Part shown: positions 1 through 64,000 of the stretch, one piece after another
Numbering within the stretch: the first letter of the stretch is position 1
Layout: the number at the start of each line of letters is the position of its first letter
Assembly (NCBI RefSeq): GCF_021295095.1
Contig: NZ_JAJLQX010000011.1
Coordinates: 1 to 64,000 of the forward strand
Length of the DNA stretch: 64,000 bases
Direction of reading: 5' to 3'
Origin: Phocaeicola oris
GTDB taxonomy: Bacteria; Bacteroidota; Bacteroidia; Bacteroidales; Bacteroidaceae
Notes under the pieces: generated by a model
What the model was told of the DNA's origin: nothing
The model's input: only the letters and a program-made list of their open reading frames with translations
Databases searched by the model: none
Position numbers and translations under genes: made by a program

Positions 1-51
1 CATTCTTTTTAACATTTGAACTGTTACAGAATATACAGTTTTTTTATTCAT
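1..51 (-). CDS. 5' end of an unidentified leftward gene (cut by window edge)
   Basis: An open frame runs from an ATG at 51-49 to the window edge and gives 17 residues, MNKKTVYSVTVQMLKRM. A Bacteroidetes -7 element (TACCTTTG) on the same strand at 75-68 would start a transcript about 10 nt before this ATG, which supports the start. A later in-frame ATG at 3-1 is the alternative start. Too little is visible to name a family. The gene is divergent from the SusC-type gene that follows, so it might be a regulator of it or be unrelated. Confidence 0.4.
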   Translation of the reverse strand, partial: MNKKTVYSVTVQMLKRM

Positions 52-67
52 AAGCTTTCAAATGCTG

Positions 68-75
68 CAAAGGTA
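68..75 (-). promoter_or_regulatory. -7 promoter element TACCTTTG
   Basis: The minus strand reads TACCTTTG, an exact match to the Bacteroidetes -7 consensus TAnnTTTG, placed 16 nt before the ATG of the truncated leftward gene. No clear TTTG is present at -33. Confidence 0.5.
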
Positions 76-84
76 ATGAATAAA

Positions 85-186
85 GGACATTTGAGAGGTT
101 TCAGCCTACCAAATGTCCATTACGCCTAAAAAGCATATTAAGGTGTAATGTGGGAGTGCCTTATAATGCTGAAATAAATACTCCCA
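85..186 (+). promoter_or_regulatory. Structured 5' leader of the SusC-type gene: three consecutive hairpins
   Basis: Three stem-loops follow each other almost without gaps. The first pairs 85-93 with 110-118 (9 bp, perfect). The second pairs 118-127 with 141-150 (10 bp, one G-U). The third pairs 151-157 with 180-186 (7 bp, perfect). They end about 22 nt before the ATG at 209. None is followed by a U tract, so they are not obvious terminators. Such a leader could stabilise the mRNA or bind a small RNA or protein. That role is inference. Confidence 0.5.
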
Positions 187-208
187 GTACATTTTATAAC
201 TTTTGTTT

Positions 209-3200
209 ATGGAGAGAAGCAAATCTTGGTGGAAGAAAATTCTATCTAAAGAAATTCTGACAGGAACAGTTGCTTTGTTCATGCTCTCATTTGGAAATGT
301 TGCGTTTGCGGCAATTCCTGATGTGAATGTACAAGCACAACAGACAAAGAAAATTACTGGTACAGTAATAGACGCATCCGGTGCCCCTGTAATAGGCGCA
401 ACTGTGATGCAGAAAGGAACATCTAACGGAACAATAACCGATATAGATGGTAACTTCACACTTGATGTACCGACTGGAAGTATCGTTGTTATATCCTATA
501 TGGGATACGTTACTCAAGAGATAACAATAGGTACTCAACAAAACTACTTCGTGACTATGCAAGATGATTCTAAGGTTATTGACGAAGTGGTTGTTACTGC
601 TTTGGGTATAAAAAGATCTTCTAAGGCTCTGGGATATGCCGCTACTGAGCTTAAAGGAGATGAACTTGACGCCAATCTGATCAATCCTGTGCTGGCACTG
701 CAAGGTAAGGTTGCCGGTGTAGACATTAGTGCATCAGACGGCGGTATGTTCGGTGCTTCAAAGATATTAATACGTGGTGCCTCTACTCTTGGAAAGAACA
801 ACCAGCCTATTTACGTGATTGACGGAATCATACTTGACAATGCCATTGTGGAGAATGATGCTGACTGGGGATCAGGAGGTCAAAATTATGGTAACGAACT
901 AAAGAATCTTAACCCTGACGATTTTGAGACTGTCTCCGTTCTTAAAGGCGCGGCAGCTACTGCGCTTTATGGCTCACGCGGCTTGAATGGTGCTGTGGTA
1001 ATCACCACAAAGAGCGGTAAGAGCAAGCAAGGACTGGGTATCAGTTTTTCTCAGACACTTGGTTTCGACTGCGTGACAGGCCAGCCTGACTTGCAGAATG
1101 ATTATGCTGAGGGTTTATTCTCGGGATTTTTACCCGGATCAAATCCGTATGACAGCTATGATATGTTCTGGGGCGTGCCAACAGATCCTAACGACCCCAA
1201 CTCAAAAGTACGTCCTTCGTATAAGAAGCTTTTAACTTTTGGCGGAACAGGAGTCTCTTTCGGCCCTTCGTTTTCATGGTTAGCTGATAACTTTGACGGT
1301 CTTGAGTGGTGGGACGGATCTATAATCAACTCTCGCGCTTATAAGAATAACTTCAAAGATGCTTACCAAACAGGATTCAATACCAATACTAACGTAGCGG
1401 TAAGTGGAGGTAATGAAAGAACTACGTTCTATACTTCTCTGTCGTATAAGCATTCTAACGGTACATTGCCAAATAACAGTTTCGACCGTTTCTCTTTGCT
1501 TGCTAAGGCATCGCACAAGATTTCCAAGGATGTGGAACTTGAGGCTGGAGTTACTTTTACCAACTCTACTCCACGTAATGCACAGCCTAACATCGGTGAA
1601 AACTTTATCGATGGAACATGGGACAGAACCTACGACGCAAAGTATTACCGCGATAAATATAAAGGTGAACATGGTGGTTTGGCTGCTGTAGCCTATGGCG
1701 ACAAATACGCGTATGTACCGGGGCGCGGTGTGTGGTGGAACATTTGGGAGAACGAGTATAAACAGAAAGAAACTGTTGTACGCCCTAACCTCAAACTTAC
1801 AGCGCAACTTACTCCTTGGATGAAGTGGATTACAGAGGGAAGCCTTAACTACTATTATGTTAACGCAGAATCGAAAGTACCGGGTACAGGCTATCGTAAT
1901 CAAGGCGGTTCGTATGAGATCGGCTCTTCAACAAAAGAGCAAACAAATCTCAACTCCAACCTTATGTTCGACACAGACATCAATGAGGACTTTCACTTTA
2001 ACGGATTCCTACGCTACGAAATATTCCATAACCGTTACAGCGCAATAAGCACCAAAACTGAAGGAGACCTAATTATGCCTAACCAGTACTTCCTTGCTAA
2101 CGGTTCAAAAGGCTATAAAACTTCAGCAGGAGTTAGCGGAACGAAGACCATACAGTCTGTTGCCGCACAGGCTTCATTCAGCTGGAAAGACCAACTTTAC
2201 CTCGATATCACAGGACGCAATGACTGGTCTTCATCTCTCGTTTACTCTGACGGACATGGAAATTACTCATATTTCTATCCATCGGTAGGGGCTTCTTGGC
2301 TCATCCATGAGACTTTCCGCGACAAGCTTCCAAGTTGGATTTCATTCGCAAAAGTACGTGCTTCTTGGGCACAAGTAGGTAACGATACGGAAGCATACTA
2401 CATTAACTCAGCTTACAGCCTTGCTTCTTATACAGGCGTTGGCAATACTTCATTCTATACAACAGCGCTTCCTGATAAGACATACTCTAAAGATTTAAAA
2501 CCGGAACGTAAAACTTCATGGGAGGTAGGTTTGGATTGGAGATTCCTGAACAATCGCGTCGGTCTCGACTTTACATATTATAAGGAGAATACAAAGAACC
2601 AGATTATGAGCGTAGATATACCAAGTGTGTCTGGTTTTAAACAGGCTTTGATCAACGCAGGTAACATTCAAAACCAAGGTATAGAGGTTGCTCTCAACAC
2701 CACACCGGTTGAAACAAAGGACTTCTCCTGGGATTTGAACTTCACATACACTAAGAACAAGTCGAAGATTGTTGAGCTTTCTGACCTCGTAGCCAACTAT
2801 ATCGTATTGGCAGGATCGCCGGATTACGGTAACTATCGTGTTGGTTCGGTGGCTAAAGTCGGTGGTGAATATGGTCTGCTTATGTCTGACGCCGCTCCAA
2901 AGAGAGACTACACATACGACGATAATGGCAATATCACCGGTGGTTCGGGCCTTCCTGTTCTTCAGTATTCTAATGGACGTCGCATGGCTTTCGTACAACG
3001 TGCAGGCAAGGTAGAGGAAATCGGTACCATGATGCCTAAGTTCTTGGGTTCTGTGAATACAGCGTTCCGTTATAAGAACATTACTCTCCGCGCAAGTTTC
3101 GATATGCGTTTTGGCGGCAAAGTGGCATCTTATCCTTCACACTATGGTACTGCTTATGGCTACACAAAGAAGTCTTTGGCAGGCAGAGACGCAGCTAATG

Positions 3201-3709
3201 GTGGTGTGACATGGACATCTAAGTGGGATGGAAAGACTTATAACGATGGTGTAATACCTAATGGTGTCTTAAGCACAGGTACTGTTATCAATCAGCATGA
3301 TGGTTCTACTTATACAGTTACTAAAGGCGCGGTTTCTCCAAATGGTGAAACTTATGCGGAACTATATAAGAAAGGTGTAATCGAACCAACACATGCAAGT
3401 TCTTATATGTACTTCACTAACTCATGGGGACAAGGTGTTGTAAACGACAATTGGTTTGTTAATCTCAACTACATAGCATTCCGTGACCTCTCATTATCGT
3501 ATGCTTTCAATAAGAGTCTCGCTTCTAAGATCGGCGCAAGAAACCTTAGCCTGACAGCGGCAGCGCATAACTTGGGTTACCTGCTCAACTCTATGCCTAA
3601 CAGAGAAAACCCGGAGGCAGTGGCAGGAACAACAGCCGCGGAGTTCCGTGTTCGTCAGTTCTCAGGTGTAACCACCAACTTCACGTTCACATTGAATGCT
3701 ACATTCTAA
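209..3709 (+). CDS. SusC/RagA family TonB-linked outer membrane transporter
   Basis: 1166 residues, the usual SusC size. This is the outer membrane channel that works with a SusD-type surface lipoprotein to import oligosaccharides or other nutrients with TonB energy. After a long signal peptide (residues 1-35) comes a carboxypeptidase-regulatory-like domain (about 50-125, with GTVIDASGAPVIGATV), then the plug (VVTALGIKRSSKALGYA and NLNPDDFETVSVLKGAAATALYGSRG) and a beta-barrel ending in an aromatic residue (NATF). The frame is also open from a TTG at 203, but ATG at 209 is preferred. The susD-type gene follows directly. No glycosidase or regulator is visible beside the pair, so the substrate cannot be told. 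Codons lean more to C-ending forms than in most genes of the window, as expected for high expression. Confidence 0.95.
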   Translation: MERSKSWWKKILSKEILTGTVALFMLSFGNVAFAAIPDVNVQAQQTKKITGTVIDASGAPVIGATVMQKGTSNGTITDIDGNFTLDVPTGSIVVISYMGYVTQEITIGTQQNYFVTMQDDSKVIDEVVVTALGIKRSSKALGYAATELKGDELDANLINPVLALQGKVAGVDISASDGGMFGASKILIRGASTLGKNNQPIYVIDGIILDNAIVENDADWGSGGQNYGNELKNLNPDDFETVSVLKGAAATALYGSRGLNGAVVITTKSGKSKQGLGISFSQTLGFDCVTGQPDLQNDYAEGLFSGFLPGSNPYDSYDMFWGVPTDPNDPNSKVRPSYKKLLTFGGTGVSFGPSFSWLADNFDGLEWWDGSIINSRAYKNNFKDAYQTGFNTNTNVAVSGGNERTTFYTSLSYKHSNGTLPNNSFDRFSLLAKASHKISKDVELEAGVTFTNSTPRNAQPNIGENFIDGTWDRTYDAKYYRDKYKGEHGGLAAVAYGDKYAYVPGRGVWWNIWENEYKQKETVVRPNLKLTAQLTPWMKWITEGSLNYYYVNAESKVPGTGYRNQGGSYEIGSSTKEQTNLNSNLMFDTDINEDFHFNGFLRYEIFHNRYSAISTKTEGDLIMPNQYFLANGSKGYKTSAGVSGTKTIQSVAAQASFSWKDQLYLDITGRNDWSSSLVYSDGHGNYSYFYPSVGASWLIHETFRDKLPSWISFAKVRASWAQVGNDTEAYYINSAYSLASYTGVGNTSFYTTALPDKTYSKDLKPERKTSWEVGLDWRFLNNRVGLDFTYYKENTKNQIMSVDIPSVSGFKQALINAGNIQNQGIEVALNTTPVETKDFSWDLNFTYTKNKSKIVELSDLVANYIVLAGSPDYGNYRVGSVAKVGGEYGLLMSDAAPKRDYTYDDNGNITGGSGLPVLQYSNGRRMAFVQRAGKVEEIGTMMPKFLGSVNTAFRYKNITLRASFDMRFGGKVASYPSHYGTAYGYTKKSLAGRDAANGGVTWTSKWDGKTYNDGVIPNGVLSTGTVINQHDGSTYTVTKGAVSPNGETYAELYKKGVIEPTHASSYMYFTNSWGQGVVNDNWFVNLNYIAFRDLSLSYAFNKSLASKIGARNLSLTAAAHNLGYLLNSMPNRENPEAVAGTTAAEFRVRQFSGVTTNFTFTLNATF

Positions 3710-3740
3710 TCAAATGACTATCAACTTTTCAAAAAGAAAA

Positions 3741-5636
3741 ATGAATATGAAATTCAATAAAATATTATTCGCATCTGCATTTGCAACTGCCTTGACCTTG
3801 ATAAGTTGTGCTGACGACTATAAGGACATAAACAAGGACCCTGCAAACGTAACCGTTACCGATCCTAAGGGACTTATGGCTCAGGCGGTAATGAAATTTC
3901 AACCTAACGACTATCTGTTGTGGTTCTACAACGTAAATTATCTGACTCGTTGGGACCAGATGGCAACTCCGACAGGCAGCTACAGTGAGTCTTTCACCGA
4001 GATGAGAGAGTCCGGAGGTCAGGGGTCGCAGTATCTTGAGACGCTGAGATGCCGTAATGAAATCCGCAAATTTATTGATAAAACCGGTGATGAGACACAA
4101 CGTGGCTACGAAGCAGCATGTACTGTACTCACTGTTTATCTTGGTTTATTCGACAGTGATATGTATGGTTCGCTGCCTTATACAGAGGCTTGTCAGTACG
4201 ACAATGGTATTACAACTCCAAAGTATAACACGGTAGAAGAGCTTTACAAGGTGTTTCTCGAGGAGCTTGACCAAGCTGTGAAGTATTTCACAGACGCTAA
4301 TTCGGAATCAACGCCGCGCGAAGATCAGATCTATAACGGTGATTGGAAGAAGTGGGCTAAGCTTGCAAACTCTCTCAAACTGAAGATTGCTGTACGTCTA
4401 TACAACAATGACCAAGCTAAGGCTTTGGAAATCGCTAAGGCAGTGGTAGTCGATAATGTTGGTTACTTGGATGAACTTTCAGACGACATGTTGTTCTGTA
4501 AGGCTGTTAAAGCAGGCAGTGATTCCAATAATGACTACGTTTACGGTACAGGAAACGGTCTTGCTACTCCTGGTCTAAGCCAGAACGTTCTCAATTATTT
4601 CCTTGCTTGTAAAGATCCACGAGTACGTTTCATCTATACTAAAAACAGCCTTAACTCGAAGGTTATTCAAGGCTTCATCGACAACAAGACATTCGATAAA
4701 CTTCCACAGTGTATTAAAGATGTAGTGGTACTCGATGAGAAAGGTAACTTTAAAGAATGGGGTGGCATGGGCGAACCATGGGTACGCTATCAAGGACTCC
4801 CTGTTGTTTACGACGGACATCTTAAAGATGAGTACAAGCAATTCTTTAAGTATGGTAACGATTATCAGCTTCCGGCAGGCGATGGAGTGAAGGATTATTA
4901 TCCATTCTCTTATCAAACACCTGAAATGAAGAAAGGTCGTGAAGACTTCACTTTGCCAACTGTGGGCAAGGAAAAGGTTATACAAGACACGGAGGACAAT
5001 CCTCTTTACACCATGTATCTCACTTCTGCCGAGGTAAATCTCTATCTTGCGGAGTTTAAACTCTTAGGCGCTGACCTTCCAAAATCGGCAGAGGAATACT
5101 ACAACAAAGGTGTTCAGCTCTCTGTGCAGGAGTATGACGCATTGGCAAAGAACAATAAGATTCCTTACTATGGTGAGACTTATGGCTATGATCCAAATGA
5201 AAAGCCAATCGATTTACAGAAAGATGAGCTTGATGTGATGATGGCTACACCTGCTATAAAGCTAACAGGAAGCAAGGAAGAACAGCTTGAGAAGGTTTAC
5301 TTACAGCAGCTTGTCCACTTCTCTTTGTTACCGGATGATCAGTTTGTTACATCTCGTCGATCCGGTTATCCGAAGATTGGATCTGATTTGTTACCGTTTG
5401 TTAAGTTCGATGAAGTGGTATTAGAGGCTATCCCACGTCGTTTCGAGATTGCTTCACCATCACCGACCGACCTCATGTTCGATAACAAGATGGAGGCTTA
5501 TAAACAGCAAGGATTCAACACACTGGGCACTAATAACTCAGGATCCGCATTCAACAATAAGGGTACAGCGCTCAACACAGAGCGTTTGTGGCAAGACAAG
5601 AATGCACCGCAGTGGGGAACTCCAAAGGGAGAATAA
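3741..5636 (+). CDS. SusD/RagB family nutrient-binding outer membrane lipoprotein (SusD-like_2 type)
   Basis: 631 residues from ATG 3741. The frame is open from 3696, but that start would overlap the SusC gene, while 3741 follows an A-rich stretch and gives a clean lipoprotein signal peptide with lipobox LISC (Cys23). The DDYKDINKDPANVT start and the TRWDQMA segment fit the SusD-like_2 subgroup. TPR-like helices would form the ligand platform that caps the SusC channel at the cell surface. It lies 31 nt after the SusC gene, so the two are one transcript. The ligand is unknown. Confidence 0.93.
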   Translation: MNMKFNKILFASAFATALTLISCADDYKDINKDPANVTVTDPKGLMAQAVMKFQPNDYLLWFYNVNYLTRWDQMATPTGSYSESFTEMRESGGQGSQYLETLRCRNEIRKFIDKTGDETQRGYEAACTVLTVYLGLFDSDMYGSLPYTEACQYDNGITTPKYNTVEELYKVFLEELDQAVKYFTDANSESTPREDQIYNGDWKKWAKLANSLKLKIAVRLYNNDQAKALEIAKAVVVDNVGYLDELSDDMLFCKAVKAGSDSNNDYVYGTGNGLATPGLSQNVLNYFLACKDPRVRFIYTKNSLNSKVIQGFIDNKTFDKLPQCIKDVVVLDEKGNFKEWGGMGEPWVRYQGLPVVYDGHLKDEYKQFFKYGNDYQLPAGDGVKDYYPFSYQTPEMKKGREDFTLPTVGKEKVIQDTEDNPLYTMYLTSAEVNLYLAEFKLLGADLPKSAEEYYNKGVQLSVQEYDALAKNNKIPYYGETYGYDPNEKPIDLQKDELDVMMATPAIKLTGSKEEQLEKVYLQQLVHFSLLPDDQFVTSRRSGYPKIGSDLLPFVKFDEVVLEAIPRRFEIASPSPTDLMFDNKMEAYKQQGFNTLGTNNSGSAFNNKGTALNTERLWQDKNAPQWGTPKGE

Positions 5637-5667
5637 ATCTTCTCTTGATTAATATAAATAAAATTAT

Positions 5668-5698
5668 GTGACAGGCAGCTGTAATAGTTGCTTGTCAC
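5668..5698 (+). terminator. Hairpin after the SusD gene (weak terminator or processing site)
   Basis: GTGACA (5668-5673) pairs with TGTCAC (5693-5698), and the stem continues with mismatches inside. It is followed by A/T-rich DNA but no strong T run, and the next gene starts 19 nt later, so it may attenuate rather than stop transcription. Confidence 0.35.
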
Positions 5699-5717
5699 TA
5701 TTTAAAGATAATATGTC

Positions 5718-6401
5718 ATGCGCAAAATACTCTTTATTCTTTTCGTCTTTCTCTGTTCTTCGACAATGGCACAACAGAAAAGAATTTATTTCTTCCCAGA
5801 GTTTATAAAGAGCAAGATAGTTTATAAGAACAAGGCAAAATTTGTTGTCATGCTCAACTACGATGCTTCCAATAAGAAGATGTTATACATGCAAGATGAC
5901 CAAATGATGGAGCTAATCAATCCGCAAACGGTCGATACAATATACACAGGCGGAAGAACATGGGTGTATCACAACCAACAGTTTTGTGAGGTTATACAGC
6001 GTGAGAATGGAAACAAAATACTTATTGGTTGGGTCATGAAGAATGTATATAAGGGGCAAAAAGGCGCTTTAGGCATGACAACCCAGGCTCACGTGCAAAA
6101 ACTAAGGGCTGTTGACTTTGCGGGAGCGCAAAACGGGCAGAATATGAATGCAGGTATGGAGGCTGCGCAGTATGACTCATGGAATGCCGATTTTGATGTA
6201 TGGAAGCAAAAAAACAATAATACATACTATTTTAATATAGGCGACAAACAATACGCTCTTACTTCTTTGAAAAGCGTTTATAAGGCTTTTCCCGAAAGGA
6301 AAGAGGAGATAAAGATGTTTGTACACGATAAAAAGCTTGACATGATGAACGCAGAGAAAGCGTTGGAAATCATCGATTTCTTAATGAGGAAAAACAGTTA
6401 A
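5718..6401 (+). CDS. Secreted protein of unknown function
   Basis: 227 residues with a clear Sec signal peptide (MRKILFILFVFLCSSTMAQ, cleavage about residue 19) and no lipobox. The mature part begins KRIYFFPEFIKSKIVYKNKAKFVVMLNYD and is mixed alpha/beta, with a lysine-rich C-terminal end. I do not recognise a family. It lies 81 nt after the SusD gene on the same strand and ends before a strong terminator, so it may be co-transcribed with the uptake pair. It is probably periplasmic. A link to the uptake system is inference from position only. Confidence 0.75.
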   Translation: MRKILFILFVFLCSSTMAQQKRIYFFPEFIKSKIVYKNKAKFVVMLNYDASNKKMLYMQDDQMMELINPQTVDTIYTGGRTWVYHNQQFCEVIQRENGNKILIGWVMKNVYKGQKGALGMTTQAHVQKLRAVDFAGAQNGQNMNAGMEAAQYDSWNADFDVWKQKNNNTYYFNIGDKQYALTSLKSVYKAFPERKEEIKMFVHDKKLDMMNAEKALEIIDFLMRKNS

Positions 6402-6418
6402 TCTATCATTAGTGTTTC

Positions 6419-6465
6419 AAAAAGCCGTGTATTCATTTACAGAGAAGTAATGATACACGGCTTTT
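6419..6465 (+). terminator. Intrinsic terminator, probably bidirectional
   Basis: AAAGCCGTGTAT (6421-6432) pairs perfectly with ATACACGGCTTT (6453-6464), with A runs before and T runs after, so it can serve both the rightward gene and the leftward AlaX-like operon. Confidence 0.85.
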
Positions 6466-6529
6466 GTTATTTACAATTCGTCTATCGAAAAACAATTCAT
6501 TAAAGAGAGGCAAGAAATTAGCTACCTGT

Positions 6530-6646
6530 TTATTTAATGTTTTTTCTATGTGTCTTTTTATGACCTTTCCGCATTAAGCGAATAGAGTAATAACGGAGCC
6601 ACATCAGTACCGTTAATGCTAATAAAATGAAGATAAAGAATTTCAT
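6530..6646 (-). CDS. 38-residue single-span membrane peptide
   Basis: A short frame of 38 codons. Residues 2-17 (KFFIFILLALTVLMWL) form one hydrophobic span, followed by a strongly basic tail rich in Arg, Lys and His. Its ATG (6646-6644) overlaps the TGA of the AlaX-like gene as ATGA, the usual sign of translational coupling, so it is likely real although below most annotation cutoffs. The N terminus is short and the tail positively charged, which suggests the tail stays in the cytoplasm. Function unknown. Confidence 0.6.
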   Translation of the reverse strand: MKFFIFILLALTVLMWLRYYSIRLMRKGHKKTHRKNIK

Positions 6647-7122
6647 TTGGCTTGTTCGTTTGTTATAAGCTTAAAGCGAAGACGGAGAATACCGTTTTCG
6701 TAACTATGACTGATTATTTTGAATGTGCCAATCTCGGAGGTGTTTTCCACGTGTTTCCCTATACACAGGCATTCGTCATAATCACCTACATGCACTACGC
6801 GCACATTTTCAGACGCGTCATCCGGAAGACGTTCCATATCGAAACGTCCGACCGCTTCTTCTTGTGTGATGTACTCCATAGTGACCGGAAGATGGCGGCT
6901 GATGACTTCGTTTACTGCGTCTTCTATCTGCTGTATTTGGACGGCTGTCGGCTCTTCTTTCAGCGCATAGTCCAGTTTGCTTTTTTTTCTCTCGATATGT
7001 GCTTCAACCGAACGACCGCAATGGAACAAGTTCATCATTGTTCTGTTAACAATGTGCTCGGTAGTATGCATGGGAGGAAACTCTTCTTTATTATGTAGGT
7101 TGAATTCTAATTGTTTTTCCAT
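6643..7122 (-). CDS. AlaX-like alanyl/threonyl-tRNA editing domain protein
   Basis: 159 residues, a stand-alone relative of the SAD/editing domain of alanyl- and threonyl-tRNA synthetases, which hydrolyses mischarged aminoacyl-tRNA in the cytosol. The metal-binding pattern is present: HTTEH (His19, His23) and CIGKH (Cys120, His124). The segment GRSVEAHIERKKSKLDY fits the family. The frame is open to 7191, but a complete promoter lies at 7141-7171, inside that extension, so ATG 7122 is the true start. The amino acid specificity (Ser-tRNA-Ala or Gly-tRNA-Ala removal) is not decided by what I can see. Confidence 0.8.
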   Translation of the reverse strand: MEKQLEFNLHNKEEFPPMHTTEHIVNRTMMNLFHCGRSVEAHIERKKSKLDYALKEEPTAVQIQQIEDAVNEVISRHLPVTMEYITQEEAVGRFDMERLPDDASENVRVVHVGDYDECLCIGKHVENTSEIGTFKIISHSYENGILRLRFKLITNEQAK

Positions 7123-7140
7123 ATTTAATTGATTTTCAGG

Positions 7141-7171
7141 CAAAGGTAATGTATTATCTTGATTTAACAAA
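7141..7171 (-). promoter_or_regulatory. Promoter of the AlaX-like operon
   Basis: On the minus strand TTTG at 7171-7168 (-33) is followed after 19 nt by TACCTTTG at 7148-7141 (-7). Both match the Bacteroidetes consensus. It fixes the AlaX start at 7122. Confidence 0.8.
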
Positions 7172-7445
7172 CCGATAGCACTAATAATCATTATTTACAT
7201 AATGGGCGTTAATAAGTCACATTATTTCTTATGAATAGAATAAAGTGAGTGATAATATTATATATTTACCGGTGAAATGTTATTCCCTTTTGCAGAATAA
7301 CGGTGGAAACTTAAGTTGTTATCGTTAAGTGGAAAAGTTATTTTGTATCTATTTAAAACGAGTGGGAAGAGAGTCGGTGTCTTATCGATTCTCTTCTTTT
7401 ATCATCTTTTGCGGTTATAAGTATAATCAAGAGAAGAAACTGATT

Positions 7446-7550
7446 CACGTACGTGGTACACATTACTCACGCACGTGGTACACATTGCTCACGCACGTGG
7501 TACACATTGCTCACGCACGTGGTGCACATGGTTCACGCACGTGGTACACC
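7446..7550 (+). repeat. 22-bp tandem array, CACGTG-rich family (4.8 units)
   Basis: Units start at 7446, 7468, 7490, 7512 and 7534, exactly 22 bp apart. The shared part is CACGCACGTGGTACACAT with few changes. The array lies between the divergent AlaX-like and ATPase genes, between their promoters (7141-7171 and 7641-7672). The rest of 7172-7640 shows no gene. Two short frames across it only translate the repeat. See the array at 41831-41912 for the same family. Confidence 0.9.
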
Positions 7551-7640
7551 TAATATATCAGAAGATTCATCTGTTTTTTCACGTAAAACGACTTTATGAT
7601 GGTGACAATAAAACTAAATTATATGGATTATATTATTTGA

Positions 7641-7672
7641 TTTGCATAATTCGAATTAAATAATTATATTTG
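7641..7672 (+). promoter_or_regulatory. Promoter of the ATPase gene
   Basis: TTTG at 7641-7644 (-33), a 20-nt spacer and TATATTTG at 7665-7672 (-7) form a full Bacteroidetes promoter, with the ATG 16 nt downstream. Confidence 0.8.
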
Positions 7673-7688
7673 TAAAAAAGAAAATGTG

Positions 7689-8849
7689 ATGATTAAAAAT
7701 AGAAATCCTTTTATAGTGATAGGAAAAATTGAGCAGGAATATTTCTGCGATCGTACAGAGGAGTCTGCTCGTTTGATAAAGTCTGTTACCAATGGGAATA
7801 ATCTGGTTATTATTTCTCCCCGTAGAATGGGGAAGACCGGACTAATTCAATTTTGTTATGACAAACCGGAGATTAGTAAGCGATATTATACTTTTTTTAT
7901 TGACATACTGCATACTTCAAGTTTACGCGAATTCACCTATCTTTTGGGAAGAGAAATATATGAAGCGCTTTTACCCAAAAGTAAGAAGATGATTCAGCTT
8001 TTTGTGCAGACTATTCGGTCGATTAGCGGGAAATTTGGCTTTGATCCTGTTTCGGGAATGCCCGTCTTTAATGTAGAGTTAGGAGATATTGATCGTCCTG
8101 AGTATACTTTGGATGAAATTTTCCGTTATTTGTCTCAAGCCGATAAACCTTGTATCGTAGCGATTGATGAATTCCAGCAGATAGCGAAATATCCGGAAAA
8201 GAATATAGAAGCTTTGTTGCGGACTTATATTCAAAAGATGACTAACAGTAACTTTATTTTTGCGGGAAGTGAGCGTCATCTTATGCAAGAAATGTTCTCA
8301 TCGGCAGCCCGCCCATTCTATCATAGCGCGGATATGTTGGAATTGAAAGCTATCATTCCGGAAGAATATATTCCGTTTATTATCCATCATTTTAAAAATC
8401 GTCATCGTGATATTCAAAAAGATGATGTAGAAAAGGTATATAAATTGTTTAACGGTCATACTTACTATATTCAAAAGACATTTAATGAAACTTTTGCGAA
8501 TACTCCGGAGGGAACAGCATGCACTATTGGTATAATGCAGAAGGCCATTGATACGGTTATAGAATTGAATGCCACGGTTTATAGGGAGATTCTTTCGAAT
8601 ATTCCGGAAAAGCAGAAAGAAGTTTTGTATGCCATTGCCAATGAAGGAGAAGCAACTCATGTAACTTCAGCGGAATTTGTCAAAAATCATCGGTTAACAT
8701 CTTCAAGCTCAGTACAGTCGGCTGTTAATAAGTTGTTGGATAAGGATTTAATAACAGAAGTCGATAAGATTTATTCGTTGACCGATAAATTCTTTGCCAT
8801 CTGGATTAACAGACAATTTGGAGATGCTTCGAAATATGAGTTGATATAG
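7689..8849 (+). CDS. AAA/STAND-like ATPase (ATPase_2-like, DNA-binding C-terminus)
   Basis: 386 residues from ATG 7689 (a GTG lies just before). Walker A is SPRRMGKT (residues 43-50) and Walker B is CIVAIDE (Asp160, Glu161), followed by a sensor-like FAGSERHLM. The C-terminal 90 residues look like a winged helix (HVTSAEFVKNHRLTSSSSVQSAVNKLLDKDLI). This is the layout of the archaeal-type ATPase_2 family, whose cellular role is poorly known; members are often multicopy in Bacteroidales. It is monocistronic with its own promoter. Cytoplasmic. I cannot assign a substrate or partner. Confidence 0.8.
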   Translation: MIKNRNPFIVIGKIEQEYFCDRTEESARLIKSVTNGNNLVIISPRRMGKTGLIQFCYDKPEISKRYYTFFIDILHTSSLREFTYLLGREIYEALLPKSKKMIQLFVQTIRSISGKFGFDPVSGMPVFNVELGDIDRPEYTLDEIFRYLSQADKPCIVAIDEFQQIAKYPEKNIEALLRTYIQKMTNSNFIFAGSERHLMQEMFSSAARPFYHSADMLELKAIIPEEYIPFIIHHFKNRHRDIQKDDVEKVYKLFNGHTYYIQKTFNETFANTPEGTACTIGIMQKAIDTVIELNATVYREILSNIPEKQKEVLYAIANEGEATHVTSAEFVKNHRLTSSSSVQSAVNKLLDKDLITEVDKIYSLTDKFFAIWINRQFGDASKYELI

Positions 8850-8925
8850 TTGTCACTCCGGAAAGGTAAAAGCTAAGCAAGGTATGCATATTGTGTTAAA
8901 GAGAAATTTGAGGCATCATTAACTT

Positions 8926-8940
8926 TGCAACTAAGTTGCA
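8926..8940. promoter_or_regulatory. Fur-family-type operator, 7-1-7 palindrome
   Basis: TGCAACT-A-AGTTGCA is a perfect 15-bp palindrome with the 7-1-7 architecture of Fur, Zur and PerR boxes. It lies just upstream of the -7 element (8953-8960) of the metal ATPase, where a bound repressor would block RNA polymerase. That a Fur-family protein binds here is inference. Confidence 0.5.
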
Positions 8941-8952
8941 TTTTTCTTTTCA

Positions 8953-8960
8953 TACCTTTG
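8953..8960 (+). promoter_or_regulatory. -7 element TACCTTTG of the metal ATPase gene
   Basis: Exact match to TAnnTTTG, 19 nt before the ATG at 8980. The upstream -33 region is occupied by the palindrome at 8926-8940. Confidence 0.65.
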
Positions 8961-8979
8961 TTACATAAAATAAAATAGT

Positions 8980-10869
8980 ATGGAAAGAGAACATAAAATA
9001 AAGATTGTACGGATTATAATTTCTTCCGTTTTACTGATTACCGCAGTTATCATTGAAAAGTTAATAAGTTTACCTACTTGGCAATTACTCCTTATTTATT
9101 TGGTACCTTACCTTATTGCCGGATACGATGTGTTGATGGAATCGGCTGAGAATATTTGTCATGGTGAAGTATTTGACGAAGATTTTTTGATGTCTGTCGC
9201 GACTATTGGCGCATTATGCATCGGTTTCTTTCCGGATACGTCCAATGAATTTCCGGAGGCGGTGTTTGTTATGTTATTCTTCCAGATTGGTGAGTTGTTC
9301 GAGGATATAGCTGAAGGAAAAAGTCGTAAGTCAATTTCCGGTTTGATGGATATTCGTCCGGATACCGCCAATGTGTTGAGAGATGGTAACGTGTTGACCG
9401 TTAGTCCCGATACCGTTAAAATAGGAGAGACCATATTAATTAAGCCGGGCGAGAAAGTTCCATTGGATGGTGTGGTGACGGATGGGAATTCGAATTTGAA
9501 TACGATTGCTTTAACCGGTGAGAGTGTGCCAAGAGAGATAAAAGCAGGCGATGGAATTATTTCCGGTTGTGTGAATATTGATGGTGTTCTGAAAGTAAAA
9601 GTAGAAAAGGAATTTGGAGAGTCTACGGCTTCGAAGATATTAGATCTTGTGGAGAACGCCGGAGAGCATAAATCGAAAAGTGAGAATTTCATTTCCAAAT
9701 TTGCCGGAGTGTACACTCCGATTGTAGTATTTGCCGCGGTGATAGTGGCATTTCTTCCTCCGTTATTGTCGGGTAATTTTTCGGAAGCCTTTCCGACATG
9801 GCTTTATCGGGCATTGACATTCTTGGTTGTTTCATGTCCGTGTGCGTTTGTTATTTCTATTCCATTGACTTTTTTTGGAGGATTGGGCGGTGCTTCACGT
9901 AGTGGTATTTTGATTAAGGGATCGAATTATATAGAGACTTTGTCGAAAACAGGAGTGGTGGTGTTCGATAAGACAGGTACACTGACAAAAGGTGTGTTCG
10001 AAGTGGTAGCTGTTCATCCTGATGAGATTACTCCCAATCAGTTGCTTCATTTAGCGGCTCATGTTGAGCGTTATTCCACTCATCCTATTGCTCTTTCTTT
10101 GAAACATGCTTATCCGAATGAATCGGATGACTGTAGTGTTGAGAATGTAGAGGAGATAGCCGGGCATGGTATTCGTGCTAAAATTAATAATGATATTGTT
10201 TGTGTAGGCAATACAAAGATGATGGAATCGCTTGGTGTTAAGTGGAAAGATTGTTCTCATGCGGGTACGATTGTTCACGTTGCAATCAATGGAGTTTATG
10301 CCGGTCATATTGTAGTTTCCGATAAAATAAAGGACGATTCGAAAGATGCTGTTTTGTCTTTGAAAAAAGAAGGAGTGGATAAGACCGTCATGCTAACCGG
10401 AGATAGGGAAGAAGTTGGTAAATTTGTGGCTGCGGAACTTGATTTGGATGAGTATCATGCAGAGCTTCTTCCTGCAGATAAAGTTACTTATATTGAACAA
10501 CTTATAAAAGATAAGCCGCGAGGTAAGTCGTTAGCTTTTGTCGGTGATGGCATTAACGACGCGCCCGTTCTGGCTCGTGCGGATATAGGAATAGCAATGG
10601 GCGCGCTCGGCTCGGATGCGGCCATCGAAGCGGCCGATGTTGTGCTGATGGATGATAAACCTTCAAAAATATCTAAAGCAATTTATATAGCAAAACGAAC
10701 AATGCAGATTGCTTTTCAGAATACATTCTTTGCTATCGGGGTAAAACTTGCGGTTCTTGTTCTCGCTACTCTTGGTATAGCAAATATGTGGATGGCGGTA
10801 TTTGCCGATGTTGGCGTTACAGTGCTTTGTATTTTAAACGCTATGCGGACATTAATTGTGAAAGATTAG
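8980..10869 (+). CDS. Heavy-metal P-type ATPase, P1B-2 (Zn/Cd/Pb exporter type)
   Basis: 629 residues. This inner membrane pump exports Zn2+, Cd2+ or Pb2+ at the cost of ATP. Seen in order: N-terminal membrane spans without any HMA or CxxC metal-binding domain, the actuator TGES motif (about residue 183), the CPC motif in the membrane (286-288), DKTGTLT with phosphorylated Asp330, the HP locus (HPIALS), TGD, and GDGINDAP near residue 525. The last two spans hold GVKLAVL and FADVGVT, the Lys and Asp typical of zinc-type pumps, which argues against a copper pump. A Fur-family-like palindrome overlaps its promoter, consistent with metal control. Often annotated cadA or zntA. Confidence 0.92.
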   Translation: MEREHKIKIVRIIISSVLLITAVIIEKLISLPTWQLLLIYLVPYLIAGYDVLMESAENICHGEVFDEDFLMSVATIGALCIGFFPDTSNEFPEAVFVMLFFQIGELFEDIAEGKSRKSISGLMDIRPDTANVLRDGNVLTVSPDTVKIGETILIKPGEKVPLDGVVTDGNSNLNTIALTGESVPREIKAGDGIISGCVNIDGVLKVKVEKEFGESTASKILDLVENAGEHKSKSENFISKFAGVYTPIVVFAAVIVAFLPPLLSGNFSEAFPTWLYRALTFLVVSCPCAFVISIPLTFFGGLGGASRSGILIKGSNYIETLSKTGVVVFDKTGTLTKGVFEVVAVHPDEITPNQLLHLAAHVERYSTHPIALSLKHAYPNESDDCSVENVEEIAGHGIRAKINNDIVCVGNTKMMESLGVKWKDCSHAGTIVHVAINGVYAGHIVVSDKIKDDSKDAVLSLKKEGVDKTVMLTGDREEVGKFVAAELDLDEYHAELLPADKVTYIEQLIKDKPRGKSLAFVGDGINDAPVLARADIGIAMGALGSDAAIEAADVVLMDDKPSKISKAIYIAKRTMQIAFQNTFFAIGVKLAVLVLATLGIANMWMAVFADVGVTVLCILNAMRTLIVKD

Positions 10870-10892
10870 TATGCTTAAGAAGGAAAAAGAGT

Positions 10893-10900
10893 TATCTTTG
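10893..10900 (+). promoter_or_regulatory. -7 element TATCTTTG
   Basis: Exact TAnnTTTG match 23 nt before ATG 10924. It shows that the in-frame GTG at 10900 is not the start. Confidence 0.6.
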
Positions 10901-10923
10901 TGAATACTTATCATAGATCAAAG

Positions 10924-11946
10924 ATGAAGCAGCTTATATTTTTGATTCTTTTTGTCGGTATTCAAGCGTTTTCTTATGCACAAAAGACACTTGAAGTGGT
11001 TAGGGCTTTTCCTCAACAGGCTTTTCCTGAGATGGTGAAAGCCGGTAATTACAGTGGGATTACTCATATTAGAGGAAATCAATATGCTGTGGTGAGTGAT
11101 AAAAGCCCTTTGGCGGGATTCTATCTTTTTAATATAGACATCGATTCCATTACCGGAGAAATTACTAATGTGAAGATGGATTCTTTGCTTACTTCAGGGG
11201 AACCGAATCGAGATGAAGAGGGGATTGCTTATTGTCCAAAGTCGAATACTGTATTTGTTTCGGGAGAATCGGATCAGAAGATTATAGAATACAATTTGGA
11301 TGGTTCACTGACGGGGAGAGAATTAAATGTTCCACAATTTTTTTCAACAGCTCGGAAAAACTTAGGCTTTGAGGCGCTGACTTATAACGCAGAAACACAT
11401 TGTTTCTGGACATCAACCGAAGGACCATTGCCTAAGGATGGAGAAATCGCGACTTCTACGCGGCGTACAGAGAACCGTATTCGTATTCAGGCTTTTGATG
11501 AAACACTTCAACCAATTGGACAATATGCGTATTTGATGGACAAACCGATAGCAAAAGAATCAGCCATCAACTCACAGACGGGTGTCAGTGCAATGATTGC
11601 TTTGGATGATGGCAGATTGATTGTTCTGGAACGGGAATTTTGTTTTGTTGAAGGATATTTTGGGAGTTGGATAAATGAGAAATTGTATGTAGTGAATCCA
11701 TTGAAAGAAAAGAAAATCAATTCCACCATAGCATTATCCGATACATCTCCTTATTTGCAAAAGACACTTTTATATGAATGGAAAACAGATATATCTTTAC
11801 TTTCGTACGATTTAGCCAATTACGAAGGAATGTGTTTGGGACCAAAACTGAGAGACGGAAGTCAAGTTATCATTCTTGTCGCTGACTCTCAAGATCAATA
11901 TATGGGTCTTTTGAAAGATTGGTTAAAGGTTTTAGTTGTTAGATAA
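10924..11946 (+). CDS. Secreted esterase-like activity of phytase family protein
   Basis: 340 residues from ATG 10924, with a Sec signal peptide (MKQLIFLILFVGIQAFSYA). The rest resembles the phytase-esterase-like domain: YSGITHIRGNQYAVVSDK near the start, RDEEGIAYCPKSNTVFVSGES, LGFEALTYNAETHCFWTSTEG, and NYEGMCLGP near the end, a beta-propeller pattern. The family takes its name from an activity found in one phytase; the natural substrate here is unknown. Periplasmic or exported. It stands alone between its own promoter and a terminator. Confidence 0.75.
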   Translation: MKQLIFLILFVGIQAFSYAQKTLEVVRAFPQQAFPEMVKAGNYSGITHIRGNQYAVVSDKSPLAGFYLFNIDIDSITGEITNVKMDSLLTSGEPNRDEEGIAYCPKSNTVFVSGESDQKIIEYNLDGSLTGRELNVPQFFSTARKNLGFEALTYNAETHCFWTSTEGPLPKDGEIATSTRRTENRIRIQAFDETLQPIGQYAYLMDKPIAKESAINSQTGVSAMIALDDGRLIVLEREFCFVEGYFGSWINEKLYVVNPLKEKKINSTIALSDTSPYLQKTLLYEWKTDISLLSYDLANYEGMCLGPKLRDGSQVIILVADSQDQYMGLLKDWLKVLVVR

Positions 11947-11950
11947 AATA

Positions 11951-11986
11951 AAAATAGGACAAATTCTCACGAATCTGTCCTATTTC
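11951..11986. terminator. Bidirectional terminator between convergent genes
   Basis: AATAGGACA and TGTCCTATT pair around the loop AATTCTCACGAATC, with A and T runs on both sides. It serves the phytase-like gene (+) and hsp20 (-). Confidence 0.85.
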
Positions 11987-12007
11987 TCAATCATTTAGTG
12001 GCTTTAG

Positions 12008-12469
12008 TTATTTGATTTCGATAACTTTAACAGCTTTAGCTTTGTCTTCCGGTTTTAACTTTGGCAATTCAATATTCAATACACCATCATTGACTGTTGC
12101 GCAAATCTTATCCTTGTCTACATTGTCAGGCAAAACTAATGTCTGCTGGAATTTTGAATATGAGAACTCGCAGCGTAAGTAACGACCGTGTTGTTTCTTA
12201 TCATTCTCACCATTCTTGTTATCTTCTCTATGCTCTGTCTTCTTCTCCATAGAAATGACTAAGTTGTTGTCTTGATCCAAATGAATGTTGAAATCATCCT
12301 TATTCATACCCGGAGCAGCAATTTCTACTTGGTAGTCGTTATCATTTTCAATAACGTTCATTGCCGGAGCTGTAGCATTTGATCTAATCATCCAATCATT
12401 ATCAAAAAAGTCATCAAAAAATGTTGGTAACCAATTCTCATTGTAATTTCTTCTACTCGGTGTCATCAT
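12008..12469 (-). CDS. Hsp20 family small heat shock protein
   Basis: 153 residues. An ATP-independent holdase that binds unfolding proteins in the cytosol. The N-terminal arm NWLPTFFDDFFDND precedes an alpha-crystallin domain (about residues 36-140) with VEIAAPGMNKDDFNIHLDQDN and the conserved GVLNIELPK. Two ATG codons start the frame (12469 and 12466). The first has a perfect AGGAGG 8 nt upstream, rare in this phylum, and is preferred. It is probably stress-induced. A 6-4-6 inverted repeat (ATTCAC/GTGAAT, 12591-12606) upstream might be regulatory, but it is not the CIRCE element. Confidence 0.93.
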   Translation of the reverse strand: MMTPSRRNYNENWLPTFFDDFFDNDWMIRSNATAPAMNVIENDNDYQVEIAAPGMNKDDFNIHLDQDNNLVISMEKKTEHREDNKNGENDKKQHGRYLRCEFSYSKFQQTLVLPDNVDKDKICATVNDGVLNIELPKLKPEDKAKAVKVIEIK

Positions 12470-12477
12470 AATTGTAT

Positions 12478-12483
12478 CCTCCT
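12478..12483 (-). promoter_or_regulatory. Strong Shine-Dalgarno AGGAGG before hsp20
   Basis: The minus strand reads AGGAGG 8 nt before the first ATG. Bacteroidetes genes seldom carry a Shine-Dalgarno, and no other gene in this window has one this strong that I noticed. It decides the start at 12469. Confidence 0.7.
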
Positions 12484-12706
12484 ATTTTATTTGTTTATTA
12501 ATCAATTTATGTTTAGAACTCTTCCGCTCTTTTGGGTTTCGGAGTTCACTTAATATACAGCAAACGGTATGCCAATTTCTTTTTATGATGATTCACGCAA
12601 GTGAATGAGAAAAGAACTTCATTATTCGGACAAATTGTAATAAAAGCTGACAAAATGACTTTTTAATATAGGCTCTTAACGACATGGTTACATCTTATCA
12701 GGACAT

Positions 12707-12768
12707 AAAAAAAGGGATACCGCTGTATCCCAACCTTTGTTAACCTTAAATCTAATACTATGAAAAAC
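12707..12768 (-). ncRNA. Candidate small RNA with its own promoter and intrinsic terminator
   Basis: On the minus strand a -7 element TACCTTTG (12782-12775) is followed by about 62 nt that end in the stem GGGATAC-AGCG-GTATCCC (12731-12714) and a run of seven U (12713-12707). The body contains TTCATAGTATTAGATTTAAGG and has no useful coding frame. It sits in the 423-bp space between the end of the amylase gene (12893) and hsp20 (start 12469), same strand. The hairpin also terminates the amylase operon. An independent RNA is inferred from promoter plus terminator. Confidence 0.5.
12714..12731 (-). terminator. Intrinsic terminator of the patatin-amylase operon and candidate small RNA
   Basis: A perfect 7-bp stem with a 4-nt loop, followed on the minus strand by seven T (12713-12707). 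Confidence 0.8.
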
Positions 12769-12774
12769 ACATTG

Positions 12775-12782
12775 CAAAGGTA
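12775..12782 (-). promoter_or_regulatory. -7 element TACCTTTG of the candidate small RNA
   Basis: Exact consensus match on the minus strand. A weak -33-like CTTG lies about 18-20 nt upstream (near 12805-12801). Confidence 0.5.
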
Positions 12783-12892
12783 AGGCTATAATTGTTATTT
12801 GCAAGTTTTTTAGATAGAAAAGTTCTATTCCGTAACATTCTTTAATAGCTTACCCCAATAGTTATCTTCCTTTCTTAAAATATTTTAAGTGT

Positions 12893-14593
12893 TCAGACCT
12901 TTATCTTAAAAATCTTGCCATTTCTTCCTTCTATAGAAATTGGTGTAGTCTTATCCGGAAGAAGCGACAAATGTTCCGTCGTGTTTGAAAGCAAATCAAT
13001 AGCCTGAATATTGGCCATGGGGAATATTCCAAAGAAATCGAAAGCATGCTTCGGAATGTTTACTCCGATATTGACAGGGAATTCTTTAAAGTTGACAATT
13101 ATTAGTAGCAGTTCATCATCTTTTTTACGTAAGAATGCAAATTGTTTATGTTCATTGTACGTCCAGCCATTGCAATTCGCGTAGGTCAAATCGAAGAATT
13201 CTCCTTCTCGGATGGCTTTTTCTGAATTGCAAATGTTCAACAGACGCTTATAGAAGGAACGGAGTTTTATTTCATTCTCGTTTAAATACTTGTTATTATA
13301 CTGTCCTTTATTACACCAACGGGAAATGGTATTGACAGTCCAGTAATCGAAAATAGAAGTTCGGCCATCGCGACCGCTATATCCTTCAGAGTCCATGCCT
13401 CTTTCGCCAAGCTCCTGACCAAAGTATATCATGATGGGATTGGTATTCATGGTTGCCGAGATAATCATGGCGGGAATACCATTGAATCCGTTACCTGCAA
13501 AAAAGTCGGAAGCCAAGCGTTGCTCATCATGATTCTCAAGGAAGTTAAGCATCCGACTTTGTATACCGTTCAGACTTTGCCAGCGACTGGTTAAAACGGT
13601 GCACGATTCTCGTCCACAAGTGATGGAACGAAGAGAGTCGTATAGTCCGACTTTGTCATATAAGTAATCGAACTTTCCGTAGAACAGATAGTTGCGATAT
13701 TCACCCGGATTATAAATTTCCGCAATGAAAATAATATGAGGATATTTTTCTTTTACTTGAGGAATAGCCCAATGCCAGAACTCAACAGGTACCATTTCAG
13801 CCATATCACAGCGGAATCCGTCAACTTTTTTACTGCCCCAAAACAGAAGAATGTCCAGCATTTTATTCCACGTATCAGGAATAGGGTTGAAATGTTTTGA
13901 GCGATTATCAATATAATCTACTCCATAGTTTAGTTTGACCGTTTCGTACCAGTCGGTTGTATTTACGCAGGGAGCAAACTGGTCGTTCCCCGTAGCTTTT
14001 GCAGGGAACTCTTCGTAAGGCTTAGGACATCCGCTAAACAAATCAAAATTCCCTTGAAACTTTTCTCCCGGTATATAATAGAAGTTATTCTGTGGGCTGA
14101 ACGCTTTCGATGTATCATCATTCTCTCCTAAATCGGTCACACCTTCAGGCTTCACATCGGAATGATATTGCCGAGCTACATGATTTGGAACAAAATCCAT
14201 CACCATTTTTAATCCGGCAGCATGTGTTCTTTGTACTAAACATTCGAATTCTTTCATTCGTTCAGGAACATTCTCTGCTAAGTCCGGATCAATATCGTAA
14301 TAATCTTTTATGGCATACGGCGACCCTGCGTTCCCTTTTACAATAGCTGGATGATCGACCCGAATTCCATACGGTGAATAGTTTGTCTTTGTGGCATGTT
14401 CTATAAGTCCGATGTACCAGATATGCGTTGCTCCAAGATTTTTTATCTCGTTCAAGGCTTTTACACTAAAGTCGTTCATCTTGCCACAACCATTTTGTTC
14501 CAGTGTAGCGTTTCTGATATGACTTATGTTCCTATTAGCAAAAAGGCGTGGAAGAACAGCATATATAATTATCTTCTTTTCTTTTATATCCAT
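12893..14593 (-). CDS. Cytoplasmic GH13 alpha-amylase family glycosidase
   Basis: 566 residues without a signal peptide, so intracellular. The GH13 (beta/alpha)8 barrel shows region I (MDFVPNHVARQ), the nucleophile in GFRCDMAEM (Asp263), the acid/base in FIAEIYNP (Glu292) and the transition-state Asp in ENHDEQR (Asp356). A C-terminal beta-domain ends the protein. It likely hydrolyses or rearranges alpha-glucans such as stored glycogen or imported maltooligosaccharides. Exact specificity is not clear. It starts 7 nt after the patatin gene and is in the same operon. Confidence 0.9.
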   Translation of the reverse strand: MDIKEKKIIIYAVLPRLFANRNISHIRNATLEQNGCGKMNDFSVKALNEIKNLGATHIWYIGLIEHATKTNYSPYGIRVDHPAIVKGNAGSPYAIKDYYDIDPDLAENVPERMKEFECLVQRTHAAGLKMVMDFVPNHVARQYHSDVKPEGVTDLGENDDTSKAFSPQNNFYYIPGEKFQGNFDLFSGCPKPYEEFPAKATGNDQFAPCVNTTDWYETVKLNYGVDYIDNRSKHFNPIPDTWNKMLDILLFWGSKKVDGFRCDMAEMVPVEFWHWAIPQVKEKYPHIIFIAEIYNPGEYRNYLFYGKFDYLYDKVGLYDSLRSITCGRESCTVLTSRWQSLNGIQSRMLNFLENHDEQRLASDFFAGNGFNGIPAMIISATMNTNPIMIYFGQELGERGMDSEGYSGRDGRTSIFDYWTVNTISRWCNKGQYNNKYLNENEIKLRSFYKRLLNICNSEKAIREGEFFDLTYANCNGWTYNEHKQFAFLRKKDDELLLIIVNFKEFPVNIGVNIPKHAFDFFGIFPMANIQAIDLLSNTTEHLSLLPDKTTPISIEGRNGKIFKIKV

Positions 14594-14600
14594 AATGATA

Positions 14601-15371
14601 TTATGTTAATTCTTTTTCTAATTTGCCTAATACTTTATTTGCTTCATCGTATCCTATTTTAAAGATCTCGTCTGCCTTTTCCAGTTGATTATTACTGAAT
14701 TTCTCAAGTCCGGTAGGCTCAATGACCAAGTCGGCGATTTCTTTTTGAGGTAATGAGTTTGCTTGAAAAATAAAGTTATACGAACGGTTTGCTATAGATA
14801 TCACATTCATATTGTACTCGTTGGCTATCAATCGACTGACGCTCAGCGCGATGATTGTTTTGCAACTCTTTCTGATAGTCGTAACCGGCAGGTTCATGAG
14901 TATTCCACCGTCTACATAATGGGTCTCTCCGATGGTAATAGGAGTAAAAAGAATAGGCATACAGCAAGAGGCTGCTATTCTATCCACTAAATTGCCTTTG
15001 GTAAAATGAACGCTTACGCCATGATCTAAATCTGTCGCGGTGATAATCAAAGGTATTTTCAAATCTTCGATATTTTTCGCGTGAAGTGTTTCTTTTAGGA
15101 ATTCTTTAAAGTTCTTCAAGTCGAGTAATCCGCTGGCGCTTAATGAGAATGAAGTAAAATCTTTGAACGATTGATTATCAAATAAATTAACACATTCATA
15201 GGGCTCTCTTCCGTCAGCCAGTAGAGCTCCGCATAAAGCTCCGGCACTTACTCCGGAGATGATGCCCGGATGAATATCATGTTCTATCAGAGACTGTATC
15301 ATTCCAAAGTGTGCGAATCCTTTTATAAATCCGCCGCTTAAGGCATATCCTATGTCATAATGTGGTTTCAT
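14601..15371 (-). CDS. Patatin-like phospholipase (RssA-like)
   Basis: 256 residues. A lipid acyl hydrolase with a Ser-Asp dyad. Visible motifs are the oxyanion glycine loop LSGGFIKGFAHFG (residues 11-23), the nucleophile GVSAG (Ser42) and DGG (Asp154). It has no signal peptide, so it acts in the cytoplasm or at the inner membrane face. A -7 element TACTTTTG lies at 15400-15393. It is first in a two-gene operon with the GH13 enzyme. I see no known functional link between the two. Confidence 0.88.
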   Translation of the reverse strand: MKPHYDIGYALSGGFIKGFAHFGMIQSLIEHDIHPGIISGVSAGALCGALLADGREPYECVNLFDNQSFKDFTSFSLSASGLLDLKNFKEFLKETLHAKNIEDLKIPLIITATDLDHGVSVHFTKGNLVDRIAASCCMPILFTPITIGETHYVDGGILMNLPVTTIRKSCKTIIALSVSRLIANEYNMNVISIANRSYNFIFQANSLPQKEIADLVIEPTGLEKFSNNQLEKADEIFKIGYDEANKVLGKLEKELT

Positions 15372-15392
15372 TTGTTACGTGTTATCTTTTTG

Positions 15393-15400
15393 CAAAAGTA
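15393..15400 (-). promoter_or_regulatory. -7 element TACTTTTG of the patatin-amylase operon
   Basis: Exact TAnnTTTG match on the minus strand, 21 nt before the ATG at 15371. Confidence 0.55.
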
Positions 15401-15460
15401 CTGAAATATTATGAGAAAATGTTTTATGAGTAATAAAAAAGTAAGTGTTTGATATGTTAT

Positions 15461-15495
15461 AAAAAAACGGACACATCAACCGATGCATCCGTTTC
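15461..15495 (-). terminator. Intrinsic terminator of fabD
   Basis: AAACGGATGCATC pairs with GATGTGTCCGTTT (one mismatch) around GGTT, followed on the minus strand by a T run. It starts about 20 nt after the fabD stop. Confidence 0.88.
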
Positions 15496-15514
15496 TCTTG
15501 ATATAAAATGTACT

Positions 15515-16402
15515 TTATTCTATACTGTGTGCAGTAACATTCTTGTCTATACGGGTAATCATACCTTGTAATGCTTTACCCGGACCGCATTCCGTGAAGT
15601 CGGTCGCGCCGTCGGCAATCATGTGTTGAACACTGGCTGTCCAACGAACGGCAGAAGTCAACTGAGCTATCAAATTAGCTTTGATTTCTTTCGGATCGGT
15701 ATGTGGCATGGCATCCACATTCTGATAAACAGGACACTTAGGAGTATTGATGACTGTCTTTTCAATAGCGGCTTGAAGCTCGTCTTTTGCCGGTTGCATC
15801 AACGGAGAATGGAATGCGCCTCCAACTTTCAGCACTAACGCGCGTTTGGCTCCGGCTTCTTTCATTTTTTCGCAAGCGGTGTTTATGGCATCAATGTCGC
15901 CACTGATAACCAATTGTCCAGGACAATTAAAGTTAGCCGGTACACATACAGCGCCTTCCTTGTTAACTTCGGCACAGATATCTTCTACTTTTTCATCGGG
16001 CAAGCCAATAATGGCAGCCATGGTTGATGGAGTTGCTTCGCAAGCTTTCTGCATGGCCATGGCACGGGCATAAACCAGCTTCAGACCATCCTCGAAAGTT
16101 AACGCGCCTACCGCAGTTAACGCGGAGAATTCACCAAGTGAATGTCCTGCTACCATGTCCGGTACGAACGCGTCGCCTAAACAGAGGGCTGAAATAACTG
16201 AATGGAGGAATACTGCCGGCTGTGTAACTTTTGTTTGACGAAGATCTTCATCAGAGCCGTGAAACATTATATCTGTTATTTTATAACCTAAAATAGTATC
16301 TGCCTTGTCGAAAAGTTCTTTTGCTAATGCTGAATTATCGTAAAGGTCTTTGCCCATACCCGGGAATTGGGCTCCTTGTCCGGGGAAAACAAATGCTTTC
16401 AT
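15515..16402 (-). CDS. fabD: Malonyl-CoA:ACP transacylase
   Basis: 295 residues. Transfers malonyl from CoA to acyl carrier protein in fatty acid synthesis, in the cytosol. FPGQGAQFPGMG opens the protein, the nucleophile is in GHSLGE (Ser88), and the active-site His is in GGAFHSPLM (His198). The frame is open to 16468, but a -7 promoter at 16445-16438 and an A-rich ribosome site right before ATG 16402 fix the start. It is monocistronic, unlike the fab clusters of many bacteria. Confidence 0.96.
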   Translation of the reverse strand: MKAFVFPGQGAQFPGMGKDLYDNSALAKELFDKADTILGYKITDIMFHGSDEDLRQTKVTQPAVFLHSVISALCLGDAFVPDMVAGHSLGEFSALTAVGALTFEDGLKLVYARAMAMQKACEATPSTMAAIIGLPDEKVEDICAEVNKEGAVCVPANFNCPGQLVISGDIDAINTACEKMKEAGAKRALVLKVGGAFHSPLMQPAKDELQAAIEKTVINTPKCPVYQNVDAMPHTDPKEIKANLIAQLTSAVRWTASVQHMIADGATDFTECGPGKALQGMITRIDKNVTAHSIE

Positions 16403-16437
16403 CTTTCTTTTATCTATATTGGTTAGAAATTCGACCG

Positions 16438-16445
16438 CAAAGGTA
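16438..16445 (-). promoter_or_regulatory. -7 element TACCTTTG of fabD
   Basis: Exact consensus on the minus strand, 35 nt before the fabD ATG. Confidence 0.6.
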
Positions 16446-16532
16446 TTTATTCTAACTATATCTTCCAAATTTTCAGTTTTTTATCGAAGATGTGTCATGA
16501 AGATATAACGGATTTTACGTTTACTTAACATA

Positions 16533-17105
16533 TCATTCCTCACGGATTTTAATCTCGCAATTGTCTAAACTTTCAATAATGGCCAATGATTCCACATGGA
16601 TGCCGGCATTTCTAAGAAAATCGCCGCCATGCTGGAATGCTTTTTCTATAATAAATCCCATGCCGACCAGCTGAGCACCGCTTTGCCGGACTAAATCAAT
16701 AACTCCTTTTGCCGCGTTTCCGTATGCTAAAAAGTCGTCAATAAAGAGTATCTTGTCGTCCGGAGTCAGGTAATCCTGACTGATGCAAACACTGTAGTCC
16801 CTGTCTTTTGTAAACGAATGAACGGTTGTGGTGATCATTTTTTCCATGGTCGACGGCTTCTTCTTTTTGGCAAACACTACCGGCAGGTTCATCAAAAAGC
16901 CGGTCATAATAGCTGGGGCGATTCCACTGGCCTCAATGGTAAGAATCTTGTTGATTTCGGTTGACGCAAAACGACGTATAAATTCCACGGCTACCTCTTT
17001 CATTAAATTCGGGTCCATCTGATGGTTAATGAAACTGTCTACTTTCAGAATTCCGCCGGAATAGCATTTACCATCTTTTAATATTCTGTCTCTGAGCTTT
17101 TTCAT
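16533..17105 (-). CDS. xpt: Xanthine phosphoribosyltransferase
   Basis: 190 residues, the same length as the Bacillus enzyme. Converts xanthine and PRPP to XMP for purine salvage. The PRPP-binding loop [17 protein letters not shown] (about residues 126-142) and the N-terminal [14 protein letters not shown] match Xpt. No purine riboswitch is visible in the short leader. A -7 element TATCTTTG lies at 17130-17123. Confidence 0.93.
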
Positions 17106-17122
17106 GGTATTTAATTTGGTTG

Positions 17123-17130
17123 CAAAGATA
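17123..17130 (-). promoter_or_regulatory. -7 element TATCTTTG of xpt
   Basis: Exact consensus on the minus strand, 17 nt before the xpt ATG. Confidence 0.55.
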
Positions 17131-17273
17131 ACATATTATCGTGTGATAAAGTTGGTTTGCATGTAAACTTGTGCAATTCGTTTAACGATTAATATGCCTG
17201 AGGTATTTTACACGACCGATCGATTTCTGTATAATTCGTCGGAATAGATTCAATCTGTATCTATCAACGTTTT

Positions 17274-17381
17274 GATGCGTATGAGTTGATTGTTTGATGC
17301 GCATGAGTTGATCGTTTGATGCGTATGACTTTATCGTTTGATACGCATGAGTTGATTGCCTTATACGTATCGAATAATAAA
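17274..17381 (+). repeat. 22-bp tandem array, GATGCGTATGAGTTGA family (about 5 units)
   Basis: Units start at 17274, 17296, 17318, 17340 and 17362, all exactly 22 bp apart. The last is degenerate, and a weak copy may precede at 17252. Consensus of the first part is GATGCGTATGAGTTGAT. It lies in the 468-bp divergent region between xpt and the helicase, between the two -7 elements (17123-17130 and 17535-17542). Nothing else is recognisable in 17131-17534. Confidence 0.9.
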
Positions 17382-17534
17382 ACCATACGGTGAGGCAGGT
17401 AACTTCATCAAATTAACTTGAAACGCGGTACTGATTATAGTGTATTTCCATGGGTATAAAAATTTCTTTTATTGGTTAACTTTGTTTTATATAACGTTAA
17501 TCTGCCATCATACGATTATTTCTTTTCTATTTTG

Positions 17535-17542
17535 TATATTTG
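17535..17542 (+). promoter_or_regulatory. -7 element TATATTTG of the helicase gene
   Basis: Exact TAnnTTTG match 31 nt before ATG 17574. No clear -33 TTTG. Confidence 0.5.
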
Positions 17543-17573
17543 AGGCATTTAATATGATATTTCTATATATACT

Positions 17574-20500
17574 ATGGTTGAGAGTACAGAAGAAGACTGC
17601 TTGTTTACCGGGAATCATAACGGAAGCATCCGTTTAGATTACTTGCCTTGCATAAATTACGCGATGATTCATAATCGTTATGCCGCTTTTAATTCGTGTG
17701 ATTTGAGAAATAATGATGAAACCGATTGGCATAATGCGCGAATAATGGTAGATGGAACGATGATGAAGCATTCGGAGGTGGTGATGGATGTCGTTCCAAA
17801 AGGTCAGACCGTTCAAATTAATCAGTTGGAGTTAGAGCCGGATGTTCGCCGGTTGATGGAGTTGACGGAAGGAGTCCATACAACTTTTCAGTTAACCGTT
17901 CTGATTGATGGCGAAGAGGCAGTAAAGAAAGCATATCCTATTTATCTGATGGCATACGACCAGTGGACGGGATCTGCCATCCTTCCGGAATTATTGGCAA
18001 GTTTTGTTACTCCGAACGCGCCTGTTTTATCAAGAGTGGCAGTGAATGCATCGAAGTTCATGGAACAGTGGACAGAGAGTTCGGCTTTAGATGAGTATCA
18101 GACGCAGGATCCCAATCGAGTTCGTCAACAAGTTGCCGCAGTTTACGAGGCTCTTCGTTCGGAGTCGTTGGTTTATGCCGCGCCTCCTGCGAGTTTTGAG
18201 GAAGCCGGTCAAAGAATCCGCTTGGTTGATAAGGTGTTGTCCGAGAAATTGGGAACTTGTATAGACCTTACCTTATTATATGCTTCGGCTTTGGAATCCA
18301 TAGGAATTCATCCGTTGCTTGTGTTGTTGAAAGGACATATTTTTGTGGGAGCCCGATTGACCACCGATATTTATACTCAGACAGTGGGCGATGATGCGTC
18401 TTATCTGTTGAAAGGCAGTGCAGATGGTATTAATGATATCGTTTTGGTTGAGTCAACAGCATTGACCGATTCACATCATATAGATTTTGAAACGGCTGTT
18501 GTTAAAGCTCAAAACGAATTGAAAGAAGGTGATTTCAAGTTATTTGTTGATGTTTATCGTTGCCGGCTGAATAACATCCGCCCATTGCCGCAACGTATTA
18601 ATAAGGATGGAAATTGGATAATTGAGAACGACGGAGTGGAGCATGAGAACGCAACCAAAGAAGTTGGACAGCTTAGTCGTTACGATATAAAAATAGATGA
18701 CAGTAAAGGGAAAGTGACCAAACAAATGCTTTGGGAACGTAAGCTGTTGGATTTCTCATTACGGAATAACTTGATAAGCATCCGCTTAGGGAAACGGACT
18801 ATTCCATTTGTCTCCTTTGATATCGATCACTTAGAGGATCACCTTCAGGAAGGAGAGACTTATCAGATACTTCCATCACCATTCAAACAGGAGGTGGAGA
18901 CAGATGCTTCCGGTATGTATGATTCGAGTAAGTATAAGCAACAGGTGGAAGAGTTGATTGTTAAGGACTTGGATGATAAAAAATTGCATGCTTATATGAC
19001 GGAAGCAGAACTGCAGAATCGACTGAAGTTTATTTATCGTACTTCCAGAACGGCAATGGAAGAAAATGGTGCCAATTCTCTTTTTGTCGTATTGGGTGTC
19101 ATGAAATGGTTTGAGACTGCAAAGAGTGTGAAGCCGCGGTTCGCTCCCATTCTTTTGTTGCCGGTTGATATCATTAGAAAAGGAGGTACCACCGGTTATG
19201 TCATTCGTATGCGCGATGAAGACGTAATGCTGAATATTACATTGGTTGAGTTGTTGAAGCAGCAATTTGATTTAAAGCTTTCCAATCTCGATCCATTGCC
19301 GAAAGATGACAGCGGGCTGGATATCAAACAAATATTTGCCATTGTCCGGACTTGTATTCGTAACATGAAAGGTTGGGATGTTTTGGAGGAATCTATGCTT
19401 GGCATTTTCTCATTTAATAAGTTTGTGATGTGGAATGATATTCATTCTAACGCAGAAAAACTTCGTGAGAATAAAGTGATATCCAGTTTAATGGATGGTC
19501 GTATTCAATGGCAAGAGGATGGTAAAGGTGTGGATGCCCGAAAGGTGGATAAAGAGATGGAGCCTTCTAATTTCGCTATTCCGTTGGATGTGGATTCTTC
19601 GCAAATGGAAGCTGTTATTGATTCAGGTGAAGGGAAGAGCTTTATTCTGCACGGTCCTCCCGGAACCGGAAAGTCTCAGACTATTACCAATATGATTGCG
19701 AATGCTTTATATAAAGGAAAGCGTGTATTGTTTGTGGCAGAGAAGATGGCCGCTTTGTCTGTTGTTCAAAAGCGATTGAAGAAAATCGGGTTGGATCCGT
19801 TTTGCTTAGAGATGCATTCAAACAAAGCGACCAAGTCACATTTCTTAGAGCAGATGAATCAGGCTATCGAAGCAGTTCATATTAAAGAACCGGAAGAATT
19901 TGCGAAGATTTCAAAGGAACTGTTTGAACGACGTAAGGAGTTGATCCGTTATATGGAGTCATTGCATCAATCGCGGGAGTCTGGGTTTTCTCTTTATGAT
20001 TGTATTGCTAATTATCTATCCGTTAATGGGGAGGAGGTTCAAATTCCAACAGAGCTTATTGACTCTGTGACGAAAGATAAGTTGGATAAGCTCAGGGATG
20101 AAATGACAGATTTGGATACGGTAATGAAAGTAATCGGACATCCTCAGGAGCATCCTCTCCGTTACTTGAAACCTCGGGATGTCACTCCTGATTCGGCAAC
20201 TAAAATAAAGAATTTATTAGAGGGATTTAAAAAACTGTTTATCGATATACTTCAGTACAAGCAGTTCTTTGCCGACCATTTCTTGATAGTTGTCCCTGAT
20301 ACATTGAACGGATTAGCTTGGATGAATAAAATGAGCGGGTTATTGGTTAACTTGCCTTTGCTGAACAAATCCATTTTAGATATATGTGCGAATCAGGGAT
20401 TGCTTGATGAATGGAAGCATGTGACTGCAAGTGGAATGAAGAGAGAAGCAATAAAGAGCAGTTTGTCGAAGAGTTTTGTTTCTCAAATCTTTGATTTAGA

Positions 20501-23372
20501 TGCTTTCGCGTTGCAAATGGAATGGAATGCAATATTAAACAAGTGGTTCTTGCCGAGATTTTTTGCTAAACGCTCGTTTGTCAGCCGATTGAAGGCTTAT
20601 AATCCGTCGTTAAATGCGGATGCTGTTTCTCTATTGTTGCGACAATTGGTTGATTATCAAGGAGAGAATAAGATAGTTGAGAAGCACGCGAATGAATTGA
20701 CAGAGATATTTGACCTGCTTGGGCGGAGAGATAATGAAAAATGGGAAGATATTCATAAGGTATTGGAAGTTGCTCCTCAAGTTTATCATCTTCTTCAAGA
20801 GTATTCTCAAAACACAGAGGTTCCGCTTGTTGAAGTACTTTCCGGCTTCAATCGTCAAATAGGAACGGACTGGAATATGTTTAAGCAGTCTTATGAAGAT
20901 ACGCTTAAGCGGATTAATGACTTATTTGCTCAATTGGATGCCGCAAATGTGGATCTTCAGGTATTGGCAGAAGCAAAGTTCCCACAAGAACAGATTCATA
21001 TTAAGATACCTGCCTTGATTGATCAATGGATAAATCATTTGGGTGAGTTGAAAGATTGGTATCAGTGGTGTTACAGGGAGCGTGATTTTGTTGCTCGGAA
21101 GTTAGGGGCAGCAATGGATTATATTCTTGACAAACATAAAACAGGTAAGGAGGCTGCCGATGCTTTATTTAAGGGCGTTAGTCATCAGATGACTATGAAG
21201 GTGGTGAATACAGATAAGTCATTACAGTTGTTTAATGGTTTGCTGTTCGAGGGTGTGATAGACAAGTACCGCCGGTTGACTGCCGACTTTCAGGAAGTTA
21301 CAAAGAAAGAACTTTATTACAAATTAGCTTCGCGTGTTCCTAATTTATTAATGGAGGCGGTGAATAGTTCGGAGTTGGGAATCTTGAAGCGGAATATTAC
21401 CAATGGTGGTCGTGGTACAACCATTCGTCGTCTTATTGATCAGATTCCAAACCTTTTGCCGAAGCTGTGTCCTTGTATGCTGATGAGTCCTATTTCTGTG
21501 GCTCAATATATTGATTTGGACCGTGATAAATTTGATATTGTTGTATTCGATGAGGCTTCGCAGATGCCTACCAGTGAGGCTGTCGGAGCGATTGCTCGTG
21601 GTAAGACATTGGTGGTTGTTGGTGATCCGAAGCAGATGCCGCCTACCAGTTTCTTCTTATCCACTCAGGTAGAAGAAGAGGAAGCTGATGTGGATGATAT
21701 GGAGAGTATCTTAGATGATTGTATCTCACTATCCATGCCTTCGCATTATCTTACATGGCATTATCGTAGTAAGCATGAAAGTCTGATTGCATTCAGTAAT
21801 TCGCAGTATTATGATGGAAAACTATATACTTTCCCTTCTGTTGACGATCGCGTTTCTAAAGTCCGTTTGGTAAAGGTGGACGGAATTTACGATAAAGGCC
21901 GGACTCGTAGTAATAAGGCGGAGGCAGAAGCTATTGTAAAAGAAGTCCTCCGTCGCTTGCAGGATCCTGAACTGTCGAAGTTAAGTATCGGTATTGTTTC
22001 GTTCAGTGTTGTTCAACAGAACCTGATAGAGGATATGCTTACCGATGAGTTGTCGAAGTATCCTGATTTAGAAACACTTGCTTATCAAGGTGAAGAACCT
22101 GTTTTTATAAAGAATTTAGAGAATGTGCAGGGTGATGAGCGTGATGTAATTTTATTCTCTGTGGGATATGGTCAGGATGCAAGTGGTCATGTCTCCATGA
22201 ACTTTGGTCCATTGAATAATGAGGGTGGCGAGCGCCGTTTGAATGTTGCCGTATCTCGTGCTCGTTACGAAATGATTATATTCTCTACACTTCGTGCAGA
22301 ACAGATTGATTTAAAGCGTTCTAAGGCAAAAGGAGTAGAGGGACTGAAACGATTTTTGGAGTTTGCCGATCATGGAACTTCTTCTATATCTATCAGTCAG
22401 TCGAAGTTGACGCGGCAGAGTGAAATGGTTTCGGTTATCGCGAAAGAACTGGAAGCTAAGGGATATAAAGTGGATACGTTTGTTGGACGTTCCAACTTCA
22501 AGATTGACTTGGCTGTGCTCGATCCTAAGCATTCCGATACTTATCTGTTGGGAATTCTTACAGATGGAAAGAATTATTATGAGACCAAGACAACTCGCGA
22601 TAGGGAGATTTGTCAGCCGAATGTGCTTCGTATGCTGAAGTGGAATATCATGCGAATCTGGTCGGTCGACTGGCTGGAGAATAAAGAGAAAGTTTTGAAT
22701 CGAGTGGTGGATAAATTAGAGAGTTTACAAAGACCTATGGATAAAAAGGTAGAAGAAGCTCCGATTTACAAGGCTAAGGCTTTCAATATTTCCGATGAAC
22801 CGGTCGTTGAATTGAAAAACGACAAGGAAATTGATTACAAATTTGCTAAAATGCCGATTCTGAAAGCGATTGGAATGGAAAATCTCGAAAAAAACGCTGA
22901 TCGAATGAGCAAATATATCAAGGATATACTACAAGTGGAACAGCCGATGACCATGTCTTTAATATATAAGCGCGTCGCTTCTATTTGGGAAACAAAGGTT
23001 ACCGTAAAACTCAAGCGCATCGTAGACGACCGAGTCCTTAGTACTTGTATCGTGGATCCGATGTCGCCTGCTGATAATCGAGTTATTTGGTTGGATTCTT
23101 CTATGTATAATCATTACCCGTATTACAGAATTAATTCCAAACGCGACGCAGGCGATATTCCATTGATAGAATATATGAATGCCGTTCAATTTATCATTGA
23201 TCAGCAAATGGCTATTCCAATGGACGATGTGAAAAAGCTGACTTCTCAACTGTTTGGCTATGCCCGTCGTACTCCAATTGCTGATACGGCTATTGAAAAA
23301 GCAGTGAATGCGTTGATTGCTAAGAAGGTGTTGGTTATAGAAGGCGATAATGTGAAATCAGGAATAGTTTAA
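17574..23372 (+). CDS. Transglutaminase-like/DUF4011/SF1 helicase/Vsr-like nuclease/DUF3320 protein (Hhe-like)
   Basis: 1932 residues. The order is: N-terminal domain; transglutaminase-like segment with GTCIDLTLL (Cys229) and KGHIFVGARL; DUF4011 (KLLDFSLRNNLISIRLGKR); superfamily 1 helicase core with Walker A GPPGTGKS (694-701), Walker B VVFDEAS (near 1326) and VSRARYE; a restriction-endonuclease-like domain of the MTES_1575/Vsr type (about 1610-1710, LGILTDGKNYYETKTTRDRE then RIWSVDW); and DUF3320 (about 1770-1820). This is the layout of Hhe, a single-gene anti-phage system, as I recall it. Related proteins also occur outside known defence islands, and no other defence gene is adjacent here. 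It shares an operon with the TPR gene 21 nt downstream. Confidence 0.85.
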   Translation: MVESTEEDCLFTGNHNGSIRLDYLPCINYAMIHNRYAAFNSCDLRNNDETDWHNARIMVDGTMMKHSEVVMDVVPKGQTVQINQLELEPDVRRLMELTEGVHTTFQLTVLIDGEEAVKKAYPIYLMAYDQWTGSAILPELLASFVTPNAPVLSRVAVNASKFMEQWTESSALDEYQTQDPNRVRQQVAAVYEALRSESLVYAAPPASFEEAGQRIRLVDKVLSEKLGTCIDLTLLYASALESIGIHPLLVLLKGHIFVGARLTTDIYTQTVGDDASYLLKGSADGINDIVLVESTALTDSHHIDFETAVVKAQNELKEGDFKLFVDVYRCRLNNIRPLPQRINKDGNWIIENDGVEHENATKEVGQLSRYDIKIDDSKGKVTKQMLWERKLLDFSLRNNLISIRLGKRTIPFVSFDIDHLEDHLQEGETYQILPSPFKQEVETDASGMYDSSKYKQQVEELIVKDLDDKKLHAYMTEAELQNRLKFIYRTSRTAMEENGANSLFVVLGVMKWFETAKSVKPRFAPILLLPVDIIRKGGTTGYVIRMRDEDVMLNITLVELLKQQFDLKLSNLDPLPKDDSGLDIKQIFAIVRTCIRNMKGWDVLEESMLGIFSFNKFVMWNDIHSNAEKLRENKVISSLMDGRIQWQEDGKGVDARKVDKEMEPSNFAIPLDVDSSQMEAVIDSGEGKSFILHGPPGTGKSQTITNMIANALYKGKRVLFVAEKMAALSVVQKRLKKIGLDPFCLEMHSNKATKSHFLEQMNQAIEAVHIKEPEEFAKISKELFERRKELIRYMESLHQSRESGFSLYDCIANYLSVNGEEVQIPTELIDSVTKDKLDKLRDEMTDLDTVMKVIGHPQEHPLRYLKPRDVTPDSATKIKNLLEGFKKLFIDILQYKQFFADHFLIVVPDTLNGLAWMNKMSGLLVNLPLLNKSILDICANQGLLDEWKHVTASGMKREAIKSSLSKSFVSQIFDLDAFALQMEWNAILNKWFLPRFFAKRSFVSRLKAYNPSLNADAVSLLLRQLVDYQGENKIVEKHANELTEIFDLLGRRDNEKWEDIHKVLEVAPQVYHLLQEYSQNTEVPLVEVLSGFNRQIGTDWNMFKQSYEDTLKRINDLFAQLDAANVDLQVLAEAKFPQEQIHIKIPALIDQWINHLGELKDWYQWCYRERDFVARKLGAAMDYILDKHKTGKEAADALFKGVSHQMTMKVVNTDKSLQLFNGLLFEGVIDKYRRLTADFQEVTKKELYYKLASRVPNLLMEAVNSSELGILKRNITNGGRGTTIRRLIDQIPNLLPKLCPCMLMSPISVAQYIDLDRDKFDIVVFDEASQMPTSEAVGAIARGKTLVVVGDPKQMPPTSFFLSTQVEEEEADVDDMESILDDCISLSMPSHYLTWHYRSKHESLIAFSNSQYYDGKLYTFPSVDDRVSKVRLVKVDGIYDKGRTRSNKAEAEAIVKEVLRRLQDPELSKLSIGIVSFSVVQQNLIEDMLTDELSKYPDLETLAYQGEEPVFIKNLENVQGDERDVILFSVGYGQDASGHVSMNFGPLNNEGGERRLNVAVSRARYEMIIFSTLRAEQIDLKRSKAKGVEGLKRFLEFADHGTSSISISQSKLTRQSEMVSVIAKELEAKGYKVDTFVGRSNFKIDLAVLDPKHSDTYLLGILTDGKNYYETKTTRDREICQPNVLRMLKWNIMRIWSVDWLENKEKVLNRVVDKLESLQRPMDKKVEEAPIYKAKAFNISDEPVVELKNDKEIDYKFAKMPILKAIGMENLEKNADRMSKYIKDILQVEQPMTMSLIYKRVASIWETKVTVKLKRIVDDRVLSTCIVDPMSPADNRVIWLDSSMYNHYPYYRINSKRDAGDIPLIEYMNAVQFIIDQQMAIPMDDVKKLTSQLFGYARRTPIADTAIEKAVNALIAKKVLVIEGDNVKSGIV

Positions 23373-23393
23373 TTATTGAACATAAAAAAACGA

Positions 23394-24746
23394 ATGATGA
23401 TGAAAAAGAAAATTTTTGTGACAATGGCAATGCTTGCTCTACTTTATGTGTTGCCTGTTCCTGCTCAGATTGTTTCCGATTCATACCCGTTACTAAAGGA
23501 CAGAGTTGTTCGGGAAATGGAAGATTACAATTATGAGCAAGTTATTAATTTAGTTTCCGCGGATACGCAGGATTCGCTTTTGCTAACCTATAAAGCAAAG
23601 GCTCAGATGGCTATTAATCGGTATAGAGATGCTATTTCTTCATGGAGCGCATTGCCTGATGCCGATTCTAATATTCAATCGTTAGTTCATATTGGTGATT
23701 GTTACCGTTCTATGGGTAATTATTTGCAAGCCGCGAATTACTATCATCGGGTGTCTGATTTAAAACCTGAAAACAGTTTCTTCCGTTCGCTGCATGTACG
23801 TTCTCTTTTAAATGCCAACGATTTAAAAACGGCTATTGAGGCAACACATCAGTGGCTGGATAGAGATTCCACTTCGGCAGAGGCTTTTAAGTATTTAGGT
23901 ATGGCTTATGAGGGACAGGATGATGTGGCTAATGCTTTTCTTGCATATAATCGGGCTTATCGCTTGGATTCATTGGATCAGCAGACGGTAGCTCATATCG
24001 CCGGTATATTCTTGGATAACAATCAGGTACAGGATGCTATCGATCTGACAGAGAATTATAGAAAGTCGGATACCACCGGTATAGATGTGAATCGTCAGAA
24101 CGCCAAAGCATATTGTCTTAATAAAGATTTTAAGACAGCCATTCTGCGGTATGAAAGTCTTAAACGAGCCGGTGATCGCAGTTTTACTACTTATTACTAT
24201 TTAGGAATGTCGTATTATGGTGATAACTGGTATTATGGGGCTTATGATAATTTGAAAGAGGCACATCGCTTGAGCCCTAATGATGTGGGTGTGCTATATT
24301 ATTATGGAATGTCGGCTGCGTCAACGTCGTGGAAAGATGAGGGGGCTGATATGCTTGATAAAGCAGTTGAACTTTCTATGCCGAATGACAGTGTGATGTG
24401 TAAAGTGATTGATGCTTCGGCTGTTTGCGATGCTAAAGCCGGAAGATATAAAGAAGAGATTGAGCGTTTGAAAGCACTTTATTCTTTAACGAAAGATTAT
24501 TATATCTATTATCGCATAGGTCGGTCGTATGATTATGGCTTAAAGGATTATTCAAAGGCTGTTGCTGCTTATGAAAAGTATATGTCCATGGTTCCTGAGG
24601 AGCGGAGAGTGGCTCGCCTGAAAGATGGTACACTTGTAGAGAACGCGCTTTCAAATTATCAGGTTGCGGAACGGCGTATAAAGGAAATAAAGGAGGAGAA
24701 GTTCTTCAGAGATGGATTTACCGATAAAGATAAACTTCAGAAGTGA
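23394..24746 (+). CDS. Secreted tetratricopeptide repeat protein
   Basis: 450 residues from the first ATG of an ATGATGATG run at 23394 (a TTG at 23376 is in frame but less likely). A Sec signal peptide (MKKKIFVTMAMLALLYVLPVPAQ) is followed by about ten TPR-like helical pairs, for example LVHIGDCYRSMGNYLQAANYYHRVSDLKP and AFKYLGMAYEGQDDVANAFLAYNRAYRLD. Such proteins scaffold complexes in the periplasm or at the outer membrane. It begins 21 nt after the helicase gene. A functional link to a cytoplasmic helicase is not obvious. Confidence 0.85.
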   Translation: MMMKKKIFVTMAMLALLYVLPVPAQIVSDSYPLLKDRVVREMEDYNYEQVINLVSADTQDSLLLTYKAKAQMAINRYRDAISSWSALPDADSNIQSLVHIGDCYRSMGNYLQAANYYHRVSDLKPENSFFRSLHVRSLLNANDLKTAIEATHQWLDRDSTSAEAFKYLGMAYEGQDDVANAFLAYNRAYRLDSLDQQTVAHIAGIFLDNNQVQDAIDLTENYRKSDTTGIDVNRQNAKAYCLNKDFKTAILRYESLKRAGDRSFTTYYYLGMSYYGDNWYYGAYDNLKEAHRLSPNDVGVLYYYGMSAASTSWKDEGADMLDKAVELSMPNDSVMCKVIDASAVCDAKAGRYKEEIERLKALYSLTKDYYIYYRIGRSYDYGLKDYSKAVAAYEKYMSMVPEERRVARLKDGTLVENALSNYQVAERRIKEIKEEKFFRDGFTDKDKLQK

Positions 24747-24766
24747 TAGGAAACTAATCTCAATTC

Positions 24767-24898
24767 GATGCGTATAAATGTGGAAAATGATGCGTATGAG
24801 TTGCTCGGTTCATGCGTATCATTTGTTAAACTCATGCGTATGAGTTGAACGATTCATGCGTATGAGTTGAGCGATTCATGCGTATCATTTTTTCCCTG
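24767..24898 (+). repeat. 22-bp tandem array, CATGCGTATGAGTTGA family (6 units)
   Basis: Units start at 24767, 24789, 24811, 24833, 24855 and 24877. The core CATGCGTAT is nearly invariant, while the second half varies. It starts 20 bp after the TPR stop and lies between two convergent genes, before the terminator at 24972. Confidence 0.92.
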
Positions 24899-24971
24899 TT
24901 TCTTTATGGAATTTTGAATTACCAAGGTGACTTATTTTTTCCCCGATGTAACCATTGAGGTATAGGCAATA

Positions 24972-25006
24972 AAAAAGCTGCTCTTTTTAGAGTCAGCTTT
25001 CTTTTT
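24972..25006. terminator. Bidirectional terminator
   Basis: AAAGCTG-CTC pairs with GAG-T-CAGCTTT around an A/T loop, with A runs before and T runs after. It ends both the TPR operon (+) and the small lipoprotein gene (-). Confidence 0.75.
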
Positions 25007-25028
25007 ATTTGTCACGTTTGAATGAATA

Positions 25029-25382
25029 TCAGTCTTGATAGGTAACCTTGTTAGGTAAATGTTTGTGATCCATATCACGACGACTGTGATAGATATTGTT
25101 TTCTTGTAGATAGAAATATTCTTGATTTCCTAAGAATTCAATATTAACCCACTCTTGATCATCATTCTTAACGATTTTCCACGTGCTGTCGTATGTTTTT
25201 CCATTGGGGAATGAAATCAATGCAGTAGAGTCGTTCTTTAATTCAAACTTAATACTATCTTGAGTTGTGAATGTTCCGGCGTATGGATGTTTTGGACTTG
25301 AACTTGATCCTCCACCGCATGAAAACAGTACCAATGTACAAATAACGAGTAAAGCTTTTAATAATCTTTTCATCTTATTCAA
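25029..25382 (-). CDS. Small lipoprotein of unknown function
   Basis: 117 residues with a lipoprotein signal peptide and lipobox LFSC, then a Gly/Ser-rich linker and a compact beta-rich domain (TFTTQDSIKFELKNDSTALISFPNGKTYDSTWKIV). The pattern resembles small lipocalin-like folds, but I cannot name a family. It sits downstream of the giant surface lipoprotein gene, behind that gene's terminator, so it probably depends on read-through or on its own weak promoter. Confidence 0.75.
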   Translation of the reverse strand: MNKMKRLLKALLVICTLVLFSCGGGSSSSPKHPYAGTFTTQDSIKFELKNDSTALISFPNGKTYDSTWKIVKNDDQEWVNIEFLGNQEYFYLQENNIYHSRRDMDHKHLPNKVTYQD

Positions 25383-25405
25383 ATCTAATTTCTATTATGT
25401 AAAAA

Positions 25406-25435
25406 AGAGAGTGTTCCGTAAGGGAACACCCTCTT
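25406..25435 (-). terminator. Intrinsic terminator of the surface lipoprotein gene
   Basis: AGAGGGTGTTCCC pairs with GGAACACTCTCT around TTAC, then a T run on the minus strand. Confidence 0.88.
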
Positions 25436-25458
25436 TAATTTAGTTTATCTTATTCAGA

Positions 25459-28400
25459 TTATTTACCTTGATTATCGTCAGTACCCTTGTTGCTCTTAAC
25501 GAGAACTTCTTTGTATACAACGAATGTCTTCCATTTGTAACCGTAAGTTACAGGGATATACATCTTATAATCGTTGTTTACAGGAGTACCGCTATAGTTG
25601 TGGTAAGTCAAAGTTTCAGCATTTACCTTGCTTGGAGCAGCCTCAACTTTTGTATTAGCCGGCATCGGACCATCCATAACACCTTCTGTAGGAATTAAGT
25701 TACCATTGATAAGTTTCAAGTTTGTCTTAATATTGTCAACATCCCAGATAGCATCTTCTGCCTCATAGAAGTCACCTAATTCTTCAGCCAAGTTTGCTGG
25801 AGCGTTCTTTACTTTTGGTTTAACAACCGGATAGTATTTACCCTTTTCGTCAGCATTCCAAGACAGATATTTGTTAGCTTCTTTTACACTGATTGTGCTA
25901 CCCTTGATAGTTGCGTCAGTGAAGTTATCAGTCTTAGGATTGTTGTGCTTCAACGGTTCGATGATGAATGCATCGTATGCTTTGATAACAACAGTGTGCG
26001 CATATCTTGCATTTACCGGATGTGTTTCTGAATCATTGCAAAGATCAGCAACCAACTTGATAGGAATCAATTCGCCTACAAGTGCCTTTGCGGCTTCTGT
26101 TGGGAATGAAACGTTATCACCATCCTTTGCCCAAGGTGCGTGAGTTGGGTTCTCTTCTTGCAACTTGATGTTGTATGTCAACTCAGCAGCATTCAACTGA
26201 TTTGGTTCGTAGTTAACGATAGTTGCAGCCAATTCCTTATTGATATACAATTTCGGTGATTTGGTATCGTTATCCTTAACTGTCGCACGCATTTTCTTTG
26301 TCTTCTTTGTTGCTTTATCGAAGTAAGTGTATACATACTCTTTACCACTCTTCAACTTCTCTTCGTCAAATGTAAAGCGAACGCCTTCCTTAGCATAGCT
26401 TAAGTATGTGTTCTTTTTACGGTCAACACCCTTGAAGCCAGAAGCTACATTCTGGTAATCAGCAGCATAGTAATACTTGTTACCCGGTTTGTAAGTATAG
26501 GTTGCATTTACCAACTGACGATCAACAGTGAAGTAGATAGCACCGTCTGCGCCGGTTGTCGGTTTCTTACCCATATCATCCAAGAAACCATTCAACAGGT
26601 CAGTATAGATGTTACATGTTGGGTTGTTCTTAGTGTTAGCTGCCCAAGCCGGGTTAGCTTCCTTAGTATCGTAAACGATTGGGTTGACATTGAATACAGT
26701 CCATTCGTTTTGATTTCTCCAATAACGACCATCATAGCCCCAAAGAACGAATTCAGGTTTGTAGATCTTCTTAGTTACAGTGATAACCAATGTATTGGTT
26801 GTACCGCTCTTCCAGAAGAATGTCTTAGTGAATTCCATTGGTTTGCTGTTGTTCCAAGTATTCCAGTTAGGATATTTCTTAACAATGTCAGCATGAGTGA
26901 TAGTCCACTTAATGTTATAAGATTCTACATCACCTTCTGTATTCTTAATCAATTCAACTTTACCCCAATCAGCCTTGTCATTAGGATCGAAACCGGAATC
27001 CAGATAAGTTGCGTGGAATTCAGCCTTAGTCATACCGCCTTTCTTAGCCTTATCATAGATCTGCTCATTCATTTCTTGAGTACCGATGATACTTACGAAA
27101 TCATTGCATTCATAAAGTGATTCTGGGAATGTGTAAGCAAGCTTAGTTTCGCCAACTTCTTTAACCCATTTAACTTTGATATAACGGATAGCAATCAGGT
27201 TCTTGTTTACAAGATCCCATAATTCAGCACGAACAAGAGGTTCACGTCCTACAGCTGTTGCAGATCCACCGTCAATAGTATAAACTTTAGAAGTCATGAT
27301 ACCATCTTCAGTAAGATTAGCAAATTGCTGCTGGTCAGTCTTGTTAGAGTTACCTTCAGGACCACCTAATGTGATGTATGGAGCCTTAGCTAAATAGAAC
27401 TTAAAGCCTAAGCCATAATCAGCGAAGTCTGCCAACTTCTCATGATTTGCATGATTCTTGAATTTATCAACGTCGTTTACACAAACTGTAACATATTTCT
27501 TCAAATCAAGTTCTTTGCTGTAATCAGCTTTGATGTCAACATATCTGTCAACTTCTGATTCATAAGCACAAATAGAGTCATGATAGTGAACGAAGAGACC
27601 ATCTTTTCCAACTTCAGGGTCAGATGTTATTTCAACTTCGTCAGCGAAGAGGTTAGGTATGTGCTTATTGAATGAATGTTTAGCATTTGCGATATACGGA
27701 GCTTTGAAATATTCTTCAACGCGTACGTATTCAGAGTTAACTGCTGCGGCTTCTTCACCCTTAGCCAAGTTAGCTTTTGCTATAGGAGCTTTTAAAGAAA
27801 CCATTGTGAATGTTTCTTTTCCATCGTTGTGAGCGCTACCCTTAGTAGTAATCCTTCCTGTAACAGTCTTCTTATACTGTACTTCCAAAACATCTTTGTT
27901 GATGTTATAAGCAGTTGGTTTAATTGGGGTGTTAACTTTAACCAAATCACCGGCAGCTCTTGTAACATTAGTTGATGTGATACTTTCAAATGAAGGCATT
28001 GTAATATCCTGATTACGAACGCCAAGATTTGGACTTACGTGGAAGTAAGCTTTGTTCTTCTCAGTAGAGATGTACACTTCCGGAGCCTTAGCGATGCTGA
28101 TATGATCCAATACCGGACGAGACGCGTGGTCTTTCTTGTACATTACCTCATGCTTAGGAAGCGCGAAGTAAGATTGTGGAACGTACTGTAAAGATGTTAA
28201 TGTGATAGCTGCAATACCGTTGATGTGTTGAGTTGTGATAACAGACAAACTTGTCAAACGGTGACCAATTAAAGCGGCAACTTCAGCAGATACTTGATCT
28301 ACCTTAGATGTTGCTTTAGCAATCTTTTCATCAATAACTTTTTGCTGTGCAGGAGTAAAACCTTCAGATGAAATTTGTTTCTTCAACCCATCAACCTCAT

Positions 28401-28749
28401 CTGCTACTGTTTTAACTTTAGCCTCTACAGTTTCAATAGTTGCGTACTTCTTTTCTGCGTCTTCAACAGCTTGCTTCAATTTTTTAACTGTTTCCGGATC
28501 AGCTGCGTTTGCTTTCTCCAATGCCTCTTTTGCAGTTGCGAGAGCTGTTCCAGCATCACCCTTTGCCGCGCTAATTGACGATTCCAACGCGCTAACCTTA
28601 GTGGTTAAATCGTCGGCTGAAGCTTTCTTGTCAATTTGCCCTTGCAAGTCTTTGATGTCATCATCGTAGTCCTTACAAGAGACAAATGTTCCTGTAGATG
28701 TTGCTAAAAGAGCACCAAACAGGATTGCACTTAAAAACTTTTTTTTCAT
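25459..28749 (-). CDS. Large surface lipoprotein with N-terminal coiled coil, possibly S-layer-like
   Basis: 1096 residues. A lipoprotein signal peptide with lipobox FVSC is followed by KDYDDDIKDLQGQIDKKAS and a coiled coil to about residue 150, then a long beta-rich region with many Lys, Asp and aromatic residues. This start is typical of very abundant surface proteins of Bacteroides and Parabacteroides. Some of these are described as S-layer-like, and some carry an annotated PL29-lyase-like N-terminal domain, which need not mean lyase activity. A consensus promoter, a long 5' leader, a strong terminator and a codon choice rich in AAC, TTC and TAC all point to high expression. The exact role is unproven. 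Confidence 0.75.
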   Translation of the reverse strand: MKKKFLSAILFGALLATSTGTFVSCKDYDDDIKDLQGQIDKKASADDLTTKVSALESSISAAKGDAGTALATAKEALEKANAADPETVKKLKQAVEDAEKKYATIETVEAKVKTVADEVDGLKKQISSEGFTPAQQKVIDEKIAKATSKVDQVSAEVAALIGHRLTSLSVITTQHINGIAAITLTSLQYVPQSYFALPKHEVMYKKDHASRPVLDHISIAKAPEVYISTEKNKAYFHVSPNLGVRNQDITMPSFESITSTNVTRAAGDLVKVNTPIKPTAYNINKDVLEVQYKKTVTGRITTKGSAHNDGKETFTMVSLKAPIAKANLAKGEEAAAVNSEYVRVEEYFKAPYIANAKHSFNKHIPNLFADEVEITSDPEVGKDGLFVHYHDSICAYESEVDRYVDIKADYSKELDLKKYVTVCVNDVDKFKNHANHEKLADFADYGLGFKFYLAKAPYITLGGPEGNSNKTDQQQFANLTEDGIMTSKVYTIDGGSATAVGREPLVRAELWDLVNKNLIAIRYIKVKWVKEVGETKLAYTFPESLYECNDFVSIIGTQEMNEQIYDKAKKGGMTKAEFHATYLDSGFDPNDKADWGKVELIKNTEGDVESYNIKWTITHADIVKKYPNWNTWNNSKPMEFTKTFFWKSGTTNTLVITVTKKIYKPEFVLWGYDGRYWRNQNEWTVFNVNPIVYDTKEANPAWAANTKNNPTCNIYTDLLNGFLDDMGKKPTTGADGAIYFTVDRQLVNATYTYKPGNKYYYAADYQNVASGFKGVDRKKNTYLSYAKEGVRFTFDEEKLKSGKEYVYTYFDKATKKTKKMRATVKDNDTKSPKLYINKELAATIVNYEPNQLNAAELTYNIKLQEENPTHAPWAKDGDNVSFPTEAAKALVGELIPIKLVADLCNDSETHPVNARYAHTVVIKAYDAFIIEPLKHNNPKTDNFTDATIKGSTISVKEANKYLSWNADEKGKYYPVVKPKVKNAPANLAEELGDFYEAEDAIWDVDNIKTNLKLINGNLIPTEGVMDGPMPANTKVEAAPSKVNAETLTYHNYSGTPVNNDYKMYIPVTYGYKWKTFVVYKEVLVKSNKGTDDNQGK

Positions 28750-29247
28750 AACAAAAACTTTTAATTAATAAATTTAAAAATAAAAAGTATATTTCTCATC
28801 TATTTCCAAATCATAACGCTTACCAAGCGTATCTCTCTTCATAGCTTTCGAATATATATGGTACGTTTTTTACCCTGCAAACTTAAATGATTTTCCATAA
28901 ATAAGCAAATAATAGGACTTTTTTTTCATAATAAAATAAAAAAAATAAATCAGAAAGAATTATTTGGCCTTTTGGGTTAATATTTCCTTTCTTTGGGCGA
29001 TATTATTTTCTATTTATATATAGGTAAAGGTCTGTCCTTATTTGCGGAAAAGAATATGCTTTTCATGTGTATGGTTAATTGTTAATTTATTATTTATACT
29101 TGTTTTATTATATTGTTTAATAAATACGCCTAATATAAGGAGTTTTTATAATTCGGCAAAATTAATTGAACTTTTTTTATAGGTTTTCCACACTTTTTGT
29201 AGATTTCAGTTTGAATTAGTCTAATTATCTTTGATAATATACCTTAT
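28750..29247. other. 498-bp non-coding region: long leader, promoter and AT-rich DNA
   Basis: 28750-28871 is the probable 5' leader of the surface lipoprotein gene, with a small hairpin ACGCTT-ACC-AAGCGT at 28816-28830. The promoter is at 28878-28909. From 28910 to the end of aroC (29247) the DNA is extremely A/T-rich with several long T runs and no gene or clear hairpin. Confidence 0.6.
28878..28909 (-). promoter_or_regulatory. Consensus promoter of the surface lipoprotein gene
   Basis: On the minus strand TTTG (28909-28906), a 20-nt spacer and TAAGTTTG (28885-28878). It predicts a start near 28871 and a leader of about 120 nt. Confidence 0.8.
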
Positions 29248-30324
29248 TTATAAGTGAATAGTCTTATTTAAAAGGTAATAATCCAATACGGTTAAGGCAG
29301 CCATTGCTTCAACTACGGGAACAGCTCTTGGTAATACGCACGGATCATGCCGACCATGAGCCAGTAGGGTAGTATCATCTCCGTCTTTTGTTACGGAATG
29401 TTGTTCTTTTAAAATGGTAGCGACCGGTTTGAAGGCTACGCGGAAGTAAATGTCCTGTCCGTTACTAATCCCCCCCTGTATGCCTCCAGAGTTATTGGTT
29501 TTTGTAGCTATCTTTCCATTATTATTATAAAAGATGTCGTTTTGTTGACTACCGCGTAAATTCATATTGTCGAATCCTTCACCGTATGCAAATCCTTTAG
29601 CTGCATTGATACCGAGCATGGCTGATCCTAATGCCGCGTGCAGTTTTCCAAACACCGGCTCTCCCAATCCTACCGGACATCCTTTAATAACACAGGTAAC
29701 TACTCCTCCGATGGTATCACCATCGGCTTTCACTTCTTCAATGAGTTTTATCATCTGATCGGCTTTTTCCGTATCCGGACAACGAACAATATTCTCTTCT
29801 ATCTTATTGAGATTGTATTTCTTATAGTCATTGTCTAATTGGATATTGCCAACTTGAGATGTATACGCGGTAACTGATATGCCTAATTCTTTCAATGCCA
29901 GTTTTGCTAAAGCGCCCCCTATTACTCGTGAGATAGTTTCGCGTGCCGACGAACGACCTCCGCCTCGATAGTCGCGTAACCCATATTTTTCTGCATAGGT
30001 GTAGTCGGCATGCGATGGGCGGAATACATTCATGATGTTAGTATAGTCGTTTGAACGTTGGTTGAGATTCCGGACAATAAAGCCGATTGGACAGCCGGTA
30101 GATTTGCCTTCGAATATTCCTGAGAGAAATTCAACGGAGTCCGGTTCCTCACGACCGGTAGTTATGTTCGACTGACCTGGACGACGACGATTTAGTTCTT
30201 TTTGAACGAATTGTTCATCAATAGTGATGTTGGCCGGGAAACCGTCGATTACACCTCCGATGGCAGTCCCGTGAGACTCGCCAAATGTAGTCAGACGAAC
30301 AATATTTCCAAATGTATTGGACAT
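29248..30324 (-). CDS. aroC: Chorismate synthase
   Basis: 358 residues. Catalyses the last step of the shikimate pathway, EPSP to chorismate, with reduced [82 protein letters not shown] and the C-terminal [21 protein letters not shown] are all family signatures. It starts 9 nt after lemA and is last in the ygcG-lemA-aroC operon. Another shikimate gene, aroE, lies at 33008. Confidence 0.97.
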
Positions 30325-30333
30325 GATTACAGA

Positions 30334-30912
30334 TTAGAATTTAACTTCAGGAGCTTTTTCACTTCCTTCGGCAGCTTCAAAATATGGGCGTGCATTGAAT
30401 CCGCCAATGCCTGCAATGATGTTGCGAGGAAATTGACGGATAGTAGTATTATATGTTCTGGCTGTCTCATTAAAGTTACGGCGTTCAACAGCAATGCGAT
30501 TTTCCGTTCCTTCCAGTTGAGCTTGCAATTCTTTAAAGTTCTCGTTTGCTTTTAACTCAGGATAGTTTTCCGAGATAGCAATCAAACGGCTTAATGCATT
30601 GGTAACATCCCCTTGGGCAGCTTGGAATTCTTTCAATTTTTCTTCTGTCAGATTGTTAGCGTCAATCTTAATGGATGTTGCCTTGCTTCGTGCCTCTACA
30701 ACAGCTTCGAATGTTCCTTTTTCGTGTTCTGCGTATCCTTTTACGGTGTTTACCAAGTTTGGAATCAAATCAGCCCGACGTTGGTATTGGTTCTCGACAT
30801 TGCTCCAAGCAGTATTGACCGACTCCTGACTGGTTACAAGTCCGTTGTACTGACTTATTCCCCACATGGCTATTACAGCGAGAACAATAATTAGAATAAC
30901 AGTCTTTTTCAT
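30334..30912 (-). CDS. lemA: LemA family membrane protein
   Basis: 192 residues. One N-terminal membrane span (VILIIVLAVIAMWGIS) is followed by a helical bundle with the family signature AWSNVENQYQRRADLIPNLVNTVKGYAEHEKGTFEAVVEARSKA. The cellular role is not well established; the partner gene is usually a TPM-domain protein, as here (ygcG upstream, 40 nt). Confidence 0.93.
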   Translation of the reverse strand: MKKTVILIIVLAVIAMWGISQYNGLVTSQESVNTAWSNVENQYQRRADLIPNLVNTVKGYAEHEKGTFEAVVEARSKATSIKIDANNLTEEKLKEFQAAQGDVTNALSRLIAISENYPELKANENFKELQAQLEGTENRIAVERRNFNETARTYNTTIRQFPRNIIAGIGGFNARPYFEAAEGSEKAPEVKF

Positions 30913-30952
30913 TTTCTTTTATATTTTAGTTTGTATATAATTATAATAAGGA

Positions 30953-31858
30953 TTAAAAATGACTTCCTGCGCCACCACCACCGAAATTGCCACCACCGAA
31001 ACTGCCACCTGAGAAGCCTCCTCCTCTGCCAAAGCTTCCGCCACCGATAAAAATGCCACCTCCACCACGTGGGCCGCGATAGCTTTCATCCGATGACTCA
31101 ACAATTCTTTTAAACACGTGCCCGCAGTTCTTGCATAAGTAAGTGACTTCTTCGCGTTTCACTCCGTTTTTCTTATATAGCAGATGGGATGTCATGCGTT
31201 GAATATGGTGTTTCTTGCATTTCGGGCAGGCTGATGCTTTCCGGATAGAATATCTGATAGATAACATAATTACTAAGAATATGAGCATGAATACGGCTAA
31301 TCCGGTTAAATCGGCATCGTCGTCCTCGTCTTGAGCAATATTCTCCATAGAACCATCCAATATACCACCGACCGCTCTGATTCCGGCTACCATACCTTCA
31401 TCCCACTGATTGTTGGCAAAATACGGATTCATGTATTGGGTTTGGATTCTTTTGCAGATTGCATCAGGCAATGTCCCTTCCAGTCCGTATCCGGTGACAA
31501 ATTGAATGCATCGCTCTTCGGTGGAAAGTAAGATGACTAAGCCATTATCACGCTGTTTCTGACCAACTCCGTTTTGCTTGCCCAGTTGATAGGCAAATTC
31601 AAAACAGTCACCATCTTTAATTCCTGTAACAGCAACCACAATTGTTTGGATTCCTGTCCTTTGTTCAAGTGCATAAAGCACACTATCTATGGTTGACACA
31701 GTCGAAGCGGATAGAATACCATCCGGATTGGACACATATCTTGTACGGTCTTGAAGGTGTACCATTAGAATATCTTTGACAGTATACTCTTTTGCTCCTG
31801 CCTGTGCGATGAAAAGAAGGAGCAATATGATGGTGATAATGTGTTTGGCTTTACTCAT
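30953..31858 (-). CDS. TPM-domain (YgcG-like) membrane protein
   Basis: 301 residues from ATG 31858. A signal peptide (ITIILLLLFIAQAGA) is followed by a TPM domain (about residues 40-165, VSNPDGILSASTVSTIDSVLYAL), one membrane span (AVFMLIFLVIMLSI), a zinc-ribbon-like pair of CxxC motifs (CPKC and CKNC) and a C-terminal glycine-rich tail ending SHF. The upstream -7 element TATCTTTG at 31872-31865 leaves almost no 5' leader before the ATG and excludes the in-frame start at 31900. TPM and LemA proteins commonly work as a pair, though their task is not settled. Confidence 0.88.
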   Translation of the reverse strand: MSKAKHIITIILLLLFIAQAGAKEYTVKDILMVHLQDRTRYVSNPDGILSASTVSTIDSVLYALEQRTGIQTIVVAVTGIKDGDCFEFAYQLGKQNGVGQKQRDNGLVILLSTEERCIQFVTGYGLEGTLPDAICKRIQTQYMNPYFANNQWDEGMVAGIRAVGGILDGSMENIAQDEDDDADLTGLAVFMLIFLVIMLSIRYSIRKASACPKCKKHHIQRMTSHLLYKKNGVKREEVTYLCKNCGHVFKRIVESSDESYRGPRGGGGIFIGGGSFGRGGGFSGGSFGGGNFGGGGAGSHF

Positions 31859-31864
31859 TGAGTG

Positions 31865-31872
31865 CAAAGATA
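31865..31872 (-). promoter_or_regulatory. -7 element TATCTTTG of the ygcG-lemA-aroC operon
   Basis: Exact consensus on the minus strand, only 6 nt before the ATG. The predicted transcript would be nearly leaderless. Confidence 0.6.
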
Positions 31873-31941
31873 GTGCAAAATGAAAAGAGAAGAAGAACAA
31901 TGAGCAATTTTTTTTGGATGATGCTTATAAAAGTGAAAAGT

Positions 31942-32029
31942 GATGCGTATGAGTTGAGTGATTCATGCTGATGAGTTGAGTGATTCATGCTGATGAGTTG
32001 AGTGATTCATGCTGATGAAACGGGCTGTT
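31942..32029 (+). repeat. 22-bp tandem array, CATGCTGATGAGTTGA variant (4 units)
   Basis: Units start at 31942, 31964, 31986 and 32008. The middle units are identical over the full 22 bp, and all but the last share ATGAGTTGAGTGATT, so this array is the least diverged and perhaps the youngest. It lies between the hydrolase stop (32042) and the ygcG promoter, both on the minus strand. Confidence 0.92.
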
Positions 32030-32041
32030 TAACTTTATGAC

Positions 32042-32998
32042 TTATTTCATATATTTGCTAACAAAGTCATAAACTCTTTTTCGATAAGCTTGCCGGTCAG
32101 TAATATATGCTTCGGCATGAGCAGCTCCCTGTACTATCCAAAGTTCTTTCGGCTCAGGTTTTGCTTTATATAGCGGATATACCATGTCAGTCGGCACATA
32201 GTCGTCTTCTGCTCCATGAATGAACAGCATAGGCAGTTTGCATTTGGTTACCTGTTTTAAAGATGATGCTTCTTTGAATCCCCATCCATGCTCAATTTTG
32301 TTTAATGCACTTGCTGTATATAATATAGGGAAAGGAGGTATACCGAATTGCGCTTTCATTTCATTTTTGAACTCATCCCATACGCTGGTATATCCACAGT
32401 CGTCAACGAAACATTTCACATAACCTGGCAAGTTGTCTCCCGACAGCATCATGGTTGTTGCGCCACCCATGGAAATACCATGAACAACCATTGCCAAACT
32501 GTCACCATACATGGCCTGAGCCACTTTCATCCATTGAAGAATATCTTTCCTGTCTTTCCATCCCATTTGAATATGAGAACCTTCGCTTTCACCATGGAAT
32601 CGGTTATCGGGAAGAAGAATGTTATATCGTAAATATTCACTATAGATATGTCCGATATTCATCATAAAGATAGCATTAGATGTGTATCCATGTATTAAGA
32701 TAGCCGTATTTCCGGTCGGATATACCGCGTTTTTGTAAAAGGCATGAAGTTTACATCCATCAGGTGAAACGATAAATGTATCTTTTAAAATATGGTTTGT
32801 TCGGATACTGTCTATCCACGGCGCAATGTCTGCGTTATTGTTCTTTAAATTATTCCATGATGTTTCAATGTTCCGTGAGGCTGTTACGTCAGGTTTCAGA
32901 GAAAAGTTAATCATGTATTGTGCAGTGCCAATATCTAAAATTATGGCTAATATAATAACAATAAAGGCACTGTATTTTATCTTCTTTTTCATTTGCAT
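32042..32998 (-). CDS. Membrane-anchored alpha/beta hydrolase
   Basis: 318 residues. A single N-terminal hydrophobic segment (AFIVIILAIILDIGTAQ) serves as anchor or uncleaved signal. The alpha/beta hydrolase fold shows ILIHGYTSN (oxyanion strand), the nucleophile elbow GISMGG (Ser176), the acid in HGAEDDYVP and the His in GAAHAEAY. It probably acts on esters or peptides in the periplasm. Substrate unknown. It starts 9 nt after aroE and ends the phoH-to-hydrolase gene string. Confidence 0.88.
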   Translation of the reverse strand: MQMKKKIKYSAFIVIILAIILDIGTAQYMINFSLKPDVTASRNIETSWNNLKNNNADIAPWIDSIRTNHILKDTFIVSPDGCKLHAFYKNAVYPTGNTAILIHGYTSNAIFMMNIGHIYSEYLRYNILLPDNRFHGESEGSHIQMGWKDRKDILQWMKVAQAMYGDSLAMVVHGISMGGATTMMLSGDNLPGYVKCFVDDCGYTSVWDEFKNEMKAQFGIPPFPILYTASALNKIEHGWGFKEASSLKQVTKCKLPMLFIHGAEDDYVPTDMVYPLYKAKPEPKELWIVQGAAHAEAYITDRQAYRKRVYDFVSKYMK

Positions 32999-33007
32999 GT
33001 CATATAT

Positions 33008-33751
33008 TTATTTGTTCCAAATGTCCCATGCCGCGAATGCTTGCAAAAGTAACATTTCCAGTCCGTTCTTTGTAGTAGCTCCATGTTCGGTACCTTTCTT
33101 CATATAGAGTGTAACGTCCGGATTATAGAGTAAATCATAAAGCAGATGCTTCGGTGTAACTGATTCGTATGGGATATTGGGGCATACATCTGTATTTGGG
33201 AACATTCCTACGGGAGTGCAATTGACGATAATCTTGTACTCGTCCATAATCTTCTCATCCAATTCCTCGTATGTAAGCATTCCTTCTTTCTTTGTTCGAG
33301 AAACGAATTTAGATTCGATATTCATTTTTTGTAACGCATAACGGATAGCCTTTGACGCGCCGCCCGTGCCAAGTATTAATGCTTTTATATGATACGGTTT
33401 GAGTAAAGGTTGAATAGATTGAGTAAACCCGATATAATCGGAGTTATAACCCACTAATTTTAATTTCTTTTTTGGTTCTCGGATAAATTTGATGACGTTG
33501 ACAGCGCCAATAGCTTTTGCGTCCTCACTCAAGTCGTTTAGGAGTGGAATAACTTTTTCTTTATAAGGAATAGTAACATTCAGCCCACATATATCCGGAT
33601 TCTCTTCAATAACTTTCGTTAAATCGTCTATTGTCGGAATCTCAAAGTTAAGATATTTTGCGTCAATTATCTCAGACTCAAATTTCTCGTTAAAGAAATT
33701 GCGAGAAAAAGAATGTCCGAGCGGATAACCTATAAGTCCATATTTTTTCAT
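33008..33751 (-). CDS. aroE: Shikimate dehydrogenase
   Basis: 247 residues. Reduces 3-dehydroshikimate to shikimate with NADPH. The substrate site GYPLGHSFSRNFFNEKF, the catalytic Lys in NVTIPYKEKVIPLL, and the nucleotide-binding LGTGGASKAIRYAL followed by VNCTPVGMFP are all seen. Slightly short for the family, as is common in Bacteroidales. It lies 12 nt downstream of menG. Confidence 0.95.
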   Translation of the reverse strand: MKKYGLIGYPLGHSFSRNFFNEKFESEIIDAKYLNFEIPTIDDLTKVIEENPDICGLNVTIPYKEKVIPLLNDLSEDAKAIGAVNVIKFIREPKKKLKLVGYNSDYIGFTQSIQPLLKPYHIKALILGTGGASKAIRYALQKMNIESKFVSRTKKEGMLTYEELDEKIMDEYKIIVNCTPVGMFPNTDVCPNIPYESVTPKHLLYDLLYNPDVTLYMKKGTEHGATTKNGLEMLLLQAFAAWDIWNK

Positions 33752-33763
33752 TTGCTTTTCTCT

Positions 33764-34498
33764 TTATTTTGTTGCTATGTATAATGTACAAAGACCTCCA
33801 CTCAATCTCTTAAAATTCACCTCTTTAAATCCGGCTTTATTGATAATTCCCGACATGACTTCACCTTGAGGAAACGCTTTAATGGAATTCGGCAGGTAAT
33901 GGTAAGCCTTATTATCCTTTGAAAAGAATTTCCCAATGAACGGAATGAATATCCCGGAATAAAGTTGATATAATTGTTTGAACGGGAACCATTGTGGCTC
34001 GGATAGTTCTATGATAACCACCATTCCGTTCTGTTTTAAAACCCGATACATCTCGTGTAGCCCTGCATCCAGATCTTCAAAGTTACGCACGCCGAAAGCT
34101 ACTGTCACAGCATCAAATTTGTCGGAAGGAAATGTAAGTGACGTACAATCTTCTTTTTGAAAAGAAATATGCTCATATTCTAATGCTTTTGCTTTCTCTT
34201 TTGCAATATTCATCATACCTTCGGATATATCCACTCCGATTAACTCTTTCGGTTGAAGAATTTTATAGGAAAGAATGGCAAAATCACCTGTTCCTGTAGC
34301 GATATCAAGTACCGACTGCGGACTCTTTTGCTTCAAACAACTGATAGCTTTTTTCCGCCAATATTTATCGATATTCCATGAAAGCGTATGATTCAATTTA
34401 TCGTAGTGAGGAGCAATACTGTTGAACATCTTCTCTACTTGGACCGACTTTTTCTCTTCCTCGTTATAAGGTTTTATATTCTCTTGTGCGTAACCCAT
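33764..34498 (-). CDS. ubiE: Demethylmenaquinone methyltransferase
   Basis: 244 residues. SAM-dependent methylation of demethylmenaquinone, the last step to menaquinone. [29 protein letters not shown], the SAM motif [29 protein letters not shown] and a C-terminal [13 protein letters not shown] match the UbiE/MenG family. Menaquinone is the likely quinone here, so menG is an equally good name. A strong terminator for purC ends only about 14 nt before this ATG. Confidence 0.95.
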
Positions 34499-34512
34499 TT
34501 ATATAATGTATA

Positions 34513-34548
34513 AAGCTGCTTCCTTCTTTTATTTGGAGGAAGCAGCTT
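34513..34548 (-). terminator. Intrinsic terminator after purC
   Basis: AAGCTGCTTCC pairs perfectly over 11 bp with GGAAGCAGCTT (34513-34523 with 34538-34548), followed on the minus strand by a short, T-poor tail. It lies directly before the menG start, so the downstream genes may depend on read-through. Confidence 0.75.
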
Positions 34549-34563
34549 ATGATTATGAACTAA

Positions 34564-35508
34564 TTATTTCAAGTAACTGTTTATGTTCTTTTCAATTCGA
34601 GCGATAAGGTCAACGCCTGCTTCTTTTACGAACTTTTCACCGGTGATATGCTCATAAAGTTCGATGTAACGGTTACTAATCTGGTCAATGATTTCGTCAG
34701 TCATCTCCGGAACCTGTTGACCTTCTTTCCCTTGGAAACCATTATTCATCAACCATTCGCGAACAAATTCTTTAGAGAGTTGTTTTTGTGGTAACTCTTT
34801 TTCGAAACGTTCTTCATAACCATTAGCATAGAAGTAACGACTTGAATCAGGTGTATGAATTTCGTCCATTAAATAAATCTTACCGTTATGTGTTCCGAAT
34901 TCATATTTCGTGTCCACAAGAATTAGGCCGTGTTCAGCTGCAATTTCTGTTCCACGCTGAAATAAATCCAAGGAGAATTGTTCAAGTATGGCATATTCTT
35001 CCGGAGTAGCCAAACCTTTTTCCAAGATTTCTTCCTTAGAGATATCCTCATCATGAGTGCCAATCTCTCCTTTTGTAGTAGGAGTGATGATAGGGTGCGG
35101 GAATTTTTCATTCTCACGCATGCCTTCCGGCAAACGGACACCGCAAATTTCACGGACACCACTCTTATAAGCTCTCCATGCACTACCGCAAAGATAGCCA
35201 CGAACAATCATTTCCAAAGGGAACCCTTTGCACATGACGCCGACTGTTACCATTGGATCAGGAGAAGCCTGTTTCCAGTTAGGGCAGATATCCGTTGTTG
35301 CATCCAGGAATTTAGAAGCAATCTGATTCAGAACTTGTCCTTTGAACGGAATTCCTTTAGGAAGAATAACATCAAAAGCAGAAATTCGGTCGGTTACAAC
35401 CATTATTAGCTTCTCATCGTTGATGTTATATACATCACGAACTTTGCCATGATAAACGGATTTCTGTTTAGGAAAATGGAAATCTGTTTTAGTTAATGCT
35501 ACACTCAT
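34564..35508 (-). CDS. purC: Phosphoribosylaminoimidazole-succinocarboxamide synthase
   Basis: 314 residues, the longer eukaryote-like form of SAICAR synthase. It joins CAIR and aspartate in purine synthesis using [60 protein letters not shown] and [30 protein letters not shown] are family signatures. It lies 30 nt downstream of phoH. Confidence 0.97.
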
Positions 35509-35538
35509 AATTATATCTTTTTAATAATGTATATCTTA

Positions 35539-36582
35539 TTATTTCATTTCAGAGAAGTCAGGGTGGAATTTATCAATCATCTTCACTTCTTTCTTTTCAT
35601 TTGATTCCGGTTTATTAGCATTCAACTGTTCATGAATGGTTTTCTGTCCTTCTTCATATTTTTCGTATGCTTCAACAATTCGGGTAACCAATTTATGGCG
35701 GACAATATCTTTTTTATTCATTTCTATGAAGCTGATTCCTTTGATGCCTTTTAGTATATGCATAGCTTGAATTAAACCGGATTTCTGAGAAACAGGCAAA
35801 TCAATTTGAGTAACATCACCGGTAATAATCATCTTTGTATTCATGCCCATACGGGTAAGGAACATTTTAATCTGCTGCGGTGTAGTATTTTGCGCTTCAT
35901 CCAAAATAACGACCGCGTCGTTTAGTGTTCGTCCGCGCATAAAGGCAAGTGGAGCTATCTGAATAATGTTCAGTTCTAAATCCTCTTGTAATTTTGCGGC
36001 AGGAATCATATCTTCCAATGCATCGTAAAGTGGTTGCAGGTACGGATCAATTTTCTCCTTCATATCTCCGGGAAGGAATCCGAGCTTTTCTCCCGCTTCC
36101 ACAGCAGGACGGCTGAGGATAATTCTTTTTATCTCTTTGTTTTTCAATGCACGAACAGCTAATGCAATAGCTGTATATGTTTTACCTGAACCGGCAGGAC
36201 CAATGGCAAAGATCATGTCATTCTTATCAAAGTCCTGAACCAATTTTTTTTGGTTCGCGCTTCTCGAGACAATAGGGCGTCCGTTCACGCCATAGACAAT
36301 TACGTCTGAGTTATTTGTCTCGGCCGGTTTATTTCCTTTTATAATGTCTAAGATGATTTCCTCGTTCAGTGAATTGTGTTTTGAACAGTATTTTTCTAAA
36401 GTCAAGATGCTTTCTTCAAATGCTGCCATTTCTTCCTCATCCCCCATTACTTTTATCACGTTTCCGCGCGCTACAATACGCAGCTTCGGAAAAAGCGCGT
36501 CAATTATTTGCATGTTGGTATTGTTCACTCCATAAAAAATGACGGGATCAGCATCCTCTAATACAATATTCTTTTCTATCAT
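35539..36582 (-). CDS. PhoH family ATPase
   Basis: 347 residues. A KH-like N-terminal RNA-binding part (about 15-70) precedes the PhoH P-loop domain with Walker A AIGPAGSGKT (126-135) and Walker B VVILDEAQNTTPQQIK. PhoH-like proteins are linked to RNA processing and ribosome work (often next to ybeY, which is not here). A -7 element TAACTTTG lies at 36614-36607. It is the first gene of the phoH-purC unit. Confidence 0.93.
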   Translation of the reverse strand: MIEKNIVLEDADPVIFYGVNNTNMQIIDALFPKLRIVARGNVIKVMGDEEEMAAFEESILTLEKYCSKHNSLNEEIILDIIKGNKPAETNNSDVIVYGVNGRPIVSRSANQKKLVQDFDKNDMIFAIGPAGSGKTYTAIALAVRALKNKEIKRIILSRPAVEAGEKLGFLPGDMKEKIDPYLQPLYDALEDMIPAAKLQEDLELNIIQIAPLAFMRGRTLNDAVVILDEAQNTTPQQIKMFLTRMGMNTKMIITGDVTQIDLPVSQKSGLIQAMHILKGIKGISFIEMNKKDIVRHKLVTRIVEAYEKYEEGQKTIHEQLNANKPESNEKKEVKMIDKFHPDFSEMK

Positions 36583-36606
36583 CTACAAATTTTATGTATT
36601 ACTCTG

Positions 36607-36614
36607 CAAAGTTA
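36607..36614 (-). promoter_or_regulatory. -7 element TAACTTTG of phoH-purC
   Basis: Exact consensus on the minus strand, 24 nt before the phoH ATG. Confidence 0.55.
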
Positions 36615-36726
36615 ATAAATGGTTTGTTTTATTTTTCGTTTTGACGCAATTTATTTGTTTTGCCTATCGGTAATAAAAGAATTTTGCGTTAACTTTACAC
36701 CAATTATTTAAAATAAGATTTTTTAT

Positions 36727-37398
36727 ATGAACAAGTGGGTTTATAGTATCGAAGTTGTATTGTTTCTTTCTTCTTCGATAGTATTTGGCAGTTGCCATAA
36801 TAGAGAAAAGGAGATGAAGTACAACAATCCACATAATATCAAGGGAGTAATAAGTTATAAGCGTTGTTTTAATGATATGAATGATACACAACTTGTTGCC
36901 GCTCAGAATTTTGGAGTTCAGCCGGTAGAGTCGAGAGTAGAAGCGGAGAAGTTAGGAAATAAGTTAGTGGAAATAAAAAGTTGTAAATCTTATTTGCTTG
37001 ATACATTGACACATTCCATTCCTTTTTTAGTTCCGAGAGCTTCAGAATTGTTATCTGTTATAGGTGATAACTTTCAAGATTCGTTGATAAATAAAGGGTT
37101 AAATCAGAATCAGATTATAGTTACTTCTGTTTTGCGTACGCAGAGTGATCAGAAGAAATTGCGTCGCAGGAATGGTAATGCGACAGAGAATTCCGCCCAT
37201 TCGTATGGGACTACATTTGATATTTCATATCGTCGATTTAATAAGTTGGAAGATCCGGAAGGATATCCTACAGAAGCTGTGAGTCCGGATACACTGAAGA
37301 TGGTGTTGGCCGAAGTCTTATATGACCTGAAAAAGACGGATAAGTGCTATGTAAAGTATGAATTGAAACAGGGGTGTTTCCATATTACTACACGATGA
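36727..37398 (+). CDS. DUF5715-like lipoprotein with M15 peptidase-type motifs
   Basis: 223 residues, probable lipoprotein (signal peptide to SIVFGSC). The C-terminal part holds [36 protein letters not shown] and a terminal GCFHIT. The H-x6-D and late His pattern is that of D,D/L,D-carboxypeptidase-type zinc peptidases (M15 and relatives), so a role in peptidoglycan trimming is plausible but unproven. The last codons overlap truA by 4 nt (ATGA), showing translational coupling. Confidence 0.78.
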
Positions 37399-38141
37399 GA
37401 TATTTTATAGAATTGGCTTACGATGGAATAAATTATCATGGTTGGCAAGTCCAACCAAATGGGAATAGTGTGCAGGCTACTGTTCAAAAGGCAATCTCTA
37501 CTGTTTTGCGGGAAGAAATTGAAATTGTAGGAGCTGGACGGACGGATACCGGTGTCAACGCTTCTAAAATGTTTGCCCATTTCGATTTTGATAAACCTTT
37601 CGATAGCTCACTCTTGGAAAAGAAGTTATGTAAGATTCTTCCACACGATATTGCTGTTTATCATATATATAAGGTGAGAGATGACGCGCATGCTCGTTTT
37701 GATGCCATATCGCGTACGTACCAGTATCATGTTACATTACGAAAAGACCCTTTTTTGCGTCGTTATGCTTGGCAAGTTTATTTCCCGTTGGATTTTAACG
37801 CGATGAATGAAGCCGCGAAAGTGTTGTTCGAGTATACAGATTTCACCAGCTTTAGTAAGTTGCACACCGATGTAAAGACGAACAATTGTAAGATAATAAG
37901 AGCAGAATGGAAGCAAGTAGCTGAATTTGAGTGGGTGTTTACTATTCAGGCAGACCGTTTTCTGCGAAATATGGTTCGTGCAATAGTAGGAACGTTAATT
38001 GATGTGGGACGGGGAAAATTGACGGTTGACGGTTTCCGTCAGATAATTGAACAGAGAGATCGTTGTGCTGCAGGAAGTTCTGTACCGGGGAATGCGTTGT
38101 TCTTAGTTGATATTACTTATCCGAAGGATATTTTTCTTTAG
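37395..38141 (+). CDS. truA: tRNA pseudouridine(38-40) synthase
   Basis: 248 residues. Converts uridines 38-40 of the tRNA anticodon arm to pseudouridine. The catalytic Asp is in [11 protein letters not shown] (Asp51); [17 protein letters not shown] and [21 protein letters not shown] match the family. The frame is open from 37374, but ATG 37395 overlaps the upstream TGA as ATGA and gives the family's usual N terminus. It runs convergent with the DUF4130 gene, and the two stops overlap by 4 bp (38138-38141). Confidence 0.96.
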
Positions 38142-38911
38142 CCTTGTTGCTTTTCGGTTAGATATTTCCAATATCGAAATGGTAAATCTTTTCGATGCTT
38201 CTTTGGATTCCATCGCTGTTTAATACAGATGGCCTTAAAATAAGTCTGCCATAATTGTTGGAAAAGTTTCTCATCTTTATCCATGATGCTTCCGTTTAGT
38301 TTTCCGGTAATTAAATGTTCTAAATGTGGGTCATCAAATGTTACTTGTTTTACTTCTTTCAAATCGTAATAGTATCCGTATTTCCGTTTGATATCGTAGA
38401 TAAGCCAGGGCTGGTCGTTAAATCGATCTTTAAAATGTGGGATAGCTAACGGTAACGCATTAAACTGTGGTTCAACGGCCGCGAAATAAGTTCCGTCAAC
38501 AGCTTTTTGAAAACGGATAAACTTCAGCATGTTCATTCGTTCGTATTGGACTTTCTTATAAATTTGGCAGAGGTAAAGTACATCTGGATCAGAGAAATTC
38601 ATTTCAATGGATTTTTTCGCGTCAAAAGTTTTCCGCATATAGCGAAAGAGAACAATATCTATTTCCGGGAGTTCAGACAGCCAATCATTGGTGAGCATTG
38701 ACATAGCGGAAGGGGAGAGGTATCTTTCCAATCCTTTCCATACACGCAATGCTTTTGTCTCATTTGAAAGAATAGTAATTTGATTATTAATAAACATCGG
38801 CGGAATGGAACCGACAGACATTAATTGATCAGGGAACAGATTTCGAGAGTATGCTTCAAAAATGCAGCAGAGTATGCCTTCAAACGTTTTATCGTAATAG
38901 AAGATGTTCAT
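38138..38911 (-). CDS. TIGR03915-type putative DNA repair protein (DUF4130)
   Basis: 257 residues. The N terminus [30 protein letters not shown] and the C terminus [11 protein letters not shown] match the SAM/DUF4130 family TIGR03915. Members occur almost only beside a radical SAM partner (TIGR03916), as here, 12 nt upstream. The C-terminal DUF4130 domain resembles uracil-DNA-glycosylase-type folds, so the pair is thought to modify or repair DNA. The reaction is not known. Confidence 0.88.
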
Positions 38912-38923
38912 TTCCGAGGTCTT

Positions 38924-40183
38924 TTACTCATCAAACGGAAGATCTAATTGCTGTAGATCTGCTTTCTTTACTTGTGGAATAAGTAATTTCCGCACACCTT
39001 GGGGCGTGAGTTCGTTCACTGTTTGGACAGAGAGTTCTTTACAGGTGATGAAATACTTGGCTTTTTTCATCACCACGCCAATCTTTTTCAACTCATACGA
39101 ACCTAATTTTTGAAATCGGCGGGATGTGCAAATCATCATAGCCGACTTAGTTCCAATGCCGGGTATACGAAGCAGCATTTCATAATCGGCTTTGTTTATG
39201 TCCACAGGAAATAGTTCCGGATGTCGGAGCGCCCAACTTAACTTAGGGTCTATATCCAAGTCCAGATTCGGATGGGATTCATCCACTATTTCGTTCACGT
39301 TGAACTTATAGAAACGAAGTAACCAATCGGCTTGGTAAAGTCTGTTTTCACGAACCAAAGGCGGTTGTTTTAAAATAGGTAAACGTTTGTCGTATGTATT
39401 CACCGATACATATCCCGAGTAATACACTCTCCGGATAGTGGGCTGATGGTAAAGGGCAGAGGAGAGGTTTAGGATATCTTTGTCGGAATCGGGAGTAGCA
39501 CCGACTATCATTTGTGTGCTTTGTCCGGCCGGAACAAACCTTGGAGCATAGCGATATTTCTTTCGATCTTCCTTATTCTCCAGCATTCCTTGTTGAATGA
39601 ACCGCATCGGTTGGTAAACGCTCTTGTGATCTTTTTCGGGAGCTAAAAGTTTCAAGTTCTGTTCTTTTGGTATTTCTAAATTCACGCTCATACGGTCGGC
39701 ATAGAGCCCGGCTTCATCAACCAATTCTCTACTGGCTCCTGGAATACTTTTCAGATGAATGTAGCCATTGAATTTATGAATGGTGCGCAGATCTTTTGCT
39801 ACACGCGCTAATCGTTCCATAGTATAATCGGGATTACGTACTACTCCTGAGCTGAGGAAGAGTCCTTCGATATAGTTTCGGCGATAGAACTCCATTACAA
39901 TCTCTACTAATTCGCTGACCGACAGGGTAGCACGCGGAATGTCATTGCTTCGGCGATTAACACAATAGGCGCAGTCGTACAAACAAACATTAGTTAACAT
40001 TACCTTTAATAATGAAATGCAACGACCGTCTTCTGAGAAACTGTGACAAATGCCAATGCCTCCGACAGTATTCCCTACCATCCCCGGTTTCCCTTTTCGA
40101 ACCGTTCCGCTGCTGGAGCAGGAAACATCGTATTTCGCTGATTCGGCAAGAATTCTTAGTTTATCAAGTACTTGTGCGTTCAT
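38924..40183 (-). CDS. TIGR03916-type radical SAM protein, putative DNA modification/repair
   Basis: 419 residues from ATG 40183. The radical SAM cluster motif is CLYDCAYC (Cys67, Cys71, Cys74), in a TIM-barrel-like core. A C-terminal helix-hairpin-helix (LLRIPGIGTKSAMMICTSR) is typical of DNA-binding proteins. It is the fixed partner of the DUF4130 protein downstream. Analogy with spore photoproduct lyase suggests repair of a damaged base, which is inference. A -7 element TAATTTTG at 40218-40211 shows that the in-frame start at 40243 is too far upstream. Confidence 0.9.
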   Translation of the reverse strand: MNAQVLDKLRILAESAKYDVSCSSSGTVRKGKPGMVGNTVGGIGICHSFSEDGRCISLLKVMLTNVCLYDCAYCVNRRSNDIPRATLSVSELVEIVMEFYRRNYIEGLFLSSGVVRNPDYTMERLARVAKDLRTIHKFNGYIHLKSIPGASRELVDEAGLYADRMSVNLEIPKEQNLKLLAPEKDHKSVYQPMRFIQQGMLENKEDRKKYRYAPRFVPAGQSTQMIVGATPDSDKDILNLSSALYHQPTIRRVYYSGYVSVNTYDKRLPILKQPPLVRENRLYQADWLLRFYKFNVNEIVDESHPNLDLDIDPKLSWALRHPELFPVDINKADYEMLLRIPGIGTKSAMMICTSRRFQKLGSYELKKIGVVMKKAKYFITCKELSVQTVNELTPQGVRKLLIPQVKKADLQQLDLPFDE

Positions 40184-40210
40184 TGGTAATATTCTTTTTC
40201 TCTTACAAAG

Positions 40211-40239
40211 CAAAATTACTAATAATTGTTGTAACTTTG
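40211..40239. promoter_or_regulatory. Divergent promoter pair
   Basis: TAATTTTG on the minus strand (40218-40211) serves the radical SAM operon. TAACTTTG on the plus strand (40232-40239) serves the EamA gene. The two -7 elements are only 13 bp apart, so the promoters overlap and could compete. Confidence 0.6.
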
Positions 40240-40269
40240 TCATTTGATAGGTTAAATGGTATAAAAGAT

Positions 40270-41187
40270 ATGTGGTTGTTTTTTGCTTTTCTTTCCGCCT
40301 TTTTACTTGGCTTTTACGATGTGTTTAAAAAGGTGTCGTTGAGCGAAAACGCAGTCATTCCTGTGCTTTTCCTGAATACCGTTTTCTGTTCCCTGATATT
40401 CCTCCCGTTTATTCTGATTTCTTCTTATCATCCTGAGACTCTGTCCGGTGGGATGTTTTTTGTCCCGCAAGTGGGATGGGAGGTTCATAAGTATATTATA
40501 TTGAAATCGGTCATTGTTCTCTCCTCGTGGATTCTGAATTACTTTGCGATGAAGAATTTGCCGATAACGATTGTCGGGCCTATCAATGCAACCCGTCCGG
40601 TGATGGTGTTGGTTGGCGCGTTGATAGTATTTGGCGAACGGCTAAACTTTTATCAATGGATAGGGGTTATATTAGCTATCATTTCTTTCTTCTTGTTGAG
40701 TCGTAGTGGTAAGAAAGAAGGTATTGATTTCAAGCATAATAAATGGATTTATTTTATTGTTTTGGCAGCTTTTTTAGGAGCGGTCAGCGGACTATACGAT
40801 AAGTTTCTTTTAGCTCCGGTAAATCAGGGCGGAATAGGTTTAGACCGAATGGTGGTTCAGTCGTATTATAACATCTATCAGATGTTTATGATGCTTCTCA
40901 TGTTATGCGTTTTATGGTATCCGCACCGCAAAAATTCTCCTTTTCATTGGAATTGGAGTATTCCACTTATCTCCATCTTTCTTTCAGCCGCCGATTTTGT
41001 CTATTTCTATTCATTAAGTTTGGATGGTTCAATGATATCCATTGTGTCGATGATAAGAAGAAGCAGTGTCATCGTTTCTTTTCTGTTCGGCGCTATGGTA
41101 TTCCGAGAGAAGAATCTCAAGAGCAAGGCTGTTGACTTGGCTTTAGTTCTTATAGGAATGGTATTCCTTTATATAGGGAGCAAATAA
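40270..41187 (+). CDS. EamA/DMT family transporter
   Basis: 305 residues with about ten hydrophobic segments arranged as two EamA repeats (first half ends near ILAIISFFLLSR; second near LALVLIGMVFLYIG). Inner membrane carrier of the drug/metabolite transporter superfamily. Substrate unknown. The start ATG 40270 follows a -7 element at 40232. Only 10 bp separate it from the convergent nitroreductase gene and no terminator is visible. Confidence 0.88.
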   Translation: MWLFFAFLSAFLLGFYDVFKKVSLSENAVIPVLFLNTVFCSLIFLPFILISSYHPETLSGGMFFVPQVGWEVHKYIILKSVIVLSSWILNYFAMKNLPITIVGPINATRPVMVLVGALIVFGERLNFYQWIGVILAIISFFLLSRSGKKEGIDFKHNKWIYFIVLAAFLGAVSGLYDKFLLAPVNQGGIGLDRMVVQSYYNIYQMFMMLLMLCVLWYPHRKNSPFHWNWSIPLISIFLSAADFVYFYSLSLDGSMISIVSMIRRSSVIVSFLFGAMVFREKNLKSKAVDLALVLIGMVFLYIGSK

Positions 41188-41197
41188 CGTGTTTAAA

Positions 41198-41728
41198 TTA
41201 TTTAATGACACGATAATAGTCTTTTTTGCGTGGCTTCGGTTCCGGAGCTTTTCCGGCAGGGTAGCCGAGCGCGATAGATCCGATTCCCATCAGCCCATCG
41301 GGTAATCCGAAATTCTTCATTAATGTTTTTCCTTCAGGAGTATCGAACATTTGAATTTCACGGTTAATCCAACAGGAGCCCAAACCAAGCGCATGAGCGG
41401 CATTCATCATGTTACCGAGTACTAAGGCGCCATCGTAGTAAGTATTTGCCCAACTATCGGGCTTTGAACCGAATACCAACACAATGGTTGGAGCATCGTA
41501 ATATGGGTTACTGTTTACACCCAGCACTTCAGCGTTCATTCTGATTAGTTGGTCAATAATGTTTTTATTTTGAACAGCAACAATCCATGAGTCTTGTTTG
41601 CCCATTCCGTTTGGGGCATAGCTCCCCGCGTCTAAAACAGCTTTTAATTCTTCATCTTTTATTTGTTCTTTCTTGTACTGACGGATGCTTCTGCGCGTCA
41701 TCAGCGCTTCTAATGCTTTATTTTCCAT
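41198..41728 (-). CDS. Nitroreductase family protein
   Basis: 176 residues, the minimal FMN-dependent nitroreductase fold. TRRSIRQYKKEQIKDEELKAVLDAGSYAPNGMGKQ is the FMN-binding start, ALGLGSCWINREI the middle signature, and GIGSIALGYPAGKAPEPKPRKKDYYRVI the end. It reduces nitro compounds, quinones or flavins with NAD(P)H. A -7 element TATCTTTG at 41760-41753 places the start at 41728, not at 41755. Confidence 0.9.
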   Translation of the reverse strand: MENKALEALMTRRSIRQYKKEQIKDEELKAVLDAGSYAPNGMGKQDSWIVAVQNKNIIDQLIRMNAEVLGVNSNPYYDAPTIVLVFGSKPDSWANTYYDGALVLGNMMNAAHALGLGSCWINREIQMFDTPEGKTLMKNFGLPDGLMGIGSIALGYPAGKAPEPKPRKKDYYRVIK

Positions 41729-41752
41729 TATTATCTTATATTTTATTCTTGA

Positions 41753-41760
41753 CAAAGATA
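41753..41760 (-). promoter_or_regulatory. -7 element TATCTTTG of the nitroreductase gene
   Basis: Exact consensus on the minus strand, 24 nt before the ATG. Confidence 0.55.
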
Positions 41761-41830
41761 ATGATTTATGGTCATAAATTCTATTTTTTTATTTATATAG
41801 TTCGGTTTTTTCTTTATAAGATAGGTGTAC

Positions 41831-41912
41831 CACGTGCGTGATACATGTGCGTCACATGCGTGGTACATGTGCATCACGTGCGTGGTACACGTGCGTCACG
41901 TGCGTGGTTCAT
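41831..41912 (+). repeat. 22-bp tandem array, CACGTG-rich family (3.7 units)
   Basis: Units start at 41831, 41853, 41875 and 41897, 22 bp apart. Common part CACGTGCGTGGTACAYGTGC. In the same orientation and phase about 16 of 22 positions equal the array at 7446. It fills the first part of the 306-bp space between the nitroreductase promoter and the mltF stop (42035). Nothing else is recognisable in 41913-42034. Confidence 0.9.
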
Positions 41913-42034
41913 CCGGTTTGTCTCTCCAAAAATCTCTTCTTGTAAAGAAACCATTTATCTTGTTCCGTATCTGTATAGGATTGGAAAAGCACACATTACT
42001 CTCAGAACCGAATGGACTTTTGGGTATTGGAGGG

Positions 42035-43417
42035 TTAGTTCTTTATTTTATCTTTGTATTCAGCCTCACGGCTAAGTATATCTTTTACAAAACGATAGGT
42101 ATCTTCTCCATGGAAATAGCCATATTTGCAAACCGGATCATTGTAGTATTCTTCTTTGCCTTTAAGCAAAATGAATTCTTCTACATTATGGTCCCATTTG
42201 TACTTATCTTTTCCATATTTTTCAGCTAATGCCATAGCGTCAATAATATGTCCGGAACCGGCATTATAAGAGGCCAATACGAATTTGACGCGTTCTTGTG
42301 GGTCGGGAATGGTTTTAAATTGGTCGGCAGTAAGGCCAAGGTATTTAACGGCCGCACGGACACTTTCTTCAGCATAGTGCTCTTTTCCTTTAGGTATTCC
42401 CATTCTTTGGGCTGTTCCCGGCATCAGTTGCATCAATCCTCTGGCTCCTGCCCAAGATACAGCAGTGGTGTCGAAGTTTGATTCTGTATAAGCTAAGGAA
42501 GCTAATAATCGCCAATCCCAATTGATGTCTTTTGCGTATTTCTTAAAGAGGTGATCGTATGGTGAAATGATGCCTTTCGACAAGTCAAGCATCGGAGAGT
42601 GGGGAATCATTTTGCTGACTTCAAAATATCGTTTGGTGCTGGCTTTATAAGCCATAGTCTTGATATTTAACTGATGCCAGCGGGTTGCGTAAGCGGCTAA
42701 AAGCGGAGATGTTTTACGTACAGCCCAAGAAGACTTCTGGTCAAAGCTGACAGCTAAATCAATATTAATATTGGAATAATATGTTTGATTCAGTTTAGCA
42801 AGTGTATTATCACAAATGGTGTAATCAATCACTCCGTGAGCAACCTGTTCGATAAGGTCTTCGGTAGAGAGACTGTCTGTGTTTACAGGATGGATAACGA
42901 TGCCGCCTCCTAATTCTTCATTGAGGTTATTCAGTCTGTCATGATAGCGTCCGGGTTCCACATATATTTCTTTGCCAACGAGTTGTGTTACATCAGTGAT
43001 CGGTTTTTTATTGCCAAGCCCATTCCGTTGAACTAACACTTGATGAGTGATATGTTCGTCACCACAGAAAAGCACGCTGTCTTTATACTCTTTAGTAATG
43101 GCAAGGTTGTATGCGATGATGTCGCCTTCGCCACGCTCGAGCATTTCTACCATTTCGTGCTGACTGCGAGCAACCTTTACGATTAGTTGTAAATTTAATG
43201 AGTTAGCCAACTGTTCCATTAACTCATATTCAAATCCCATAGGTTGACCTCGATAAAGGAAGTAAGAAGTAGATCCGTACATAGTGAGAGCTACTATTCG
43301 GCCGCTATCTTGAATCTGCATCAGATCAATATTCGGTACTTCCTGTTGTTTATGATTGGATTTACAACAACAAAGGATAATAGAGATAATTATGAACAGT
43401 ATAGCCGTTTTCTTCAT
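42035..43417 (-). CDS. mltF: MltF-like membrane-bound lytic murein transglycosylase
   Basis: 460 residues. A lipoprotein signal peptide (SIILCC) is followed by a periplasmic solute-binding-protein-like domain (about 35-260) and a C-terminal lysozyme-like SLT domain with catalytic Glu311 in YTESNFD, then SWAGARGLMQLMPGTAQRMG. It cleaves peptidoglycan with formation of 1,6-anhydro ends at the outer membrane. Its first codon overlaps the udk stop (ATGA), so udk and mltF form an operon. Confidence 0.93.
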   Translation of the reverse strand: MKKTAILFIIISIILCCCKSNHKQQEVPNIDLMQIQDSGRIVALTMYGSTSYFLYRGQPMGFEYELMEQLANSLNLQLIVKVARSQHEMVEMLERGEGDIIAYNLAITKEYKDSVLFCGDEHITHQVLVQRNGLGNKKPITDVTQLVGKEIYVEPGRYHDRLNNLNEELGGGIVIHPVNTDSLSTEDLIEQVAHGVIDYTICDNTLAKLNQTYYSNINIDLAVSFDQKSSWAVRKTSPLLAAYATRWHQLNIKTMAYKASTKRYFEVSKMIPHSPMLDLSKGIISPYDHLFKKYAKDINWDWRLLASLAYTESNFDTTAVSWAGARGLMQLMPGTAQRMGIPKGKEHYAEESVRAAVKYLGLTADQFKTIPDPQERVKFVLASYNAGSGHIIDAMALAEKYGKDKYKWDHNVEEFILLKGKEEYYNDPVCKYGYFHGEDTYRFVKDILSREAEYKDKIKN

Positions 43418-44025
43418 TTACCTAAAATCTTTTCGATGTATAGGCGAAGTATTTCAATAGCTTTCGTATTCATGCCCCCTTGAGGAATGATAAGGTCGGC
43501 ATAGCGTTTACAGGGTTCAATAAATTCCAAATGCATGGGTTTAAGCACACGTACATAACGTTCCATAACAGCTTCAGCAGTACGTCCGCGTTCTATTATA
43601 TCACGTTGAATGACTCGAATAAGTCGTTCGTCAGGGTCAGCATCAACAAAAAGTTTCAAGTCCATCTGACTTCGGAGTTTCTTATCCCAAAGGGCAAGGA
43701 TACCTTCAATTATAACGACATCTTTTGGTTCAATATGAATGGTTTCTTTTTGTCGGGTGGAAGTAAGGAACGAATAGGTAGGCTGTTCTATCGCTTTCCC
43801 TTCTTTTAACATGGAAATGTGTTTGGAAAGAAGTGCCCAGTCGAAAGCATTCGGATGGTCGAAGTTGATATTTTGTCTTTCTTCAGCAGGGACATTACTA
43901 CTATCCTTATAATAAGAGTCTTGTGGTAGGAGTATGACCTCGTTTGTTGGCAGACTCTCTATAATCTTTTTAACGACTGTTGTCTTACCGGAACCGGTTC
44001 CTCCGGCAATACCGATTATTATCAT
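43414..44025 (-). CDS. udk: Uridine kinase
   Basis: 203 residues. Phosphorylates uridine and cytidine with ATP or GTP in pyrimidine salvage. The P-loop is GIAGGTGSGKTTV (Walker A residues 8-15); LLPQDSYYKD, NFDHPNAFDW and VIIEGILAL follow as in the family. Its stop overlaps the mltF start by 4 nt. Confidence 0.95.
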   Translation of the reverse strand: MIIIGIAGGTGSGKTTVVKKIIESLPTNEVILLPQDSYYKDSSNVPAEERQNINFDHPNAFDWALLSKHISMLKEGKAIEQPTYSFLTSTRQKETIHIEPKDVVIIEGILALWDKKLRSQMDLKLFVDADPDERLIRVIQRDIIERGRTAEAVMERYVRVLKPMHLEFIEPCKRYADLIIPQGGMNTKAIEILRLYIEKILGK

Positions 44026-44054
44026 GATAAAGATTCTATTTAAAACAAATTACG

Positions 44055-44062
44055 TATATTTG
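44055..44062 (+). promoter_or_regulatory. -7 element TATATTTG of the Dabb gene
   Basis: Exact consensus 39 nt before the ATG at 44102. Confidence 0.5.
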
Positions 44063-44101
44063 TTGTCACAAAAGTATAATAATTTAATTAGATATCAAAC
44101 T

Positions 44102-44401
44102 ATGGTAAAGCATATTGTTTTATTTAAGTTGAAAGAAACTTTGTCGCTGGACGAAAAAGAGGTCTATATGAAACAGTTTAAGGAAGCTATTGAGGCGCTT
44201 CCTGCAGTGATACCTTTTATTAAAAAGATATTCGTAGGTTTTAATGTTAATTCAGACGAGAAGTGGGATATTTGTTTGGAAAGTGAGTTTCGTACACTTG
44301 AAGAGGTAAAGGAATATTCTGTTCATCCAAGTCATATTAAGGCCGCGGGTATTTTGAAAGATGTTAAAGTAGATAGAGCTTGTGTTGATTACGATATTTA
44401 A
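44102..44401 (+). CDS. Stress-responsive A/B barrel (Dabb) domain protein
   Basis: 99 residues, a single ferredoxin-like dimeric alpha/beta barrel domain: MVKHIVLFKLKE at the start and FRTLEEVKEYSVHPSHIKA near the end are typical. The frame is open further upstream, but that part overlaps udk and precedes the -7 element at 44055. Function of the small bacterial members is mostly unknown. Confidence 0.85.
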   Translation: MVKHIVLFKLKETLSLDEKEVYMKQFKEAIEALPAVIPFIKKIFVGFNVNSDEKWDICLESEFRTLEEVKEYSVHPSHIKAAGILKDVKVDRACVDYDI

Positions 44402-44448
44402 CTATTAAATTTTAATCTTTGGTTGATGGAGTTTTGCAAAGAATGTTT

Positions 44449-44456
44449 TATATTTG
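44449..44456 (+). promoter_or_regulatory. -7 element TATATTTG of the his operon
   Basis: Exact consensus 19 nt before the leader peptide ATG. Confidence 0.6.
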
Positions 44457-44475
44457 TACCCGTTAAAGAATTAAA

Positions 44476-44520
44476 ATGAAAAGAATTTTGTCACATCATC
44501 ATCATGGACCAACAGAGTAA
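44476..44520 (+). CDS. hisL: His operon leader peptide
   Basis: A 14-residue frame, MKRILSHHHHGPTE, with four histidine codons in a row. It lies between the his promoter and a terminator hairpin directly before hisG. This is the classic arrangement for attenuation: ribosomes stall at the His codons when charged His-tRNA is scarce and so prevent terminator formation. Confidence 0.88.
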   Translation: MKRILSHHHHGPTE

Positions 44521-44524
44521 TTCC

Positions 44525-44585
44525 GGTGGGCTGTGTTACTATGATTAAGATATAAAGGCTTGCCGATAGGTGAGCCTTTTTTGTT
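44525..44585 (+). promoter_or_regulatory. His operon attenuator
   Basis: The terminator stem pairs AAAGGCT (44554-44560) with AGCCTTT (44573-44579), with further G-U and G-C pairs inside, followed by TTTTT. An upstream GGTGGGCT (about 44525-44532) can pair with AGGCTTGCC, the left arm of the terminator, giving a competing antiterminator. The competing pairing is worked out by eye and uses several G-U pairs. Confidence 0.75.
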
Positions 44586-44610
44586 TACGTCAACTATTAA
44601 ACGAGAGATA

Positions 44611-45462
44611 ATGTTAAGAATTGCAGTACAATCAAAAGGCCGTTTGTATGATGATACAATGGCTTTGTTAGAAGAAGCCGACATAAAGATTCCTTCTTCT
44701 AAACGCACTCTTTTAGTACAAAGTACAAATTTTCCTATTGAGGTTCTTTTTCTTCGTGACGATGATATTCCGCAGTCTGTCGCGGGCGGTGTGGCCGACT
44801 TAGGTATCGTTGGGGAGAATGAATTTGTAGAGCGTCAGGAAGATGCTATGATCATCAAGCGATTGGGATTTAGCAAATGTCGTTTGTCTTTGGCAATCCC
44901 TAAAGATGTGGAGTATCCGGGTTTGCAATGGTTTGAGGGTAAGAAAGTAGCCACCTCGTATCCGGGGATCCTTCGTCGTTTTATGAAAGAACATAATATT
45001 AATGCCGATATTCATGTTATTACCGGTTCGGTGGAGATTGCTCCCGGAATTCATTTGGCAGATGCTATATTCGATATTGTTAGTTCTGGTTCTACGCTGG
45101 TAAGTAATAGTTTGAAAGAAGTAGAGGTAATTATGAAGAGTGAGGCTTTGCTTATCGGCAATAAAAATATGAGTGCCGAAAAGAAAACAATACTCGATGA
45201 GCTGCTTTTTCGTGTGGAGGCTGTGAAAACTGCAGAGGATAAGAAATACGTTTTGATGAACGCGCCTAATGAAAAATTGCGGGAGATAGTAAAAGTACTG
45301 CCGGGTATGCGTAGTCCGACGGTGATGCCTCTTGTTCAGGAAGGATGGAGCTCTGTTCATACCGTTTTGAGTGATAAATATTTTTGGGAGATTATTGGCA
45401 AGTTGAAATCGTTAGGGGCTGAAGGTATTTTGGTTATTCCTATAGAGAAAATGATAGTATAA
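44611..45462 (+). CDS. hisG: ATP phosphoribosyltransferase, long form
   Basis: 283 residues. First step of histidine synthesis, ATP plus PRPP to phosphoribosyl-ATP. MLRIAVQSKGRLYDDTMALL opens the protein, EIAPGIHLADAIFDIVSSGSTLVSN is the PRPP loop region, and the C-terminal third (MNAPNEKLREIVKVLPGMRSPTVMPL) is the regulatory domain that binds histidine. So this is the long, HisZ-independent form. Start chosen at ATG 44611, after the attenuator. Confidence 0.97.
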   Translation: MLRIAVQSKGRLYDDTMALLEEADIKIPSSKRTLLVQSTNFPIEVLFLRDDDIPQSVAGGVADLGIVGENEFVERQEDAMIIKRLGFSKCRLSLAIPKDVEYPGLQWFEGKKVATSYPGILRRFMKEHNINADIHVITGSVEIAPGIHLADAIFDIVSSGSTLVSNSLKEVEVIMKSEALLIGNKNMSAEKKTILDELLFRVEAVKTAEDKKYVLMNAPNEKLREIVKVLPGMRSPTVMPLVQEGWSSVHTVLSDKYFWEIIGKLKSLGAEGILVIPIEKMIV

Positions 45463-45472
45463 AGAAGTGATT

Positions 45473-46753
45473 ATGAATATAATTGTATATCCGTCTAAGT
45501 CAGAGTGGAAAGAATTGACTTCTCGTCCTTCATTAAATATAGAAATGTTATTTAATATCGTTGATGAGGTTTTGAATTATGTCAAATTAGAAGGTGATCA
45601 TGCTGTTAAAGCATGCGAGGCAAAGTTTGATAAAGTAGATTTAAAGACTTTGGCCGTGACAGAAGATGAAATCGCAGAAGCAGAAAATCTTGTTTCTAAT
45701 CAGCTGAAAGAAGCTATCATATTAGCATCTTCTAATATTCGAACATTCCATGAGTCTGAACTTTTTGAGAGTAAAACGGTGGAGACTCAGAAAGGGGTGG
45801 TTTGTTGGCAGAAGGCTATACCGATAGAAAAGGTGGGACTTTATATTCCGGGCGGGACAGCTCCTTTGTTTTCTACAGTGCTGATGCTTGCTATTCCGGC
45901 GAAAATAGCCGGGTGTAAGGAGATTGTGCTTTGTACTCCTCCCAATAAGGAAGGGAAAGTGAATCCGGCCATTCTGTTTGCCGCTAAAGTTGCCGGAGTA
46001 AATCATATTTTTAAGGCAGGTGGCGTTCAGGCTATTGGAGCAATGGCTTTGGGTACGGAAAGCATTCCAAAAGTAGATAAAATATTTGGTCCCGGAAATC
46101 AATATGTTCAGGCAGCAAAGCAACGTGTGGCATTACGTGATGTTGCCATTGATATGCCTGCCGGACCGTCAGAGGTAGCAATTATAGCCGATGAGACTTC
46201 AAATCCGGCATATATAGCTGCTGATTTACTTTCACAAGCAGAGCATGGAACAGATAGTCAGGTGATGTTGATTTCTATTTCAAAAGAACTGTTGGAGAAC
46301 ACTATAAAGGAAGTGAATAGGCAGTTGGCAGTACTTCCGCGTAAAGAAATTGCTTCGAGAGCTTTAGAGAACAGTAAGTTTGTGTTGGTGCACGATTATG
46401 ATGAAGCGATGGAACTCTCGAACGAGTATGCACCGGAACATCTTATTCTTTCAACAAAGAATTATGCGACATTGGCAGAGAAGGTGATTAATGCCGGTTC
46501 TGTCTTTCTTGGACAGCTTTCTATGGAAAGTGCCGGCGATTATGTTTCGGGAACAAACCACACTTTGCCGACAAAAGGATGGGCAAAGGCTTACAATGGA
46601 GTAAACTTGGATAGTTTTATTCGAAAAGTGACTTTCCAAGAGATAAGTGCAGAGGGACTGAAGAAAATAGGTCCGGCTATAGAGGTGATGGCGGATAATG
46701 AACAATTAAAAGCTCATAAAAACGCAGTATCAATTCGTCTAAAAGATTTGTAA
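45473..46753 (+). CDS. hisD: Histidinol dehydrogenase
   Basis: 426 residues. Oxidises histidinol to histidine in two NAD steps with zinc. [61 protein letters not shown] and [15 protein letters not shown] (with the catalytic His) are family signatures. ATG 45473 is preferred to the GTG at 45467. It lies 10 nt after hisG. Confidence 0.97.
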
Positions 46754-46754
46754 T

Positions 46755-47795
46755 ATGAAATCATTAAAAGAACTCACCCGACAGAATATCTTGGCATTGG
46801 AACCTTATTCTTCGGCACGGAATGAATATAGCGGGCATGTGGCTCATGTATTTCTTGACGCTAATGAAAATCCATATAATCATCCGTTTAATCGTTATCC
46901 TGATCCACTTCAGTTGGAGTTGAAGAAAGAAATTGCGCGTATAAAGAAGGTTTCTGAGGAACAGATTTTCTTAGGGAATGGAAGTGATGAGGCTATAGAT
47001 TTACCTTATCGATGTTTTTGCCGCCCGGGGATAGATAATGTGGTTGCTATTGAACCTACTTATGGTATGTATAAGGTTTGTGCTGATATTAATGACATAG
47101 CGTATCGCCCTGTTTTACTGGATGAACAGTTTCAACTTTCTGCCGGCAAAATATTGGCAGCTGTGGACGAAAACACGAAACTGATATGGATATGTAGTCC
47201 CAATAATCCTACCGGTAACAATATGAATCGAGAGGAGGTGATAAATATTCTCCAACAATTTAATGGATTGGTGATAGTGGACGAAGCTTATTCCGATTTT
47301 TCTGATTGTAAGCCTTTCAGGGAGGAACTGAACCAATTCCCTAATTTAATTGTTCTTAATACATTCAGTAAAGCGTGGGGATGTGCGGCTATCCGCTTGG
47401 GGATGGCATTTGCTCAAAAAGATATTATCGATATATTTAATAAGGTGAAGTATCCATATAATGTTAATGCACTTACGCAGCAGGAAGCATTAAAGGCTAT
47501 TCAACGTAATGGTATGGTTGATCAGTGGATTAGAACGCTGGTCGAGGAACGAGGGCGAATGATGGGTGAGTTTGCTAAATTATCCTGTTGCGCCAAGGTT
47601 TATCCGACGGATGCTAATTTCTTTCTCACCAAAGTGACGGATGCGGTTGCTATCTATCGTTATTTGGTGGAGAAAGGTATTATTGTCCGTAATAGAACTA
47701 AAGTAACGCTTTGTAAGGATTGCCTTCGAGTAACAATTGGTGATCGTTCGGAGAACGATGAATTGTTGGAAGCATTGAAACATTATAATTCGTGA
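46755..47795 (+). CDS. hisC: Histidinol-phosphate aminotransferase
   Basis: 346 residues. PLP-dependent transamination of imidazole acetol phosphate with glutamate. [41 protein letters not shown] and the PLP lysine in [15 protein letters not shown] are visible. It begins 1 nt after the hisD stop. Confidence 0.97.
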
Positions 47796-47966
47796 TAACA
47801 TGATGTGAATTCGATGAATTTCTATCATGTGATCCGTGTGTCATTACAATATTAAAAACTTGATATGACTCATCTGCCATAAAGATAATTTCTGTAATTT
47901 TGTCTTCAATGCAAATCATCAAGTTTATAGATACATATATTTCTTTGAACTCACGTTAAATAAGGT
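47796..47966 (+). promoter_or_regulatory. 171-nt hisC-hisB spacer with a possible internal promoter
   Basis: Unusually long for this otherwise tight operon. It contains TAATTTTG at 47895-47902, an exact -7 match, 64 nt before the hisB ATG. There is no clear terminator and no convincing reading frame. Confidence 0.35.
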
Positions 47967-49082
47967 ATGAAAAAGAAAGTGTTATTTGTGGATAGAGACG
48001 GAACTTTGATTTTGGAACCTTCAGACGAGCAAGTTGATTCATTCGACAAGCTGGTATTCTATCCAAAGATGTTTCGTAATATGAATTTTATTTCTACGAA
48101 ATTAGACTATGAATTGGTTATGGTAACTAATCAGGATGGTTTAGGGACACCCTCTTTCCCAGAAGAACAGTTTCAACCCATACATCATTTGATAATGAGA
48201 ACTTTGGAAGGAGAGGGCATTCATTTTGATGATGTTTTAATTGATCGGAGTTTCCCTCAGGATAATTTGCCGACTCGTAAGCCGGGAACAGGCATGATGG
48301 GCAAATATTTGAATGGAGATTACGATATAGAAAACAGTTTTGTCATAGGCGACAGGTCAACAGATGTTGAGTTAGCGAAAAATTTAGGCTGTAAAGCCAT
48401 TCTATTGCAGGATTCAAAGGATCAATTGGATAAAGATTTGAGAGACATTTGTAAATTGGCTTCATCGGATTGGGATAAAGTTGCCGAATTTTTATTTGCA
48501 GGAGAGCGTATTGCTGAAGTCCATAGAGTGACTAAGGAGACTGATGTCTATGTTAAAATGAATCTTGATGGTAATGGAGCTTGTGATATTGCGACAGGAT
48601 TGGGATTTTTTAATCACATGCTCGAGCAGATAGGAAAGCATGGTAGCATAGATTTATGCGTGAAAGTAAAAGGTGATTTGAATGTAGATGAACATCACAC
48701 TATTGAAGATACAGGAATAGCTTTAGGCGAATGTATTTATCAGGCATTAGGAAGTAAACGAGGTATGGAGCGATATGGTTTTTGTCTTCCCATGGATGAT
48801 TGTCTTTCTCAAGTCGCGCTTGATTTCGGTGGACGCAGTTGGTTGGTATGGAATGCAGAATTTCACCGCGAGAAAATAGGAGATGTTCCAACAGAAATGT
48901 TTCTTCATTTCTTTAAGTCTTTAAGCGATGCTGCAAGAATGAACTTGAATATTAAGGCAGAAGGGCAGAATGAGCATCATAAAATAGAGGGTATATTTAA
49001 AGCTTTCGCACGATCCATAAAAATGGCCGTGCGAAGAGACATTAATCATTTTGAAGTACCTTCAAGCAAAGGAACATTATAA
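47967..49082 (+). CDS. hisB: Bifunctional histidinol-phosphatase / imidazoleglycerol-phosphate dehydratase
   Basis: 371 residues. The N-terminal HAD phosphatase (about 1-165, nucleophile Asp9 in FVDRDGTL, then [13 protein letters not shown] and [13 protein letters not shown]) removes phosphate from histidinol phosphate. The C-terminal IGPD domain (about 180-371, [48 protein letters not shown]) dehydrates imidazoleglycerol phosphate with Mn. This is the fusion also known from Enterobacteria. hisH, hisA, hisF and hisI are not in the window. Its last 6 bp overlap the convergent nadE. Confidence 0.97.
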
Positions 49083-51005
49083 TTCTTGACATTCCTTTAG
49101 CCATAAGCCGGCATTGGCATCACTTGGCATTCGCCAGTCACCACGAGGACTAAGGGTTACAGACCCGACTTTTGGACCGTCCGGCAGGCAAGACCGTTTG
49201 AATTGTTGTTGGAAGAAACGACGAAAGAAGGTGTATAGCCATTTTTTTATGACCTCGTCTGTGTATTGATTCTTAAAGGCATTTTTAGCCAGAAGGAAGA
49301 TCTTGTTCGGGCGATATCCGAATCGGAAGAAATAGTAAAGGAAAAAGTCATGTAATTCGTATGGGCCGACCAAATCTTCCGTTTTTTGCTTAATGTTTCC
49401 ATTCTCATCAGCTGGGATAAGTTCCGGACTGATTGGAGTATCTACAATATCGAGTAACGTGTTTTTTGTTTCTTCATCAACTTCATTATTTGCAATCCAT
49501 TTAACCAAATATTGTACTAATGTCTTTGGGATACTGGCATTGACGCCATACATTGACATGTGATCACCATTGTAAGTTGCCCAACCTAATGCTAATTCTG
49601 AAAGGTCACCGGTTCCAATAACTAAGGCACCCATTTGATTGGCGATATCCATCAATATTTGGGTCCGTTCACGAGCTTGACTGTTTTCATATGTTATATC
49701 ATGAATATTTATATCGTGTCCTATATCATTAAAATGTTGAATTACAGCATTCTTAATACTAATTTCACGTATAGTTACTCCCAGAGATTTCATCAGCTTC
49801 ATAGCATTATAATAGGTACGGTCGGTAGTTCCAAACCCAGGCATTGTGACAGCAATGATACCTTCGTGTCCCATCTTAAGTTGATCGAAAGCTCGAATAC
49901 AAACTAATAGGGCTAAAGTAGAATCCAATCCACCGGAAATACCTAATACCAATTTTTCCGCTCTGATATGATCCATTCGCTTTATTAGTCCTGCCACTTG
50001 AATAGCAAAAATCTCTTCACACCGTTCATCCAATCTGTCTTGATCTTCAGGAACGAATGGGTGTGGCTTATATGTTCGGGTTAAGATCAAGTCAGGTCGA
50101 CTCAAGAATTCTGTATTGACATGAAGCATGTCTGTATTCTGATATGCTCCAATGCTCTTTGTGAAAGACGTATTAGCACGACGTTCGTTTCGAATGCGCT
50201 CAACATCTATTTCACTGATAATCAGTTGCTCTTTATATTGAAATCGTTTGGCTGTAGCAATCTCATTGCCACATTCATAGATGAGTCCGTTGCCGGCAAA
50301 AACCATATCGGTGGTTGATTCACCGTATCCACACGAACAGTAAACATAACCTGACAAACATCGAGCTGACTGCTGGGCAAGCAATGAGGACAAATATTCA
50401 TGCTTGCCAATGCATTCATTGCTGGCTGATAAGTTGAATATAATTTCTGCCCCTTTCAATGTTAATACAGAACTTGGAGGAATTGGAGCCCATAAATCTT
50501 CGCATATTTCGATTCCAAATGTTGTTTCAGGAGAGTCAAATAGCAGGTGTGAGCCTATAGGAACTATTTGTCCGCAGAGACGCGTCTCTCCTTTAGGAAC
50601 GCTGTCGGCCGATGCGAACCAGCGTTGTTCATAGAATTCCTTATAGTTTGGAAGATATGTTTTTGGAATAATGCCTAATACCTTACCTTTTTGAATGACT
50701 ACTGCACAATTAAGCAGTACCCCTGCATAAGATAAAGGCATTCCTATAATAGAAATGATGTTCAATTGACGTGTATCATTCAGTATTTTCATGAGTGCAA
50801 TTTCTGCTTCTTCCAGCAAAAGAGTTTGTTGGAATAAATCTGCACACGTATAGCTGGTGATGCACAACTCAGGGAATACTGTTATTTCTACACCTTTACC
50901 GTCAGCAATAGCAATCAGATTTTCTATTTGATGAGCATTGTACTTACAATCGGCTACCTTAACCATAGGTATAGCAGCAGCTACTCTAACAAAACCGTAT
51001 TTCAT
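49077..51005 (-). CDS. nadE: Glutamine-dependent NAD+ synthase
   Basis: 642 residues. The N-terminal nitrilase-type amidase frees ammonia from glutamine (Glu46, Lys115, Cys168). The C-terminal synthetase domain has the PP-loop [14 protein letters not shown] and amidates NaAD to NAD+. The length is typical of the two-domain form, so no outside ammonia supply is needed. A -7 element TAAATTTG lies at 51033-51026. Confidence 0.96.
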
Positions 51006-51025
51006 ATTTAATTTGATTTATGTGA

Positions 51026-51033
51026 CAAATTTA
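51026..51033 (-). promoter_or_regulatory. -7 element TAAATTTG of nadE
   Basis: Exact consensus on the minus strand, 20 nt before the nadE ATG. Confidence 0.5.
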
Positions 51034-51084
51034 ACGATTAATTCTATATTTAACATATAAAAACGAAAAAAAGTTCCCAATGCA

Positions 51085-51115
51085 TTTGGTCGTCTCAAAA
51101 ATGTATGTACCTTTG
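51085..51115 (+). promoter_or_regulatory. Consensus promoter of the PerR-like regulator gene
   Basis: TTTG at 51085-51088, a 19-nt spacer and TACCTTTG at 51108-51115. It rules out the in-frame ATG at 51080 as the start. Confidence 0.8.
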
Positions 51116-51128
51116 CATCAAAATAAAA

Positions 51129-51145
51129 TTTGTAATTATTACAAA
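51129..51145. promoter_or_regulatory. PerR/Fur-type operator, 17-bp palindrome
   Basis: TTTGTAAT-T-ATTACAAA is a perfect 8-1-8 palindrome that contains the 7-1-7 spacing of Fur-family boxes and is close to the PerR type. It lies in the 5' leader, between the -7 element and the regulator ATG at 51158, so it fits autoregulation. Binding itself is inferred. Confidence 0.7.
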
Positions 51146-51157
51146 GTTGAAATTAGT

Positions 51158-51583
51158 ATGAATACGGTAGAGTACTTATTAAGTTTTAATATAAAGCCAT
51201 CAGTACAAAGGATCGCAGTTATGGATTATTTGTTAACCCATAAAACACATCCTAATATTGATGAGATATATTCGGCTTTAAATAAGACAATGCCTACTTT
51301 ATCGAAGACAACTATTTATAATACATTACGTCTCTTTGTTGAACATGGCGCGGCTTTAATGCTGACAATAGATGATAAGTATGCTTGTTTTGATGGTGAC
51401 ATTCATCCGCATGCGCATTTTCTTTGTTCAAAGTGCAATAAAATTTATGATTTGCCATTAAGTGAAGACTTTTTGGAGAGATCAATGCAAGGGGTTGATG
51501 AATATAAGGTTGATGAGGTTGCGTTATATTATAGAGGAACTTGCCCTAATTGTTTAAAGAAAGAGAAATTAAATAAGAATTAA
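51158..51583 (+). CDS. Fur family regulator, PerR-like
   Basis: 141 residues. Winged-helix DNA-binding domain (about 10-80, QRIAVMDYLLTHKTHPNIDEIYSAL and LSKTTIYNTLRLFVEHG) and dimerisation domain. Structural zinc cysteines form two pairs (Cys90/Cys93 and Cys129/Cys132). His31, His83, His85, His87 and Asp98 occupy regulatory-metal positions. Asp98, where Fur has Glu, favours a peroxide sensor of the PerR type. A palindromic operator is in its own leader and a peroxide-reducing rubrerythrin follows 33 nt downstream, which supports that role. Confidence 0.88.
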   Translation: MNTVEYLLSFNIKPSVQRIAVMDYLLTHKTHPNIDEIYSALNKTMPTLSKTTIYNTLRLFVEHGAALMLTIDDKYACFDGDIHPHAHFLCSKCNKIYDLPLSEDFLERSMQGVDEYKVDEVALYYRGTCPNCLKKEKLNKN

Positions 51584-51616
51584 TAATTTGTGGTTTTTTG
51601 ACTAATTTATAAAGAT

Positions 51617-52168
51617 ATGAAGAAATTTATTTGTACAGTTTGTGGTTACGTTCATGAAGGAGAGACAGCTCCTGAGCAGTGTCCTATTTGTAAAGCTCCG
51701 GCTTCAAAGTTTAAGGAAGTAGACGAGAACTCTGATCATTTACAGTTTGCTGATGAGCACGTTCTTGGTGTAGCTAAAGGTTGTGACGATGAAATGATTA
51801 AGGACTTGAATTCACATTTCCATGGTGAATGTGGTGAGGTTGGCATGTATATGGCAATGAGTCGTCAGGCTGATCGCGAAGGCTATCCTGAGATTGCAGA
51901 AGCTTTTAAACGTTATGCTCTTGAAGAGGCTGAGCATGCAGCTAAGTTTGCTGAATTATTAGGCGATGTAGTTTGGGATACTAAAACTAATCTTGAGAAA
52001 CGTATGTTGGCTGAGCAGGGTGCTTGCGCAGATAAGAAGCGTATAGCTGTTCGTGCTAAACAGTTGAATCTGGATGCTATTCATGACACTGTCCATGAGA
52101 TGGCCAGAGATGAAGCCCGTCATGGCAAGGGCTTTGAAGGTTTATATAACCGTTACTTTAAGAAGTAA
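51617..52168 (+). CDS. Reverse rubrerythrin (NADH peroxidase type)
   Basis: 183 residues. The rubredoxin domain is N-terminal (CTVCG with Cys6/Cys9, CPICK with Cys22/Cys25) and the diiron four-helix domain follows ([32 protein letters not shown]). This is the reverse order to classical rubrerythrin. It reduces hydrogen peroxide and protects anaerobes from oxygen. It lies downstream of the PerR-like gene and is probably under its control. Confidence 0.93.
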
Positions 52169-52183
52169 AAAGATTGATTCATT

Positions 52184-52228
52184 GGGTATGAAAGCCGTGC
52201 TGATTGATTCAGCGCGGCTTTCATACCC
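52184..52228 (+). terminator. Long hairpin after rubrerythrin
   Basis: GGGTATGAAAGCCG (52184-52197) pairs perfectly with CGGCTTTCATACCC (52215-52228). After one mismatch four more pairs close a 7-nt loop. There is no T run directly after, so a second hairpin downstream may be the real terminator. Confidence 0.7.
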
Positions 52229-52250
52229 AATGCCGAGGCTTTATTAAGAG

Positions 52251-52304
52251 AAAGTATATATAAAAAAGGCTGCTAATTAAAACAGCCTTTTTTATATATA
52301 CTTT
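52251..52304. terminator. Bidirectional terminator with a perfect 22-bp stem
   Basis: 52251-52272 pairs without mismatch with 52283-52304 around a 10-nt loop. The stem contains A6/T6 blocks next to GGCTG/CAGCC, so it works in both directions for the rubrerythrin operon and the convergent OmpH-like gene. Confidence 0.9.
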
Positions 52305-52310
52305 CGGAAA

Positions 52311-52916
52311 TTATTTCTTCTTGGGAGTATAACGGGCATTCAAACCATTAACCACCTCATCCGTAATATCGAATGCTTTTTTTGCATAAAGCAAATTATC
52401 TAAACCGGAATTACTAAGAATTAAATCGTAATTCTGAGTCTTGTTGTATTCTTTTAAGAACGAAGAGATAGAATCACGCAATTCTAAATTATTCTTCTGC
52501 TGCATAGACGCAAATTCATCACTTAGATTTTGTTGTTGTTGTTGTAAATCTTGCTGTTGTTTTAAGATTCGCTGCTGTTCTTGTTGAGCACGTTCCTGAG
52601 AAGTGAATCCGTTATTCTGAACTTTACGCTCCCATTCACGGGCATCAGCATCAAGTTTTTTAGCTTTCTCATTTAGTGTAGTACGGATATTCTCTTCTTT
52701 CTGAAGCATCATCTCATTCAAATCCTTGCAGAAATTATATTTACTGAGTAAAGAATCAATTTCAACATAAGCGATTTTCAAATTTCCATTTGGAGCTGCC
52801 TCTTTTGTTGTTGAAGGTGCAGCAGATGTACTTGTTCCTTGATTTTGGCATGCAGAGAATGATAACGCGACAGCCAACATCAGAAGACCTTTAAAAAGGA
52901 AGTTTTTCATTTTCAT
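52311..52916 (-). CDS. OmpH/Skp-like periplasmic chaperone lipoprotein
   Basis: 201 residues from ATG 52916 (52910 is the next in-frame Met). Lipoprotein signal peptide with lipobox FSAC, a Ser/Thr-rich linker, then the OmpH fold: IAYVEIDSLLSKYNF, a long coiled coil (about 85-160, very Gln-rich) and YDLILSNSGLDNLLYAKKAFDITDEVVNGLNARY. Skp-type proteins hold unfolded outer membrane proteins. Lipid anchoring is common in Bacteroidetes. The upstream small membrane protein gene is 31 nt away. Confidence 0.9.
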   Translation of the reverse strand: MKMKNFLFKGLLMLAVALSFSACQNQGTSTSAAPSTTKEAAPNGNLKIAYVEIDSLLSKYNFCKDLNEMMLQKEENIRTTLNEKAKKLDADAREWERKVQNNGFTSQERAQQEQQRILKQQQDLQQQQQNLSDEFASMQQKNNLELRDSISSFLKEYNKTQNYDLILSNSGLDNLLYAKKAFDITDEVVNGLNARYTPKKK

Positions 52917-52947
52917 AACTATTTTGTTTTTATTTATTTCTATTCTA

Positions 52948-53154
52948 TTAACACTCACGTTCTGCTATAGCGTGCTGATTTTCTGCTCGTGCTTCTTGAT
53001 CTTGAGCTTCTACACAACGAATGCCCTGATCATTTAGAGCTTTGTTCCCATCGACATGGAAATTGGGGAATTTTCCTTTTATCCATACTCCAATACCTAA
53101 TAATCCGAAACAGATTGCAACTATTAACAAAGTTATAAGCAGAGTTTCAATCAT
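52948..53154 (-). CDS. Small membrane protein, conserved Bacteroidetes type
   Basis: 68 residues. One N-terminal membrane span (LLITLLIVAICFGLLGIGVWI), then GKFPNFHVDGNKALNDQGIRCVEAQDQEAR, a pattern I associate with small uncharacterised membrane proteins of Bacteroidetes. Two Cys lie after the span. It is just upstream of the OmpH-like gene and likely in the same operon. A -7 element TATATTTG lies at 53223-53216. Function unknown. Confidence 0.75.
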   Translation of the reverse strand: MIETLLITLLIVAICFGLLGIGVWIKGKFPNFHVDGNKALNDQGIRCVEAQDQEARAENQHAIAEREC

Positions 53155-53215
53155 TATATTTAAATTTGTAGTACAAAAAAATACAAAGATTATTTCTTGT
53201 ACTGTATTTATGGTG

Positions 53216-53223
53216 CAAATATA
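53216..53223 (-). promoter_or_regulatory. -7 element TATATTTG upstream of the small membrane protein gene
   Basis: Exact consensus on the minus strand, 61 nt before the ATG at 53154. Confidence 0.45.
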
Positions 53224-53345
53224 AACTTTTACACGAACTTAACTTTGTCTTTTCAGTAAAAATAATTTTGAAAATCAAAGAAAAGAGCGAATTTAACTAA
53301 TTTTTGCAGTGAAAGTAATTAACAACATCTAAATCATATAGGAAT

Positions 53346-54803
53346 ATGGAAATAAAAGAATTGAAGCCTATAGAGGTTTTTCACTATTTCAGTGAGATTT
53401 GTAAGGTGCCTCGTCCTTCTAAAAAGGAAGAAAAGATGATTGCTTTTTTAAAAGCATTTGGTAAAGAGCATGGTTTGGCAACTACTGTGGATGAAGTCGG
53501 AAATGTGAAGATAGATGCTCCTGCTACAAAGGGTATGGAAAATCGTAAAAAGATAATCTTGCAATGCCATGAGGATATGGTGTGCGAGAAGAATGCGGAT
53601 GTAAAACATGATTTTTCTAAGGACCCTATTGAACCGTATGTCGATGGAGAATGGCTTCGTGCTAAAGGAACTACGCTGGGTGCCGATGATGGTATTGGCA
53701 TTGCTACTTGTTTGGCTATCTTAGCATCGAAAGATGTTGAACACGGACCTATAGAATGCGTATTTACTCGGGATGAAGAGACCGGAATGACTGGTGCTTT
53801 TGGTATGAAAGCCGACTTTATGGATGGGGATATTCTTATTAATCTGGATTCTGAGGATGAAGGTGAGATGTTCATTGGTTGTGCGGGTGGAGCCAGCACT
53901 GAAGCAGATTTTAAATATAAAGTGGTTCCTGTTCCTGAAGATTTCTATAGTTTTAAGGTAGAGGTTAAAGGTTTGAACGGTGGTCATTCGGGTGATGATA
54001 TTAATAAAGGCAGAGCGAATGCTAACAAATTGTTGGTTCGTTTCTTGCTGAAGTTGGCTGATAAGTATCCGTTCTATTTGTGCAGCATTGATGGAGGTGG
54101 TTTGCATAATGCTATTCCTCGTGAGGCTCATGCTGTTTGTGCTGTTCCTACAGCTGTTAAGGAGCATGTCCGTGCCGATTTGAATATTTATATCGCAGAA
54201 GTTGAAAGAGAATTTGCCGTTACCGAAAAGGGATTGGCTATGGATTTGAATACTGTCCGTCGTCCGAAAGAAGCAATTGATCCGCGAGCAGGTAAGAAGA
54301 TACTTCGTTCGCTGTATGCTGTGTTCAATGGAGTTTATGCCATGAGTCAGAGTATTCCAGGATTTGTTGAAACATCTACCAATTTGGCATCTATAAAAAT
54401 GATAGATGGGAAAATTCACGTAGTGACAAGTCAGCGCAGCTCTATCGAGTCACAGTGTGCGGATGTTTCCGAGACTGTCCGCTCTGCTTTCTTGTTAGGC
54501 GGGGCAAAAGTTGTTACGGGCGATGGATATCCCGGTTGGGAGCCGAATCCTAATTCTGAGATTCTGAAGATTGTTGTCGAGAGTTATAAGAATATCTTTG
54601 GTCGTGAGCCAAAAGTAAGGGCTATTCACGCAGGTCTGGAGTGCGGGCTTTTCCTGAAGAGTTATCCGAAACTTGATATGGTCTCATTCGGACCGACTAT
54701 GCGTGGCGTACATTCTCCGGATGAGCGATTGGAAATTAAAACCGTAGACATGTTTTGGAAACATCTTATTGATGTCTTGAAGAATATCCCTGTAAAAAAT
54801 TGA
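53346..54803 (+). CDS. pepD: Aminoacyl-histidine dipeptidase (peptidase D)
   Basis: 485 residues, M20 metallopeptidase that cleaves X-His dipeptides (carnosinase-like). Zinc ligands and catalytic residues are in QCHEDMV, LGADDGIGIA and TRDEETGMTGAFG. GLNGGHSGDDINKGRANA marks the lid domain and GPTMRGVHSPDERLEI the C-terminal ligand. It has no signal peptide. Its TGA overlaps the next ATG (TGATG). Confidence 0.96.
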   Translation: MEIKELKPIEVFHYFSEICKVPRPSKKEEKMIAFLKAFGKEHGLATTVDEVGNVKIDAPATKGMENRKKIILQCHEDMVCEKNADVKHDFSKDPIEPYVDGEWLRAKGTTLGADDGIGIATCLAILASKDVEHGPIECVFTRDEETGMTGAFGMKADFMDGDILINLDSEDEGEMFIGCAGGASTEADFKYKVVPVPEDFYSFKVEVKGLNGGHSGDDINKGRANANKLLVRFLLKLADKYPFYLCSIDGGGLHNAIPREAHAVCAVPTAVKEHVRADLNIYIAEVEREFAVTEKGLAMDLNTVRRPKEAIDPRAGKKILRSLYAVFNGVYAMSQSIPGFVETSTNLASIKMIDGKIHVVTSQRSSIESQCADVSETVRSAFLLGGAKVVTGDGYPGWEPNPNSEILKIVVESYKNIFGREPKVRAIHAGLECGLFLKSYPKLDMVSFGPTMRGVHSPDERLEIKTVDMFWKHLIDVLKNIPVKN

Positions 54804-55810
54804 TGAAGAAACTGGTTTTATTGATATATATGTGCTGTCTGACTGCATCTTTGCATGCCGGACAGCCTTTTCGCGTGATGTTCTATAATGTGGAGAATCT
54901 TTTTGATACGCAACATGATGAAGGGAAGAACGATTATGAATTTCTTCCTGATAAACCTAAAGCATGGACTTATGCCCGTTACCAGGACAAACTGAATAAG
55001 ATAGCAAAGGTAATTATTGCGACGAGTAAAGAGAATGTGCCCGATTTGGTAGGACTTTGTGAGGTGGAGAATGACCGTTGTCTGACAGACTTGACCGAAC
55101 ATTCGCCTTTGTGTGAAGCCGGTTATCGCTATGTGATGACTGAATCGCGTGATGAACGTGGCATTGATGTGGCTTTGCTATACCAACGTTCCACATTCAA
55201 GTTTATTGATAAAGAAATAATTCAAATTCCATTGGGAATAGTGAATCTTCCGCCTACCCGTGATATCCTTCATGTGGTTGGTCAGGTTTTATCAGGCGAT
55301 ACATTGGATGTATTTGTTTGTCACATGCCATCGAGAGCAGGAGGAGAGGAGAAAAGTAAACCCTATCGCAGACTTACTTCACAGATACTTCGCGCCAAAG
55401 CAGATTCGGTTATGAATATCCGCCATCATCCTAATGTGTTGATAATGGGAGACTTCAATGACTATCCGAAGGATGAAGCCATTTATAAAATATTAGAAGC
55501 AAAGAAACCGAAACTATTTATAAAATCGCGTAAGTTATATAATCTGATGGACAGGCGGAAAGAAGGTACTTATCGTTATCGTGGCGAATGGGGAGTGCTC
55601 GATCAATTGATTGTCTCAGGATATTTATTGACAGGGCATGCTGTTCGTACACGATATGAGAATGCTCAGATATTGCGTTATCCTTTTTTGTTGGAAGAGG
55701 ATGACCGGTATGGTGGAGAGATCCCGTCGAGAACATATTTGGGGAAGAAATACCACGGAGGGTATAGTGATCATTTGCCCGTTTGTATCGACTTTGAAAT
55801 AAATTATTAA
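54803..55810 (+). CDS. Secreted endonuclease/exonuclease/phosphatase family protein
   Basis: 335 residues. A signal peptide (VLLIYMCCLTASLHA) is followed by an EEP fold: MFYNVENLFD, VGLCEVEND (metal-binding Glu), VCHMPSRAGG, IMGDFND (Asp and Asn of the active site) and a terminal YSDHLPV (His). Bacteroidetes members are often annotated as exported nuclease or phosphatase. The substrate cannot be told. The ATG at 54803 overlaps the pepD stop by 1 nt, so the two genes are coupled. Confidence 0.9.
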   Translation: MKKLVLLIYMCCLTASLHAGQPFRVMFYNVENLFDTQHDEGKNDYEFLPDKPKAWTYARYQDKLNKIAKVIIATSKENVPDLVGLCEVENDRCLTDLTEHSPLCEAGYRYVMTESRDERGIDVALLYQRSTFKFIDKEIIQIPLGIVNLPPTRDILHVVGQVLSGDTLDVFVCHMPSRAGGEEKSKPYRRLTSQILRAKADSVMNIRHHPNVLIMGDFNDYPKDEAIYKILEAKKPKLFIKSRKLYNLMDRRKEGTYRYRGEWGVLDQLIVSGYLLTGHAVRTRYENAQILRYPFLLEEDDRYGGEIPSRTYLGKKYHGGYSDHLPVCIDFEINY

Positions 55811-55814
55811 AGTT

Positions 55815-55849
55815 AACGCTTAAGGAAATAGTCATAGTCCTTAAGCGTT
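55815..55849 (+). terminator. Intrinsic terminator of pepD-EEP
   Basis: AACGCTTAAGGA pairs perfectly over 12 bp with TCCTTAAGCGTT, followed by TTCTTTTTT. Confidence 0.92.
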
Positions 55850-55879
55850 TTCTTTTTTATGGGTATCAATGAATAATTT

Positions 55880-56011
55880 AATACGTATCACCTGCTCAAC
55901 TCATACGCATCACTTGCTCAACTCATGCGGATGAGTTGGACGATTCATACGTATAAAGCTTCACACTGATCCGTATCAAATCTAACGTTGATCCGTATCA
56001 GCTATCTATTC
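55880..56011 (+). repeat. 22-bp tandem array, mixed orientation (6 units)
   Basis: Units start at 55880, 55902, 55924, 55946, 55968 and 55990. The first part contains CAACTCATACGCATC, the exact reverse complement of the core at 17274, while the third unit reads CATGCGGATGAGTTGGACG in the forward sense. So the orientation switches while the 22-bp phase is kept. It lies between convergent genes, after the terminator at 55815. Confidence 0.9.
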
Positions 56012-56027
56012 ATAAAAAGCCTCATGA

Positions 56028-57152
56028 TTATTTTATGATATCGGTTATTTCTTTATAGAAATTCGGTTCTTCTCCAACGGAAATCTTTATGATTTTTCCG
56101 TTTGGATCGAGGAGAATTTTTGTCGGGAAACTTTGAATGCCATATTGGGAGACAACCTGTTCTGCGGTATCAGCTACGTGGGTCCATGGAACATTGTTAT
56201 TTTTAATAAAGTATTTCCAGTCTTCGGCCTTATCGTTGCAGTCGATACTAAGAATTTCAAGTTTGTTTGTATTAGTTTTATAGAGTTCCTGCATAGAAGG
56301 AATGCCTTTCATACACCAAATGCACCAAGTTCCCCAAAAATCGAGCATGGTATATTTGCCTTTGTTATATAAGGATGAGAGAGTTACGTTTTTTCCATTT
56401 TGATCTTTCAAAGTAAAGTCGGGGGCGATATTGCCTTCTTTAATCTTATCGGCAGCGTCTTTTGTTTCTTTTTCTTGCTGTGCACGAATAGTGGTAGTGT
56501 TGATGAATGAACGTAACGGACCATTCTTGATTTTTTCAGGTAATTTGGCATAAAAGTCCAGCATTTCCGGTCCCATATATTTGGCAGCTAAATAAACACC
56601 GGCTTCATCTTGATGAGAGTTTAGAAAGTCACGTACTATATTCTGAACATCTTTCATAACACTATTGTAATCAGCTTGGTAAGCTTTTGAAAGGGAATCT
56701 TGAGGTGCTTCTTGTTTAATGAGTTTCTGATATTTCTCATCCAATTTTTCAAACATAGGTTTAACTTTACTATCTACTTCATTGTATTCCGTAAAGAATT
56801 TGGATCCGCTAAGCGTAGGATTTGCTAATGTTCCCGTAATGTTAACTTGTTCTCCGGGGCAGAAGAGCAATTCAACAGCACCGAGTACCTGACCTTCAGG
56901 ATTTTCTGAACGATCGGGCATAATAGTAATGATACGTGCGACAGAATCGGTAAAGTTATAGGTGAATTGACCGTTTGTAACGGCAATAGTATCCATACGG
57001 GCAAGTGCTGTAAAGTCATCGTTTACGACGCAGGCATAGAGTCGTTTTACGTTGAGACTGTCTAACTGTCCGCTGATGACACCTCCTGTTTTAGAACTGC
57101 TGCAGGCAAAGAGTGTACTTGCGCAGCATAAAGTGAGTAATAGCTTTTTCAT
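56028..57152 (-). CDS. DUF4369/TlpA-like thiol-disulfide lipoprotein
   Basis: 374 residues. Lipobox LFAC, an N-terminal DUF4369-type beta domain (to about residue 120), a helical linker and a C-terminal thioredoxin-like redoxin domain with the CxxC in FWGTWCIWC (Cys277, Cys280). Such proteins keep cysteines of exported proteins reduced, or transfer electrons, in the periplasm. It is common in many copies in Bacteroidetes. It starts 4 nt after the HD gene and is in the guaD-HD operon. Confidence 0.93.
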   Translation of the reverse strand: MKKLLLTLCCASTLFACSSSKTGGVISGQLDSLNVKRLYACVVNDDFTALARMDTIAVTNGQFTYNFTDSVARIITIMPDRSENPEGQVLGAVELLFCPGEQVNITGTLANPTLSGSKFFTEYNEVDSKVKPMFEKLDEKYQKLIKQEAPQDSLSKAYQADYNSVMKDVQNIVRDFLNSHQDEAGVYLAAKYMGPEMLDFYAKLPEKIKNGPLRSFINTTTIRAQQEKETKDAADKIKEGNIAPDFTLKDQNGKNVTLSSLYNKGKYTMLDFWGTWCIWCMKGIPSMQELYKTNTNKLEILSIDCNDKAEDWKYFIKNNNVPWTHVADTAEQVVSQYGIQSFPTKILLDPNGKIIKISVGEEPNFYKEITDIIK

Positions 57153-57156
57153 TTTT

Positions 57157-57801
57157 CTATTTATATGATAATTCTTTTTCTAATTCCTCGTTTATCATGT
57201 TCTCGATGATAGGGCGAATTTTAATTTCATTCTTGATGAGTTGACGGAGTTCTGAAAGATATGTTGCGTTGTTCGATTCTGGAATCCATAACTTCATATA
57301 CCCGCTTTCTCCATATTTTTCTTTCAGATGGCCGATAATTTGCTGATATTTTCTTTCAAAATTGAGTTCCGGATAATGTGTCATATTATATTGTACAGCA
57401 CGCCTGATACATATCATAGGTTCTAATTCTTTATCTGCTTCAGCAACTATTTTTCCATATATAGAGCGGGGGACATAATCATTGGATGCACGATGATCTT
57501 CAGCTGCTTCCGCCATTATTTCAATTTCTTCTTCCGAGAACCATTGACGTAACTTACGGTCTTTTCTAATCAATTCGCCGGATACCAGATGATGCAGGTC
57601 TCTTCCTTTACAAAGCCCGATGTCATGGTAGGCTGCAATAGTATAGACCATGTTGATGTCAACTTGGTAGTACGAAGCAATTTTTAAACTTTCGTTTATT
57701 ACATCTGTGACATGTGAGCGTTGATGTGCTTTATCAAACTGATCGTACAGGGGAATGATTTCTTTTTTTATATAATTCTTCAGGGAAGAGTCAATGTCCA
57801 T
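57157..57801 (-). CDS. HD domain protein
   Basis: 214 residues, a stand-alone HD metal-dependent phosphohydrolase fold: His30 (QRSHVTDV), the His-Asp pair AAYHDIG (59-60) and a later Asp (VAEADKELEP). Substrates of this group are usually nucleotides or phosphomonoesters. Its ATG overlaps the guaD stop (TGATG), suggesting a joint role in nucleotide or base metabolism. Confidence 0.88.
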   Translation of the reverse strand: MDIDSSLKNYIKKEIIPLYDQFDKAHQRSHVTDVINESLKIASYYQVDINMVYTIAAYHDIGLCKGRDLHHLVSGELIRKDRKLRQWFSEEEIEIMAEAAEDHRASNDYVPRSIYGKIVAEADKELEPMICIRRAVQYNMTHYPELNFERKYQQIIGHLKEKYGESGYMKLWIPESNNATYLSELRQLIKNEIKIRPIIENMINEELEKELSYK

Positions 57802-58268
57802 CAGTACTCTATTTTATCAGATTTGTTCATCCAGTCCTTGAATGCCTTAATAGCTTCGTCTCTTAAAAGAGCTTCTGAAGGTTTCTGTCGATTACTCGGT
57901 TTTAATGCCATCTCATCGTATATAAAAGAGTCGTCAAATCCGATTTCTGCCGCGTCAGTCTTATTATTGGCATAATAAATTTTATCAAGATGAGCCCAAT
58001 AGATAGCTCCCAAACACATTGGGCATGGTTCGCAAGATGTATAGATTTCGCATCCACTCAAGTCGAATGTTTCTAATTTTCGAGAAGCGGCACGAATAGC
58101 GCAGACTTCGGCATGTGCTGTTGGGTCATGTTTAGCCGTCACGCGGTTTACTCCTGTAGCGATAATCTCACCATTGCGTGCGATGAGAGCACCGAAAGGA
58201 CCACCACCTTTTTTAACATTCTCAATGGAGAGCCGAATGGCTTTGCGCATCAGTTCCTCTTTAGTCAT
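57801..58268 (-). CDS. guaD: Guanine deaminase
   Basis: 155 residues from ATG 58268. Cytidine-deaminase-fold zinc enzyme of the Bacillus GuaD type: TAHAEV (His52, Glu54) and SCEPCPMCLGAIYWA (Cys82, Cys85), followed by DAAEIGFDDSFIYDE and a terminal KIEY, as in GuaD. Converts guanine to xanthine, which the xpt product could then salvage. tRNA adenosine deaminase is less likely because of the C-terminal part. Coupled to the HD gene. Confidence 0.87.
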   Translation of the reverse strand: MTKEELMRKAIRLSIENVKKGGGPFGALIARNGEIIATGVNRVTAKHDPTAHAEVCAIRAASRKLETFDLSGCEIYTSCEPCPMCLGAIYWAHLDKIYYANNKTDAAEIGFDDSFIYDEMALKPSNRQKPSEALLRDEAIKAFKDWMNKSDKIEY

Positions 58269-58368
58269 ACTAATGTCTTTAACGTTGAACATACAAAGAA
58301 ACAAAAATAATTTCTCCTTTAAAAGTATTTTTGCAGATTAAAACATAGAGGGATATAAAAAGAAGAGA

Positions 58369-58388
58369 GCTGCTTCAAAAGAAGCAGC
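58369..58388 (-). terminator. Intrinsic terminator of the envelope operon
   Basis: GCTGCTTC pairs perfectly with GAAGCAGC around TTTT on the minus strand, followed by a T-rich stretch. It lies about 30 nt after the PpiD-like stop. Confidence 0.75.
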
Positions 58389-58419
58389 CCCCTCGTTATA
58401 ATAATATATTTTATTTTCT

Positions 58420-60555
58420 TTAGAAGAACAGATAACGTTCATCTTTCACCTTTGCTTTTTCATAAAGGTCGGAAATGAACATGCTTGCATAACGGTTCAG
58501 ATTAGATTTTACTAATGCTTCCTCGTTAGCATCATTAAATGTTTCTGTACCTTTCTCACGGTTAATGACTTGCATAACATAAACACCTGCATTACCTTTA
58601 ATAGGAGCTGTGGTCTTATTAACTTCTGTTTTGCTGGCATAAGCACTGAGGACAGGTTCACTTGCACGTGTTACTGCAACGTAAACAGGAGCAGCGAATG
58701 TAATATGCTTAACAGTATCGGAAAGGGCATTAGGAATGGCCTTTGCTGCAGCAAAATCTACACCTTTCATCTGGCCCATGATCTGTTCTGCCTTCTTGCC
58801 ACGAACAATTTCAGCTCTCAACACGTCAGCAACAGAATTAATGTTGCGATATCCCGCATTGTTGATTCTGTTTAAAATGACAATCATTAAGTGGTTATTG
58901 TTACCACACTCGAATAAAGGAGAAACTTCATTTTCTTTATTGCCAAAAATCCATTTAATAACTTCGCGGGTATTGCTGACGCCGCCAACATAATGCTCTG
59001 CACTATTAAAATCGCTACGTTCCAAAATATTATATCCACTGTTTTCCGCGTTTTTCAGTACATCTTCTTTCTTAGGATTCTGAGCCACAAACTGGCTGAA
59101 GTCATTGTAAGCCTTGTTATAAGTGTCTTTACTGAATTCAACAGGGCGTTTTACGACTGCGATGTTATACTTATCTTTATAACTCTTCTTATCAAGAACT
59201 TGAGAGATAATGAAACCTTGACCGACTTTCTGCATATTCCACTCATTAATGCTTGCGTTAATCAAAGAGTTGAGGAAGTTAGCATTATCTTCGTTGATGG
59301 CAGAACCTTCGAATGCAGGAGTGTAAATCCAATTTGATTCCGTATTCTGGCCGTATGTTTTTGCGATATTTTCAAAATCTGCTCCACCTTTCAGCGCTCC
59401 GAAGATGCTATCAGCTAAAGCCTTAGTCTTATCAGACGTTTCTAAAGCAACCTGCAACTGACGGAACTGAATGGAATCGGGAGATGAAACCTTTGCAATA
59501 ACACGGAATGCGTTGTAAGAATCATCAGCCTGATTATAGTAAGGACCAAATACTTCACCAATAGCTACAGAATCAAGGTGCGAACTTACGTCAGTCGGTA
59601 AAACAGTCTTGTTAATTGCAATATTACTATAGTTTATAGTAGATCCTGTAGAGCGGATGAATGTTGCTAAATCTGCCGTTGGACTTGCCAATTGTTCAGC
59701 ATATTCAGTTACTTCTTTTTTTACTTGAGCACGATCAGAATCGGATGGAACAACGGTTACATCAATGTATTGGAAATTACGAGTTTCAACAGTCTGTTTG
59801 AATGTTTCTTTTTTCTGATTATAAAGTTTCTGAATTTCTTCCTTTGTAATATTGATTGTTGAATCTGGAATAGAAGAGAAAGGAACAGCAGCCAATAAAA
59901 CATCTGTCTGAATAGTGCGTGCATCGAAACTGTTCTGTGCATCAATCGGGTTAGAAAGAATAGACTTATTAATTAGGTTTTGATATTTCTCTGCTAAAGT
60001 AGATTCACGAAGAGTACGCTCAATGAATTTCCAATATGTACCCAGTTTCTCATAATATTCAGCATATTGTGCAGGGATATTATTGTTCTTGCCTAAGTTT
60101 GCGTATTGAACAAGGAAGTTCTTTAATTCATCTTTATCGAAAGCACCGGTTTGAGGGTTACGGAATGGTGTTTGCGTCAACAAAGGATTTGTTCCCTCGT
60201 CAATGATATTCTGTATTTCTTTATCTGTTACCGTTAAGCCCAGCTTCTTTGCTTCAGTAGAAATTAACTGATTGTTGACATAAGTCTGCCATACCTGATC
60301 TTTTATTTGTGTAAGTTGCTGATCATTTAATGCATTTACCCCCTGAGCCATTTTGACGACTTCGGTATACTCATCAACCATTTGTTGGAACTCCTGAACG
60401 TTAAGTGTCTTACCATTAATAACGCCCACATCCTGTTTCTGTGAATGTGGTTGGATAACTTTCCACATATCGCCCGCGATGAAAGCAAAGAGGGCTAAAC
60501 CGATTACGATGACCAAAAGTGGGCCATGAGATCTGATTTTCTGTAATGTTGCCAT
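58420..60555 (-). CDS. PpiD-like peptidylprolyl isomerase / foldase
   Basis: 711 residues. One N-terminal membrane anchor (LLVIVIGLALFAFIAGD), a SurA_N-type chaperone domain (about 35-200, VINGKTLNVQEFQQMVDEY) and parvulin-type rotamase regions in the middle (DSIQFRQLQVAL; ADSIFGALKGGADFENIAKTYGQN). It helps exported proteins fold at the periplasmic face of the inner membrane. A -7 element TATCTTTG at 60615-60608 gives it its own promoter, besides possible read-through from the CorC-type gene. Confidence 0.9.
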   Translation of the reverse strand: MATLQKIRSHGPLLVIVIGLALFAFIAGDMWKVIQPHSQKQDVGVINGKTLNVQEFQQMVDEYTEVVKMAQGVNALNDQQLTQIKDQVWQTYVNNQLISTEAKKLGLTVTDKEIQNIIDEGTNPLLTQTPFRNPQTGAFDKDELKNFLVQYANLGKNNNIPAQYAEYYEKLGTYWKFIERTLRESTLAEKYQNLINKSILSNPIDAQNSFDARTIQTDVLLAAVPFSSIPDSTINITKEEIQKLYNQKKETFKQTVETRNFQYIDVTVVPSDSDRAQVKKEVTEYAEQLASPTADLATFIRSTGSTINYSNIAINKTVLPTDVSSHLDSVAIGEVFGPYYNQADDSYNAFRVIAKVSSPDSIQFRQLQVALETSDKTKALADSIFGALKGGADFENIAKTYGQNTESNWIYTPAFEGSAINEDNANFLNSLINASINEWNMQKVGQGFIISQVLDKKSYKDKYNIAVVKRPVEFSKDTYNKAYNDFSQFVAQNPKKEDVLKNAENSGYNILERSDFNSAEHYVGGVSNTREVIKWIFGNKENEVSPLFECGNNNHLMIVILNRINNAGYRNINSVADVLRAEIVRGKKAEQIMGQMKGVDFAAAKAIPNALSDTVKHITFAAPVYVAVTRASEPVLSAYASKTEVNKTTAPIKGNAGVYVMQVINREKGTETFNDANEEALVKSNLNRYASMFISDLYEKAKVKDERYLFF

Positions 60556-60607
60556 TTTATGAATTAATTTTTATTATTATTTCTTATTAAAATCCGTAAA
60601 TCGCGCC

Positions 60608-60615
60608 CAAAGATA
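60608..60615 (-). promoter_or_regulatory. -7 element TATCTTTG of the PpiD-like gene
   Basis: Exact consensus on the minus strand, 52 nt before the ATG. Confidence 0.5.
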
Positions 60616-60659
60616 CAAAAAAAGGAACTTACTAACTATATTTTTCTTAAAAAAATAGT

Positions 60660-61922
60660 TTATTCAACTACTTTTAATCGAACTAATTCTATTCTGGTAG
60701 TAGAAACGTTGATAATCTTGAACTCATATTTACCGATTTTCACAACTTCGTACATTTTTGGAAAACTCTGATATTGATCTAAAATAAGTCCTGCAATGGT
60801 TTGATATTCATCACTCTCAGGCAAATCGAGGGAGAACATCTCATTGGCTTTTTCTATTTCCATACGTCCGGACATAACATATTCGTTATTACCTAAATCT
60901 TTTGCTACATAGTTACTTGTATCATGTTCATCTTCTATGTCGCCAAAAATTTCTTCTACTAAATCCTCCAATGCTATAATACCACTTGTTCCACCAAATT
61001 CATCAACCACCACTGCCAAGGATTTCTTTTGCTGGATAAATAACTTTAATAATTTATGGGCACCCATTGTCTCCGGGACAATGGGGAGTTTCCGCAGATG
61101 TTCTTTCCATGTAGTTGGATTACGAAACATTTCAGAAGAGTGAATATATCCGATGATATTGTCAATATTATCTTGAAAGATAAGGATTTTGCTGATTCCA
61201 CTCTCTACAAATTTTGCCATTAGTTCATCTGTTGATGCACTATATGGGACTGCAACAATTTCAGTACGTGGAACCATGCAATCACGTATTTTGATGTTAG
61301 TAAAGTCGAGTGCATTTTGGAAAATCTGCACATCAGTATCAATATCTTCTTTTTTATCTGTATTATCGATACTGCTTTGAATAAGGTAATCCAAGTCTAC
61401 CTTTGAGAATGCTTTATCACTTACTTCTTTATTTACTTTTATTCCGGTCATTCTTAAAAAGATTCCGGATAATCCGGATGATATTTTACTGATAGGATAG
61501 AGCAAGATATGGCATATATAGGCAGGTATAGCGAATAGATTTAATGTAAAATTCGGATTAATCTTAAAAAGTTCTTTTGGCATGAATTCTCCGGTAACAA
61601 GAATAATTAGTGTAGAGATAACTGTCTCAATCAGAACTTTAAGGAAGTCATTCGATATTAAACCATACAGAAAATGTTGGTCAATAAGTCGGGCCATCAG
61701 AATGCCGTAAATAACCAGAACCACATTATTGCCAACCAACATAGTTGAAATAAAGTCATTAGGGCGTTTATAGAATATGGACAGAATTTTTGAAGTGAGA
61801 CTGTTACTTCCGCTTTTATCCATTTCAAAGAGAAGCTTGTTTGAAGATACAAAGGCAATCTCCATTCCTGAGAAGAATGCAGAAAAAGCCATTGTAATCA
61901 GTAATTCTATAAAGAGACTCAT
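60660..61922 (-). CDS. CNNM/CorC-HlyC family membrane protein
   Basis: 420 residues. An N-terminal DUF21/CNNM membrane domain (about 1-170, four hydrophobic segments), a CBS pair (about 200-325, DCMVPRTEIVAVPYSAS and LFIQQKKSLAVVVDEFGGTSGIIALEDLVEEIFGDI) and a C-terminal CorC_HlyC domain (NEYVMSGRMEIEKANEMF). Often annotated hemolysin; members are linked to magnesium or cobalt export, and the gliding protein GldE belongs to the same family. Starts 5 nt after lptC. Confidence 0.92.
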   Translation of the reverse strand: MSLFIELLITMAFSAFFSGMEIAFVSSNKLLFEMDKSGSNSLTSKILSIFYKRPNDFISTMLVGNNVVLVIYGILMARLIDQHFLYGLISNDFLKVLIETVISTLIILVTGEFMPKELFKINPNFTLNLFAIPAYICHILLYPISKISSGLSGIFLRMTGIKVNKEVSDKAFSKVDLDYLIQSSIDNTDKKEDIDTDVQIFQNALDFTNIKIRDCMVPRTEIVAVPYSASTDELMAKFVESGISKILIFQDNIDNIIGYIHSSEMFRNPTTWKEHLRKLPIVPETMGAHKLLKLFIQQKKSLAVVVDEFGGTSGIIALEDLVEEIFGDIEDEHDTSNYVAKDLGNNEYVMSGRMEIEKANEMFSLDLPESDEYQTIAGLILDQYQSFPKMYEVVKIGKYEFKIINVSTTRIELVRLKVVE

Positions 61923-61927
61923 ATATA

Positions 61928-62680
61928 TTAATTTTTAGAAGGAGTTTTGGCGTTGATGGTATCTTTCAGCGATCGCAACTCACTTCCATAGTCTTTTCTT
62001 ATTGAAGGTCGGGCTATGCTTGATGGTCTGATATTTAAACTGTCAGAGGTTGTATTAGTTTCAGAGTTATTGTTTTGAGTACTATCAGAATTAGCAACAG
62101 TGAACATACCGGAGCTATTATATATAGTATATTCTGTAAGTTGTTGATTTGATTCAAAACCAAATTGTCCGTCAATCATACTTTGGTCGGCTTGTTCGAT
62201 ATGAATGAATTTATTAGAATAAATTTTTTGTTTGCCTTCGTCCCAAAAAAGTAATTGTGTATCGAACTTATCCCCTTGTAAGTTTTGAATGTGGACATTG
62301 TTTCTAAGTTCCCAAAGTCTTGTCTTATTATAGTAATAGGCAGTGTCTGATTTAATACTGGCATCAATATGAAATAAGGTATCGAATTTTTCTAAATAAA
62401 TCCCATGTTCAAACGACCAGTAAGGTGGATTCTTTGTACTGAATATTTCCCATTTATCTGCTACAATTTTGTATCTGATTAAGCCGGAATCGGAAATATA
62501 AGTCGTAACACCTAGAGTAGTCATTGTCGGCAAAGTATCTTTTATAGAAAGATTTTTTATAAGGTTTTTATTTTTGCCAGAACAAGCTGGGAATAAAATA
62601 AACATAACAGCCACCCAGCAAGTGACTGTTATGTTTAATATAAATAGGTTTAACTTATGTGTATCAACCGTATGTTTCAT
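61928..62680 (-). CDS. lptC: LPS export protein LptC
   Basis: 250 residues. An N-terminal membrane segment ending at FPACSGK (a possible lipobox) is followed by an LptC beta-jellyroll (about 55-190, YISDSGLIRYKIVADKWEIFS and KIYSNKFIHIEQAD), then a low-complexity Asn/Ser/Thr tail. It hands lipopolysaccharide from LptBFG to LptA in the periplasm. Its ATG overlaps the stop of the upstream TPR gene (TAATG). The order TPR, lptC, CorC-type, PpiD-like is a common Bacteroidetes arrangement. Confidence 0.9.
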   Translation of the reverse strand: MKHTVDTHKLNLFILNITVTCWVAVMFILFPACSGKNKNLIKNLSIKDTLPTMTTLGVTTYISDSGLIRYKIVADKWEIFSTKNPPYWSFEHGIYLEKFDTLFHIDASIKSDTAYYYNKTRLWELRNNVHIQNLQGDKFDTQLLFWDEGKQKIYSNKFIHIEQADQSMIDGQFGFESNQQLTEYTIYNSSGMFTVANSDSTQNNNSETNTTSDSLNIRPSSIARPSIRKDYGSELRSLKDTINAKTPSKN

Positions 62681-64000
62681 TATCTGATGGTTGTTGTTTC
62701 ACCAATCCATCCGCCAACTGTTACTGAATCACCCTTTTTCATGCCAAGGAAGAATAAATCTTCATCTTTAGGAGTATGACGAGAATAAGTTGAGATTAAC
62801 TTATTTGCTTCTTCTGTACAACTTGGGTCAACAGATTTTGCTCGTTGACATTTATCAATACAAACGAAATAAGTACACATATTTAATGCACCTTCATCAC
62901 TCCAACGTGGACTTTGAGCATACATCTGAGCAATCAGTAAGTATGGTTTTCCATAATTAGAATTTAAACTGATAGCCTTTTGGCAATATGACTTAGCACG
63001 AGACAATTGATTTTTGGAAAGAAGAATAACAGCAGTTTTGTATGAGATATCTGCTTTTTTAGCATTGTCTGATTCAAGGTCAATGGCTTGATCAAAGTAA
63101 TCAATGCACTTGTTAAGGTCGCCTTTCTGATAATACATATAACCGCAACCAAGAGCTGTAGCTGAAGTTGGTTGGATAGCATGTGCAGCTTCAGACGCTT
63201 CAAAGTAGGCATCCTGTTCTGTGCATCCTAACATCTGCATAACACTAATGACTTGTTTCAGATACTCAAGGTTAGTCTTGTTAGCTTCCACTTTAGGACC
63301 ATAAATAGACTGTAAATTATCGCAAGTAGCAACTCCGGAATTGATAAAGTATGCATCGATATTTTCTTTAGTTTGCTTCATCTGTTCTTTTTTTGCAGGT
63401 TTAGCATTATTGTATGCTTCATCTGCTAAACTTGAATCAAGCAAATAATCCTGAATAAATTGTTCTTTATGATTCGGGTCAGCTTTAACTAACTGGGAAG
63501 ATATATCAATGAACTCAGTCATTACAAAGTATTCTGCTTTGGATTTCTCAAGGTCTAAGCATTGCTTGTACATATTGTATGCAGTTTTAACATCCGTCCC
63601 CCCCATAGTATAATAATCATGAGCCTTCATTCCTAAGATTTCACCTTCAGTTTGAGGGTTCTTAATAATGGAGTTCAACTTGTCCAGATATTTAATACGT
63701 TGATCGTATACATTCATTAATTCATCAAAGTATGTTTTCTGTTTAGCAGCCTCTTTTTCATTGGCAATGAACCAACGTAAAATTTTGGCACCGTTAGTAT
63801 AAGTCGCTACCTGAGCCCAAGGAGCTTCGGTAAATACTGTTTTCCATGGAGTGTAAGCGTCTTTGTAGTTTTCAGTCTTTACGTACTCTGTATAGATACT
63901 AATGTTTTGTAAGCATCTTAAGCTATCTTCGCCATGACCGAAACGAGAACCATCAGATGCTCCAGTCTGAGCAAATGCACTTGTTGCTCCCAAAGACAGG
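62680..64000 (-). CDS. Secreted TPR protein (5' end beyond the window)
   Basis: The frame is open to the window edge. The first visible residues, LSLGATSAFAQ, are the end of a Sec signal peptide, so the true start lies outside. The mature part has TPR-type repeats, for example ATALGCGYMYYQKGDLNKCIDYFDQAIDLES and AVILLSKNQLSRAKSYCQKAISLNSNYGKPYLLIAQMY. Probably a periplasmic scaffold. It is the first visible gene of the lptC operon and overlaps lptC by 1 nt. Confidence 0.88.
   Translation of the reverse strand, partial: LSLGATSAFAQTGASDGSRFGHGEDSLRCLQNISIYTEYVKTENYKDAYTPWKTVFTEAPWAQVATYTNGAKILRWFIANEKEAAKQKTYFDELMNVYDQRIKYLDKLNSIIKNPQTEGEILGMKAHDYYTMGGTDVKTAYNMYKQCLDLEKSKAEYFVMTEFIDISSQLVKADPNHKEQFIQDYLLDSSLADEAYNNAKPAKKEQMKQTKENIDAYFINSGVATCDNLQSIYGPKVEANKTNLEYLKQVISVMQMLGCTEQDAYFEASEAAHAIQPTSATALGCGYMYYQKGDLNKCIDYFDQAIDLESDNAKKADISYKTAVILLSKNQLSRAKSYCQKAISLNSNYGKPYLLIAQMYAQSPRWSDEGALNMCTYFVCIDKCQRAKSVDPSCTEEANKLISTYSRHTPKDEDLFFLGMKKGDSVTVGGWIGETTTIR

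Follow-up and report, generated by a model that had tools for sequence, protein, structure and literature searches.

Plasmid iterons and multi-site operators are familiar rows of protein-binding sites, about two helical turns apart and next to the gene for the protein that binds them. HU-like proteins, on the other hand, are mostly regarded as packing the chromosome in a general way. A 2017 study of HU clades reportedly bears on one of their families, HU-HIG (PF18291), whose members have an HU/IHF-like domain to which the longer ones add a C-terminal part.

Within the Bacteroidales, tandem-repeat intergenic elements named BrickBuilt have been published from Porphyromonas gingivalis. The portion of that account consulted here gives a 23-nt unit, 19 occurrences in strain ATCC 33277, arrays of up to 22.8 units and terminal inverted repeats that resemble those of the IS5 family (PMC4596501). 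The first-pass annotation of the DNA discussed below held that no element of this form had been described. That has to be qualified for tandem intergenic elements as such, given BrickBuilt; for HU-HIG, the literature searches turned up no account of cognate tandem arrays.

The 22-bp arrays of the window and of the P. oris genome

The window, a stretch of 64,000 nucleotides from Phocaeicola oris (contig NZ_JAJLQX010000011.1), contains six arrays that had been described as intergenic rows with an exact 22-bp period and no spacers or insertions. This is borne out: the arrays have 5, 5, 6, 4, 4 and 6 units, each in a single register at 22 bp with no indels and without assigned strand, and all six are intergenic. 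Array 1 (marked at 7446; 7440–7549) consists of five CACGYRCGTG units in a divergent gap. A second divergent gap, before a 1932-aa protein, holds array 2 (marked at 17274; 17268–17377), with five GATNCGNATG-type units, the last one degenerate. Six units of the TCAT-N4-ATGA type form array 3 (marked at 24767; 24761–24892) between convergent ORFs; its right flank, 24876–24927, partially matches the leader motif described below (E 0.00025). Array 4 (marked at 31942; 31936–32023) has four units, mainly TCAT-GCTG-ATGA, and occupies the greater part of the 141 bp that separate two minus-strand genes. Array 5 (marked at 41831; 41825–41912), with four CACGYRCGTG-type units, is overlapped only by a mechanically called 134-aa ORF (41825–42229) that also runs into the end of the opposite-strand gene 42035–43417 and is probably not a gene. 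Array 6 (marked at 55880; 55874–56005), between convergent genes, has six units with mixed TCAT/GAT arms. Arrays 2, 3, 4 and 6 are of the TCAT-N4-ATGA type, and each of these four may be preceded by one extra degenerate in-register unit (lenient score 5/6). The units abut in all window arrays, with none of the unique spacers of a CRISPR array.

Each unit is a near-palindrome, CAY-N4-RTG, and therefore the transitions noted earlier between array families are paired changes in both arms. The core first proposed, CAYGYRYRTGR, is in clear excess in the whole genome (142 + 108 matches versus 15 + 10 for the reversed pattern), but is better stated as CAY-N4-RTG. The accompanying idea of an alternating purine-pyrimidine core with Z-DNA-prone steps finds no support: unit centres include GCTG, CAGC, TTCT and ATCA, so that alternation is not general in the middle of the unit, and it is dyad symmetry, not alternation, that the arrays have in common. 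At its two ends an array often has a separate variant of the unit (AAAGTGAT... on one side, ...ATCACTTT on the other), which is why some first units begin with G. Dyad symmetry moreover tracks the period, with z scores of 6.1 (dyad) and 10.3 (stem) at 22 bp and of 1.6 and 2.3 at other periods (200 shuffles each, keeping base composition only, as also in the lag scans of HU-HIG, incidental and background genes below).

Period-22 arrays are in large excess over chance. A lag scan of 453 kb of the P. oris genome over periods 8–79 returned 30 period-22 segments, all intergenic; nothing else appeared except harmonics at 44 (n=22) and 66 (n=13) and one segment each at periods 41, 42 and 70. In the same 453 kb, TRF (best row per place) gave 39 intergenic arrays at 22 bp versus one in coding sequence, thus finding the genome-wide excess that the first-pass annotation had anticipated; one array had a period of 23, none 18–21 or 24–28, and nine had other periods, five of these 44. 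Within 29 chained arrays of this genome, 120/120 steps are 22 bp (chaining allowed 21–23 and tried 22 first). Gene calls in every context count follow a longest-ORF rule, with no gene finder. An E. coli control showed a single 21-bp repeat in one 50-kb stretch.

Arrays beside HU-HIG genes

The array-adjoining proteins that were scanned belong to PF18291, above the family cut-off. The C-terminal part of the longer members looks like a winged helix, judging by weak matches (E 0.0045 and 0.09) and by the Pfam family description. In a first set of 30 loci out of 39 matches, with upstream arrays judged by eye alongside TRF, 10/11 HU-HIG genes with the C-terminal extension had an upstream array, L324 being the one with the extension and no upstream array. 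Two short HU-HIG genes (L325, L334) also had one. Eight other short HU-HIG genes lacked a dyad array on the upstream side, the one scored by itself in this set, and no array accompanied eight plain HU paralogues or one broken gene. Other repeats were seen in places: a weak lag-22 stretch downstream of the short gene L326, a heptamer repeat upstream of the short gene L317, and 23-bp repeats at a distance of 0.7–1.3 kb at L338 and L341.

A separate test set comprised 40 HU-HIG genes from seven genomes of other genera, chosen before their DNA was inspected and scanned at lags 15–30. A significant array lay on one side or the other of 29/40 genes, and the lag scan found none at 11/40. Among genes of at least 180 aa, 11/14 had an upstream array (1 of the 11 also a downstream one); of the shorter genes (n=26), 8 had an array upstream, 12 downstream and 18 on at least one side. 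The significant lags (32/32) were without exception 21, 22 or 23, so that the period, strictly 22 in the P. oris genome, is 21–23 across HU-HIG arrays elsewhere. Upstream of background genes, a lag of 21–23 was significant in 90/1517 cases and any lag in 157/1517. The upstream comparison of the longer HU-HIG genes with this background gives a Fisher p of ~2e-11, where HU-HIG genes within one genome are not independent of each other (e.g. the lag-21 group of G143). Five strong HU-HIG-like ORFs, the already known C11 gene among them, lay in loci fetched for other reasons; all five had a significant upstream repeat, with a lag of 21–22 in four and of 16 in one.

The same kind of array beside most HU-HIG genes tested suggests that HU-HIG proteins read the arrays. 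The association thereby favours the helically phased protein-binding array put forward in the first-pass annotation, with HU-HIG proteins as the presumed binders. Phased sites of some other nucleoid or chromosome-organising protein, with HU-HIG genes merely among its targets, would accommodate both the array types that have no HU-HIG partner and the arrays at a VapE-like gene. However, different HU-HIG genes carry differently lettered arrays, even within one genome (L315, L320, L327, L337), a pattern that one shared binder would leave unexplained, and this alternative appears quite improbable.

Matches to a TAnnTTTG-like box precede 21/31 HU-HIG genes with gene-side arrays (chance level not assessed), and several HU-HIG arrays sit between such a box and the start codon. 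This position, and the foldability of the units (in other genomes, period-22 arrays have a mean best stem of 4.2 versus 2.95 after shuffling), would suit RNA hairpin arrays in transcripts, acting as terminators, mRNA stabilisers or 5' UTR hairpins. Yet sense-strand mismatches in the 31 gene-side arrays amount to 64 G-T and 65 A-C, without G-U preference, and the wobble strand of tandem-gap arrays agrees with gene direction in 6 cases, disagrees in 8 and is undecided in 2. Moreover, the majority of variable pairs avoid pairing and show no covariation, and ten loci contain no Rfam family except one tRNA. RNA hairpins are thus disfavoured and very unlikely.

Dispersed copies and orthologous gaps

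Two gene-side array types of the P. oris genome itself match dispersed arrays. The array before the HU-HIG gene C6:45060 matches at least 43 stretches of this genome, counting itself and with some overlap among them (scoring covered 40 of 51 candidates). It has no match in four other genomes. The CACGYRCGTG array before the HU-HIG gene G000:C11:131577 is of the type of window arrays 1 and 5, and occurs at five places in 530 kb, including its own place and the two window arrays, in a set that includes loci fetched for matching an array or leader. For the commonest type in the genome, TCAT-N4-ATGA, no partner was found among the genome's eight PF18291 matches (six loci inspected), and none of 21 genes facing TCAT arrays within 220 bp is HU-like judging by the first 60 residues. 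Dozens of matches to the AAACG type occur in genomes G003 and G008, where no array adjoins the full HU-HIG genes (L318, L319, L323, L324); the HU-HIG array L328 (AAACGTACGTTT) of G007 resembles this type with a different centre. The gene-side arrays of L315 and L320, both of P. oris, show no clustering in the 530-kb set, although a two-copy repeat at C11:185188 is similar to the L320 array, and an array beside one HU-HIG gene of G150 has no dispersed copies. Being dispersed is thus not common to all such arrays.

Many arrays of the P. oris genome are embedded in a common scaffold of a ~90–130 bp leader and a tail (24 elements aligned). The leader consensus occurs in at least 40 BLAST places in this genome (40 of 110 candidates scored); among the window arrays it is seen only in part, at array 3 only. 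As candidate ends of the elements, only the short mirrored AAAGTGAT / ATCACTTT are seen. Such a scaffold would be expected if the arrays were minisatellites inside non-autonomous mobile elements like BrickBuilt, and the array would then be a by-product with no binding function. Two further observations suit this explanation: the scaffold outside the array has no BLAST match in 60 other genomes of the genus (best 10 or fewer candidates per genome), and arrays prefer convergent gaps, as expected of tolerated insertions (23/45 convergent versus 15/69 divergent gaps, p 0.002, in three genomes, two of which, G003 and G008, contributed loci fetched for containing arrays). Near-identical units are also found in some P. 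oris arrays (e.g. L074). However, mobility leaves unexplained both the same period with unrelated letters in many species and the tie to HU-HIG genes, and no transposase or target-site duplication was identified. Exactly four units are present in 18/21 arrays of G008, in loci that, like those of G003, were taken as the top BLAST hits of a 107-base query, a choice that favours arrays of about that length; the units differ among themselves, unlike slippage copies. An origin as mobile by-products is on balance unlikely.

That a gene lies among its own repeats, as in a REPtron, and that the arrays are intergenic, palindromic and clustered could also point to REP palindromes mobilised by a RAYT-type transposase. 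This origin is extremely unlikely: Y1_Tnp (PF01797) has 0 matches in the ~95% complete genome while 5/14 control genomes are positive, and the array-adjoining gene is HU-like and no transposase.

Other Bacteroidales have period-22 near-palindromic arrays with mostly unrelated letters, and the conserved phase with drifting sequence first noticed in the window is thus seen across the order. The expectation that orthologous gaps would keep the period was checked at a few genes. In six species, arrays of one type keep 22 bp beside the VapE-like gene, and in three of the six an HU-HIG gene lies across the array from it (Pfam run on one member of each), and HU-HIG arrays stay within 21–23, but gaps at an alpha-2-macroglobulin-like gene vary, with other periods too (e.g. 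18, 21, 23, 27). Period 22 upstream of the latter gene was found in 6/69 loci, not enriched versus 26/259 gaps. Around the exonuclease-like gene next to array 6, 29 of 59 relatives' loci were analysed and TRF found no period-22 array in any of the 29, and the sequence after this gene looks different in seven relatives inspected. Two pairs of same-place arrays in G003 and G008 are 98.7% identical over 3 kb, so that they reflect recent transfer or cross-contamination and are useless for orthology. Neither the covariation nor the neighbour counts include the G003 copies L282 and L283; the false array L296 is absent from both and from the context counts as well. In the recurrent-neighbour analysis, the largest clusters were a fetching effect or common families, and the clusters taken further were those of VapE and HU-HIG.

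Proposed reading and known systems

The preferred reading, with a probability of roughly 0.6, is that HU-HIG proteins read these arrays as operators and that some array types have multiplied genome-wide. An array would be a row of a few near-palindromic sites (often four), spaced two helical turns, which an HU-HIG protein recognises in the form of DNA. Just before the start codon of a longer HU-HIG gene, such a row may act as an autoregulatory operator. A shared protein architecture would set the spacing of 21–23 bp, and array letters would differ because each HU-HIG protein has its own specificity. Both HU-HIG binding and autoregulation are putative. In some genomes, P. oris included, an array type would have spread to tens of intergenic places; the dispersed P. 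oris arrays often lie inside larger dispersed elements, and the copies most likely serve architectural or regulatory binding. MITE-like dispersal may have occurred as well and would be compatible with operators read by HU-HIG proteins.

A broader and more tentative proposal, with the odds somewhat against it, is that this expanding Bacteroidales HU-like family forms a diversifying code, in which private rows of about four dyads lie by the genes and some lineages spread their rows as chromosome addresses, where the proteins would bind and so mark or shape the genome. If so, related species would paint their chromosomes in different words and the same metre, and the order would gain specific architectural regulators with known addresses. 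Most HU-HIG genes bring their own candidate site, making the prediction unusually testable.

BrickBuilt resembles the P. oris arrays, as far as the consulted portion of its description goes, in being from the Bacteroidales and intergenic, with spacer-free units of about two helical turns and leader and tail flanks. It differs in that the P. oris unit is a 22-bp dyad, usually present in few copies, with a period common to unrelated sequences. The same portion mentions no link to an HU-like gene. REP/BIME sequences with RAYT likewise combine many short extragenic palindromes with a protein gene between its own repeats (PMC3733652), whereas P. oris lacks a Y1 transposase, its palindromes are in tandem at a fixed 22 bp and the partner is HU-HIG. 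Like iterons, the HU-HIG arrays are rows beside the gene of a candidate binding protein. Unlike iterons, they are chromosomal, consist of dyad units, are dispersed to tens of places in some genomes and keep their geometry while the letters change.

Unit structure and dyad symmetry

Each of the six window arrays (starting at 7446, 17274, 24767, 31942, 41831 and 55880) runs in a single exact 22-bp register in the window sequence, as the first-pass annotation had described. Aligned by their cores, the units are near-palindromes CAY-N4-RTG, with the longer forms TCAT-N4-ATGA, TTTCAC-N4-GTGAAA and CACG-YR-CGTG. This symmetry accounts for the earlier remark that two sequence families agree by transitions, because the paired change from CAT..ATG to CAC..GTG alters both dyad arms together. 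Period-22 intergenic arrays outside P. oris likewise have dyad symmetry above shuffles (z 6.1; stem z 10.3; n=51). It hardly exceeds shuffles in arrays of other periods from 15 to 30 (z 1.6; stem z 2.3; n=46) and in coding repeats (z 1.9; stem z 2.0; n=59).

The dyad is systematically imperfect in P. oris TCAT-type units, with a palindromic centre in 4 of 129 TCAT-nCGn-ATGA units versus 47 expected from their end letters. Pairing is likewise avoided at most variable dyad pairs of the arrays in genomes G003 and G008. Part of this avoidance would follow from one asymmetric unit, if present in both orientations.

Distinct end units are frequent, and many P. oris arrays are flanked by a shared leader and tail. 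The same scaffold holds TCAT-type or GTTTCAC-type units; locus L071 has both within one array, joined in phase at 22 bp by hand count. Most P. oris TCAT-N4-ATGA units carry a single TCATGCG half-site, making each unit directional. In four G003 arrays (L288, L289, L292 and L297) the end units are reverse-complementary or nearly so (CGCTTCGGCG / CGCCGAAGCG), such that the whole array is mirrored.

The arrays would act as DNA rather than RNA, to judge from their sequences. An RNA-level function is disfavored by the even split of mismatched dyad pairs in 31 gene-side arrays read on the sense strand (64 G-T, 65 A-C), and by a wobble strand that does not match gene direction (6 agree, 8 disagree).

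Occurrence in P. oris and other Bacteroidales

The P. oris genome spans 2.98 Mb in 50 contigs, and its protein-based relatives are Bacteroidales (top identity 67%, isolate RUG12482). A 453-kb sample (the window, contig 11 and 60 kb of contig 22) holds 39 intergenic period-22 arrays and 1 coding. One array used as a BLAST query gave at least 50 matching stretches in this genome (best 40 of 197 candidates scored) and no match in 20 relatives. Two 40-41-bp tandem repeats in P. oris (L040:18141-18365 and L024:14400-14629) look unrelated to the 22-bp arrays.

Unit number in P. oris, 4 to 8 per array (29 chains), is more variable than in G003, G008 and the GTGAAA-type arrays of the genus. Fetched arrays have four units in 18 of 21 cases in G008, and three (11/20) or four (9/20) in G003. 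The step is 22 in 63 (G008) and 46 (G003) cases and 21 in 4 and 4, the G003 count including one false array, L296. Nine other genomes of the genus carry GTGAAA-type arrays (21 matches), with exactly four units at 22 bp in 9 of the 10 loci examined. Occurrence is patchy, since three of six genus relatives (G001, G004 and G011) show no period-22 array in 100-200 kb. Unlike the other loci compared, two 3-kb array regions (L269/L283 and L270/L282) match at 98.7% identity in G008 and G003; these sequences point to recent transfer or cross-contaminated assemblies.

More broadly, a 1.62-Mb set of 80 loci surrounding an alpha-2-macroglobulin-like gene contains 0, 7, 41, 6 and 1 intergenic arrays at periods 20, 21, 22, 23 and 24, plus 35 with periods outside 18-28. 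Coding arrays there number 7 of period 22 and 9 of period 21. With six short loci left out, 24 of 74 have at least one array of period 22 or 44; periods 20, 21, 23 and 24 with their doubles are found in 1, 6, 5 and 1. The array sequences are mostly unrelated among themselves and to the window arrays. Small samples elsewhere gave 0 period-22 arrays in other families of the order (283 kb), 1 in other orders of the class (204 kb) and 0 in other classes of the phylum (120 kb).

Association with HU-HIG genes

The arrays may be operators read by HU-HIG proteins, an HU-like family (PF18291) whose clades were reportedly defined in a 2017 study. Clustering of array-adjacent genes identified a VapE-like gene in six species of the genus (PF05272, one member scanned). 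Opposite it, in three of the six, lies an HU-HIG gene sharing the array divergently. VapE-like ATPase loci L304, L306, L307, L308, L310 and L311 have a four-unit array in front, and the P. oris array at C11:132019 (contig 11) precedes an HU-HIG gene. Of 11 HU-HIG genes whose products bear a C-terminal extension, 10 are immediately preceded by dyads, mostly four, with letters differing from gene to gene (judged by eye).

In a separate test on seven genomes of other genera, 29 of 40 HU-HIG genes had a significant array upstream or downstream, and each of the 32 significant lags fell at 21-23 within a scan range of 15-30. The background for an upstream lag of 21-23 is 90 of 1517 genes. Shorter HU-HIG genes of G149, G150 and G161 often have the array downstream. 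Loci fetched for other reasons contained five strong HU-HIG-like ORFs (one already known), all five with an upstream repeat, at lags of 21-22 in four and 16 in one. Short HU-HIG genes also have other repeats upstream: a TTTTAAC heptamer repeat immediately before one in G007 (L317, about 1406-1490) and CTAGTTAACTAG-like repeats upstream of two in G124 (L338, L341).

Strong matches (best E < 1e-20) occur in 8 of 60 genomes of the order, namely P. oris and the seven test genomes. The remainder have weaker matches only, probably plain HU; 283 kb sampled from seven of them was free of period-22 arrays.

Dispersed arrays and their gene-side counterparts

In several genes of the genus a TAnnTTTG-like box closely precedes the array, and in others (G143, G179) such a box follows it, both being arrangements that operators may show. 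Across three genomes, dispersed arrays are present in 23 of 45 convergent gaps, 40 of 108 tandem gaps and 15 of 69 divergent gaps (minimum gap 150 bp in P. oris, 100 bp in the other two). Many are thus not promoter operators, because neither flanking gene has its promoter in a convergent gap.

Some operator types may have multiplied genome-wide. The array before C6:45060 (contig 6) has at least 43 matching stretches in P. oris, its own place counted, and no match in four other genomes. The CACGYRCGTG type upstream of C11:131577 is also present at window positions 7446 and 41831 and at two more places within 530 kb. Counter to this, one gene-side array of G150 lacks dispersed copies, and two further P. 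oris gene-side arrays are not clustered within 530 kb; one of these two is similar to a two-copy repeat at C11:185188. Among the HU-HIG loci inspected, no HU-HIG partner was found for the TCAT type of P. oris or the AAACG type of G003 and G008.

A link between such arrays and HU-HIG proteins was not found in the full-text literature searched, which covers few subscription papers. Related elements include BrickBuilt (PMC4596501) and REP elements (PMC3733652); the literature consulted also included PMC5771137 and PMC4679880.
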